NCBI GenBank assembly: GCA_003024785.1
Contig: PUQB01000134.1
Coordinates: 29,062-93,061 of the forward strand
DNA: 64,000 nucleotides
Direction: 5' to 3'
Origin: Selaginella tamariscina
Taxonomy: Eukaryota; Streptophyta; Lycopodiopsida; Selaginellales; Selaginellaceae
Under the pieces are notes generated by a model. That model saw only the letters and a list, made by a program, of their open reading frames with translations. It made no database searches and was not told the origin of the DNA. The stretch's first letter is position 1, and each line of letters starts with the position of its first letter. Of the stretch, positions 1 through 64,000 are shown piece after piece. A program made the position numbers and the translations under genes.

Positions 1-291
1 TCTTATCATCTTCATCACCGAACCAATCGGAAGTGCCATGAAGCTGATTAAGAGATCCACAAAGTCCTTGCCCGCCTCCATGTACAGGATCGAACCGTCG
101 GATTTCCTGCATAGTAAGGTCACTTTCATGCCCCTGACTGGATGATGAACATCGACGCTCTCGCTACTGCTGCTCCTGCTGCTCCGGGAGCTGCTTCCAG
201 ATTCATCCAGGTGCTCCTGTAATGACAGCCTCGGGATGCTCTCTTGCATCTCTCTCCTCTGATCCTTCCTGCTCTCGTCCTTGCACATCAT
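1..291 (-). CDS. DUF674 family protein, 5' part of gene
   Basis: An open frame runs leftward from an ATG at 289-291 to the window edge, so only the first 97 or so residues are seen. The N-terminal 45 residues are polar and Ser-rich. The family signature follows: a strand pattern KVTLLCRKSDGSILYMEAGK, then DFVDLLISFMALPIGSVMKMI. This matches the repeated unit of plant DUF674 proteins (strands, then a 'AGKDFVDxLxSxxxLPxGxVxxLL' helix). Function of the family is unknown. The next ATG downstream (M15) is an alternative start. The rest of the gene lies outside the window. Confidence 0.75.
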   Translation of the reverse strand, partial: MMCKDESRKDQRREMQESIPRLSLQEHLDESGSSSRSSRSSSSESVDVHHPVRGMKVTLLCRKSDGSILYMEAGKDFVDLLISFMALPIGSVMKMIR

Positions 292-998
292 ATGGATTCT
301 CAATCGGCTAATTTTTCCACACAATAATGCAGAAAATAGAAGTGTGTTTTAATGTCGCCTTTAGAAAATGGGAAGTCACTTTATACTTTTTTCTGAATAA
401 GGGCACGTATATATTTGTACGCGGTTTTGACTAAAACGGGGCTGTGTCCTTCTTCTCGCTTCTTATGGGCGAAGCTGCGCCTCTGACTTCTGTTTTCGCA
501 CATGGGAGCGCATATATGTCTTATGTTCTAGAATTCCGACTCGCAACACGTGAAGTATGTACAAATGAACAGATCACCTTAATCTGTTGACTACCCCTAG
601 TGTGTGCTTAGAAAATCATACTATTGATTTATGTCAACTTCAAACGTGATGTCTCCTATATATACATATAAGTAGGCTTCTTACCAGTGGATATACAGGC
701 GGCAGTGCACTTGAGATTACGTAGTGCATGTAAAGGCTTACAATTTAGTCAAAATAAATAAAATAATGTTGCGTGATGACCAAGATGAAAAGTACAATGA
801 TCATATCTATATACTATAAACTTACTGTAAAACATTCACATAAGTAGTCAAACTTAAACACATGAACAACACACAGAGAATGTGTCCTTGACGACTTATA
901 TATATAGTGGAGAATGACAACAGATAGACATCAGTTAAGTACGCGAATCCTGACTAAATATGATCATAGACTTTTAGCAAAATTAAGTGCAACAAACA
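292..998. other. Intergenic stretch, no gene seen
   Basis: About 700 bases between the DUF674 start and the 3' end of the L1-domain gene. It is AT-rich, stop-dense in all frames and holds no recognisable RNA gene or repeat. It must contain the DUF674 promoter and the 3' UTR of the neighbouring gene. Confidence 0.5.
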
Positions 999-2302
999 TC
1001 ATTTAACTAACCTTTTCAAAGGCTTCTTCTTTTTCTTTAAGGAACCTGTTTTAGCACCATCTTCGGTTAACTTCTTGCTTATACCGCCCTCGTCTTTCTC
1101 TTCTTCGACGTTAGTTAGCTTAACAACCTTTATATTTTCTGCCCCCTTTAAGTTGTTTCTGCTGACCTTGTTAAAGTTAACATCAATCTTAATCGGGAAA
1201 CTTGGTGATGACTGGTAAATGGGAAGTGCTAAAGATTCCATTGTCTTCAAATGTAATGCGAGAATATTCTCCCATTGCTTCGGTATAAGCCTTGATACCC
1301 TCTCGATCACCGCCACTATGTTCTCCAGAATCTCCTCCCTCGTTTGCGAAACCTTCACACACATACCACTTGAGCATAAAGTGCATATTTATATGCTATA
1401 TGATATCAGAGGGCACGTATATGCTTATAACTTGCTGCCTTGATTACAAACTGAATGAGTGATAACATTCAATATAATAATATGTTTACCTCCTAGATAT
1501 TAAAAGACACGTACATACACAAATATATAATACACTGGTATATTAGATACCTTGGCGGCTTTGACAACTGAGCAAGATCCCGTAGAGACATAAAAATATG
1601 TAGAATTTCTCATGTTGTCAATCTGCTGCTTCCACTGACCTCTGGTAAGATCGACCAGAATGGGTGTCTTCTTCTTCTTGTAGAAAACCTAACCGAAAAG
1701 TTCATTAACAAATATATCTAGTATATATAAGAGTGTTACCTTCCCGAGAGCTTTTGGAAGATGATCGGCAATCCTTTTGTCCGCCTGTTCAAACATTAGA
1801 TTAAGAACAAAACATCTAAGTAACGTTGCTTACCAGGAACACGTCGTAAGAACCACATAGTTTACGTTTTGCCTCGTGAGTTGGATATTTCTTCTTGAGT
1901 TTGCTGAACCCAATCACCTTGGATACCCCGAGCCCTTCTTCTATAACCTTTACGACATTGAATCAATATAAGTACTTGCATTGTGTTTATAACACATACC
2001 TTTTCTTTAGCTTCTTTCCTCTTCATGCCGCGACTAAGATCGTTGATAATGAGGCAAATCTCTTGTCCGTCTTCAAATTCAATAAGGGGATGCGGAATGG
2101 GGATTCTGTGCGGATTGACGCGGGCATTCTCGGGGATTTTGCGAAGGGAGATTACCAGGTAGAGAAACTGCTCCTCATCGAGCAGGCGGAGGCGCTGTTG
2201 CTCCTTGGCGCCGGAAATCCACCTGAGAAGCGCATCCACCGCCTTTCCAATGCGCTCCTTGTCCACCTTCCCGTCGACACTGCCGCCATCCGCCATAGCC
2301 AA
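999..2302 (-). CDS. Ribosomal L1 domain-containing protein (RSL1D1/UTP30-like)
   Basis: Five exons join in frame: 2000-2302, 1834-1947, 1740-1784, 1551-1688 and 999-1352, all with GT-AG borders, giving about 317 residues. The order is an N-terminal helix (VDKERIGKAVDALLRW), the L1-fold strands (FLYLVISLRKIPENARVNPHR), a second L1 segment (GLGVSKVIGFSKLKKKYP then SYDVFLADKRIADHLPKALGK) and a basic C-terminal tail with Lys runs. This fits the eukaryotic RSL1D1/UTP30 nucleolar group of L1-fold proteins, linked to ribosome biogenesis. It is not a ribosomal L10a, because of the divergent core and the long basic tail. The gene is head-to-head with adenosine kinase, 558 bp between start codons. No frame break is needed. 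Confidence 0.82.
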
Positions 2303-2860
2303 AACCCTAGGGTTCTTCCCAAGAATATGCTCGAGAATCTATAGCTGCATTGTGGAGATTTAGGTTTAGGTCAGTGACAGGTCTACAAGATTTAAATTTT
2401 TTTCCTGAATTTGATGTGTGTAGTTCAATGCATAAACCTCATGTTAAACTTCTAGTGAGTATAAATTTTAATAAACTATAGCATATATGTATATCAAATT
2501 GAAACGTATTGCAAAACACAAAAAATATACCATTAATAAATCATACGCAGCACATCTGATTTTAATTAATTAATTAATCAATTAATTACGTTGATTGATT
2601 TTAATCATTGAATCGGGACAAAGTTTAAGTAAGATATTCTGTAAAAAGTCTTGTACATATCAAAAAGTGTTTGCGTGTGTTCAAATATCGTGAAATATCA
2701 TGAACACACGATATTTGACTGGCTAGCGTGGCCACCTACGGTTCAATCCCGTCTGCCACACCAAACAATTAACAAATTAACGACTTAATTAGCTTAAACC
2801 TCCTCATTAGGTCGCCCTTATAAAGCTGCGTTGCGCCTCGCTCCCTTCTTGCTCACGGCT
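2303..2860. promoter_or_regulatory. Shared upstream region of two divergent genes
   Basis: This 558-bp stretch separates the start codons of the L1-domain gene (-) and adenosine kinase (+), so it should hold both promoters. It contains a TAATTAAT run near 2565-2590 and a short inverted repeat around 2685-2730. No open frame is supported. Confidence 0.5.
2819..2825 (+). promoter_or_regulatory. TATA box of adenosine kinase gene
   Basis: TATAAAG lies 36 bases before the ADK start codon at 2861. The spacing implies a very short 5' UTR. Called from sequence and position only. Confidence 0.5.
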
Positions 2861-5234
<2,374 letters not shown>

Positions 5235-5891
5235 TATTTCTACCCTTAACCCCATTTCTAAATTTTGTCTTCAAATTTAAAGGGCAATAAAGAACTGCAT
5301 TGCTTTTTAATGTATATGGAATGTTCAGAGCTAAGTGAAAGAATAATATAGCACACAAGCGTGCTGTCGGCGTAAAGAAAGTCAATGTTTAGGCAGGAAC
5401 TAAAGACCCACACAATCAAATGTGCATGTGGCAAACATTGACTTAAACTCTGATAGAATCAGATTAGACACGAAAAATTCAACTAGGAAAAGATGAAGCG
5501 TATCAACGCTATCAACGCCTACAACCACGTTCGTATTATATACATATCTCATATATAAGTCGTCCTAGATATAATATGAATAATGTGTTAATACAATCAA
5601 AATGTGTCGTTTTTTTTCTGTTGCCTGCCATCACATGTCAGTAACATAAGGGGATCTTTGATACGGATAGCGGCAGTGGTTATATACGTTTAGTAGTGAA
5701 AATCTGGATTAATATGGAGTTAAATGAACTGAATATGCATTTCTTCCTGTGAAGAAGAAAAACTGCTGTACAGTTTAAACATGGTTAGGGGTTACCTGCC
5801 ACGACGTGGCAAGGACAGCATAAGTTAAGTGGGGGAGGGATGTATAGCAGCTATCTAGTGTACTTACAAATCTGCCTGTGTGAAACCCCTC
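5235..5891. other. Convergent intergenic region, no gene seen
   Basis: It lies between the ADK stop codon and the last exon of the leftward SAP30-like gene, so it should hold both 3' UTRs. It is AT-rich and has no long open frame. A short inverted motif (gccacgacgtggc) occurs near 5800. Confidence 0.4.
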
Positions 5892-7209
5892 TCACATTCG
5901 CGGCCGTTTTGCAGCTTGCACAAATCCTGTGATCACCTGCAACTCGTCTAATTGCTGCGACAAATTCACAAACTAAATTATTAGTTTAATTGTTAAATAA
6001 AAGTTTCAGTTACACTTATCTATCACATACAGATAAATGAATAATACATGTTTCAGTTACACTTACTTGTCCCACAAAATGTCGCGAAACGGCTTGAAGT
6101 AGCTGTTCTTTTGAGGAGTTTGGTCCTACGTCAAACTTGGTAAAAACAAGATCATGTGTTAACCATATTGTATGTGTGTGAATTTTAAATTGTACTTACA
6201 AGTTTAAAAATGTCGTCGATATCTCCTTAATGCTGCTGTATCAAGTTTGCCAAGGTCCACAACCTGTAATTGGAAGCTCTAAAGAAATTCCAAAGTACAC
6301 TCATAAATATATATATAATATATATATATGCATCGCATTTATGCATTTTGTGTGTTACACATGAACAGAAACAAGGGAACGTGTTCGTACCGGCATACAT
6401 TGCGACTTATTAAGACCAAATTCACACCTCGTCTCTGTGCGTTTAGAATCATTGGTAGTATGTGAGCTATCTGGCGTCGTGGGATCTGGTTAGCAGGTTT
6501 TTGGGGTCGAACCCTGGGCTTGAAAGTCCGTGGGAAATCATCTACAGAAACCCATGAATTGAGAACATTCTCTTGATGAACAAAGAAAGAAAGTTGCCTA
6601 CCTGGTACTGTCTCATTGGAGAATGGGTTGTCAATGTCGTCGTCTTCCTCTAATCCCGTAGGTGCTTCCACGACGCTCAATGCATTCCTCTGTAGCTTCA
6701 CCTCTGCGCCGTTTGTGAGTACCTGGGGGAATATATTGCATGAGAATCATCGAATGTATTGCATGCAAGGAAAATTCTAGCAAGAATGATCGATTCCGAG
6801 GGTGAAATCGAGGATTTTGAATGCGGATTGAGATGAATTTACAAGAATGGGAAGAAAAGCGAGGATTTTGAATGCAGATTGAGATGAAATCTAGCAAGAA
6901 TGATCGATTCCTGGACGAAATCGGGAAAAAAGAAAGGATTTTGAATGCAATTACCAGCCAATGCCATCCACCGAGTCCGACAGCTTTCTTCACAACGCCG
7001 TGCAGGCCGACGAGCACGGACTTGGTCCGATTGTTACCGGTGACAATAACCTTGGTGTGGCGAGGAAGAACTGAGAGCTCCTCATCCTCTGCCTCGCTTC
7101 CGCTCGTTCCAAAGCAACCGGGACTAGAAGCGAAAATCCCGGCGTCGCTCTTTCTATATCCAGCATCACTTGCCGCAGCACCTGAAGAATTCGAGTCGGA
7201 TTGATCCAA
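5892..7209 (-). CDS. SAP30-like histone deacetylase complex subunit (AFR1/AFR2-type)
   Basis: Exons on the minus strand: 6955-7209, 6602-6722, 6399-6541, 6200-6263, 6067-6135 and 5892-5954. The N-terminal domain contains NNRTKSVLVGLHGVVKKAVG and GGWHWLVLTNGAEVKLQRNA, typical of plant SAP30-like proteins. A basic linker (RPQKPANQIPRRQ) follows. The Sin3-binding SAP30 domain starts at VVDLGKLDTAALRRYRRHF and continues with SSKEQLLQAVSRHF and LDELQVITGFVQAAKR. Family role: bridging Sin3 co-repressor and RPD3-class HDAC on chromatin. One extra T in the TTTTT run near 6210 (exon 4) shifts the frame; with TTTT the domain reads through. The summed exon length (715 nt) confirms one surplus base. An HDAC gene lies 1.15 kb away on the same strand. 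Confidence 0.85.
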
Positions 7210-8359
7210 TTCGGCCGCAAGAATACAGGATCACGATCAATGCAGGAGAAAATTGGGGCTTTTCACTGCAGATCTTGAGCTAGACATCAGACTCACCGGA
7301 AACCGATCGAATGCTATATATGTGCTCCCAAAAATCCTCAATCAATTGCTCATCTGATCGTCTTCAATCCGCCATAGCTAATCCTTGCCGCGCACACGCA
7401 GAAATCATAGGGCGGTACAAAGAAAAGAACATACACAATACGCTCTCACACAAACACACGCACACACACTATAGGCATGGTCTCATAAGAACACTCTTAA
7501 ACTTCTCACATCAAAGAGGGAGGTATATTCACGGAATATTGGAAGGTATAGACCTGTTTTAACCTAGCCATGCAACCAGTCTATAGTGTCTTTTTCACAA
7601 CGTAGAATTTAAATTCTTTTTAGCGGGAAGGTTTAGGGCTGGCGGAAATTCCTCTGTGTTTTATCATGGGAAAATATAGCCCGGTCGCCTGCAGAGTTTC
7701 CAACCCGGTTATAAGCTCCATTTAGCTTTATGAGAAACCGCGTTGAAGACCGTGCGGTTTAGTGGCATTTAACCGGTTTGGACTTTCCACATGGCGTCCG
7801 GAATTTCGTTTTTAAAAATTATTTCTCTGTTTCCAATCCAGCCCTAATTAAAAGTACAAGTAGTAGAACGTAAAAAGAGTATGTACTTATGAACCGGTAA
7901 AAATCTCCGCACAGGAGCCAACTGTAATTCTACGTGGCGCCAACGTGGCTTGACTCCGGCGGTAAACATTTCCCGCCGGCCGTTTTCGAAACACAGGGCC
8001 GGCGCGTTCAGAGGAGTGTAGCCGTACGCGCATCCAAAAAAATGATATATACATATTCTTTCGTTTGCGTTTTTGGGCCCTATGTATGTGGTCACGGCCC
8101 AAATTCCTATCATCCAGGAGGGATGAAGGAATGGACTCGCTACCAACCGTACTAAACTATTCCTAGTATATAGACTTTACATATAAAATATAGAAAGGAA
8201 TCTTTCTTTTAACCTCACTTTAGTACAAACTTTATCGTCAAACTTGATGGATCGTGCATGGTTCCTGCATGAATAACTAGATAAGCATGTTGAAATAACA
8301 CAATGTAAATGGTCTGTGTCTAAAATATAAGCTTTCATTATTATATAATGGATAATCAA
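7210..8359. other. Intergenic region between SAP30-like and HDAC genes
   Basis: This 1.15-kb stretch precedes the SAP30-like start codon and follows the HDAC stop, so it should contain the SAP30-like promoter. It has a GC-rich core (7920-8020) with a TTTCCCGCC sequence at 7969-7977 that fits the E2F consensus. Short open frames occur on both strands but none resembles a protein I recognise. Confidence 0.4.
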
Positions 8360-10952
8360 TTACCTTCTAAGGGTCATTTGGGTTGGGGCAGAAGAGGAAT
8401 CGCGATGAGCTGGCGAGGAAGGAGAATACATCCGTGGCCTGTTATTAGGGGTTCCAAAAGATGGAGTCCACGTTGGCAGTGTAGGATTTGTGACATGTCC
8501 TGCTAATGATGCTGACGAGGTTTGCCATTCACTGACCTCGTGTTTAACCTCCATTGTAGAAACCAAATGTGAAGATTCCAGTACCTCTGTCTTCTCCTCC
8601 ATTCTCAGGTCTGTATCTATTGGAGTTGCCTAAACACAGTATTAAGCCACATGGCATATATGCGTAAGTGATAATAATAATGATATTAAATCGTTTATAT
8701 CATTCTGAGTAGTAAGTACCTGCGTATCAACTCGAGGTTTCACAGGGTCCTCGTCAATGTCACTGCCTTCGTCCTGGGCAAAACGCGTGACATTTTGAAT
8801 ACAAAGAAATTTAGAGTTTACTTACCATTACGTCGTCTTTCTTTGTAATTGCGCGGTCTTCTTTCATAGCTGGAGACTGTCTTCTGCATCCAAGAGTAAA
8901 TTATCAGTCCCTCCCTCAATTCCTCTTTATCTCTCTCCCTTTACCTGGAAATCACATCATTTGAGCTTTCTCGACGACTCCTTGGCTCATCCTCTTCCGA
9001 TTCTGAGTCTGAGTAGTTCCGCCCCTTACCACGTGCTTCAAAGTCTTCCTCCTCCTATGAATGAATGAGGAAAACATTTGTTAATTTTGTTTTACAACAA
9101 AGAGCATTCTTATTGATCCTGAATAATATTCCAACTCCTACACCATGATATGTGTATCTCACGTGGGATTAAATGCATACTCGTACAACTTGTTCTTTTT
9201 TATTTAAATAATTTAAATAAAAAACGCCTTGTTAAGCGTATATATGGCTCACCTCTTCTGGAAACTCAGTCTCAGGTGGACGTTCCTGGAACGGGACGCT
9301 AGGTGCATGTTGTAACTTTGATAAATTATCTAAGAGACGGTTCCTGATAACAATTAAAGAAACCGCTCAGTAATGATAACAAAAAGTAAACTATGATAAT
9401 AAGAAACCTTATTAATTCCAAGTAAGTCACCGTATTTTGATTCTCCCATATTACTGGGAGTAACATGGAGAGTATAGTCAGGTCCAAAATACTCATAATA
9501 CTCGTTATAAGGCATTTTATCTTCTAATTCAACTCCTACAGCCACTGCCGTCTGCAAAAACAAAATTACTTCCATTTACATTATATTGCCCAAAGCATAC
9601 ATACATTCTACATATACATTTACACATACACACAAATATGTACATATATGATATAACATACCTCATAACACCAACACCGAGCGACATTTCGAATAGTGTA
9701 ACCGCCACCTCCAAGTAACAACAAAGGAACATTAAAAGACTTCATATACTTGACACACCGAGCATGTCCCTTAATCGAGAGGTTAAAACAACCAAGCCTA
9801 TCACCTGATAAATGTAGCCGTCAGATAATATTCTTTCTTGATAAATGTAGCCGTCAGATAATATGCTTAAAAGAAAGAAATGAATTTATATTGACTCATT
9901 CACATCCTCCTAACACCAACATCGCGCTATAATACTAATACTATCTATACAATAGCTTTATATATACACTGTATTTGAAACAGTAATATATATATAGTAG
10001 TATGCAAAACAAGTTAAGAGCATTGACACACCTGATAACGAATCTGCTCCACATTGTAGAACGACAGCACCAGGCTTGAAAACCTCCATAACCTTAGTGA
10101 TTAAAGGCTCAAAGAGGAAGTGATAACTATCATCATCAATCCCATCGTTTAAGGGCACATTGAGCGAGTAATATTTCCCTTTACCATGGCCCATATCTCC
10201 TACATCTCCAGTTCCTGGGAAGTAATCTCCAAACTTGTGAAATGACACTGTCATCACACGGTCCGTTGTGTAAAATGCTTCTTCAACGCCGTCCCCATGG
10301 TGAATATCAATGTCAATGTAAAGCACTCTCTGCAAAAGGATAAATAAGTCAAATATATGGTGACAATTTGCAACTGTTAGCCTCTAGTTAAAGCTACTTG
10401 TTAACATATTCATGTATTCATACATATAGTACACGCACATACACATAGAGGCGTAAGACGTAAGTTGGTGCAACATATTGTGCATGTTCGACATAAATGT
10501 ATATATCGTATATAGGGTAGTTATACAGATTGCATGAGATACAAATAAATCACATATATACAACCGAGATGGACTTGATTTATATTTGTAGTCTATGGGA
10601 TGCATTAAAGAGAACGTGCTTGTTACATATTCTCGTACTAAACAATGATAAATGTGTACATAATACATACATACACACGTGAGCGTGCGTGTGATTTACC
10701 TCGTGGTACTTAAGAAGTTCGAGAATGGCAAGCACGATATCATTGACATAGCAAAACCCGGAAGCCTCACACTTCTTAGCATGGTGAAGGCCCCAGCCCA
10801 ATTCACCGCAATATCGGAATGCCCATGATTCAGCTTAACAGCCCCACCCACAGAACCACCTAAGCCACATACAATATATATCAAGAAATGCATATGTATT
10901 GGAAATCTTTGTATGCATTATATAATGCATACAAAGATTTTCCAATACATAC

Positions 10953-10996
<44 letters not shown>

Positions 10997-11411
10997 TGAG
11001 TGTGGGTGATGTATATATATACATTTAACGTTTAACATACATACCTGCGTAGGTTTGGCAAAAGGGGTAAAGGCCATCGAAGACAGGGCAATCCTCGCCG
11101 ACATTGAATCGCTTAAGCGCCCGGAGATTCTCATGTTGGGTTTCAGGAGTGATAGCCCTAAGAAAGGCGACATAATCATCTGCATGAAATCTGCACAGAT
11201 CCTTATCCTTGGCTGGAATCGGCTTGAGAACCTCGAGCTTGCTGTGTACGCCGTAATGTACAAGTAGAGAGTGCGTCATACGGATGCGGTGCGGCTTCAT
11301 CGGATGCCCCTGACCGTAATAGTAGTTTCCTACCTCCGGATCGTAGAAATACGCCACTCGCTTGTGGCGCCCCTCCGGCCCTCCCATTAGAGAGTTACCG
11401 CTTCCCTCCAT
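8360..11411 (-). CDS. HDA19: RPD3-class histone deacetylase, HDA19-like
   Basis: Ten minus-strand exons: 11045-11411, 10700-10859, 10032-10329, 9662-9804, 9408-9551, 9253-9343, 8945-9054, 8826-8883, 8720-8773 and 8360-8629. Class I HDAC hallmarks appear in order: [20 protein letters not shown], the active-site HHAKK, metal ligands in [31 protein letters not shown], and [17 protein letters not shown] with the catalytic Tyr. The C-terminal tail is long, acidic and Ser-rich ([13 protein letters not shown]), as in HDA19 rather than HDA6. Nuclear Zn-dependent lysine deacetylase of Sin3-type complexes. Two single-base problems occur: a G is missing before LHHAKK (GGGG near 10796), and one G is surplus just after TPSNM near 9455. 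Correcting both restores the canonical sequence. Symbol by similarity. Confidence 0.92.
9806..9865. repeat. Short tandem duplication in HDAC intron
   Basis: The 25-base stretch beginning gataaatgtagccgtcagat occurs twice, separated by about 10 bases, just beside the acceptor site of HDAC exon 4. Confidence 0.7.
10891..10950. repeat. Long near-perfect palindrome in HDAC intron 1
   Basis: Arms 10891-10921 and 10923-10950 are reverse complements (tatgtattggaaatctttgt against its complement) with essentially no loop. An (AT)n run follows at 10961-10993. It could be a small foldback MITE or a palindrome formed by replication slippage. Confidence 0.75.
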
Positions 11412-11492
11412 AGCCGCTGCCCTAAACCACTCTAATCCACTTATAAATCGATTTTAACCTTTTAAGAATATTCGAAATTTCAAGACAAAAAT
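11412..11492. promoter_or_regulatory. Very short divergent promoter region
   Basis: Only 81 bp separate the HDAC start codon (-, 11411) from the first ATG of the Ser-rich gene (+, 11493). Both transcripts must start inside this stretch or overlap at their 5' ends. It is AT-rich (ttttaaccttttaagaatattc). Confidence 0.5.
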
Positions 11493-12369
11493 ATGCTTCC
11501 GCATTTAGGTTTGCAGATGGCGAAGGAGAGTGTAGGTGAGGAGGACGCTATGGCGAGGTCGGACAGTTTCGATTCTGTGGCACATTGTTCTTCAAGCGAT
11601 GCATCGGGTAGGCCGTTGGATTCCAGGTGTTCTTCTAGCGATACAGCGACAGATTCATGCTCTATGTCACGGCGGCATAGCAATTCTACAGAATCCATTA
11701 GTTCTTGTGATGCGGCTGGATCCGGAGTTCGGCAGCTCTGTGTCGATTCGACACATTGGTCTTCCAGCAATTCGCAGTCTAGGTCATGCTCCATGCCGCG
11801 GCATGCGGATTCTACAGAATCCGGGAGTTCTTGCGATACAGCGGCATCTGTCGATTCTGTGACACGTTGTTCCAGCGATTCATCATCTAGGTCTCGGCAG
11901 CATGGCAGTTCTACAAAACGTGAATCCGCCGTCGATTATGCACATTGTTCTTCCAGGTCGCGGCAGCATGCGGGTTCTTCAGATTCCGAGGCATCAGCGT
12001 CGGCAATTGGCGGAATGGCGGAGCTGCTTAGTGTGGACCAGAGCGATGGCGAGAATGCGATGGTTCAGTGGCTACAGGCGCTTGAGTTGCATGTTGTTGG
12101 TGCTTGTCGATCTGATGAGAGGCTTCGTCCTCTGCTTCGCTGGAATCTTTCATGTTTTTGGAGCTGATGGTCACTTTGTGGGCCGTCTTGGTCTGGTATG
12201 TGCATGTAAATAAGAATATATTACATATATGATTGTCATTGTATAGAGTTTTGTATGTCTCTCCATGTGCATGTGTATATATCGTGCAATATGATATTAA
12301 TGCATACATCATATACAATGTTTTAACTAGTATTTATTGAGTTGGCTATATACTGTTTATTCTCATTAT

Positions 12370-12404
<35 letters not shown>

Positions 12405-14342
12405 CGCATGTGTATGTCGTGCAATGTTTCTATTCATATATACTGATACCTGCGCATAAATATAAACATGCATAAATGCATTTCAAAAATATATGATCAC
12501 TATTACATGATATATCTTTGTAAATTTGTTTAACTATATAAACGTTTGCAGAACTTCAAAGCAAAGGAAGTTTCAATGCTTGCTCGTTGTCTATGTGCAC
12601 CACTTGTCTCAGTTCGTGTCGGGACGATAGTCAGCCAAGGCCATTTTCTTCGTCCTACAAACACAAGGTGATGTATCGTCTAATATGTATGTTTGGCTGT
12701 GTGTTTGTGTTCTAACTAAAGTGGATATATACAGAGGACACTTGGATGTAACGATGTTGCCAAGTTCTGATCTACGGCTCTCCTTTCTAGAAGACGGAGG
12801 CACATTGGAAATGCTAGCGTTGGCCAATGAAGAGTCTCCAGTGGAGCTTGAGAGGCTTGTTGCGGATTCTTCAGGAAGATCATTCATCGTCAAACTTCCT
12901 GCAAATCGTTCACTTTTTTTCTGGCAGTCGGAGAAGTCCAAAGCTGCTGGCGATGAATTAGTTTGCAAGGTAAATTGTTTGTGTGTATTCCTATATAAAA
13001 GGAAAACAACATTGCTATGGCCAAGTAATTAGCACGCACACACTTGTGCTTAAGAACTCTACATACAACGTTTAGCACGATTGACATATTTATTTGTGTT
13101 GCAGATGAAGGACATCCTTGAAGGAAGGCCGAGTTTGTGTCAGTTGACAGGGATCACCGAATCACGTCTAGACTCCATTGGAAGCTACTTACGTACACTG
13201 TTCCCGTCCGTGCAGGCACTCTCTACCCGTACGACTGAGTCCATCATCATTCCCCCAGGTTCGTCCGGTCTCTCTGTCAGCAACCCGTTACCCGAGTTGT
13301 CAGCTGCTACCCAGCAAGCCGACGTAAACATTGTCTGCTCGGAAACCGTCATATCTAGTAGCTTTCCGAGCGGATTAACATCAGGTTTAGCCTCGAGCTT
13401 TGCGAGCTTAAGCTCGGAGATTAGTTTTGCTACTGAGGTGGAGAAGAAAGCGTTGGCGCAACGCATTCTCGGTTCACTCCCACAGACATTTGTCCCGTTT
13501 CCTTTGCGTGTGAGCGGGTCCAGTAGCTCTTTAATTCCTGCCATCTCTCCAAGTGTACCCGTTTCCTCCACACCACTCTATTACTGCCCTTGTCCTCTTG
13601 GAAACGTATCCGGCTTGCAGCTCACATCTCTTGCTTCACCCTCTGTTCCATCCTTGGATGGTACGAATATACCACCTATTGAGTTCGGATATTCGCTTCC
13701 CTTGGTATCTTCTTCGAATATGCCACCTATTGAGTTTGGATATTCTCTGCCTTCGGTATCATCTGTTCTGGAGGTTTACAATCCGACGGCTGTGGTTGAT
13801 GAAGAGCATCGTTGGAATGCGTTGATCAACAGGGAGCAAGCCATGATTGAGATTGTCCCTGGCGTACTCTCCAGCAACAGCTTATCAAGAGTCATAGTAA
13901 GTATTTTCATGATAATATTGTAGACCAGAGATCATCTATACGTCTGTGTGTGTGTGTGTGTGTGTGTGTGATGTGCGGAATATTGGACATTCTCTTTCCA
14001 TGTCCCATATATTCCAATACGTGTATATGTGTGTGCGTGTGTTAAACTTATATATGCATATATATACAGATCAACATGCGAATACCTATGTGTACACGTT
14101 AGATAGAATAAATAGTTGCATTCTGTTCCTTGTCTACACTCACGCTCGCACTACTTATTTGATATGTACATGTGCAGAGCTTTTGTCCAGATAGAGTGTC
14201 TACAAGCTCGAGCATTCCGCATTCGGTGGTGAGCAGCCAAGCTCCAGTTCCAGCGGAAATCATATCTTCTCAAATCTCGGCCGTTGTTTCATCTAGAGCT
14301 GGTGACACACAGATCAACGACCTCGACAAACGACCCCAATAA
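11493..14342 (+). CDS. Plant-specific protein with Ser-rich N terminus and conserved SEKSK domain
   Basis: Exons: 11493-12195, 12552-12667, 12735-12969, 13105-13896 and 14178-14342. Exon 1 encodes about 180 residues of Ser/Asp/Arg-rich repeats (SSSDS, SRSRQH), then LQALELHVVGACRSDERLRPLL. The next exons give a conserved block: VSMLARCLCAPLVSVRVG, a beta-rich region ending SLFFWQSEKSKAAGDEL, and ILEGRPSLCQLTGITESRLDSIGSYLR. The FFW...SEKSK part recalls PH/Pru-like folds such as RPN13, but that is weak. I recognise this as a land-plant family of unknown function. The C-terminal third is Ser/Pro-rich with PPIEFGYSLP repeated twice. A surplus T near 12154 (TTTTT) breaks the end of exon 1; with TTTT it runs into the donor at 12196. 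An alternative start is M9 (11517). Confidence 0.72.
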
Positions 14343-14718
14343 TATCGCCTCTAGAGTCTATACATCTTCATCACTACCTTACGTCGTGTTTGCTTGTACA
14401 CCCATAAAGAAGAGAAAATGGAAGAGTATTACGATGTATATTTATCAGCAAATAACATGTGGAGAAAATAAGCTCCACCTTGGACAACTCAATGTTAAAC
14501 TAACCTTATCTCTCAATCAAAGTATACGATCAGACAGCTGATATAACTGCATACGTGTCCATTCAAGGGGGGTTACGTAATAATGTACCGGCCAAACGAT
14601 CTCTAATTAAATCATGACGTGCCAAGTGTTAGCAAAGCCACGTCTCAAGGAGCTCGACACGCGGCAGGATTGCAATTGAGCGTGGCACTTAATCAAGGTA
14701 TATATATATACCAGAGGA
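14343..14718. other. Intergenic region upstream of LEA gene
   Basis: It contains the 3' UTR of the preceding gene and the LEA promoter. GACGTGCC near 14615 and CCACGTC at 14639-14645 are ABRE/G-box-like (ACGT cores), plausible for an ABA- or drought-responsive LEA gene. Confidence 0.4.
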
Positions 14719-15150
14719 ATGCGGTTTTGGAAATTGGAAGGGTGTTAAGGATGCGACTGCTAACGTCCAGGAGAAGACTGGAAACGTGGCGGCTAAAGCT
14801 GGTGAGAAATGGGATGAAACTAAGGCCTCTGCTCATGAGAAGGTAATCGCTCTCAATTATCAGATCTAGATAGTTACGTCTTCTGGATAATATGCTTTGT
14901 GTATAGATAGTATACTCGTATAAACCCTGCTTTGCATATATAGATGGAGAAAACAACAGCACATGACCCCGCAGACAAGCACGAAGCAGAGGAAAAGAAG
15001 CACCTGAAGCAAGCAGAGGCAGCGGGCCATTTAAATGAGAAGCAGGCAGAGAACATCGCCAAGGTCGAGGAGAAGAAACATGGGATCGGCCATGCTGCTC
15101 ATGATCCACACACTACGGGATCTGCTGCTACCACTACCGCTCCATATTAG
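14719..15150 (+). CDS. Group 1 (LEA_1 / D-113 type) late embryogenesis abundant protein
   Basis: Two exons, 14719-14842 and 14944-15150. Exon 1 encodes an amphipathic, Lys/Ala-rich segment (WKGVKDATANVQEKTGNVAAK). Exon 2 encodes MEKTTAHDPADKHEAEEKKH and a Lys/Glu/Ala/His-rich tail ending TTTAPY. The 'TAHDPxxKxxAEE' block is the LEA_1 signature. These are disordered, hydrophilic protectants expressed in drying tissue. The reading frame from the ATG needs TTT instead of TTTT at 14724-14727; without that no in-frame start exists after the upstream stop. A poly-T run of about 17 bases follows the gene at 15166. Confidence 0.8.
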
Positions 15151-15421
15151 AGGCTCTCTGTATAGTTTTTTTTTTTTTTTTTAAAATAAGGGGTTGTCTT
15201 GTTAATTTTTCATAATGTGAAAGTGTGGGATTTCGTATAGCTGGTTCACACGTCTACAATGTGAGACATGTTGGTGAATGTATTACTTAATACAACAACC
15301 ACTCTCGTACTCTGTATAGCAGTTGCTGTAAATTTTCATTTTAGATAATGTGAAAATGTCCCTGTAATGGCGGACTTGTGTGCATTAGCTCGTGTATATA
15401 CATCTAATTATCTTACCCCTA

Positions 15422-17642
15422 TTAACTGCTGCGTGTACTCTTAGAATATGAACTTCCGGGAACCTCGATTTCCAAAAGCACTCTATCATCCTCATCGTCT
15501 TCAAAATCACTTGAACCGGACAGCTTATCCTGCCAGAGAAATCCATATCAAAGGTCTTGTACGTTTACTTACTACATTATTTATGTTCTTGCATGCGTAC
15601 ATGCTAGCTCATAATTTGTCTTATCAATATGCCTACCTACCTACCTCTCTCTCTCTAGCGAGTGATTATGAGATGTGAATGTAAGTATAAGACATGTATA
15701 GACTTGAAATGTAAATACAAAATGATGTTTATTAACTCGCTTAACAATTTCTGTTACCTCAATTTTCAGTCGCTTCCTACTGAGAATCTCTTCAATCTTG
15801 TAGTTTAAAGTACGCTGAGCTTTTCGGTTCATTGAACGCCATCGTCGGCATTGCTCAGATGTCACCTTCGCATGACAAACAACGCATAAAGTCCTCATAT
15901 TCTCTAGAGTGCATTCTCCTGCAAGCAGTACAATTTTAAATATAATATACAAAAAAATGGGTTACAATCTATAACGTATGACGAATAATTGACCCACTTA
16001 CCTCCACCTGCAAATACTGGTATGATATGGTCAGCGTGCCAAGCGTTCCCTTCGATTGGTTCTTCAACAAGTTTTTCAAGCCTGGAAAATAGATAACTGA
16101 ATATAACTCCACATAAATATATTGAAAGCAAGAACGCAATATATTTTGTAAATACTACTTACAGAGTTTCGTGTTTCCTGAACGAAGGTGCCTTCTGAAG
16201 GATATAAGCAAGCCTTTGGTTTATCTCCAAGTTCCGAATGCACTCGACCAATGCATGGCAGTCCAGGTTGCACTCAACACATACACCTCGTTCCAGCTGA
16301 AACAATTCCTGTAACAGTAGCAAACTTATCAATACCAAATGATAACATCATCGTGCATATGCATGTGGATAAACCGATTATAGTCAACTTAGGTCTCACA
16401 AAAGACTTGCGTCTCTATGTGTATGTATACTTCTACAACACACCCATATATATTATGCCAGTATCAGGACTTGCTCTCTATGTATATGTATACTTCTATA
16501 ACACACACCCATATATGTTATGTCAGTATCAGTGTTGTCTATATCTACGAGTACGATCTTGCGCATACGTACATAAAGCCGTTTACTTATCCTTCTTACC
16601 TCACGAACATAGCGAACATTCGTCTTTAAGCGATAATCTTCAAAGCAGCTCTTTTTGCAAAACAGATCCTCCATTTTCTTTGGTTCCTTTGAACCAGGAT
16701 CTCTAGAGAAAATCAAACAGCGGAAAAAGAATTTGTTAAAATGACATCAAAGTCAAAACAAAAACTAAGTAGCAAAATTATTAACATAACATACAATTGA
16801 TTTGCTCAGAAACAGTACTTACTTGCATTGCTTGTGACAATGTTTGCACAGAGGAATTCCGTCTGCTGTCCATGCTTGTAAAACGTGAATAACTTCTGAG
16901 GAACTCCTCCCGTACAGAAATACTTCTCTCCAAGACGCCCCATCTGGTAATGGGAAAGTCAAATCTCCCCTAGGCCGTACACGTCTTCGACTTCCACCTT
17001 TGGCCAATCCCTGATAAGAGAATAAGTCGAACACGCAAAACGGCACGCAGGGTTAAAATGATGTATTGATCTATTTGTGAATATCCACACACACACACAC
17101 ACGTACATAGGCACGCACAAGGAAAGATAGTGAAATAAATTCGGTTTACCCCTTCATTATCGTTTAAACGACTGAGCTCTCTAGATAAAGGCAGCTGCAA
17201 AGGTCTTCCGTAAAGCTTTTTCCTCAACACAGGCCGTAATGCCGTCCATTCTCTAATGAACGTCATTACAACTTCTCTATAGCAAATATTCTTGGGAACA
17301 TCTGACAGTAAAGAAAAATAAATGTTATAAACTGAGAAGTATGTGTGCGCGTGCCTCTATAATGTGTATATACCTAATAACCACGTTGGCAGCAAGTTTC
17401 TATCATTCTCCTGCCGTTCAAGATCCTCCGCTCTGAAATTCTCTTCCAAAGCTCTCACTGATTGCTGCTGACCAAACTCTCTCTTGAATAGATGTATGCG
17501 ACCGGTATTTGAGCTCACCTGTACACTGGCTAGTAAATTTCACAGACGGGCGCGCGCGAGTACCCATTTATCACATGTACGAACGTGCGTGTGTTACGTC
17601 TATATACATACAAACAGACGCGCATTACTTGGTTTCATAAGC

Positions 17643-17674
<32 letters not shown>

Positions 17675-18889
17675 GACGCACGCACGTTCGCACACACACA
17701 CACGAGTAAACAGCACCTCAAACATCAGTGACCCCACGTCGGCATCTGGAGGATCGCATTCCAAAGGCTCGTTGCTACCATGTATAGAGAGATGCTCTTC
17801 TACTTGTTTAGATAAGTTAGTGTCCTGACTATCCTCTGTTTTTGTAATTGTCTCATTTTGATCTAGCACACTTTCAACCTGCAAATCTTAGTCCTTTCAA
17901 ATAACAGATTGATAATAACCAATCTATTTCTAATAAGCATATCATATATTAAACAAGTTCTAGAATTGGTTAAATATTTAGTTATCATTTTTCTATATAT
18001 TATTAGTCTAATAGCAGACCTTTAGACCCGGAATCGCATCATCTACTCCATTTGTCATGGTAGACACTCTCTCAAGGCTTTTATTAAGTGATTGCCAATG
18101 AGACTCATCTGTAGTATCCTGAAAAGGAAAAGTTGTGATCAGGAAATCTTTCTGTTACTTTCATTTTTAGAATACGAAAGTGATAAATACTTTGGCGCAG
18201 AAAAAGTAAATACTAACTGCACTTTTCTGTCCTCGACGATGGGCTCTGTCTTCAGCCTGATACAGAATAGAAGTTAACTAGCCTTTCTCGGTTTATTATT
18301 AACAAGCGCTACTATCGGTATACTAGTCAGTGCGAGCCTGTGGATTTAAAATCTCTTACACACATACACACACACACTTTTGAAAAAAAAAAAGAACCTG
18401 GACAAGTTCAGATGCAGTTTTTGGAAGTTCAGCAAACACCAAAGTCCGGGCGGCAGAAAGATCAAGCCCAACGCCACCCGCAGTGACTCCCACGATGGCC
18501 ACCTTAACCTTTAAAAACAAAACATGATCTGATCAATAACTAACATATTAAACGTCTCAAAATAATAAACATCAAATAAAATAAAATAAAGCAGTGGAAA
18601 TGGTCATACCTCAGCTTTCTGCCGGAATGCAATTATGGCTTTTTGACGGTCTTTGGCATCCGTCAGCCCATCGATGCGAATATATTCCAATCCTCTACTT
18701 ACAACGTATGCCTGGTTTAACCATTAGTATGTTTCTATTGGTAAAAATAACAATAACAATAACAACAAGAGAGAACATTATGGAAGAGCGATGTATGCAT
18801 GTGTGCAGTCCCACAGTACATATTTTAACAGTACATGTCTACACATATAGGTGATCTCTCTTTCTCTCTCTCTCTCTCTCTCTAGATAG

Positions 18890-18985
<96 letters not shown>

Positions 18986-21492
18986 CATTAAACAAATAGA
19001 AAGCTTGTAAAATTATAACGTTGCTAATGCTTTTCTATCTTTAAGCCATACTAACCTGTAGTGTGTTCAAAATCTTATGATGGTGGCCAAAAATAATTAG
19101 TTTTTCCATTTCTTCATTCGAAGCGGAAAAAACATTATTCGAAAGCCAATCAATGACACCACTAAGTTTAGCTACGCCAATCTCTTGCTGGCTCAGATTT
19201 GAAGCATCTGATAAGTTGCACTATATAATATATCAATAATGTAATTGTGTCCTGATATGCCACGTAGGCATACACACACACGCACTGCAAACCTTCATCG
19301 ACAGTTGAATCTTCCTCATCAAATGATTCCTGCGAGTTGAATCCGTATTCTCTTTGGTCGTCTTTTTCACAAAGAGCTTTTGCTTCTGAAATGTCTGCCG
19401 TACTTAGCTTGAGCCTAATGATTTGTCTACGCTTTGGAGGCAGTTGTGTTAAAACGTGATCCTTAAGTCTTCGTATCTGCCAGTAATTGATAAATTCGCA
19501 TGTGCAATTATTCGTCAAAACATAGATATTATAACCATATTACCATGACTGTCTCCCTTAGAAGAAAATTCAGCTCCTCGAGTCGTACTCCTTTAGAGAA
19601 GTCCTGCAAAAAAGGGGACCAACTTCACTAACCTGTGTCCTGTGTGTATGTGTCTCCTGTGCGTGCGTGCGTGTGTGTGTGTGTGACCTGACAACTTACC
19701 TTGTAATATTTCATACCGCTATCCACACAGCAATAGTTACTATAAAATTCATATTTGTGCTTTCCTAGAAGTCCTTGCCTGAACAGCGAAAACAACGGAT
19801 TAACAGTTTTACCTCGTTTGCGTACTTGCTGGTGTGCGTGTATGTGTGTGTGTAGAGAGAGAGAGAGAGATCACCAGAGACTATCCACTTGGTTATAAAT
19901 ATCGAAAGGCCTGCAGGCAGGAATTGCTCAAACGTCAAAGGAAGTTTAGCTTATACACGTAAGTATTTATGCGTATAACAACCTGGATAAAGATGGAGTT
20001 CCCGAAAGAAAAATTGCCCTAGGAGCCGCTCGTGCCACTTGAATTAGTGCCAATGTCTTATCAAACATAAACGATCGATCAATGATTATGCATATGTTCG
20101 ATATTACATACACACGCACAAGTCTTCTATTACTCATATTATCATATAAATGCGTACCTCGTCTGTTTCCGGGACGCTTTGAGCAGCGCATGTTGTGTGA
20201 CTCATCAATTATGACAGTTTCCCATCTGTGACTGAGCATACTGCCCCTAAGTCTTTTCAGCATGTTGTATGATACAACAACAATTTTCGGTGTAGTACAA
20301 TCTTTTATATCATCTTTTCGCCCAAACACTGCACCAAAATCAATATTGCAAAGTAGATATAAACATTACTGTAATATACATAAAATAAGCATTACCAAGG
20401 TGTATATCGGAAGGTCGAAGCGATGCACCACCTCTCAAGTTCCTCTGCCCATACATATCGTAAACTAGCGGGACAAACAACGAGTAAGGGCCCTTTAGAT
20501 AAATAACAAGACGCAATAGCAATAGCCTAAACGAAAGACACAAATCGATTAAAGAAAGAACCGAGACCCAGAATCAACATAAGAATACACTAACTGTGAT
20601 CGGTGTAAAATGTATAAATAAATATATGCATGTATGTATCATATATACTAGTAGAATGTCTCCACACCACGCGCGCGCACACACAATACGGCACTTGCTT
20701 GCTTGCGTATTGTTTGTTCGTATGTGTTTGTGTAATCAATAAAAATACCTGAACGGTTTTACCAACACCCATCTCATCCGCAATAAGAACACGTCCACCT
20801 CTTCGTAAACCATAGCGAACGCCCTCCCATTGAAATGGCAACAAGCCTCGCTTCAACTTCTTCGGGATAGTTAAGAGCATATCCTTCACTGCGGATTCCG
20901 GAATGTGCCTTGGGTGAAACGGAGTCCATTCTGCGGGTGTTTTCTGCTCCTTGAAGGACTGCAAGGCGATTCGCGTTCCCCTTGGAACATCCTGTAGCTT
21001 GACTCCAGATATCCTCTTCAATACATCCACCACCTTCTCGTAGTTCCTCACTTTGTAAACTGGGCATATAGATGTTTTGTACGATTTCCATGACGTTGGC
21101 GGCACCTGAAAAGAAGTACACTCAAAATTGTACTCCGTTTCGTTATCAAATGATGAGAAACTTACCGATTCAATCCAATTGCGGATCCGACGGATCGCGT
21201 CCTCACTGCAAGAATCGCTTAGCGAAACGAAGAACTCACTGGGAGAGCAAAGCTCCAGATGTATTACGACCTCCTCGCATGAATGCGCATGATTTCGCAT
21301 GGATTTTGCCTTAAGATCATCGGAAACAAATAAATTACACGGCATTGGTTTCGCCTCCTGCTCGCCTTTCCTAACCTCCACAGGAACAAATAATCTACCT
21401 AAATGTGCTTCATTCCGTAGAGCACGCCGCGCCATAGCTGCTGCTCGATTCGCCTCCATTCTCCGCATTTGCTCCTCACTCACCTCCGCCAT
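15422..21492 (-). CDS. ZRANB3: ZRANB3-like DNA annealing helicase with HNH endonuclease domain
   Basis: About 20 short exons between the ATG at 21490-21492 and the stop at 15422-15424. SNF2 motifs in order: Walker A (ADEMGVGKTVQ, about 20755), DESH box (VIIDESHNMR), FLSGTPSLSR, GVTAGGVGLDLSAA, and QAEDRAHRRGQ. After the helicase come a Cys-rich segment (GIPLCKHCHKQC ... LFCKKSCFEDY) and an HNH nuclease (AWHADHIIPVFAGG with NMRTLCVVCHAK), then an acidic tail. This is the plant ZRANB3 order (fork remodelling and genome stability, nuclear). The first intron, 54 nt, is open in frame. Two single-base surpluses are inferred: near 20420 (before RPSDIHL) and in CCC near 20170. Other introns carry long microsatellites. 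Confidence 0.88.
18855..18983. repeat. Compound microsatellite
   Basis: (TC)n, then (GATA)n, (GA)n and (CA)n follow one another without interruption inside an intron of the ZRANB3-like gene. Confidence 0.95.
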
Positions 21493-21539
21493 GGCGCGGA
21501 AGAACCCTAACGGGACCTCGATCCAGAATCGCGTGCTCA

Positions 21540-21835
21540 ATGCAAGAATCAAGAACTCACTGAATTATGACCTCCTCGCACAAAAGCGCCATGGATTTTG
21601 CTGCTCAAGATCGTCGGAAACACATGCGAAAGGAAGAACTCACTGGATTACGACCTCCTCGCATGAATACACGACTTTGCCTCCTGAAGTTGCTCGAGAT
21701 CGTCGGAAAGACATAGCTTACTGGAAAATGTATGGCGCTGCGTCGATTTTGCTTCCTAATCGCAAATAGATCCCCTTGGGCTTCATTCGGCAGAGCACGC
21801 CTCGCTTCTCCGGAAGAACCCTACACCAAAACATG
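21540..21835. repeat. Decayed tandem copies of ZRANB3-like exon 1
   Basis: Segments of exon 1 recur outside the gene, upstream of its start codon. The stretch 'gaagaactcactgg ... acgacctcctcgcatgaat ... tcggaaa' at 21226-21325 reappears at about 21548-21625 and 21634-21708. The 'gcttcattc-gtagagcacgcc' stretch near 21408 reappears near 21782, and 'cggaagaaccct' at 21497 reappears at 21811. The copies are imperfect and non-coding in this context. Confidence 0.75.
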
Positions 21836-23278
21836 ACCGTTGAAGAAAACAAATTGAAAAACCCTAGCTTTAAGGACAAGCTAACGGTTAAAACTGTCAC
21901 ATGGCTGTGGAAGGCGATGGCGAGAGACTCTCAGATCAGACACGGATACGGAGATTACAACAGATTCTTGGTATCAAAAGAGCATCTCCAGTTTGTACAG
22001 GTAACATTATTGGTGACTTTGTTTCCCCTTAATTAACGAGCTTAATCAGGCACTCCAGAAGGGATTATTGGTAATTCAGATCCCAGTGACACGAGGAAGC
22101 TAAATGTAGCCATACAGAATGCTCTCGTGATCTTAAATCAGGTTTAATTAGTTTTAATCACATGATTAGCTTTAGCTTAATTACAAAATGCAGAAGCTTA
22201 CAAGGTGAAGGCGAATGTTGAGAATCTCATGGAAGAAGTACATGCGCTAAAACAGAGCAATAAAAGACTCGAAACAGTAAGTACGTGGCTGTTTTTATAT
22301 GTGTATATAATATATTGTACACACGCACACACACACACGTACTGTAGGAAACGAAGGACAGAGGTTTAGAAATGGAGAGACGATTTACTGCTCAAATGGA
22401 GGAATTCATGCAGAGCGTGAGGTTTGAATTGGCGTGTCTTAAGAGAGAGGTGTGTATATATTGTGTGTGTGTGTGTGTGAGTACTCTCTCTCTCTCTATG
22501 TGTGTGTGTGTGTGTGTATTTATTTATATAATATATTTTTGCTTAGGATAACCAAAGAGACCATCTGTCACGAAATTTGCCGCAGCGAAAGGGAAGGTGA
22601 TTAGTGTAATTTGTTTCTAATAAATATAAATAAATGTGACTGACTGGGGCTGTCTTGCAACTAGTCAAATGCAATTCTTTCTGACCATTACAACGGTGAG
22701 CATTACTATTGATGCAAATCATAATATATAATAACGTTTATTTATACAGGAGGGGAGGTTTTGAGAAAGGATGCTCTTCTTAATACAAGTCCACAGTATA
22801 TTGAACGCACAGTGGCTGCTGTGCGTGGATGGCTTCGAGAATGTGCGTAAGTTAATTAGTTTTTCTCTCTCTCACACACACACGCACACGCACACGTGCA
22901 GCTCCAACGCCAAGAGATTCAACCAAGGGAGTGGAGCAAAGACACGACGACCACCTAATACACGTACCCACGTCACTATTGATGAGCTGTATAAAGAACG
23001 AGGCAAAGCTGTACAGTAAGCACCACAAGAAGGCGAGCAACAACTCATCAACAGATTTAACACCCTTGAAACGGAGCGAGTCAGGGCAGTTTGACTGCTC
23101 CGGATCAGAGACACGCGTCTCATCCATAGCCAGTGATGGGACTCCCCATGCGCCACCTGCCATGAGAATCCTTCACTCAAGGAACGTGAGAATGGCGGAC
23201 TTCCTTGCAAGGTACAATACTTATTTAACATATGTGTATTTAACCTCGTCCTTGTGCAGTGAATCTGATGAAGATTAA
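21833..23278 (+). CDS. Coiled-coil protein of unknown function
   Basis: The gene starts with MTVEENKLKNPSFKDKLTVK at 21833 and ends with SESDED and a stop at 23276-23278. Exons near 22194-22276, 22349-22450, 22547-22596 and 22751-22848 encode a heptad-like coiled coil (VENLMEEVHALKQSNKRLE, MERRFTAQMEEFMQ). Exon 22902-23211 is basic, polar and Ser-rich (KHHKKASNNSSTDLTPLKRS). I do not recognise the family. Joining exon 1 to exon 3 and exon 5 to exon 6 does not keep frame; single-base differences near 22035-22140 and at AAAGGGAAG near 22593 would explain this, so exon borders are tentative. It is head-to-head with the ZRANB3-like gene (340 bp between starts). Confidence 0.5.
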
Positions 23279-23697
23279 TCACCAATTAATCAAGATTAAT
23301 CAGCAATTAATTAAAATTAAACAGCAAGCCTGTATATTTAATTAATGTAATATATTTACGTATATAAAATGTTTATCATCAAATGGAAATTTTATCTGCA
23401 GTCAAAACTGGGAAGTTGCATAACGTGCTCGGTCGTCGTAACCGTCCATCGGTTTTAAAACATAAACCGGGTTTAATCAAATAAGAAAACCCTAAAAAGG
23501 GCAGGAACGCGTCTCCCCGCAAGGTATGCCTTGTTCTTCTTCTTCCTCTTCCTCGCACCAAGGCGCCGTCATGGCCGATGAATTCTCCATCCGATCCATG
23601 GCGGAAAGATGAGATATAGCCGCATACAGGCGATCAGACGGGGTAATACATATAGACACAAAGATCCACGCCCAAAGACGAAGAATTGGGAAGAAAC
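23279..23697. other. Intergenic region upstream of the C2-GRAM gene
   Basis: AT-rich with repeated aattaatcaagattaatcag units at about 23279-23335, then a more GC-rich 5' region before the ATG at 23698. No gene seen. Confidence 0.4.
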
Positions 23698-25037
23698 ATG
23701 AAGAATGTGATGGAAGTGGCGATGCAGGTATTAATGCCTTCTTGGGGAGAGGTCAATGTTTCATTGGCGGCTGCCGTGCTCGTGATCTTCATATTCAGTG
23801 TTGTTCGGCATGTAGAGAGGTTGAGAGAGACAGCAGCAAATCTTCTCAGGTCTGCTGCTCAAGACCTTGGTGCCTCAGAGGATCGGTTGAAAGAGGTAAA
23901 GACTGCTTAAGTTGTTCTGCTTGCTGCATACTACCACAATTATGTACCATTTTGTTTGTCTATTGGAAATTATGCATTTATGCATACATGATATTCTTTT
24001 CTTTTTTTTGACATGCAGCATTGGGACTTTTGCTGTAGAACTCTAAACTGGAAGCGGGAGCCAACCTTGTCTATTTTGTAAAGGTAATGTGTGTGTGTGG
24101 GTTTGTGTGTTGAACTGTTTGTTTTGTCACAGTTGGAGCTTCTAGCAGCTAAGAACTTAGCTGCTGCAAACTTGAACGGCACCTCTGATCCATATGCTAT
24201 TTTAACATATGGCTCACAGAAGCGATTTAGGTTCCCTCCCTCCCTCCCCTCTCTCCCTCTCTCTCTCTCTCTAATTCCTAATATTTTGGACTTAGTTCTT
24301 TGGTTCCCGGTTCGAGAAATCCCATGTGGGGCGAAGAGTTTGACTTCTACATTGACGAGCTACCGGGCCAAGTAAGCTTATTGTTTTTTGCATCTTTTCT
24401 AGTTATTAATATTTAGAGCAAGTTATAAAACGTCTTACATGCGTCATTATACTCCGAATTATGATTATTTACATACACGCTAATATGACAGATAAAAATT
24501 ACAATCTATGACTGGGATATAATCTGGAAAAGCACTGAACTCGGCTCAACAATACTTGAAATCAATGAGGAAGGACAAACAGAAGCTATTTGGCGTCCTT
24601 TGGACGGTACCTCTGGACAGGTATGTATGAATGTATATAAATATGTATGTATGTATGTATATGTATATATGTATGTGTATGTATATATGTATTGATGCTT
24701 GTATATACAATGTACACGTCTTTGGATGCTCGTGTTTATTTTTATTTTAAGTGTTACGTTCAATTTTTTTACTGCACCAGGTCTGCATTCAAACGTGTAC
24801 TAAACGTGTGGTAGCTCCCGGGTATGAAGATTTCATCCATGCTATATATATCTCATAAGCAGAGTGTACTTATTTACTGTATGTTGATAGAAATGTAGCT
24901 GCTAATCGGGGACGAAGACTTATGGAATCATCGAGTGGCACGGAAGTCCGTCAAAAACCCGGGCCCTTACAGACAATCTTCGACCTCCCTCCAGATGAGG
25001 TACGTGTATTTTTTGTCTCTACGAAGTGTCAATCCAT

Positions 25038-25098
<61 letters not shown>

Positions 25099-26587
25099 GT
25101 ACGTTTGTGTGTATACAATTTTGTTACAACCTTACATAACATAACAGGGAACTGTAAATATACAAGTTATGTCATTTGGTATCAGTGTTTAATTTGAACT
25201 GCCAATTGGCATTTTCAAATGCCAAATTGGCAGCTTAAATTAAACACTGTTTGGTATTCAACTGTTACTAATTATGTGTGTGTGTGTGCGTTCGTTTGAC
25301 ATGGTTTTCTTTTGTTCAGATGGTAGAAAACAAGTTTTCCTGTGCATTGGAGAGATCATTTTTGTATCACGGGCGTATGTATGTGTCCCCCTGGCATATA
25401 TGCTTCCATTCAAATATTTTCTCTAAACAACTCAAGGTTCGGTTTCCATCATGGCCTTATGTTCATGCTGATAAACCTCTTTTTGCAGGTCGTTCTACCT
25501 TACGAGGATGTAGAAGAGGTAACTAAATTATCATACATATATGGTCATGAATATTCAAATTAAACAATTTTGATGATAATATAGATGAATGTTAACAGAT
25601 CAAGAAGAGTCAGCACGCTTTTATTAATCCGGCCATCACTATTATTTTGAGAGCCGGTACTGGTGGACAAGGAGTTCCCCCTCTCGCAAGTCCAGATGGT
25701 ATGAACTATTAATATAAATATGTGACTCGTTAGTAGTTCAAGCATAATCATATGGAACTGTTAACAATAAAGCGATTATTCTGCTTTAACGTAACTATCT
25801 CCTTTGTTCAGGTAGAGCAAAGTATAAATTTGCCTCTTTCTGGAACCGAAACCATGCGCACAGGGTACTTCTGCGTGCTCTCCACAATTTCCAAGGGAAC
25901 GAAGCTGCCAAACAGGTTGGACTCTCTCTATACATATTATCATTCCTTTGTCATATACACTCACATATTTGAATCCAGGAGAAGTACATGCGGATTCACA
26001 GCACTAGGCACCAGGATCAGCAGAATAATGTACCATTCGTTTCTGGAGTTGATGACACCACTCCAATGGAAGAGACGAAGGTTGTTCAACCGTTTGTAAA
26101 GGACGAAGTTCTTGTCGACATCATAGAGGTTCGTACGAGAGTGAGAGGGAGGGAGGCAGGGAGATCCGGTAATAAATGTGTGGGTGTGATATGTGATGTG
26201 CAGGGTGTAGAACTGCCTTGTTCTGCTGAAGGTTTCTTTGCTTCTGTTCTACATGATAAGTCGGATTTTACTGCGCGATACCGCGGAGAGCGTCAAGATA
26301 CCGCTTTACAGGTTCGCATATACTTGCATATATGTGTCACTTGTATGTTTATTGTGTGTATACAGTATATGTGGTGTTTGAATGTGGCTAAGATGAAATA
26401 TTATTCTTATTATGTTGTGATTTTATTGCGAAGACTGAACCATGGCGTAATCCTGAGGAGTACAGTGGTCTACTTCGTAAGATAACATACCGAGCAATTT
26501 GTCACAGTCCAATGTGTCCTCCAGACACTGCTATGACAGATATGCAGCATGTATATTATACCGGAAACAAACGACTCCTGGTAGGGC

Positions 26588-26624
<37 letters not shown>

Positions 26625-27314
26625 TCTGTGTGTGTGTGTGTGTGTGTGGCCTCGTAATATAAATAACCAGTATGGTGTGATTAGGTTTGGGAGAGCATTC
26701 AACAAGCACATGATGTTCCCTTTGGCTCTTCATTTGAGGTATGACATCCCTATAAGATTACATTGTTTATGTGTATTGTACTTCTTAAAATATGTGTGTA
26801 ACGTCCTTATGGTCTTTCCGTTTTTCAGATACACGCAAGATGGTTAATTGAATCAATATCTGAGTCACAATGCAAGCTGACAGTGAAAGTTGGTAAGTAT
26901 GTATATCTATAATCTGATATATCAATCTTTTCTTTATATATATATACATATACATCGTATTACTTTCTTCACAGGGGCTAACTTCAAGAAGCGATTGTTT
27001 ATGGCATCAAAGATTAGAAGTGGGACAGAATCTGAGGTATTTATTAAATTACTGTCTTCAGCTTTTCTGTTTTTTTTATTATGATCTTCACACACACACA
27101 ACATACACTTCAGATGCATATGCGTGTATATAACTTATGTAACATGCAGTACAAAGCGGATGCAATGAAATTCATCGAGGTGGTGAAGAGGGGCCTTGCG
27201 GAAGGTCCATCAGCGAGCTCTTCGGGAGAAGTGAGTTCAAGCACGACCAATCTAACTCCGGCTCTCGAAATCCCGACCGTTGATTCGCCAGGAACATCCT
27301 CACCGTCGAGTTAA
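23698..27314 (+). CDS. BAGP1: C2-GRAM-VASt domain protein, BAGP1-like
   Basis: About 16 exons read in frame. An N-terminal hydrophobic segment ([18 protein letters not shown]) is followed by a C2 domain ([53 protein letters not shown], giving several Ca-binding Asp positions). Next is a GRAM domain starting [34 protein letters not shown], and a VASt domain ([20 protein letters not shown] ... [20 protein letters not shown] ... [11 protein letters not shown]). The tail is Ser/Thr/Pro-rich. This order matches Arabidopsis BAGP1 (At3g59660), a membrane-associated partner of BAG6 in fungal defence. GRAM/VASt proteins are linked to lipid binding at membrane contacts. Introns contain large (CT)n and (AT)n tracts. 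No frame break was needed where I checked. Confidence 0.87.
25041..25094. repeat. (CT)n microsatellite
   Basis: An uninterrupted run of CT dinucleotides inside an intron of the BAGP1-like gene. Confidence 0.97.
25184..25248. repeat. Intronic foldback element
   Basis: Arms 25184-25213 and 25218-25248 are near-complementary over 30 bases (agtgtttaatttgaactgcc against its complement), with a loop of about 4 bases. It lies within a BAGP1-like intron. A small MITE or hairpin is the likely nature. Confidence 0.75.
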
Positions 27315-27739
27315 TTTTCAATTTATATTACTGGCTTTTATGGCTATGCATGCAAGTTTTGTTCACATTGAAGAATACAAACTTTTAGAAAAATATCTTA
27401 TACATTTTGTTCTTAAGAAAATATAATCCATAGATCAGACTTCACAAACTTATTTTATATAATAATACAAACGTTAAAAAAAGATTCTAATAATATAATC
27501 TGTAGTAGCTCAGACCTCACAAATATAATTTATAGTAGCTCAGACCTCACAAAATATACTTATTTATATTAAATTAGTTCGCATGTCTTCTTCATAATGC
27601 ATACAGCGTGTCGTTTATACTACATAGTTAGCATGTCGACATTGTTATAAAATAAAATAGAATATTATTTTATTTTAAAATAAGATACTACCAGTGCGAT
27701 TTGCCAATACTTAAAATAAGTAAACACAAAGATGAGATA
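27315..27739. other. Convergent 3' UTR region
   Basis: AT-rich stretch between the BAGP1-like stop and the alpha-tubulin stop. A 'gtagctcagacctcacaaa' unit is repeated in tandem near 27504-27550. No gene seen. Confidence 0.4.
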
Positions 27740-30344
<2,605 letters not shown>

Positions 30345-30971
30345 TTAGAAGTGCTCAAGTACAACGAAAAAAACGTAAAGGATCTGTGTAACACCAGCTG
30401 CAATCACAATGGCCTCTAAAGCTTTCTGCAGAACACAGTAATACAATTCATTAAGCAGCTTTTTAAAAGATCTGTCGCTTACCAGTCTATCTCCAACATT
30501 CCCCAACTGAATGTGCTTGCCCGCAAATCTACGCATATCAAAATTTATATATAATCGGTACTATATAAATTTACGCAAGGCGTACATGTGTGTGTGTGTG
30601 TGTGTGTGTGCATACGAGCATATATTGCATTCATGTATTGCTTATCTCATACTCGATAGTGAACAGACTAACATTATATCTACAACATACACTACATATA
30701 TATGTATGTACGTATGAGTGTATTGTATGTGTGTGTGCGCGTGTTCTACATATGAACATGTATATATGCATGCATACCCAACAGCGAGAAGTGTGAAAGC
30801 TAGAGCAATGAATGCTGCAGAAGCAGGTCCACCACGTGTTTGAATACGTAGGTTCCTTGTATATAGGAACTGTACAAAAGCTGAAGCGATACTAACAACT
30901 CCAGCCATAAGGGAGAAGATAACTAAGACAGTAGTAGCTGCATTGTCTGGAAACAAACTTCAAAACAGTGA

Positions 30972-31009
<38 letters not shown>

Positions 31010-31141
31010 CCTCCAGAGGAACGACCATCTAACTCTTTATTCATCTCCCAACTTGCCAGTACCAAGAGCACACCATTAACAACTAAGCTTACTCCCAAGA
31101 GAACAAGAAGTGCAGCTGTAAAGTCTCTGTTTGTAAGCCAT
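30345..31141 (-). CDS. AWPM-19-like plasma membrane protein (PM19-type)
   Basis: Four exons: 31011-31141, 30778-30946, 30483-30528 and 30345-30427. Four hydrophobic segments are visible: ALLVLLGVSLVVNGVLLVLA, ATTVLVIFSLMAGVVSIASA, ASAAFIALAFTLLAVG, and ALEAIVIAAGVTQILYVFFV. Spacing and the NxATxVxxIFxLMAGVV block match AWPM-19/PM19 proteins, which are ABA- and seed-associated four-helix plasma-membrane proteins. The only suitable ATG (31139-31141) is out of frame unless AAA near 31129 is AA; with that the N terminus reads MAYNRDFTAALLVLLG. A (GT)n/(GA)n tract fills intron 1. Confidence 0.75.
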
Positions 31142-31989
31142 GACTACGAATCGATTCCAGTGTATTACAAACTCAAATATTATAGTTTTATGAACATCGG
31201 AGCATTGGTGTATCGATCGAACAGCGTGAGTGTCACCCAACGATACTTGCAAGCTGCTCTATACATATCATAAAAATATCTACGCAAGTGTGTGAACTGT
31301 TCCTCGTTAAGTCTGTCTGGACATGCATATCCAAAACAACATAGTGTTTTGGGTATATGTATAGTACACTGTACAAAGTGTGTACGTGAATATTTAAGTT
31401 TTTTTTTATATTACATAAATGATTCCTCTTTACCTGAACTTGAAAAGCCAGCTTTGCGATTCACGGCATATTACAAATGTAAGCTTAAAAATCATTAATG
31501 GGCATGTTTAATCAGAAGATTTAATAAGAATATTTCTATACAAAAGTGATAAATGAATATATATATATATATATATATGCACATTTATAACAGGTTTATG
31601 GAAGTTAAATATGTTTTAAGTAAATTTTATTCACATAAATTTTCTCCTGATTTATTTAATTTATGTGTGATTATATTCCCACTTGCCCTTAACACATATC
31701 TTATATAAAAGTTACATTTTTGTAATAAAATATGTTAAATTTGATTTGCATATACAATTATTTCACAAATATAAATCATCATAATTGAAAGAAAGGCTAT
31801 ATTATCAAATAATATTATATTATTCAAATCAAAATTCTCTTCAAATATACGACACTAGATTGTTTCATATTTCAATTCTAATAAGTATTGAATCAGATTT
31901 TTTCTTGACTTAACAGGAGCATGTTTGGGATTTTCATATTTAACATTCTCTTTTATTTATGTCATCTCACATTCAAGTGTCTGAATTTC
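31142..31989. other. AT-rich intergenic region
   Basis: No gene seen. It includes an (AT)n run at 31557-31578. It leads into the relic transposase to the right. Confidence 0.4.
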
Positions 31990-32930
31990 TTAATTCGTGT
32001 TTACACTTCTAAAATCTATTAAAAGGTTGTGTAAAACACAAGATGCTTTCATGACATTTGGTAAAAACGCCGGCTTCATTCGTAATCAAGAGTTAAAGAC
32101 ACCTGAATGTTTATTTTAAGAGTCAACAACACTGTTCCACGACAACTCGAGTTGAATGGTGTTAATTATAAATTTATTTTTTACCAAATGACAATGAGGA
32201 AAATTGCATAAAAAATTTCTATCATGAGACTTACTTGCAAACAATGTCATTGCAAAACTTTGAGTTGATATCCTTTGTCTCTTACTAAGTAAAGCTTAAT
32301 GTCACGATCATCACATTAATTTTTGGTTCTTACAACACTAAGTGAGATTTTATTTGCTATCAAATAATAGAATTTTATAATACTCTCATATCATGAACAT
32401 TACAATAGATTGATATAAACTTCTTCCTCGCATTACAAATTGCTTGGAAAATGATATTGTACTGTTGCTCTTATTGAAATAATTGGTGTTGTTCAGAGAA
32501 TTTGACTGAATAATTACAGAGTGTGCAATCTATGGTTCATGCAAGTAAACCATTAAAACTATACAAGAAGAGAATTAGTTTTTACCTACAATGTTTACCA
32601 GTTTAGTTGAGTCACATTCCAAATTCTTGGTTGATAGATTGAACTTCTTCTTAAAATTTAAAGAAACTTAATCTTGTAGGCAAATATGTAAGTTATAACT
32701 TTCCATTGTCTCTAGAATCATGTGTTGTAGACTCTCCAATTGCAAACCGCATATAATGTATTCTATTTTTCCACGACACTCCTGAAAATCTAGCAAAGTT
32801 GAAGAAATGAGGGTTTGATCCTCAACTTCCGCTTCCAATGTGGTCATTATAGGCATTGAGCATGAAAAAGTCCCATCACTCATAACCCTCGACTTCACCC
32901 ACCATGAACCAAGATTCATGTTCACAATGT
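31990..32930 (-). mobile_element. Relic PIF/Harbinger-like transposase
   Basis: On the minus strand, pieces of a PIF/Harbinger (HARBI1/ALP1-type) DDE transposase can be read: YLVRDKGYQL near 32285 (the conserved 'YxLxDxGYPL' block), and MKASCVLHNLLIDF near 32040 ('xACVLHNFxI', the C-terminal block). An open frame at 32668-32925 (MNMNLGSWWVKSRVMSDGTF) may be an upstream part. The reading frame is broken by stops and shifts, so the copy is dead. Ends and target-site duplication were not found. Confidence 0.5.
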
Positions 32931-33173
32931 GAATTGCTTCTCATCATCGCTGCTCTTACTCTTCGCTAACCTCATCATCTTTGTCCTCGACTAGATTTAA
33001 CAGTAAAGAACTATAACTATATCTAACACCCCAAGAAACTCTTGGTATCCTAATACAGCCGTGAGAAGAACCTGTGTTTGATTTAGTTTGAAAATTAAAT
33101 TTTACCTGCCCTAACTTTTCAAGGGTTTTTACTTCAAAATGTTAATCTGATTGATCCGATAGTTAGCATCAGC

Positions 33174-33296
33174 AAATTCAGTTGGAAGTAAATTTGTTGC
33201 CGTACAGTGATTTAAAATTAAATTTGCCGTTATAATATAAAAGCAAATTTGCTTTCGTACCACTGTACGGCAACAAATTTACTTCCAATTGAATTC
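33174..33296. repeat. Inverted-repeat (foldback) element
   Basis: Arms 33174-33209 and 33261-33296 are complementary over 36 bases with about two mismatches (ttggaagtaaatttgttgcc and its complement). The loop is about 50 bases and AT-rich, with a smaller inner inverted repeat. It looks like a MITE, or a hairpin-RNA gene. Confidence 0.75.
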
Positions 33297-33447
33297 ACTG
33301 GTTAACATTGACAAATTTAGGGCAAGCTACACTCATTGCAATAAGCTTCTTTGAGATGCCGGAGGAGCCGCCTCTAGTAGAAGCATCGGATCCTCGAAGA
33401 TAATAAACATGACTGCAGCTCGAAGTACAGTGCACAGTCGCCCTTCA

Positions 33448-33858
33448 TCATGCAGCTGCTTCCTGGAAACAAAACACATTGTAAGTTAAGCAAAGCAAAG
33501 AAACCAAAGAGTCAGCCAGCGAGAGCCGTGCGAACGAAGCAAACTCCACCTGAATGTTTTGCAGCACGAACGAAGGATTGAACAGCTTCTCCACCTCGTC
33601 GTCTGGCATCCCGTTGTAAGTCGGGGTTGTCGTGACTCGTGACGCAGCCACCGAGTCGTCGGCGGCTTCCTCTATCTCACTGTCAATGTAGTAATCCTCG
33701 AGGCTGATATTCTCAAGAGTCGTAGATGTTGATTGTGTATGTGACCTGGAAATCAAAATCAAATTCAAAAAGAGAAAAAAACGAGAACCTAGAATTCGTG
33801 GATGAGCATCAGACTTACCTCTCTTCCAGTCATTCCTCGCAGCGGACAGAGATGTCAT
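33448..33858 (-). CDS. Small acidic protein, unrecognised
   Basis: Apparent exons: 33820-33858 (MTSLSAARNDWKR), 33549-33747 (NISLEDYYIDSEIEEAADDS ... MPDDEVEKLFNPSFVLQNIQ) and a last short exon near 33450-33463 (EAAA, stop). Borders are GT-AG. The product would be about 83 residues, acidic in the middle. The exon 1 to exon 2 join is off by one base, so either the start or one base is wrong. I recognise no domain. Confidence 0.4.
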   Translation of the reverse strand: MTSLSAARNDWKRGKSDAHPRILGSRFFLFLNLILISRSHTQSTSTTLENISLEDYYIDSEIEEAADDSVAASRVTTTPTYNGMPDDEVEKLFNPSFVLQNIQVEFASFARLSLADSLVSLLCLTYNVFCFQEAAA

Positions 33859-34098
33859 CGGAAGCCCATCATTCGGATGGTAACAGGGCAGGCAGAGAGT
33901 TCCGCTGACAAGCTTTAAAGGGCAGAAACTTCCTCCGCTTCTTCTCTGTTTTTATCATCAATGGGTAGATCCTAACAAACCTTATCTTTTATATTCGCCA
34001 TGCTGCATGACCTCTTTGCATTCCTGCGTCACATGTGGCTTACGACAGAATCGTAGGTTCTCATCTATTTATTTTATTTGTGTAGGGTGGTCACGGCA

Positions 34099-34713
34099 CT
34101 ATATATAAGGGTTGCCCCAACGAAAATGTAATTCTTGGTGGTTGATGTAAATATTTTGGAAGCTGTTTTCTAACTTTTGTATAAGTTTGAAACAAATAAA
34201 TCTGTAAGCCTGTATCATGCAATTGAATGAAACCAAGTTCCTCTGAGGCATGTTTTCCAGCGCTTTTCTGGCTTCTTCAAGATACCCATTCTGAGCATAT
34301 GCTTGAAGCATGGCATTCCAGGTGGTTGTGCTGCATGCCGGCATTCTTTTGAAGAAAACTTCAGCTTGATCGATATATCCGACCTGGGAATACGCTGTGA
34401 TCATGCTGGTCCATGAAACAACGCTCCTCTGTGGCATTTTATCGAAGGCCGACTTTGCTTGTCGCAGATTGCCAGTTTGGGCATATGCAAAGATGAGCAG
34501 GTTCCAGGAGAAGATGTTAGGATGGTTAATGCTATGAAAGACGAGCTCAGCGTCTTCTGGGCTGCCACACTTTCCATACATTTCGATAAGAAGATTGTAA
34601 ATGTATGTGTTGGCTGCTGAGTTGAGTACTTGCAGGTGAATTCTCCTACCTGAATGTATATCCCTGCAGCTTTTGATCAATGGTACCAGAACTGATTCTT
34701 CGCATCCCCTCAT
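34099..34713 (-). CDS. Short pentatricopeptide repeat protein
   Basis: A single-exon frame of 204 residues from ATG 34711-34713. It contains five to six PLS-type PPR units (YIYNLLIEMYGKCGSPEDAE, NIFSWNLLIFAYAQTGNLRQ, VSWTSMITAYSQVGYIDQAE, TTWNAMLQAYAQNGYLEEAR, VSFNCMIQAY). The last unit passes into unrelated sequence (QKLENSFQNIYINHQELHF), and no E or DYW domain follows. This is far shorter than typical organelle RNA-editing PPR proteins, so it is probably a 3'-truncated copy. No clear transit peptide. Confidence 0.7.
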   Translation of the reverse strand: MRGCEESVLVPLIKSCRDIHSGRRIHLQVLNSAANTYIYNLLIEMYGKCGSPEDAELVFHSINHPNIFSWNLLIFAYAQTGNLRQAKSAFDKMPQRSVVSWTSMITAYSQVGYIDQAEVFFKRMPACSTTTWNAMLQAYAQNGYLEEARKALENMPQRNLVSFNCMIQAYRFICFKLIQKLENSFQNIYINHQELHFRWGNPYI

Positions 34714-34908
34714 CCATTACGAATACATTTGTATGTACATGAAAATCTATCTTTCTCTATACTTGACGACATAAAAGTACATGCAAGGGAAGCATGTGAG
34801 ATAGCACGTACGGTGTATCATTTACATAGCGTGTTCCCCAGCTGCGTGCATTCGTCTGTGTATGTGTTACCATCATAGTCCCGTACCCACACTGCATACT
34901 GGTGGTTC

Positions 34909-34916
34909 TATAAAAG
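34909..34916 (+). promoter_or_regulatory. TATA box of Q/N-rich gene A
   Basis: TATAAAAG lies about 140 bases before the first coding part recognised for gene A, with a leader and a small intron between. Confidence 0.45.
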
Positions 34917-34944
34917 CCCGTTCAACCACACCACTGTTGCTTCT

Positions 34945-35524
34945 CTCTCATTCTTTATCCTTACACTTATCGTCCTCAGTAAGATTTCAGTAGTTCATTA
35001 TAATATATTAAACTTCATATACAGTAATCTTACTCTCTCTCTCTCAGGTTTGGGCGATCCAGGCGGACCGAATAACAACAACGGCAAAAACGATAATAAC
35101 AACGACGGTGGTCAACAGTCAGGCAGTGGTGAAAGCACTCTGGACACAAAAGAACATGCTGATCGATCTACAAAATGTAGTCCAGGATGCACACTCAGAG
35201 TTTGAGCAGATAATAAAATCCACGTCTTTTGATGATCTAAACGCGACCAGGTTACTCATTATCGAGGGAATGGCACTGGTAACCACGTTAGAGGGGTACC
35301 AACAGGGAGGGAACCAGCAAAGCATATCAAGCACACTCAAGGCGGTTCAGAGCACCCTGAATGGCCTGGACAACATGCTCACCTACATGATAGGCCTGCG
35401 ATACACTCTTCAAGACCTTGAATCCGTGAGTTCTTCGGTGGCCACCATTCAAGCACAGGTCTCAACTGAGTTACAAGCTTCATACGCGTTCAAGCCCGCA
35501 AAATCTCCGTCAAAGAACAACTAA
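34945..35524 (+). CDS. Small Asn/Gln/Gly-rich helical protein, copy A
   Basis: A hydrophobic stretch at 34938-34978 (VASLSFFILTLIVL) may be the end of a signal peptide, but no ATG is visible. After an acceptor at 35047 come a low-complexity Gly/Asn/Gln segment (GLGDPGGPNNNNGKNDNNND) and a helical domain (ALWTQKNMLIDLQNVVQDA ... LNATRLLIIEGMALVTTLEG ... KSPSKNN, stop). Linking the two parts needs AA for AAA near 35130. The domain is homologous to copy B about 1 kb downstream. Family unknown to me; probably secreted. Confidence 0.5.
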
Positions 35525-35919
35525 GTTACAATTTTCAAGAGTTTCAAAGCTTTCTCACATGTAAATACACACCATTACTTTTGATTACGATTATCTTCGT
35601 ATGTGTACGTGTATGTGTGTGTGTGTGTTTGAGTCGCTTGTATTGATATATGACCTCAACGGTCACCATATTGTATCCCTGTTCTTTTCGTCTCATCTGA
35701 GAACTCTTTGAGGAACTCTTAAAGCTTACACACGCACACACACACACACACTTATGTGTATATACTGTTGGCAAGTTAGGAATTTAACTCAGAACAAGTT
35801 AAGTGGACTGGCAAAGCTAGTAGGTGAAATGACATCATTTGTCACACTTAATGAACTCCTCATGCATTTAGTACTTAATGATCGGCTTCTGTACTTCTTT
35901 TCCTTGCGAGAACACAGAA

Positions 35920-36849
35920 ATGGCGAGGGGCAAGCTGCTTGTTATCATTTTGGGATTGTCCGTGTTCATCACTTCAGGGAATGCAAGGAATGCACATTGT
36001 ACTCACAGTAAAACATGTACAGCATCAATTATAACTTATACAATATATATTTTATACATAGATTTCAAGTATATTGAACGTTATAGATCTCTGTTTAGAT
36101 GGTACAAAGAAGCTGACTGGTGCCCCGGGTGATCCAGATGTACCGCTTGGGCCAGTGTGTGTGTGCGTGCGCGCGTGCGCGTGCGTCTGTTTATTCTACT
36201 TTATGTTTGAATTTAGATGATGAAAATGGGCCGACTGTCGGTAATGAACCTGGTCAATCTGGTCAATCAGATGGTGATAAGTCAAATAATGATCCAAGCA
36301 GTAGTCAGTCAAATGGAGGTCAAATAATGATCAGTCGATAGTCAGTCAAGCCAAGGTGGTGGTCAAAGCAGTGACCAAGAATCAAATGGGCAGTCAAACT
36401 CCGGTCAGAGCAGTTCAAATGCGCAGTCAAACACCGGTCAGAGCAGTTCAAATGCGCAGCCAAACACCGGTCGACAGTTGGGCAGGTCAGCTCTTGGGCA
36501 TTGAAAGAGGCAATGTTGATTGATCTAGAAGATGCACTACAGTCTTGTCAATTGCAGCTTGCCAACGTGGTAGAATCCATATCTATTTTGGCACTAAACA
36601 CAACCCGGTTAGAGGCGGCAGAGGCCTTGGCACTGGTAAACAATCTTCAGCAGCTTGATTATTACAGTGTTCAGCACGCTCGTGAGTGCGGAGGAGTCTC
36701 TTAACAGTCTCAACATTGCTCTGTCCACCATGACCAATCTTCCCTTGAACCTGCAGCAACTTACTGCAGCCCAGGCATCCATCCTCACGCTTGAACAACA
36801 AGAATACCAGCGACTGACGGACATGGCCAACAAGTCTTCGCGACCTTGA
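35920..36849 (+). CDS. Small secreted Ser/Gln-rich helical protein, copy B
   Basis: The ATG at 35920 starts a clear signal peptide (MARGKLLVIILGLSVFITSGNA). Short exons (APGDPDVPLGP near 36110) lead to repeats of the type GQSSSNAQSNTGQ (36220-36480). The helical domain ALKEAMLIDLEDALQ ... LALNTTRLEAAEALALVNNL ... SAEESLNSLNIALSTMTNLP follows, stop at 36847-36849. It matches copy A in order and in the AMLIDL and LNxTRLxxxExxALV motifs. Frames slip near 36320, 36470 and 36650, within or beside repeats, so the exact product is uncertain. Confidence 0.5.
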
Positions 36850-37034
36850 TTATGCTCTTGTAATAAGCTTTGAACAAACAATAACATCGTCAATATATTC
36901 TCTTGTGTGTGGTACGGTGAAGATTTCAGCGAATATGCCACTTTCAAATTTCAAACCGGCATTGCCGGAGACACAAACATTGTGTGTTCCAAGTATAAGT
37001 AACACGATAGTCCCTTACACATCGTTCAAACAAA

Positions 37035-38134
37035 ATGAAGAGCTTGTTGTTACTCTTCATAATTTGGTGGTTTATTAATCTGAGTTGTTTAGCACAGAAT
37101 TCAACAAAATGCGATATATGCAGTCCGTTAGAGGTTATAGGAGTTCCTGCAGTTACAAGTTGCTTCTGGAAAATGTATGTATTTGGTGATTCACTTGAGG
37201 ATACTGGCAATTTGGCTGCAACATTTCCGGGTGTTCTTACATATCCATACGGTATCACAAACCCTGGTTGTCCCAAAGGTCGCTTCAGTGATGGTGCACT
37301 GTTAGTTGACTTATAGGTATTCTCTCTCTCTCTCTCTCTTACACACACACACACCGCTAAAATGAGGTTGGGTACATGCAGCGCATGCCTTCAAGTTGCC
37401 TACCACAGTTCCTTTTGAAGGTTGTCCATGTGGAACAAATTTTGCATTCGCCGGTGCAACCGTCCTGAGTAACCAATACTATGAGGAAAGGGGCTTACAA
37501 ACTTTTGTGCCTGTTTCCTTCTTAAACGAGACAGAGTGGTTCATTGCATACAAACACCATTGCCTATCAGGTTTAGCTAATGGTGTGTGCGTGTGTGTGG
37601 AGGGCTGAAAACTATTAATTTGATACTTGTTAGAGCTGGAGAAGGGCTTGTTTGTGGTAGGAGGAGGAGGCGATGATTACATTGTTGAAACACTGGCTGG
37701 ATACAGTCCATCACAAATTATTAACAGCACAGTTCCTCTGGTCGTGGCCAAGATAGTAAAGACAATCCAAGTACGTAAAATGCACTAGTACAGTATATAT
37801 ACATGTAGACGTCGTTTCGTGCAGTTTTTTTATAAGCAATGGTGCCAAGGACATTCTTGTATTGAATGTACCTCAGCCAAGCTGCACCCCACTCTATCTA
37901 GATGTTGTACAAGATCCTGAAGGTGTGGATCAGTTTGGATGCCTTAAAGGATATGGAAGAGTAGTTACCGCCCACAACTTGCTTCTATTCAATGCCTTAT
38001 CCCACATGTTGACGCCTCGGCATGTTAGCATTGCTATTGGAGACCGGTATACATTTCTGCAAGCTTCAACGATTTTGATGCGACTTTGTTGGTTCGGGCT
38101 TCACCAGAACTTCTTCTCTCGCAAAAGTTCGTGA
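37035..38134 (+). CDS. GDSL-type esterase/lipase
   Basis: Signal peptide (MKSLLLLFIIWWFINLSCLAQ), then block I with the catalytic Ser (MYVFGDSLEDTGN), then GRFSDGALLVDL. After an intron come PCGTNFAFAGATVL (block II Gly), LFVVGGGGDDY (block III, normally GxND) and FGCLKGYGRVVTAHNLLLFNALS. The C-terminal part (TPRHVSIAIGDRYTFLQAS) is short, and the usual catalytic DxxH block is not clear. The frame needs an extra A at the end of exon 1 (near 37311). Catalysis may be lost; related enzymes hydrolyse ester bonds of extracellular lipids or cutin. Confidence 0.65.
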
Positions 38135-38461
38135 AGGCTTCGGCTTCCCGATCTACACAGAAGCTTAAGTGGACTTAAGAAACCAGACTCACCTTAGCAA
38201 AGTTTTTCAAGCGTGGAGATTTGCTGCTGCAAGAAAGATTTTACATTTCACGAACTTGCTACTATGCCTGAAACTCGTACCTGCATTGTTCGCCAGAATG
38301 TCAACCGAGCCCTCTCTTCTCTCTCTCTCTCTCTCCTCTCTCTATTGTCACTTATCAGTCGTGGCCTTGAACTTTGCTGCTTCCTTGACATATCTTCACC
38401 ATAAACCAAGGAAGAGACAGGAAACAAACATGTTAGTTTTGTTCAAGCAAAAAAAAAACGC
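38135..38461. other. Short intergenic region
   Basis: Between the GDSL stop and the truncated reductase gene. A (TC)n run occurs at about 38310-38342. No gene recognised. Confidence 0.4.
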
Positions 38462-38887
38462 TCAATGATCTACCTGTTGAGCAACATAGATCTTCGGCTT
38501 CCTTGGAAGATCGTGCATAGTTAACGAGAACCCTGAGTAGAATGATTTGTTTCTCATGAGTATGGGAAGACAAAAAACAAATAAATGCTCACTTTGGTAC
38601 CAGTAGCCGCCTAGTGAAAGAGCAATCGCCTTTCCAAGTCCCCTGGAAGCACCAGTGATAACTCCGATGGGTGACTCAACGAGCCCTGTCGATGGAGTCT
38701 TTTGGCTCACGGATGTTGCAACAGCACACGACTGAGAAATAAAAAGAATGAGTCTTCTGGGAGCAAAAATCCATGCGTTAAAGACCTCATCGAGATGGGT
38801 AAATAGTAGAGTACCTGTGTTGCTCGCATTTCCATGTGAATTGGGGCGGAGCTAGAAGCCTGGAATGACGATGGCAGGAGTTGCCAT
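38462..38887 (-). pseudogene. 5' fragment of plastid 3-oxoacyl-ACP reductase (FabG/SDR)
   Basis: Three consecutive exons of a short-chain dehydrogenase read leftward: a transit-peptide-like start (38887 down to about 38816), then 38620-38733 encoding VESPIGVITGASRGLGKAIA with the TGxxxGxG cofactor motif, then 38471-38534 encoding RVLVNYARSSKEAED. Nothing of the remaining Rossmann fold or the YxxxK active site follows, so the gene is cut after its third exon. Exon 1 also needs one fewer base to stay in frame with exon 2. The complete enzyme would reduce ketoacyl-ACP in plastid fatty-acid synthesis. Confidence 0.6.
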
Positions 38888-39404
38888 GGATCGCTGCGTA
38901 CGCTCTGATGAACTCATCCCTTAAATATTCCACATTAGCCGCTAATTACCCAGTAACTTGGACCCTTCATCTCACGGCTTACATCTTGCCAGCGTTAAAC
39001 GCATGGTCTGGTTAAGTGGAACCTAAATTTATGAGTCCCGACAAAAAGAGGGGCTTCGGGCTCCCGGGCTTTGGACCCGGAATATTCTAAAAGTCTACCA
39101 GAATATTTTAGAATATCCTAAATATTCTTAAAATTTAGGATTTTGGCTCAGTTGGCAATTAACAACAAAAAATTATTTAATTATAGGCCATGTTTATACT
39201 GTATTATTAAAGTTTTATTTCAACACCAAGAGGTACATATTCAACACTTGTCACTTCTTCTTACGATTAGCAATGCTGCAATCGTGAACCACCAGTCATA
39301 CTTGACGTCGCTATTGCTTGGGTTGGGATTTCCTCTGGCTGGATGTTCTCTTTAATCATGTTCATAGCAATTCTCCCGAGCTCAGGTTCTTCTCAGTCCC
39401 AACA

Positions 39405-39539
39405 AGCAAGCATTGAGGACCCCCGTACCACTGCCTATATCCCAGATAGATCACCTGGCCTGTTTCTCCCCAGCTCGATAGCTGCAAGCATTGAGGACCC
39501 CGTACCACTGCCTATATCCCAGATAAGATCACCTGGCCA
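39405..39539. repeat. Tandem repeat, about 80-bp period, two copies
   Basis: The unit containing gcaagcattgaggacccc and gtaccactgcctatatcccagat occurs at 39405-39461 and 39485-39539, near the left end of element 1. Confidence 0.85.
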
Positions 39540-39818
39540 GGTGAGTCGTTCTATCACGAGCTGCATCAATCGAGTGCTCTTCGGTTGGTAGTCCATCCTG
39601 CATGTGAAGATAATGGTAAATACTTAAATTGTTGAAATGAAATGCCTACCATGGTTCTTGGAATTGCTCAGGATTATCAACAAGAATTTTGATGAAAACG
39701 CAGCGGATTATCGCGCAATCCTCTAGATGCATCTTGGAAGACAAGAAGGAGCAGGATGCTCTCTTGTTAAAACATCAAAAATCATTAATGAACTTCATGA
39801 ATAAAGAAAAAAGTACCT

Positions 39819-42615
39819 TCATCTTGTTGCAGTAGCCCCAACCACGCCCTCTGTAGATGTAGTACGTTGTAGCAAGTTGAAGGTCCACCACACTTGCAGC
39901 TGGACAACTTGATCCCAGGTGTTTGCTGCAGCAAACACAACCAACCAACCATTTGCAGCCATATGCATACCTGCAAACTGGAGTGCTTCATCGAACTTCA
40001 CTGGATCAAGGTAGAGGTATGGCGTATCACTCGTTGTATTTCCTGGCAAGGTCCCATTTGGAAGGTCGAAGATCACCAAGTTGAAACCATATTCTCCCGC
40101 AATATGCTGGTAGCGAGTCTGGCTGTCAGCTGTATGGTACCTGGCCACCTGTGTCTGAACTTTTCTATAAGGAACCAGTCTAGCGCAGGAACCTCCTCTT
40201 CCTTCTCATCCGTGAGCACGGCCTGTTGCATCTCCTCGATGTCATCAATCGCCAAGAAATTATCACCTCGAGTTGTAGCAAGTGAAGGGACGAATGTGAC
40301 CAAGTCATCCTTGATGTCCATGGTTCCCTGCGATGGTAGCACTTCAGATAAATTGAATAAGGCAGGGTCGCGAGTAGTGGAGGTGCCAGCTACTGTATCT
40401 GAGTTCTTCTTTGACTGCTGCACAGGCTGACGCCGCTTTGCCTTGGCCTTTGTCTTCTTAATGAAGTCGACCTCTGCCGGATCCCATGAGATGCATGGGA
40501 GATCTTTTGAGTGTTCATTGTAGAGATCCTTCTCCCATGTTGGTGGTTGCCCAGGTGGATAATCAAGCCAGAACGGTACGTTTACACGTTCGAACTCTGT
40601 CAGGCCAGATCTTGTCTTCGACCACATGTGTGGTGCTTCCATGTAATCTGACCAGAATACCATAGTCTGTGTGTGAGGCACCTTTCTCGCTGCGACATAC
40701 CTGTAATGAACATATAGTAGTGTCAGAATGTAACATTGTCAAGAAGATCATCCTTACCTCCAAATCATCCTTCTTGCTGTCTCTTCGTGTTCGAGGAACT
40801 CTTTCGGCTCTATGGAGTAAGTGAACTTCACACACTCATGGAATGGCTGGAACATCACGTTCTTGCATTTTACCCGCACTTCATCGTACCAAGTCGTGAA
40901 ATCTGTAACCGGCCTGGTCCACTCGCCATCCTCGATGAGTCCCGTGAGAATCTGGACTGCCTCCTCTCTGATCGCTCGCCAATACAAATCGATAATAAAC
41001 CACCTTATCCACTCCTTATCCTGAACACCCGGCAATCCAAGTGTCTCTTGCTCTCTCTTCAGTTCGAGACGTACCAGTTTATTGAAGTACATGATTCTCG
41101 TCTCGTTTGGAATTCTCGCCCTTGAAAGCGCGTACAGCTTTTCCAACCCCATCCATCTGCATTGTTTCCATGTGATTTGGGTCACCTTGTCGAACCACTC
41201 TTCACCCAATGCAGGATCGATGATGGCTAAGATCTTCATCATGCGCTTGTCATGCTTAATGTAGACCTGTTGTTGCTCCTGGTATTTGTTGCCTTTGGAT
41301 GCCCTTGCAGCCTTCTCAAGATCATCCTCAATCTCACTCTGTAATTCACAGACGTAATCAACTAAGTAATATAAGTGTGAGACGTGGTACCTCAAAAAAA
41401 TCTTTGCACAGATCAAATTCGGAAGTGGATGCCAAGCTTGTTGTCCAGTTGCGCTTTCCTTCCACTTTCTTATGTCATCTCGTTCCTTGTCACTGAGCCT
41501 GGCCAAGATCTTCGCTGTGCCCTCCTCACTGGTGCAACATGTCTTCACAGATAGCAGAAGATGTGGCAGTGTGGTTTGCACTGCCGTTGCGGAGGAACTG
41601 CATATTTGAAAATCTCGAAGTTAGTTAATCCTATGATCTAGAGGTCACTATGTTTACCTATTAATTTGCTGAAACATTGTCACAAGCTGAAGATTATCCA
41701 TGACCCCAGCACGGATGAAGCCTGAACGCACTCTCACTGCCCACTGATTCTTATCTTCCGTGTCTTCTATGTACAGCTTCTGAAGCACCTTTAGCCTGTG
41801 ATTACCATCCCAACAGATGAACTTCTTCATCGAAAGCATTGGTGCCCATTGCCGGAACATGTCAGACTGAAGCTCCTCCTCAAAAGCCAAATGCTGAGCA
41901 TACATCGCTTCATCGCTTCTCAATGCTGCCAGATCTGCATCTGTCATGGGGTCCCCAACTTGAAGGATGAACTGAGTGGTGTTGCGCAAATAACCAACTG
42001 CCTTCTTGAAACTCCTAGTCAAAGATTCCAGATCCGCTGGATTGACTCTCCGCACCTTTCATTTCCCAGAATTCGGCAAATAGGGACATCCGGTGCCTCT
42101 CCATATTCTCGGATTGTGATCTTCGCGAGAAGACGCACTGCACTCTCCGAATGCATGCTGGCTGCAATGTTGTAAACTTCCTCATTATCTGGCACTTCTG
42201 CTTTACCCTTCTTCTTCTTCTTAGCAGCCTCTGAATCTCCAGCAGCTTTGCGTCGTCTCTTCTTGTTCTTGGGTTCATCCTCTTCGTCACTCGACAAAGT
42301 CACTGCGCATGAGGCTTGTGTGCCTTCTGTCTGCTCCTGTGTCTCCTGTGGTAAGACATCATCCTCAACTTCTTCAACAAAGTCTGATTGTTCTTGTTGG
42401 GGTTGAACTACATCCTCTTGCTCTCCTGACCAGTCCTGCTGGCTTGCCTGTTCAACTGGAGCATCACTTGAAGGTCCTTGTTCCTGAACCACAGCCAGCT
42501 TCCTACTTCCTCTCCCACGACCCCGACGCCCTCTCTGAATTGCAGCTCTAGCTTCTGCTTCTCTCTCAGTAGGCTCCTTCATCTTCTTTTCTTGTAAACG
42601 TTGTGAAGAGCGCAT
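39819..42615 (-). CDS. ParB-like domain protein with possible methyltransferase-like C terminus
   Basis: The ATG at 42613-42615 opens a basic region with an AT-hook-like RGRRGRGRGSRK, a long acidic stretch and a nuclear-localisation-like KNKKRRRKAAG. A ParB/Srx-like domain follows: APDVPICRILGNE, VRRVNPADLESLTRSFKKAVG, then FICWDGNHRLKVLQ (the DGxHR box). A long helical middle (41.6-40.2 kb, introns near 41600, 41355 and 40720) leads to FNLVIFDLPNGTLPG and FDEALQFAGMHMAANGWLVVF, which resembles motif IV and its following strand in DNA methyltransferases, with DLPNG where DPPY/DPPW is usual. Frame shifts occur near 42060 and 40110. The ParB part is fairly convincing, the methyltransferase part speculative. 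The gene lies inside element 1, divergent from the transposase. Confidence 0.5.
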
Positions 42616-42700
42616 CTACAAAAGCAATAAGGTTTAACAAAAAACTGTAATAAATGTTCAAAGATGTTTAATAAAAAATAAAAAAACATACTAGCCCTCA

Positions 42701-43018
42701 CAGTCGGCGTGCCGACTGAGAGAGCAGTTGCTGTAAGTCCCAGTCGGCATGCCGACTGGGCCTGGCATCAAAGGGAGCCCAGTCGGCATGCCGACTGGGA
42801 CTGGCAACAAAGGGAGGCCCAGTCTGGGACTGGGAACGAAGCGAGGCCCAGTCAAAATGCTAGGTGGGACTAGAACAGTCAACCCTAGTCAAAATGCTGA
42901 CTGGGGCTGGAACAGTCAACCCGGTCAAAATGTTGACTGGATCTGGAACAGTCCACCCCAGTCGGCCTGCCGACTGGGACGGACAACGAAGTCAGTCCGA
43001 GTCGGCAGGCCGACTCGG
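42701..43018. repeat. Array of AGTCGGCATGCCGACT-type palindromes
   Basis: About nine units, roughly 35 bp apart. Full palindromes occur at 42701-42718, 42739-42760, 42778-42799, 42957-42978 and 42999-43019. Degenerate units (agtcaaaatgctgact type) lie at about 42849-42935. The units sit between the start codons of the two divergent genes of element 1. Confidence 0.9.
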
Positions 43019-43509
43019 ATTTCTTGCAACTGTGAAGAGATGTAAAAAGATGAACAGATCATGAAGAGATCATGAGCAGATCATGAAGAAATCAGAAAAT
43101 ACTCACCCCCTCAATGGAAGCCTATTGTGATTAATCCCTGGAGCCACACTTGCTCCACGCTATGCCCCCAAATGAGCCCCTGCTCCACGAAAACCTAGCC
43201 GCCCTAGCTGCCCTAGCGCCCTAATTGCAAAACCCTAGCCGCCCTAAATCAATTAAAAACCAACCTAATTTCTGTAAACATATTGCATGCATGATCGCCA
43301 CTTGTACATAGTAAAACTTTTTAATTTACAAAAAACCTACCCAGACGCAGTAAATTAATTTCACTCTTCTACCCAGACGCACGCAATTAATATTTTTTTA
43401 ATATTTGTCAATGAAATGATTGCCTCACGACTAACAAACACATTAACCATCGTGTGTAATATGTTCATTGTCTTTGAATTTTAACTTTTGTTTGTTCCAT
43501 TTTTGCTAC

Positions 43510-46500
43510 ATGGCAAGAATCAGCTACAATGGTGTTGACAAGGACTTCCCTGCAGATGAAGATGGTATTGCATTTGTCTTTGAAACAGATCTCAGGTCTG
43601 CATTTGACATTCCACCTTGGCAATCTTTTAAAGTGCTGCATTTGATGTCTGTTGTTGGTGGAGATGCTGCGAATGTTGAGGTAGAACCAGAAGGGGCAAG
43701 AGCTAGCAGTTTTGTGTATTACACACTTCTTCCTTCCAAAGGACCACTATTCCGGTTGGAGACAACAGATCGGGACAATTCTATGGTAACAATACTTCGC
43801 AATAGTCAGAGATGTAGGATTGGGAAGCAACTGGTGGTCTCGTCATCGATTCAGCAAGTTGCTGAGGTCCCAGAAGATTGCAACGGAAATGTGATTTACG
43901 AGTTGCCAGCACACGAAACAATGAAGGACAAGTACAAAGGGATGAATAGGAAGGATGGGTGTGATTACTGGACTCAACGCTGCACAACACATTGGAATGT
44001 TCCAGCTCGTGTTAGTCGCAGTTCATGTATTGGCCACATGAAATGCGTAAAGGAAACATGTCCGTTCATCAGCTTAAGTAAGAAAGCAAATGACTGCCAA
44101 TTTAAGGGCACCATTGATAAAGTCCAGTTATCTTCAGATGGTAGAGTGCTTGGAATGAAGTGTGTGCATTGCAACAATGAGCCCCTTCTAGTGCAGACAT
44201 GCTCCGTTGTTGCATATTACATAATTCCAGATGATATCACATGCACGAGGCTTTTCATCCATCTTGGAGAACATCAACATCCACGTAGACCACCCGAATC
44301 CATGGTCTCTAAAGACAGAGCTAAGGAGACAATCAACAAAGCAGTCGCTGCAACCCCAAGAACTAATCAACGTGTCATAGAGTTTCAAGCAGCACGCAAT
44401 ATAATTTTGGAAAAACTGGTAACAGATTCTGGAGATGTATCATACGACAAGGTTCTGTCAGATCTACTACCACTCACAAATCACCGCCGGTAAGCAAAAA
44501 AATTATTATTTCCTTTTGGAGATGCTTAACCTTTCCACTGTAGAACAAGAGAATGGATATCTCAGGCTAGAACAAGAGACACTCGTTTCAAAGAAGGTTA
44601 CGAAGGACTTCTGCAGTTAAAGAAGAAGCTATCAATCCCATTCATACATGTTATCCACATACCCGGAAATGGACCTCACGGAGCTGAAAGGCCTTTAATC
44701 TTCAAAATGACGTTGCCGGCCCAGGATCCGGAATAGACTACATTAGAAGGTGTCAATCTGGAGGTGATCTCGAACAGCAGTGGGTGCTAGACCACACATA
44801 TCGTATTGATGATTGGTGTACACTGGGAATACATCTCTATGATCCATTGTAAGTATTAACATATCTATGTTTTAAAATACTTACTAATATAATGCACTTA
44901 TGTTTGTGTAGTTTAAGGTCGATGGTGACACTTGCTTATGGTGACATGATCAGGGAGGATAGTGTGGCGGTGATCAAATTTTTGAACACTATGCTTCAAG
45001 TGTGCAGCAAGCAAGGACTTCATAATGTGAACTTTGCGGGTTCATGTCAGATGAGTCAGGTGCAATTTGGTTAGCATTGCGTCAAGTTTTCAACAATGGG
45101 TCAAAGATGAAAGGAAGAGAAAGGAGTTGTTTGTTCCATTACATGCAGTCAGTGCGTCAAGTTACAAAGAAGTGGATACTTGAGGAACACAGGGAGACAA
45201 TGAACCTTGCACGCTCATGGCCTGCAGCACTAACCAACCAAGATAAGTTGGAACGACGAGTAATGTTGGAGTCATTTTGGGAAGGCAGGTCCAGTAACGT
45301 TAGCGCTTTGCAAACATGGCTGTCATGGTGGGCAAGACATGAAGATCATATTTCCATGACAGAGATAATTGACTTGACAGAAGATGGTGTTGCGAATGTG
45401 CCTACCACTAACAACTCCGAAGTTGTTCATGCAAGAGCACGAAGAGCAAGGCTGACGAAGCGTGTTCCTTTGTTGGAGGCAACAATGTTAGATTTAACAG
45501 ATGCTGTTTTCCAAAGTGCAAAGGTCAAGGCATCATTTGAAGGGAGATATTCAGGCACAGGTCCTTCCATGGAAACTCTTCTGAAACGTGCACAGGAAAC
45601 TTTCAGCGGGAAAATCAGTGTCTCCAACAACTTTTGCAAATCTTGTTAGTGATGAAGAGCATCTTGCAAGTCCAGAGTTTGCCTCTACAACAAATGTTCG
45701 TGTTCGAACCGTTCGTCAACCGTCAACTGGGGACCATGGGATTGATGCGCTTCGTACACATAGACATGACACACAATATGCAGAACAAGTCATCCCAAAT
45801 GCACGCAGGAAAAAACTCAAGTTTCAAGATGTCAATGTCACTGAAAGAGAGACGTTGATGACTCAGTGGGCCATCAGACGCATTGGGGAGGCAAGTCAGG
45901 TGAAATGTCTAGGTCTCACTCAGGACGGTAACAGCAAGTGTGGCAGACCCATAGGATATCCACATCGTGTACCGGCACCAGGATTTCACGGTAGACGGCA
46001 ATATACAAATGCATTTGGGAACATTGAGTTCACTCATCAGATGTTATGGTTCTGCCCACGCGATTCTTGTTGCTTCAGACGACCATATGCAGGGATTCCT
46101 CCTGAGAGTATTCCAGAAGTTCCAGAGGTTTGGCCAGTTCAAAAAGGAACAAATTGAATGCAAATGAGGTTGAAGCTCTTCTGAAAGCAGGATTCAAGTT
46201 GGAGGGATTTGAAGAAATGGTAGACGACAGTAGTAGCCGAATGGATCGAACACCATCACCACCAAGAGGAGAGGGAGCACATAGAGTACCAACATACCAT
46301 GGACGGAGTGTGCGAACACCAACAAGAATGTCCAAGGAACATGAGAAACATTACAACCAAAGATTTTCAAGGTCGGATCAACAACGTGGAGGTGGTTCAA
46401 AGAGGGAAGACTGAGGCCTTCATTGTCTCTGCAGGCATGCAATCTGCTAAGGTAACAATTTCTATTGTTCCGTCATGCACTTGTGCAACTTTTCAGAAAG

Positions 46501-46840
46501 CCAAGAACTGGAGCCCCTGCCAACACATGTATTTTGTGTACACTCATGTTCTTGGATTGGACCCAACGATTACTTACTTCTTACAGAGACAGACCCTTGC
46601 TAAGGTAACAATTTCTACTGTTCTGTCATGCACTTGTGCAACTTTTCAGAAAGCCAAGAACTAGAGCCCCTGCCAACCATGTATTTTGTGTACACTCATG
46701 TTCTTGGATTGGACCCAACGATTACTTACTTCTTACAGAGGCAGACCCTTACTCCAGCAAAAGTGCATCGATTATTGGTTGATTGTAACGCAATGTCGAA
46801 CCTGCGACCTTTTAAGTCCAGTTGGTATAGTAAAGTCTAG
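43510..46840 (+). CDS. MULE-like DDE transposase with SWIM zinc finger
   Basis: The ATG at 43510 (MARISYNGVDKDFPADEDG) opens a 328-residue exon with a WRKY/FAR1-like Cys/His region (CDYWTQRCTTHW ... CIGHMKCVKETCPF, then HLGEHQHPRRP). After an intron at 44489-44544 the catalytic core follows: WVLDHTYRIDDWCTLG (first Asp), FAGFMSDESGAIW (second Asp) and SCLFHYMQSVRQ (the CxxH block). The SWIM finger is SCTCATFQKAKNWSPCQHMYF (CxC...CxH) near 46475. These are Mutator-like element hallmarks. Stops and frame shifts (for example near 44735 and 45050) show the copy is not cleanly functional as written. The 153-bp SWIM segment is duplicated in tandem. Confidence 0.7.
46446..46751. repeat. Tandem duplication of the SWIM-finger segment
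   Basis: The sequence from gctaaggtaacaatttct at 46446 recurs at 46599 with about 95% identity over 150 bases, so the SWIM-coding segment is present twice head to tail. The second copy has aactagag where the first has aactggag, giving a stop. Confidence 0.9.
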
Positions 46841-47221
46841 TCGACAAATAATTAGCGTTTTTCACTTGTTGGTCAGCATTTTATATTAAAAGTTAAAGAT
46901 AATCTACTTGGCAGAATATTCTAGAATATCCCGTTTATTTGACAGAATATTCTTGGATATTCAGGAATATGAGAAAAGCCCGTTGTACGAAGCCCGGTTT
47001 TTGCTAATCCTTGTTATTTATGCTCCGCTGGTAAGAATGTTAACTTGGTTTACCAAAAGACATTAATAATGTTGTATCTATAAATTGTACCGATGTTTTG
47101 TTAGATATTGATTATATATATAAACACACATACATACGTATCACAATTTCATTATATATATTATAAACTCGTATGTATGAAAGTATATATTACAAATTAA
47201 AAGAAGATACATCAATGGCTA
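46841..47221. other. Right end of element 1 and 3' flank of the receptor kinase
   Basis: It holds GAATATTC subterminal motifs up to about 46975, the putative inverted end, then an AT-rich stretch that should include the 3' UTR of the LRR kinase gene. Confidence 0.4.
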
Positions 47222-50174
47222 CTATTCATTTGCCAAGATTTCGAGTGATGGCTTATTGCTATAATCTAGTCTTCCTTGACTAATCTCCAACACCATAGCT
47301 AATGCTTCTTGAATATTTGGACGGCCACTTGGATTCGGAAGAGTGCATAACAAACCAACTTGAATCAATAACCTCAGAATCCTAAACTCATTATAAATCT
47401 CTAGATTTTGTGAAATCCACACCCGAAGACTACTTTCACTCTGCCGAAACAACTCATTTGTTGGAGACTTCTCACTGCCCAAAACAAGCAGCAACATACC
47501 AAAGCTGTACACATCACCCATGGTAGACATATGTAGTGCACTTGCATACTCTGAAAAATGTATGTAAGTTGCCAGGTTCACACGCAAGCAAGTGGAAACG
47601 TACCTGGTGGAGCATATCCAATGGTGCCTCTAAACCCACTGACTGAAACAAGATTGTCCTTCCCAGATACAAGTTTCGACAGCCCAAAATCACCTAGGTG
47701 TGCTGTAAAATCTGAGTCAAGAAGTACATTTTCAGGCTTCAGATCACCATGAACTACTGGAGTGTCGAAGTGATTATGCAGGTAATGTACCCCTTGTGCA
47801 ATGTCTATTGCGATCTTCAACTTAATGTCGACGCCTAGTGCATTCCTGCCGTTTAGATAGCTAGCAAGAGACCCGCTAGACATAAACTCCATAACCAAAG
47901 CTATGAGTTTGTCACTGCAGCAGTATCCCACCACTTTTGTGATGTTTCGATGTCGTAAACTAGCCAACGTTTTGACCTCAGTTAGGAAGCTCTCTTTTTG
48001 AGCTATGTCTTGTAGAACTTTTACAGCAACTTGCTTATCTTTCCATTTGCCTCTATACACCTTGCCATATCCGCCCTTTCCAACTAGTGTGGCATCGCTG
48101 AAGCTTTCTGTCATATCCAACAACTCGTCAAAGCTGAATGGAGATAGACCATCAATCCCGGCGGATCTTACTGCATTCCTTTGCGTGCGCCGAAGGTGTA
48201 CTCCGTAAGCACATATACATAATGCTGCACATATCAAGATGCTTGTCGTTACTGATACCGGCACCAGCCACTTGACCATCTTCTTCTTCTTATTCTGAGG
48301 ATTCGTCAATGGCGGAGAGGAACAATTCCCGGTGAGAATAGATCCACATAACAACTGGTTCCCTTGAAAAGAAGAGCTATTGAGCTTTGAGAATGATCCG
48401 TTCATTGGTACTGGTCCTTCCAACTGATTGTAAGATAGGTTGACAAACTTGAGGTTGTCTAAAGTGGTCAACTCATCTGGAATCCTCCCAGTCAGTGCGT
48501 TGATTGAAAGGTCGAGCGACTCAAGGGAGTGGAGCTGAATGAGTGCCGACGGAATCGTTCCGGTTAACATATTGTTGGAAAGGTTGAGTTGCATCACACC
48601 TTGCAGCCGCCCAAGGCAGCAGGAATCTCACCTGACAAGTTATTAGAGGACAGAGAGATGTTCACTACCTTGTCAAAGTTACCGATCCAGAGCGGGATCG
48701 TGCCTTGGAGATCGTTGTCTGAGATATCAAAGACGAAGACAAGGCTGCTGCCCAGACTTGCTAGCGAGGACGGTAGCGTGCCGTTGAGCTTGTTGTGTGA
48801 GAGATCCAGATACTGGAGACGACTGAGACTCCCTAGGCCAGATGGAATCTGACCATGCAAGCGATTTACTCCCAAGTCGAGTTTACTAAGGCTCTGTATC
48901 TGCCCTAGCTCATGAGGAATGTACCCCTCGAGCATGTGTTGCTCAGTGCAAGAATCCCAAGACTCTTGCAGTGGACGAGCGATGTAGGGATGTTTCCGGA
49001 CAGCTTGTTGAAGCTGAAAACCAATCGCTCGATCGCTGGAAGCGAACCCAGTGAGACAGGAATTCTGCCTTCAAGCTGGTTGGAATGCAACATGAGCTGA
49101 GATAGAGAAGACGCGTTACCGACAGTTGACGGAATGTTACCGCTCAACTTATTGGAGTAGAGGTAAATATACTTGAGCTTCTGCAGGTTCCCAATCTCTG
49201 GAGGAACTGAACCCTCGAGTGAGTTGTCATTGAGTAGCAGACGTATCAAGGACGAGCAGTTCCCAACCGAGGGAGGAATAGGCCCTGTAAGCGAGTTTCC
49301 TGCAAAGTCCAGGATTGTGTAGAGCTGACTTTGGATGCCTATTCCACTAGGTATAACTCCTTGGAAATGGTTCGAACTGAGGGAGAGCTCCTGTAAGTTG
49401 GTGCAGTTAGCCAGCCATGAAGGGACGTGCCCTCCAATCTGATTGAGGTAAACGTAGAAATAGAGAAGGTTTACGGGAAGCTGAGGAACCTCCTGCGGTA
49501 ACTCCCCCGTTAAGGAGTTCCATGAAAGCTCAAAGTCTCGCATTTTGGAGCAGTTCCATATGGAGATTGGGATCGGACCGCCTAAGCTGTTCTTGAAGAG
49601 GTACAAGAGTGAGAGATTCTCCATTCTGTGGAAAAATATCTGGAATCTTCCCAGTGAGTGAGTTGGAATGAAGGGACAAAGCTTGGAGGCCAGAGCAGTT
49701 TGCAAGAGACGGTGGAATTGGACCGCTCAGATTGCTTGCCTGTATTGCGAGACCACGCAACTTAGTCAGCCTGTGGAACATATCTGGGACTGGACCGCTG
49801 AGAGGATTCGGACCGAGTGCGAGTTGCTCTAGTAATGTGCAGTTTCCGAGCTCATGCGGGATATTTCCGATGAAATCGTTTGACTGGAGGTCCAGATAGT
49901 CTAAATATTCAAGCTTGCCTAGCATAGGTGAGATTGTACCGGTTAAGTTTTGCTCGTGGAGATCAATAGTTTGGATTCTGTTGCGATGCTTTGGATGACA
50001 TGTGATTCCTGTCCAGTTGCAGAATGGAGTGTTATTTGTCCAAGTCTGAAGAACATTACTCGGATCTTGTGTGATTGAGCTTCTAAATGCTAGCAGAACA
50101 TCTAAATCACTCTGTGCGTAAGTGCAGTAAGTGCACAAGATGAAGATGAAGATGAATTTGAATCCCATAAGCAC
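47222..50174 (-). CDS. LRR receptor-like kinase, non-RD, subfamily XII-like
   Basis: Starts at 50172-50174 with a signal peptide (MLMGFKFIFIFILCTYCTYA), an LRR cap (WTNNTPFCNWTGITCHP) and about 20 LRRs (LxGxIPxxLGN type). A transmembrane helix (WLVPVSVTTSILICAALCIC) precedes the kinase: GKGGYGKVYRG (P-loop), VAVKVL (Lys), VVHGDLKPENVLLD (catalytic loop) and LGDFGLSKL (DFG). A short intron (47551-47611) precedes the last exon (GDVYSFGMLLLVLGSEKSPT ... stop). HGD in place of HRD makes it non-RD, as in FLS2/EFR-type immune receptors. The LRR frame is broken by single bases near 49650, 48935 and 48597; the repeats continue undisturbed across each. A Ty3/Gypsy LTR lies 190 bp upstream. Confidence 0.88.
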
Positions 50175-50362
50175 TTGTCAAGTTGTAGCGTACAAAGGGC
50201 TGAACGAGCTGTGTGAAAAGGAAGCGCAGCTATTTTTGTACAGAGGAGATATTATAAAAAGATATTATCTTTGATTTCAAAACCGTGTTGTAAACAACAG
50301 TGGCCAATTGTCATTGACAATTTGTCAAGCTCATTGTGAAAGAGCAGATATATAAAATGAAA
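50175..50362. promoter_or_regulatory. Short promoter region of the LRR kinase gene
   Basis: Only 188 bases separate the kinase start codon from the LTR, so the proximal promoter is short and the LTR may contribute regulatory sequence. A ttataaaaag sequence lies at about 50252. Confidence 0.4.
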
Positions 50363-50540
50363 TGTCAGATACTATTCAATTACAAAACCTTGCTTATATA
50401 GGAGACCTCCTGTCACGTGGCACACATGCAACACGTGGCGCTAACACATGGGGGCCAGATCACCACCCATGTGTCACTACGCATGTGTGTATATACACAT
50501 GCGTATATACGGTATGTTACCTAATATATAGTATCTTACA
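50363..50540 (-). repeat. Candidate 3' LTR of the Ty3/Gypsy element
   Basis: On the minus strand this 178-bp segment begins TGTAAGATACTAT and ends ATAGTATCTGACA, i.e. TG...CA ends with matching inverted termini. A purine-rich tract (GCAAAGGGGAGGATAA, 50541-50556) sits directly before it, as expected for a polypurine tract. A CTATATAAGC promoter-like motif lies inside. Confidence 0.75.
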
Positions 50541-53500
50541 TTATCCTCCCCTTTGCGGCTGTGTAGATGGTGATGGATCTGATGGTCCTGGATCCGTGTG
50601 AGTTGGGCCATCTAAGGTATGACCAAAACGAGTCTCGAACGACAAACTGTTTCATTCGAACCACGTGAACTATCTCAACCTCATGAGATCCCACCAACTG
50701 TACTTGATATACCTGAGGACCAACCTTTCGGAGTACTCGGTAGGGACCAAGCCACTTGTGTAATAAACCAGTTGCAAGCCCAGGTGCAGTCAACTTGGGA
50801 AAACGTACCAGGACTAAGTCACCGTCAGCAAAATCTGGTGGAATTTGATGTCGTGCATTGTAAGAAGATTGCTGCCGCATTTGAGCTCGACCAAGATGTT
50901 CAACAGACTCTGCATGCAGAAGAGGCAAAACAGCATCCAAATGTCGAGCCCACATCTTTGCATCCTCGACACGTGGCAAATTCGATGATAACCCCACTTC
51001 ACTAGGCAACTTAGGATCATATCCATACAATGCCTTGAATGGAGAGATACCAATCGAACTCTGAATGCCTGTTACATAAGCAAATCTCAAACATCGCAAA
51101 TACCAATCCCAGTCCGTGTGATTGAAGTTTACATACTTCGAGATCATACCCTTGAAGGTCCGATTCAATCGCTCCACCAAACCATTAGTTTTGTAGATGA
51201 TACGGAGAGGCAAATGAATGTTTTACCCCTAACCTCTCACACAACACTCGGAATACTCTGCAATGAAAGCGGGCCATTGTCTGATAACATCCACTCTGAG
51301 ACAAGAATGTTGCAAAACCACATTATCGAACAGAAACAAAGCTGTTGACATGTCAGTTGCATCCGGAAGAGCACCAACCTCCACCCATCGAGTTAAATAA
51401 TCAAATACAACAATGATGTACTGGTTACCTTGAGAAGAACGTGGAAAAGGTCCCATTAAATCCACTGCAATTAACTTAAAAGGGCGAGAGACATTGATGA
51501 ATTCCAACACCCCATGGCCCGAGTCATAGAGAATTCCGAGTTTAACAAGTGGGACAGTTTGAATATACCTGATCACATCACCACGCATGCTGGGCCAATA
51601 AAATGATCGGCGCAGCTTCTCCAACACTCGTTGGTGACCAAGATGACCTCCAACAATAGGTGAATCATGATATGCTCGAAGAAGGTGTGGAACATTATAG
51701 AGGGTACAGCCAAATGCCATCTGTCCTCTGGATTTGTCCCAATAAAATACAATAAACCATCCTGAAGTCGAAACTGAGCATGATATTGTCGAAAACGAGG
51801 TTCGGAAGACGGATTTGCAAACGCATGCGTAATTGCCTCGTCCATGGTTCATGTTTTGAGCATCCTGCCATGTTCCAAGGATGGTAAGTCGGCATCGAAT
51901 ACCTGAGGGGCTTGTATCAAACCGAACGCTGCAGCTACTGCGCATTAGCAGGCAAAGTGGTCAATTGGAGAGGGTGCTCAAGAAAGTGCATCCGCATCCA
52001 CCATTGTTCGCCCAGGCCTGTGCACCACCTTTAAAGTTATATACCTGGAGACGTAATGCCCATCTGGCTACGCGACCCACTAAATTCTTCGTTTTAATAA
52101 GGAAGTGACAACAGCATGATCACACTCCAAAAGTGTTTCACTCCCATATAAGTAGGCATGACGTCGTTCAAAACCCCAAACAACACAGCAAGGCATTCTT
52201 TTTCAGTAGTGGAATAATTCTGCTTCAGCCGGCGTGAGTACTCGACTAATGTAAGCCACCGGGTGTCAAATTGAAGAATCCACAGCATCAGTTTGCATCA
52301 ATACACCACCAATACCAACATCTGAGGCATTTACTCATAAAATGAACGGACGAGTAAAATCTGGGATTGAAGCAATGGTGGAGTTGTCAGGAACTCTTTT
52401 AATGGTCAAATGCCTGCTGACACCTGCGAGTCCACCTGAAAGATACCTATGACGAACTAACTCCCGAAGAGGGCAGTTCGATCAGTGAGATGATCGATGA
52501 ATCAACCCAAGTACTGCACCGTGCCCAAGAAACGCTGGACTTCCTGTACTGTACAGGGACGAGGGAACTCTCGAACAGCTCGCAACTTCATTGGATCCAC
52601 CTGTAAACCTCTTGAGATATACGGTAACCCAAGTAAGTGGTGTCGTCGAACCAAACACACACTTTTCAAGTTCAACTTCAGGCCAACTTCTCGAAATCGA
52701 TCAAGAACGCGCCGTACATCACGAATGTGATCTCCCAAGAACCAGACCCATGAATGAGCACATCATCGATAAAATCGGCCGTGATAGGCATATCGGAAAG
52801 AAGCTCATCCATCATGCGTTGAAAGGTGGCAGGAGCTGAAGTTAATCCAAAAGGCATGACCAAAAACTCGTAAAGACCAAATGGTGTCCGGAAAGCCATT
52901 TTTGGAATATCCTCCTCAGCCATAGGAACCTGCCAATATCCTAATGCCAAATCCAACTTAGTAAACATCGACGACCCAAATGATCTAATAAATCGGCAGA
53001 GTTCGGAAGTGGATAGACATCTTTGATGGTAACATCGTTAAGAGGCGGTAATCCACACAAAATCGGAGAGATCCATCAGGCTTGGAACCAAATGAGGTTC
53101 ACATGCCCATGGACTCCGTGACGGACGACACACTCGTTTACCAATCATATCAGTAACAGCTGTTCGCATGGCTGATAACTCCTTTGGTGACCTGCGTCGA
53201 ACCGGGACTTTGAAAGGCTTTGCATTGCCGGTGGGTATACAATGTCGAGTCTTCACACGTGCACCTTGGGACAGATCAATTTGAACAAACTTGCATACTG
53301 TTTCTTAAGTTGTTCGATGCAGTGTGCTCGACACTCAGGTGACGGATCCGGCATTTGAACCTGTTGAGATGAACACACCCCAAGACCGGAATCAAAGGAG
53401 CTGTATGCGTGATACAAACAGCAACAAACTTCTCTGGACATAAAGGAACAGATTGCAAAGACACAGACTCCAAGCGTAATACAAGAGGAGAGAGTGAAAA

Positions 53501-53700
53501 ATCACATGTACCTTTCGACTGCTTTAACCAATCACATTCCCAGAATGATGTCAAGACCTGGGAAGGGACAACCCTAAGAGACCCAGAGGGAAACTTACAG
53601 TTGGCACCATAACCAGCGTAGTCGAAGTGGTGTACTTGTGATACTGCACGAAGACTGCCCATTACTATATAAAATGTGCAAGACCTTATCTGCTCGTCTC
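50363..53700 (-). mobile_element. Ty3/Gypsy LTR retrotransposon, broken and 5'-truncated
   Basis: In minus-strand order the pol region is seen: part of the protease or its flank, reverse transcriptase (52.7-53.2 kb), RNase H-like region (52.0-52.3 kb) and integrase with a C-terminal domain (50.56-51.9 kb), ending at the polypurine tract and a single LTR. This order (RT-RH-INT) is that of Ty3/Gypsy. No gag and no second LTR are visible, so the left-hand (5') part is missing, probably where it meets the AT-rich DNA at about 53.7 kb. The copy is a fossil with numerous breaks. Age cannot be estimated from one LTR. Confidence 0.88.
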
Positions 53701-54240
53701 AAGGGTAATGAGCACCAATGTGCCAGAGAAGTAATGCAAGTTGTAACTAAAATGGGCATGGCTATAGTCCCATTTCCTAATAATTAGCAATTTTAGCTAT
53801 TTAATTAGCATTTTCTAATATTAAAGGAATATTCTTTAGAATATATGTTTGAAAAGAGAATATTCTTTAGAATATTCTATTTTGTATTCTACCCTTTAAT
53901 AAATTATAGCATTCATTGAACAAAAATTAATAACATTATAAAAGTAGAATGTATTAAATTATATAATATATTGCCTAATATAACAATTAAGGAAGAGCAT
54001 AAGAGGTACATTATATAAATATTGATGTTGTTATTAAAATATTAATATTTAAATATAACATTATTAATTAAAAATTTGTAGTAGTAATAATATATATATA
54101 AAATCCTATAATAATATAGTCAATCTTCCATATCATTTTTTAAATTTATATAGTTAAGTATACAATTTGGTACTATTATTAAAGAGTTTATAATAATTAT
54201 GAATATTAAATATATGATATTTTATAATTTTGTAATTGCT
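53701..54240. other. AT-rich stretch with GAATATTC motifs
   Basis: No gene. GAATATTCTTTAGAATAT-type motifs recur at 53830-53880, like those near the ends of element 1 and in the 58.9-59.5 kb and 60.5-60.6 kb regions. It may be the left end of element 2. Confidence 0.5.
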
Positions 54241-57200
54241 TTAAGCTTCAGAAAACATACATTCCCTTGCAGTTTTGTTAATCGTGACTTTATCAACGCT
54301 TCTTGACATCCACCCATATCGAATGGATTTAACATTTATAAAACATGCTGGGTCTTTTTGATTGGGAGACCATGTTTTCTCTAGGCATCCATTATATCTT
54401 TCGCTCTCCTTCTCGTGTCGCCTTTTTTGTGGTTTGAACCATGCAACCTTAACAATACTATTTTTTGTGATTACTTCAGGTGTGTCGATAATTTGACCCA
54501 TCCAAATAGGCTGATTATATGACGCATCTGGAGTAATGAGAACCATCATTAGTTTTTGAAGATCCTTGCAGCAATCAAAGTATGCTTTAGGTTTTTGGTT
54601 CCTTTGTCCAACAAAGTGTGGGGTTTGCACTTCCACATCACTACTGGCTTCTATGTCGTCTTGCTCAGTGATGTCATTTCAATCTCCTCTCGCCACCTTG
54701 TTTTAGGCCAGAAAGGGTGTTGCAATTCTGTACTTGTGACAGTAGGCCCTTCCAACTCTCGAACAACAGTCTCCCAATAGTACCACATGCTTATATAGTT
54801 CTGAGTAACCAGTTGCCTTATCAGAATTCTTTGGCATCGATTTTTGAACCCATGCCACATATTTTTTGATGCCATCAATAATAACCTCTTGTTCCTTGAG
54901 CTGGGCACTCAATGGAATAGGGTCTGGTTGTCCTTCTGGGAGAAGTGGCTTTCCATCCTCTCCACTTTTGAAGAGCATTAAGCCCTCTTTCGGTAACCAC
55001 TCCTGCTCTGATGGCCGTAACTTGTACTGCATAATAGGTATACCATCTCGTATGGAGAAAAAGAATTGTAGCGGCACAAGGTGACCAACTAAAGAATCAC
55101 TCCCTTCTTTTATATACTCCTTGAGAAATTTTTTGAAGTCTGGCACCTCAGTCACAAGCAAAGCACAACTTTTTTTGGAGATGCAATTTTCAAAAAGATT
55201 CATCATATGCGGTAAGTAAGTGCACTTGTCCTTTTTGTAGAGTTGGAGACCTTGCTGAAGAACGCATCAATATCTTCATGAGTGTGACCAACCATAAGGA
55301 AACTGAGCGTGATTGTTTCAAACACACCTTTGGCAACAAGCATTGACAAGTATGCTAGCACATATCTAGAAAATAAAAGTAAGTATGAGCTTGAGAAACC
55401 CTTAAGTAAAATGATTTACCTATTTTTGTTCTCGCCTGCACAATTATCCATCTGTAAAAGCAAATGACGAGGAAGCTTATTTGATGTTGAGGACACATGT
55501 ACACTATTTGAGCTAGATCCCTCCACTGAACCTGAACTCTCAACAGGGCCATCTGTTTTGTGCAGGCTGTTGACAATGCCTCTCATATTCCCAAGTAGCC
55601 TCAAGTGCAGACGTGTTCATGAGAGCATTATGTAAAGGTTGAAGGTGTTGTTTCTTCACTTTGAGATCACTGATAGGACTTGTCTGTGAGTGGGCTTCAA
55701 GGTTTCTGAAACACATGGCTAACGACCCAATAGTGAAATTGGAGTCGCTAGACCAATGTGGAAGTGAAAAGTGTCCATATGACTCACAACCGTGTCCATG
55801 TGTTAGCACACCTGTCAATGAAATCGGAAGTTTCATGACATTTCCAAGGCACTTTGGTGTTGCAAAGAGCTTTGGAATGCTGGTCTTTGAATGATCCATC
55901 TTGTCATGGATCAAGCACAGGTACTCTGATGGGCGTGACACAGAAAGCATGCGGTGTGCATAGTACTGAGACCGGCAAGTTTGTTGTGCAATCATGTGGG
56001 CCTCCATCTTCCTTTGAATGGTAGTGATCTCCACCAAGGTTTTTGCACAAGCCTCTGCAGCCTTCAATGATGTACAAGTGTCACACTTGAAAAGCTAGAG
56101 TGTTTTGCAATCTCCACATCCTTAAAATGAGTATTCCATATGTTGTTGAAGGTACCAGTGCAGATTGCTTGGAGCCCCATCAAACTGAGGCACTTGTTCA
56201 CATGTTCACACAGTTTCAATTGAGTGTAGATTGAAGGCAAAACCTTGAGATTTTCCCTGACCCCTGCATTTGTGGTTCGGCATTTGTGAGGCATCCTGTC
56301 TGCATTTGCTTCCACAAAAGCCTTGAGTATCTCTATGGCTGCCATGATGTGAGAGCGGGTTTTGACCAAGCGAGTGTTCCCATGAACTGAGGTTCGCGCT
56401 CCATCTAGCCACTCATCCCTCGACGGTAGAACGTGGTCTTTGGGATCCCGTATATACTGTACCAAGCTTTGAAGCAGATGGCCACCTTATTAAATACCAT
56501 GGATGTACTCTGATAACCTGTGTCCGAGGCCATTCCATCAATACACCCAGTTAGTGCAGCATATACAAACTCATGCCTTTGCTTTTGGGTGAGCATACGA
56601 AAGACATGTCTACATTGGGTAATTTCATTCCGGTCTGCCATCTGACAACACTTCTTCTTGCAACAGTCAATCGTGGAAATGCTCGTAACACTTTCGGAAG
56701 ATGTAGGATCCATCTTTACCCTCTTGCTGAAACTTGCAGGGGAAGATCTACAACCCATGAATCGCCTTTTTCTTACAATAGGACCAATGCAAGGAACCTC
56801 TTCAAATATGAGTTGTTCTTCCGGGTTGTTATTATTGAAATCCAACCCAGAATATGTTGAACCATCTTGCCGTCTTAATTCAGATGTTCGCCACCTCACG
56901 AGGGATCCAGGATACAATGTGCCATTAGGTGAAACCTCTGTCACAACTACACCCACGAAGTCGGACCCTAGTTTCTCTTCTGACACTGCTTCCATTGGAT
57001 TTATAGCTGTGATGATGCCTCTTCCGACTTCAATCTCACGAAGAAAGAGAATCACCTCATCCATCACAGCAGGCAAGCCATCATCTGGTAAACTCGTGCT
57101 ACTATTTGTTTGTGACTCTGCATATTCTGTGTCAGCCTTGACTTCATCCAAATTCCACAATACAGGAGAACCCTCCTCAAATTCCATTCCCAGAACCTCA

Positions 57201-57364
57201 ACATGCTTGTAAATGGTGTTCACCCATACGTACACACAAGATCCTTGGGCAATATTGTGACATGATGCATTATTATCTCGAACTTCCACAGTTCCAGTGC
57301 CAACTATCTCGTTGTTCCGAAGAAGACATACTTTATCTCCAGTATTAAACATATTGTCCTGCAC
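54241..57364 (-). CDS. DUF7869-like transposon protein (putative DDE-type)
   Basis: The leftward gene starts at 57362-57364 (MQDNMFNTGDKVCLLRNNEI). The N-terminal 200 residues contain two beta-rich blocks (VYVWVNTIYKHVEVLGMEF; VVVTEVSPNGTLYPGSLVRW). A Cys-rich segment (CCKKKCCQMADRNEITQCRH) follows, then helical parts (KTRSHIMAAIEILKAFVEAN). The core reads LLQMDNCAGENKNRYVLAYL, then LSFLMVGHTHEDIDAFFS, the paired Asp-Asn and His-x-His-x-Asp-x-Asp blocks of DUF7869-type proteins, which have a DDE/RNase H-like look. The region after it (54.3-55.2 kb) contains EWLPKEGLMLF. Frame changes at about 56465, 56070, 55600 and 55250 may be introns or breaks. Role in transposition is inferred. Confidence 0.55.
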
Positions 57365-57503
57365 ATAAATAATTGTATTATTTATGATATCTGTTTATGC
57401 AATATTTCTAAGAAATCTGAATTACGGTTACTTAATAATATGCATATGCAATAATACATAATTATGTTTAGAGATAATATCTCATGTTTGATTAATACAA
57501 CTG
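57365..57503. promoter_or_regulatory. Gap between DUF7869-like gene and palindrome array A
   Basis: An AT-rich 140 bp directly upstream of the leftward start codon, likely its promoter. The palindrome array begins immediately beyond. Confidence 0.35.
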
Positions 57504-58280
57504 ATGGGCGGGATTAATCCCGCCCACGAATCCCTCCGACGAGGAACGGTCGGCGGGATTAATCCCGCCGCCGACTCAACCCCTTCGGAGAGAGTCGGCG
57601 GGATTAATCCCGCCTTGGACTCCCTCCGACAAGGAAGAGCGGGATTAATCCCGCCGCCTCTTCCTCCTCGGGGGAGTCCGGCGGGATTAATCCCGCCGAC
57701 TCTCTCCGACGAGGAGAGTCGGCGGGATTAATCCCGCCGACTCCCTCCTCTCGGAGAGAGTCGGCGGGATTAATCCCGCCGGACTCCCCGAGGAGGAAGA
57801 GGCGGCGGGATTAATCCCGCCGGCTCTTCCTTGTCGGAGGGAGTCCAAGGCGGGATTAATCCCGCCCACAATTCTTACGACGGGGAATGGGTGGCGGGAT
57901 TAAACCCGCACATAACTCTCTCCAAAACTATGATTTCAAAGAGATCTCGGGATAAATCCTGTCCCCAAATCCTTAAAACAGGGATGTGGTGGCGAGATTA
58001 ATCCCGCCACCCCTTCCCTGCCTCCTAAAATGGTTGGCGGGATTAATCCCGCCGACAACTCTTTCTAATAAATTCTGGTAACTCTTCATCAGTTGAGAAG
58101 GTTATCGGCGGGATTAATCCCGCCACTCTTTTTCAGTGGCGGAGAAGCATTGCCCGAGAGATGGTGGCGGGATTAATCCCGCCACCTCTTCGAAGAGGCG
58201 AAAAAGAAATGGCCGGATTAATCCCGCCGCCCGGTTAACCTAGAATATTAAGTTAAAAGGATATTTAAACGGGATAAATC
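57504..58280. repeat. Palindrome array A (GGCGGGATTAATCCCGCC)
   Basis: About 16 copies of the perfect 18-bp palindrome or one- to three-base variants, 40-70 bp apart, e.g. at about 57506, 57552, 57597, 57638, 57679, 57719, 57763, 57804, 57849, 57893, 57992, 58034, 58106, 58164 and 58212. Spacers between 57600 and 57865 are themselves mirrored about 57733 (ctccctccgac ... gtcggagggag), so the central part is a large inverted repeat. GC-rich and CpG-dense, set in AT-rich DNA. Confidence 0.95.
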
Positions 58281-59139
58281 CCTAACGGAATATATTATAA
58301 TCCTAATGCATTCCTAAACCCCTAAATTGTAATTTTAAGAGAGAATGTAAGAGAGTGAATCTTTATAAGTATTTTTAAATTTGTTTATAATACTTACTTG
58401 TAAACAGCACTGAAGGCGCCGTGCTTTCCTATAAAGAATAGCACCCAATTTAATCTCGCTCCTGAGATGATCACTATGAAGAAAAAAGAAGATCTAAAGA
58501 GTGAAAAATACAGAAATGAAGAAACCCTTGCCGGAGAAAGAACCAGATCTGAATTTGAGTGGGAAATTAAATGCATTTTCAAATTTACATGTCAGACCGA
58601 CAATACATATGTCAGAAATTCAAATTTTTTAAAAAGAACAGAAAATAAAATTTAAGATGAGTTGACACAAATATCCGACACTCTGACATATATACTCTCC
58701 AGTTCCAATGAGTATTTTAAAATTGCATTTAATGTTATTCAAGTGATTCAAGCTGTTTAATATTACGAAATTTTAGACTATATTCTACATTCTTAGTATT
58801 CAAGTATATTATATTATATATATATATAAATATACTTATACAATAAATAAATTGATATATTATTATGTATCATTTAAAATATATTCATAGTCTGTTTATT
58901 ATTATTATTTTCTTAATTACTCGAGTATTTAGTTTTCATTTCCTAGTATCAATGGGATATTCTTTAATATTTTATTAATATTTGAAGAATATTCTAATAT
59001 TAAACCTGATTATCATAATTAAATTAGTCTTGTTCTTAATTATTGCAGTAATTATTCTACATTTGTATATATTAATGGGATTTTCTCAATTAATTTGTTA
59101 TTATTTCAAGAATATTCATGTGTTAAACCTTATTATCAA

Positions 59140-59575
59140 TATTAAATTAATACACACTATGAACATATTTTAAATTATACATAATAATACATCATTTTAT
59201 CTAATATATAGTCATATATAGTTTTAATAATATATATATTAATATCATTTCCTTAATTACTTGAGTAATTAATCTTCTTTATATTAATGGGATATTCTTT
59301 ATTATTTTCTTATTATTCCAAGAATATTCCAATATTAAACATGATTATGATAATTAATTTAGTTAATTATTTGAGTACTTAATTTACATTTGTATATATT
59401 AATGGGATTTTCTCAATTAATTTCTTATTATTTCAAGAATATTTCAATGTTAAACCTTTTTATCAATATTAAATTAATATATATTATTAAAACTATATAT
59501 GGCTATATATTAGATAAAATCATATATTATTATGTATAATTTAAAATATGTTCATAGTGTGTTTATTAATATTAT
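59140..59575. repeat. Inverted repeat with arms of about 105 bp
   Basis: 59140-59248 is nearly the reverse complement of 59465-59575 (shared cacactatgaacatatttta and the following bases). A further related direct copy lies at about 58840-58890. The inner 215 bp carries repeated gatattcttta...gaatattc units. Confidence 0.75.
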
Positions 59576-59824
59576 TTTCTTAATTATTCGATGTTTGTTT
59601 TGCACACATATATAAACACAATCATAAATTTACACACGCATTACAAGAACTTACAAAAACACATATGCACACACATGCACAACCCTAAACCAAACTGAAG
59701 AAATATGTTGCTTCTTTATTGAAAACATCATGTTCAACGCATGTATGATATATGTACTCAATCTGTGTGTATGTAACACATTGAATTTACATGTGTAATA
59801 TTTATATTAAGCTTGTTGGGAGCA

Positions 59825-60348
59825 AACCCTAAACCCTAAAGTGTATACATGTGTGTACAAAAATAATTTTTCAACACTCTCTCTTCACACCATGCATGAT
59901 CCATCCTAAACCCTAAACCCTAAACCCTAATATGTAACACAATGAATTTACTCATGTAATATGTATGTATGTCTGTGTGTATACACGTGTGTATGTATAT
60001 ATGTGTACTTTCTGTCTTCTCTCTCATACATACACACCATGCATGATCCATGTTAATATGTACTGTCTCTCTTCTCTCAAACATACACACCATGCATGAT
60101 CTATAATATGTACTCGGTCTCTCTAATATTATGTACTAATATGTATGTATGTCTGTGTGTATAATACACACCATGCATGATCCATAATATGTACTGTCTC
60201 TCTTCTATATATATGTGTAAGTATATATGTGTACTAATATATGCAATGTGTACAAAAATAATTTTTCAACACTCTCTCTTCTCTCATACATACACACCAT
60301 GCATGATCCATCCTAAATCCAAAACCCTAAACCCTAAACCCTAAACCC
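59825..60348. repeat. Interstitial telomere-type repeats
   Basis: Short runs of the plant telomere unit CCCTAAA: two at 59825-59840, three to four at 59905-59930 and four at 60322-60348, separated by catgcatgatccat and (TATG)n sequence. Confidence 0.9.
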
Positions 60349-60709
60349 ATGTAATATGTATGTATGTCTGTGTATATTATGTGTATTAATATATGCAATG
60401 TGTATGTATGTATTGATACACATGAAACTTTAACACTCTCATGGACACACACATGTTAAATCCCTGCATGATTTATATTTTTGGGGTGTATGTGATACAC
60501 CCACGCACACGCACGCGCTAATAATATAATGAAAGAATATTCGTTTAGGGCGAATCTATATTTTATTCTTTTTAGGGTTTAAGTATATTCTCAGAAGGAA
60601 TATTCTATTAGGGTTAATATATATATTTAATTCCTTTAGGGTTTAGGTATATTCTTAGGGTTTCAAGAGGCGGCGGCTGTGAAATCGGCGGCGGCGGCTG
60701 TGCACACAG

Positions 60710-60715
60710 GTGAGA

Positions 60716-60760
<45 letters not shown>

Positions 60761-61019
60761 AGGAGTGTGCGTATAAATTTATTTATTAGTTTTATCTCTC
60801 GCACACACACGCACACTCCTGTGTATGTATATGTGTGTGTGGGTGTGTGTTTGTTTATCTGTATGATTTTATTTGTTTCGCTCACACACGCATACACACG
60901 ATATACATATACACATATATATATATACCTATATACATATATACATACATATATTATGTGTACCAGTATCTGTAAATTTTTTTTTATTGATCTATCTCTC
61001 CCACACACACGCACACTGC

Positions 61020-61069
<50 letters not shown>

Positions 61070-61693
61070 ATATATGCATATTAACAAATAGTATACAACA
61101 CTAGTTTATATATATGCTTATATATTCATATGGGTTATATATCTATATACACACATATATATATGTGTGTTTATCTGTATAATTTTATTTATTTATTAGT
61201 TTTATCTCTCGCACACACACGCACACTCCTGTGTATGTATAGTGTGTGTGTGTGTGTTTGTTTATCTGTATGATTTTATTTGTTTCGCTCACACACGCAT
61301 ACACACAATATACATATACACATATATATATACCTATATACATATATACATACATACAACACTAGTTTATATATATGCTTATATATTCACAGACTCTCTC
61401 TCTTTCTCTATGGATTATATATCTATATACACACATATATATGTGTGTGTTTATCTGTATAATTTTATTTATTTATTAGTTTTATCTTTCGCACACACAC
61501 GCACACTCCTGTGTATATATATGTGTGTGTGTGTGTTTGTTTATCTGTATGATTTTATTTGTTTCGCTCACACGCATACACACGATATACATATACACAC
61601 ATATATATACCTATGTACACACATATATTATGTGTACCAGTACTGTATAATTTTATTTATTTATCTATCTCTTGCACACACACGTACACTCCT

Positions 61694-61752
<59 letters not shown>

Positions 61753-61815
61753 TATATATATGTGTGTGTTTTTATCTGTATAATTTTTTTATTTATTAAT
61801 TTTATCTCTCGCACA
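60710..61815. repeat. Minisatellite with units of about 280-410 bp rich in (CA)n and (TA)n
   Basis: The block tttatttattagttttatct + ctcgcacacacacgcacactc recurs at about 60778, 61191, 61471 and (in part) 61791. The companion block atgattttatttgtttcgct recurs at about 60862, 61269 and 61549. Confidence 0.85.
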
Positions 61816-61827
61816 CACGCTAAGCCC

Positions 61828-63262
61828 CTCGAGCGGCGGGATTAATCCCGCCGCTATAGGTTTATGGCCTCGGCGGCGGGATTAATCCTGCCGCTCACCC
61901 ATGCCCTGCGCGGAATGCGGCGGGATTTATCTCGCCGGCAATGGCCTGTGTGAAGGCCCTAATGGGCGGGATTAATCCCGCGGATTCTGCGCAGGGCATT
62001 TACAGGGGATGGGCGGCGGGATTAATCCCGCCGCTCATGAGGCTAACCAAGAGCCTGCATGAAAGATCCTGCACGGAAGGCTAACCAAGAGCCTGCATGA
62101 CATGTCCTGCACGTAAGGCGGCGGGATTAATCCCGCCGCCCAGGGAATTCACGCAGGACATGAACGGCGGGATTAATCCGGCCCCACTCATGCCCTTCGC
62201 GGAGGGGCGGGATTAATCCCGCCGCTCAGGCACTTCCGCAGGATATAAGCGGCGGATTAATCCCGCCCCACCCATCCCTGTTCAAAATGCCGCAGCCAAT
62301 ATATATGTGTGAGCGCATGATTTACGAGAGGGCGGCGGGATTAGTCTCTCCGAACCTTCATTACCGTGGCGGGATTAATCCCGCCACCCTTCTTTTTTCC
62401 TCCATTGGTATGTTGAATCATCCCGACTAACTCTGTCTTAGACGGAGAAGGTTTACAAAATACCAATGGAGGGAACTGAGAAGGGTGGTGGGATTAATTT
62501 CACCATCCCTTACATGGTGGCGGGATTAATCCCGCGTACGCATGCCCTGTGCAGAATCGGGCGGGATTTATCCCGCCGCCATTGGCCTGTCTGAAGGGCC
62601 TAGGCGGCGGGATTAATCCCACAAGATTTCGCACAGGGCATTGGCGTTCGGCGGGATTAATCCTGCCGACTAAGGCCCGAGTGAAGGGCCTGGGAGGCGG
62701 GATTAATCCCGCCGGACGCCAATTCCCTGCACGGAATCGGGCGGGATTTATCCCGCCGCCATTGGCCTGCCTGAAGTGCCTAGGCGGCGGGATTAATCCT
62801 GTTCGATTCCGCGCAGGGAATTGGCGTCCGGCGGGATTAATCCCGCCGCATAGGGACCGAGTGAAGGCCCTGGGCAGCGGGATTAATCCCGCCGAGTCTT
62901 CAATGCCTGTTGGAGGAATGAATCCCGCCACCCTTCGTTTTTTTTCTCCATTGGTGAGTCGGACCAATCCCAAACGTTTCTGTCTAGACGTAAAGGTTTA
63001 CAACATACCAATGGAGAGAATTGGGAAGGGTGGGGAAATTCATTTAACCATCCTTACATGGTGGGCGAGATTAATCCCGCCTCCTTTCTGGAGTCACTGA
63101 AGGGGTGTGAGAAATAAATCCTGCCCAGTTCTCTCTGAGACCGAGAAGGGTGGCAAGATTAATTCCGCACTCCCGTTCAAGGCCTCTAGAAAGGTGGCGA
63201 GATTAATCCCGCCCACTCTTTCAGGAGGCATTGAAGGGGTGGCGAGATTAATCCCGCCGCAC
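61828..63262. repeat. Palindrome array B (GGCGGGATTAATCCCGCC)
   Basis: More than 20 copies of the same palindrome and variants (GGATTTATCC, GGAGATTAATCC types). Many sit as loops inside longer stems: atgccctgtgcagaatc / gatttcgcacagggcat (62541-62642) and ccaattccctgcacggaatc / gattccgcgcagggaattgg (62719-62825). An inverted tccattggta / taccaatgga pair frames other units at 62402-62470 and 62943-63016. Copies become degenerate toward 63260. Confidence 0.93.
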
Positions 63263-63370
63263 CTTCCATGTGAATATATATGTGTATTAGTATATATAAG
63301 TTGCATATCTCATTTTTTACTTTTATCATCTTATCATAATATTTCGAGTAAAAGCTAGGAATCTATGTAA

Positions 63371-63457
63371 AACTGTCCAGAGCTCACATTTGTGGTGGTT
63401 CTAAAACGAAATGTTATCTTTCTTTTGCATTAACACAAATGTGAGCTTCGGACAGTT
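63371..63457. repeat. Hairpin with 24-bp arms
   Basis: Arms 63371-63394 and 63434-63457 pair except for a 2-base internal mismatch (agctcacatttgtg stem), with a 39-base loop. The size would suit a plant miRNA precursor or a small foldback element. No evidence of expression. Confidence 0.6.
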
Positions 63458-63601
63458 AATTACGTCTACTTACTCTTTCTGTGTATTATTTTGTATATTC
63501 GGGTTTATACAAGTGTGTGTGCGTTTTTATATGATTTGTATTCATAGTGTATTATTTTGCAGAAGGACGATTTGATCAAACAAGGAGATCGAGTCATTAA
63601 T

Positions 63602-64000
63602 ATGGAGTCGTCAAATTTTGGGTAAGAATTAAAATAAAGTCTGTTATACTCGGATACTTGAACTAAATCATTTTGTATTCAGATGTGGAATTGAGGTGAC
63701 ATTAAAGACAAGAGCAGGAGAAGAGATTGGGCAGGGGGATTCTGGAATCAACTTGGCCATATTTTAAGATAAATGGGAAGCGCATTGGAGCAACCATGGC
63801 TGCTGTCAAATTAACCTCTGTCACATCTCATGGACAAGCAAAACAATGGAAAATAGATTCGCTAGTCAAGCACCCGAAAGCAGGCTGCGAACCCAGATTG
63901 GACGATTCTCGACATATGCCTTGTTCCATCCAATGTCACGTTCTCGGATCCAGAGGTCGTCAGTTACAACATTAATTTTGGGTGGTTTTGTCGACTTGTG
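63602..64000 (+). CDS. Unrecognised gene start at window edge
   Basis: The ATG at 63602 opens a short exon (MESSNF) with donor at 63622, then an acceptor at about 63680 and CGIEVTLKTRAGEEIGQGDS. From there frames conflict: one stops near 63766, another continues as GKRIGATMAAVKLTSVTSHG ... QCHVLGSRGRQ. No family is recognised. Its place, reading away from array B and opposite to the DUF7869-like gene, parallels the gene pair of element 1. Confidence 0.3.

Follow-up and report, generated by a model that had tools for sequence, protein, structure and literature searches.

The DNA analysed here, called the window below, is a 64,000-nt stretch of the Selaginella tamariscina assembly GCA_003024785.1 (contig PUQB01000134.1, positions 29,062-93,061 of the forward strand), and copies of its motifs and genes were sought in the 300.7 Mb of the genome. 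Two DNA transposons lie in it, Element 1 (E1) and Element 2 (E2), the features of which are collected in Table 1. In both of them, palindrome arrays sit inside the element and are flanked by two genes that diverge from them. This layout, already described in an earlier note on the same DNA, is confirmed for both elements, with site counts far above expectation, while the borders given there had to be corrected to those of E1 and to the start of E2 in Table 1; the E1 left gene, which had been placed at 39.8-42.6 kb, is present and reaches further, to about 39.44 kb.

Table 1. Features of the two elements, in positions of the window.
Feature	Start	End	Strand	Remarks
E1, Mutator-like transposon	39,033	47,012		ends GAGTCCCGACAAAAAG... 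/ ...TTTTTGCTAATCCTT
E1 left gene	39,438	42,615	-	several exons, frames broken in window copy; charged N-terminus, middle part, C-terminal N6/N4 DNA-methylase-like domain
E1 palindrome array	42,702	43,015		core (CCC)AGTCGGCATGCCGACT(GGG); spacing 39-40 bp, middle decayed
E1 right gene	43,510	46,820	+	Mutator-type transposase with SWIM zinc finger; limits by eye
E2, DNA transposon running past window end	53,734	64,000		27-bp terminal inverted repeat ATGCA[AC]GTTGTAACTAAA[AG]TGGGCATG
E2 left gene	54,244	57,394	-	DUF7869 domain; exons E 8.3e-20, 1.5e-6, 7.9e-6
E2 array A	57,507	58,228		core GGCGGGATTAATCCCGCC, 15 sites; adjoins left gene
E2 spacer	58,229	61,834		AT- and CA-rich, with CCCTAAA runs; largely collinear in copy C655
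E2 array B	61,835	63,258		core GGCGGGATTAATCCCGCC, 24 sites; adjoins right gene
E2 right gene, start	63,602	64,000	+	truncated by window end; by eye

E1 is a Mutator-like transposon, with a 9-bp target duplication, a SWIM finger and terminal inverted repeats. The window copy aligns collinearly with another one, on contig C69, and its left border recurs in nine of nine further copies (the marker word is exact in 7, and has changed letters in 2). Nine left and seven right ends yielded six flank pairs, in all of which the target duplication agrees at 9 of 9 bases (in 4 without any shift, in 2 after a shift of 1 base); the window copy keeps 6 of 9 bases, and a search for the duplication in the C69 copy found none. 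The terminal inverted repeats are imperfect, with G[AG]CAAAAA..GGGCTTC recognised by eye at both ends. Mutator-like elements are generally described with the same 9-bp target duplication, a SWIM transposase and additional genes (PMC6446971), as is the case in E1, and in the main text of that survey neither "methyltransferase" nor "Selaginella" occurs. The SWIM finger of the window transposase exceeds the Pfam cut-off of 19.6 (23.5 bits, E 4.1e-5), while that of the C69 copy, in which the gene has an open exon of 607 aa, scores 15.1 bits and stays under it. The Pfam MULE-type DDE domain was matched neither by the window exons nor by the 607-aa exon, the intron-bearing gene having been scanned piecewise.

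In the left gene of E1, the exon at 39,438-39,623 matches the Pfam family N6_N4_Mtase slightly below the cut-off of 26.7 (24.2 bits, E 3.8e-5), and in most other copies the domain attains about 37.8 bits, which is above it. The SAM-binding motif I region is found in this C-terminal domain, in likeness to the Beta-class N6A/N4C DNA methyltransferases, the catalytic motif of which is (D/N/S)PP(Y/F/W). Unlike in these enzymes, DLPNG stands where the DPPY-type motif would be expected in all 12 distinct aligned variants, window included (taken from 29 matches, with duplicates and short ones left out), a long N-terminus is fused to the domain, and the carrier is a eukaryotic transposon. Among PDB sequences the matches are weak (MboIIA, E 0.022, and N4-cytosine methylases), the Pfam scans of the left-gene exons gave only weak chance-level matches besides the methylase, and no recognised DNA-binding domain was found in the protein. 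The DNA-methylase fold of the left protein is a derived one, and probably inactive.

The earlier note had also labelled a piece of E1 as ParB-like, and had considered partition sites on that basis. No ParB was found for this 134-aa piece in Pfam, PHROGs, NCBIfam, PDB sequences or by tblastn of phages and plasmids, and its fold prediction has a pLDDT of 35. A few ParB-like residues (DGNHR) can be discerned in it by eye alone. Bacterial parS is likewise a palindromic site, similar in length to the array sites; however, E1 and E2 differ from ParB-parS in that no ParB domain was found and in that dense arrays lie within a transposon. With neither a ParB model nor a ParB structure matching the piece, partition sites are unsupported.

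E2 has a full length of 14.3-14.7 kb, with its terminal repeats seen in copy C655 and in the window contig; since the window stops short of the right terminal repeat, the right gene is cut off. Its target duplication measures 4 bp and is exact in only 2 of 4 copies. The DUF7869 domain of the left gene scores 71.6 bits against a cut-off of 26, and no mention of DUF7869 was found in the open-access papers searched. For the right protein, the searches gave no match of any kind, methylase domain included, and a comparison of single sequences, of low sensitivity, showed no resemblance to the left protein of E1. A reading of this gene as ParB plus methylase, made from motifs by eye, was dropped because the domain and similarity searches were empty. 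Of the 5,531 candidate places for the left-gene exon at 56,408-57,394, 122 were scored, with an identity of 100% in 119 of them and of 99% in the other 3, and the C-terminal exon of the right gene, taken from C655, is open in all of the best 141 of 5,848 candidates, these being 99-100% identical.

Perfect palindromes of at least 12 bp number 13 and 11 in the two E2 arrays (shuffle means 0.39 and 0.63) and 2 in the E1 array (shuffle mean 0.05, the largest shuffle likewise reaching 2), while in the rest of the window, outside the arrays, palindromes of at least 12 bp and 30% G+C are dispersed without clustering. With up to 3 mismatches allowed, the E1 array contains 5 sites of AGTCGGCATGCCGACT (0.17 expected), and the two E2 arrays together contain 39 sites of GGCGGGATTAATCCCGCC (0 expected). 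The E1 sites lie within a 39-40-bp repeat, which slippage could spread, and the E2 sites are mostly spaced by 40-46 bp; helical phasing was considered and dropped, because these distances give no clean multiple. Genome-wide, there are 1,142 exact occurrences of the E1 16-mer and 27,128 of the E2 18-mer (reversed controls 0 in both cases), the latter being equal to roughly 1,500 element equivalents at 18 sites per copy, as counted in two copies.

Both families have amplified recently. At least 3 sites are present in 27 of the 30 best-scoring E1 loci (at least 1 in 29) and in all of the 30 best-scoring E2 loci, counts that stand for one plan copied and not for independent events, as the copies are 98-100% (E1) or 99-100% (E2) identical. 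For the same reason, a test of E1 methylation history by CpG decay was uninformative, the exon copies being that alike in DNA; lower protein identities of E1 copies were taken as frame slips. Arrays occurring mostly away from the genes, or outside the element borders, were not what we found: all eight E1 arrays among the matches listed adjoin an E1 gene place, and in C69 and C655, which are full copies, the arrays lie well within the borders. A scored transposase place lies within 15 kb of 90 of the 136 scored E1 left-gene places, and 88 of these 90 pairs are divergent; the other 46 have no such place among the 150 scored, of which, in turn, 61 are without a left-gene neighbour, the number of places scored having been limited. 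For E2, 10 of 11 gene pairs within 15 kb are divergent on the 30 contigs common to both lists. The first 100 E2 sites listed all fall on contig C1, where they make up 17 clusters; 12 of these pair up, giving 6 pairs with 3.1-3.8 kb between the members.

A sister of E1 (C120, 63% protein identity) has a differently built array at the equivalent place, with no 16-bp palindrome, and AGTCGGCA, the half-site of E1, is more frequent in it than any other 8-mer (6 exact occurrences, 0.005 expected); common descent of the promoter could explain this. The repeat of the sister is TGCCGACT-rich, and Tandem Repeats Finder reported no array in this stretch. For all six methylase exons of non-E1 type among the matches listed (contigs C14, C50, C111 and C113; distances by hand), it is found 3,264-3,289 bp upstream on the same strand, and many listed sister arrays have no scored methylase exon nearby, with 150 of 739 candidates scored. 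The three array types (E1, sister and E2) each adjoin their own gene family, in noncoding regions.

The earlier proposal of element-specific binding sites holds in so far as the sites are family-specific, with a motif of their own in each family, inside the elements and between divergent genes; its likeness to the TNPA sites of En/Spm does not hold in location. In En/Spm (CACTA), these sites are subterminal, many, short, CpG-containing and bound by a self-encoded protein. The plan of many short CpG-containing sites inside an element plus a self-encoded protein is the same here, with a putative binder, but the superfamily is different and the comparison fails because the arrays are central in both elements. 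A closer likeness is offered by VANDALs, which resemble E1 as Mutator-like elements with extra genes and with dense family-specific tandem motifs, also upstream of the transposase, and in which, as in these arrays, repeat gain and loss are rapid; VANC21 and VANC6 are reported to act on such family-specific motifs, in tandem repeats of noncoding VANDAL regions (PMC5735166; PMC10398659). Unlike the E1 and E2 dyads, the VANC21 motif given there (YAGTATTAY) is of 9 bp and non-palindromic, and in Pfam scans of its exons the E1 left protein has the methylase as its sole family. The Mutator-like status that matches VANDALs is assigned to E1 and not to E2, and anti-silencing here is putative. Beyond the VANC papers, no comparable arrays were found in titles and abstract openings of the open-access papers searched, and no report of a ParB-like gene plus a DNA methylase in a plant transposable element was found among them.

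We lean, by a little, towards the view that the arrays are family-private dyad binding sites in shared divergent promoters, bound by an element protein that keeps the genes expressed. A dimeric element-encoded protein would bind the dyad-symmetric sites between the divergent genes and, most likely, would then activate the promoters and/or oppose host methylation of these sites, which contain CpG, as is described for VANC; in E1 the likeliest candidate for this binder is the left-gene protein, and E2 would operate in the same manner. As a tentative and rather doubtful extension, unrelated superfamilies of this one plant genome may have converged on a divergent promoter, element-specific dyad sites and a binder of their own, that of E1 being a captured bacterial-type methylase which has lost catalysis and serves as an anti-silencing reader.

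It is unlikely, in our estimation, that the arrays are internal enhancers of transposition or strand-pairing sites to which the transposase binds instead of an accessory protein. The transposase promoter does have the arrays next to it, in the interior of each of the two full copies that were compared, and the C69 copy has three one-mismatch half-site words within 0.2 kb of its right end; however, about six such one-mismatch 8-mers are expected per 8 kb (by hand), with one near the right end in the window copy, the arrays lie about 3.7-4 kb from both E1 ends, the window contains no palindrome near these ends even when 3 mismatches are allowed, and the sister half-site accompanies a related left gene. 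Functionless minisatellites, made by slippage and spread by recent amplification, are improbable, even though 120 of 132 distances between E1 sites measure 39 or 40 bp and loci that are 98-100% identical carry anywhere between 0 and 11 sites (some arrays being clipped at the locus edge). Dyad symmetry is perfect in both families, the E1 half-site is also the commonest word of the sister's differently built array, and the E2 cores are 93% alike while the spacer ends are near-unrelated (32%), the sites having been chosen by core similarity.

Should the element protein be an active sequence-specific methylase, marking its own promoter palindromes at N6-adenine or N4-cytosine, the domain scores above the Pfam cut-off in many copies and the weak PDB matches would be readily understood, but DLPNG at the catalytic position in every distinct variant makes this very improbable. 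Least credible of all is that the palindromes extrude as cruciforms or serve as replication origins or partition sites: the longest perfect inverted repeats do measure 28 bp, and inverted repeats also make up some of the E2 spacers, yet the dyad symmetry of the spacers barely exceeds that of shuffles (6.2 vs 5.5), no ParB family was detected, and a role of structure only could do without one conserved sequence.

The binding-site reading that we prefer addresses the open question of how transposons attain very high copy number despite silencing. Sequence-specific anti-silencing is known chiefly from the VANDALs of Arabidopsis, and E1, its sister and E2 are three families with clean candidate motifs and candidate proteins.

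Element 1, the Mutator-like element, carries an array of 16-bp palindromes starting 87 bp upstream of the ATG of its left gene; element 2, the DUF7869 transposon, carries two arrays, one adjoining each gene, with 3.6 kb between them. In the host genome (300.7 Mb in 1,391 contigs), the exact 16-mer of element 1 occurs 1,142 times and the exact 18-mer of element 2 occurs 27,128 times, with none for either pattern when read backwards. Since each of two copies of element 2 counted has 18 exact sites, the latter number corresponds, as a rough figure, to about 1,500 element equivalents. The genes of the window are apparently spliced and plant-type telomere-like runs are present.

The arrays accompany the genes. 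At the 30 best-scoring loci per gene, with up to 3 mismatches allowed per site, at least three sites were found at 27 (at least one at 29) of the 30 for element 1, and at least three at all 30 for element 2. Among the matches listed, 50 palindromes of element 1 form 8 arrays: six adjoin a left-gene place, the seventh (contig C13) adjoins a transposase place, and the eighth (C112) has a methylase exon of the element 1 type 3.16 kb off. A transposase place lies within 15 kb of 90 of the 136 scored left-gene places, and a left-gene place within 15 kb of 89 of the 150 scored transposase places; 88 of these 90 pairs are divergent (median gap 3.7 kb) and 2 are not. For element 2, 10 of 11 left/right pairs within 15 kb are divergent, 8.0–8.8 kb apart, and one is not. 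The first 100 sites listed, all on contig C1, fall into 17 clusters; 12 of these are arranged as six pairs with 3.1–3.8 kb between partners, which is the two-array plan of the window copy. Scores were given to the best candidates and places are the first listed, so absences in these searches are weak evidence. The copies of both elements are very young (the tested exon of element 1 is 98–100% identical across 30 loci, and 119 of 122 places of element 2 have 100% protein identity), and therefore these counts represent one plan copied many times. Near-identical copies vary in open-frame length (element 2 exon 329–680 aa, element 1 transposase 207–632 aa), which suggests small indels through assembly errors or recent decay.

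The left border of element 1 was found again in 9 of 9 further copies, with letters changed in two. Six flank pairs could be built out of 9 left ends and 7 right ends, and all show a target duplication of 9/9 bases (two require a 1-base shift), while the window copy shows 6/9 and the copy on contig C69 none. The right gene of the window copy has a SWIM finger, which scores below the cut-off in the C69 exon; because of the 9-base duplications and this finger, a Mutator-like class fits. Element 2 measures 14.7 kb in the window copy and 14.3 kb in the copy on contig C655 (by hand), where the runs and microsatellites of its central spacer are largely kept. Its left gene carries DUF7869, and the C-terminal exon of its right gene, whose product matched no family in the searches made, has an open frame in the best-scoring 141 of 5,848 candidates. 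In an older, inverted copy in C655, many palindrome CpGs have by eye turned to TpG or CpA, as expected for methylated dead copies.

Locations of the elements and of side observations (L037 and L038 are stretches read elsewhere in the genome)
Feature	Location	Remarks
Element 1	window 39,033–47,012	collinear with second copy on C69
Tandem duplication over SWIM region, element 1 transposase	window about 46,445–46,750	~150 bp; not in C69 copy (overlapping matches)
Three one-mismatch element 1 half-site words	L038 9,263–9,321	near right end of C69 copy; may be chance
Leucine-rich-repeat receptor kinase gene and H2C2 integrase remnant	window 47,580–49,730 and 51,229–51,960	between elements 1 and 2
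Element 2	starts window 53,734	27-bp terminal repeat; partner repeat past window end
Transposase_23 (TNP1/En-Spm) match, element 2 left protein	window 56,408–57,394	weak, E 0.13
Element 2 central spacer	window 58,300–61,800	plant-telomere-like CCCTAAA runs, long CA/TA microsatellites
Extra open stretch near element 2 right end	L037 3,334–3,912	NLI/FCP1-type phosphatase-like by eye; Pfam NIF E 0.076 only
Older inverted element 2 copy in C655	L037 about 6,080–9,730	90.7% identical over 1.87 kb
Further N6_N4 methylase-like exons	whole genome, C1293:521691, C1016:101040, C586:478833, C565:331665, C516:760708	match or frame length unlike element 1

Each core position of element 2 is 87–100% constant over 39 sites. 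In pairwise comparison of 30 units, identity is 0.93 in cores versus 0.32 in spacers (outer 10 bases per spacer end), where picking the sites by core similarity inflates the core value and not that of the spacers. Plain tandem duplication would have left the spacers alike; the spacers of element 1 are more alike, since its unit is a 39–40-bp repeat (120 of 132 spacings). Dense clusters of dyad sites at divergent promoters suggest a dimeric regulator. It is likely that the arrays function as binding arrays, and we lean towards a binder encoded by the element itself, while for anti-silencing or self-activation as their purpose the balance is about even. Binding could be gated by methylation, since each core contains two CpGs. 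In the noncoding regions of VANDAL elements, VANC proteins bind to short motifs, specific to each family, that lie in tandem repeats, and silent marks are lost as a result (PMC5735166, PMC10398659); this is the closest worked-out precedent.

The left gene of element 1 has at its end a region resembling beta-class N6A/N4C methylases, scoring about 37.8 bits in most copies against a cut-off of 26.7 and just under the cut-off in the window copy (E 3.8e-5), with weak matches to phage methylases and, in the PDB, to MboIIA and N4-cytosine methylases. Because DLPNG replaces the DPPY-type motif in all 12 distinct variants, the protein is probably a non-catalytic binder of DNA or cofactor. The ParB-like label given to a gene of this element in the earlier note was not confirmed when tested.

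A sister family, represented on contig C120, has a left protein 63% identical to that of element 1 at two places. In the 401 bases read at the corresponding upstream place (L091), neither a near-perfect 16-bp palindrome nor an array by Tandem Repeats Finder was found. The commonest 8-mer there is AGTCGGCA, the exact half-site of element 1, present 6 times exactly (0.005 expected from shuffles) and 8 times when one mismatch is allowed (0.27 expected). With up to one mismatch, a longer repeat of the sister, GTGCCGACTGAGAGTGACGGCAC, is found at 588 places on one strand and 546 on the other, against 0 for the reversed controls; among the first 100 places listed it is clustered, for the most part at intervals of 130–138 bp. 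On contigs among these matches there are six sister-type methylase exons (two each on C14 and C113, one each on C50 and C111), assigned by us where the match stops at position 219 of the profile instead of 220, and each of the six has the repeat on its own strand, 3,264–3,289 bp upstream; by inference these exons are members of the C120 family. For many of the other sister arrays listed, there is no scored methylase exon close by (best 150 of 739 candidates scored). Some of the five further methylase-like exons may be more families, perhaps each with its own array.

Each family thus has its own array, and the half-site is common to two families with related proteins. Part of this sharing could come from common descent of the promoter; a family-specific array together with a shared half-site is what would be predicted if the DNA-binding protein is conserved while its site clusters evolve.
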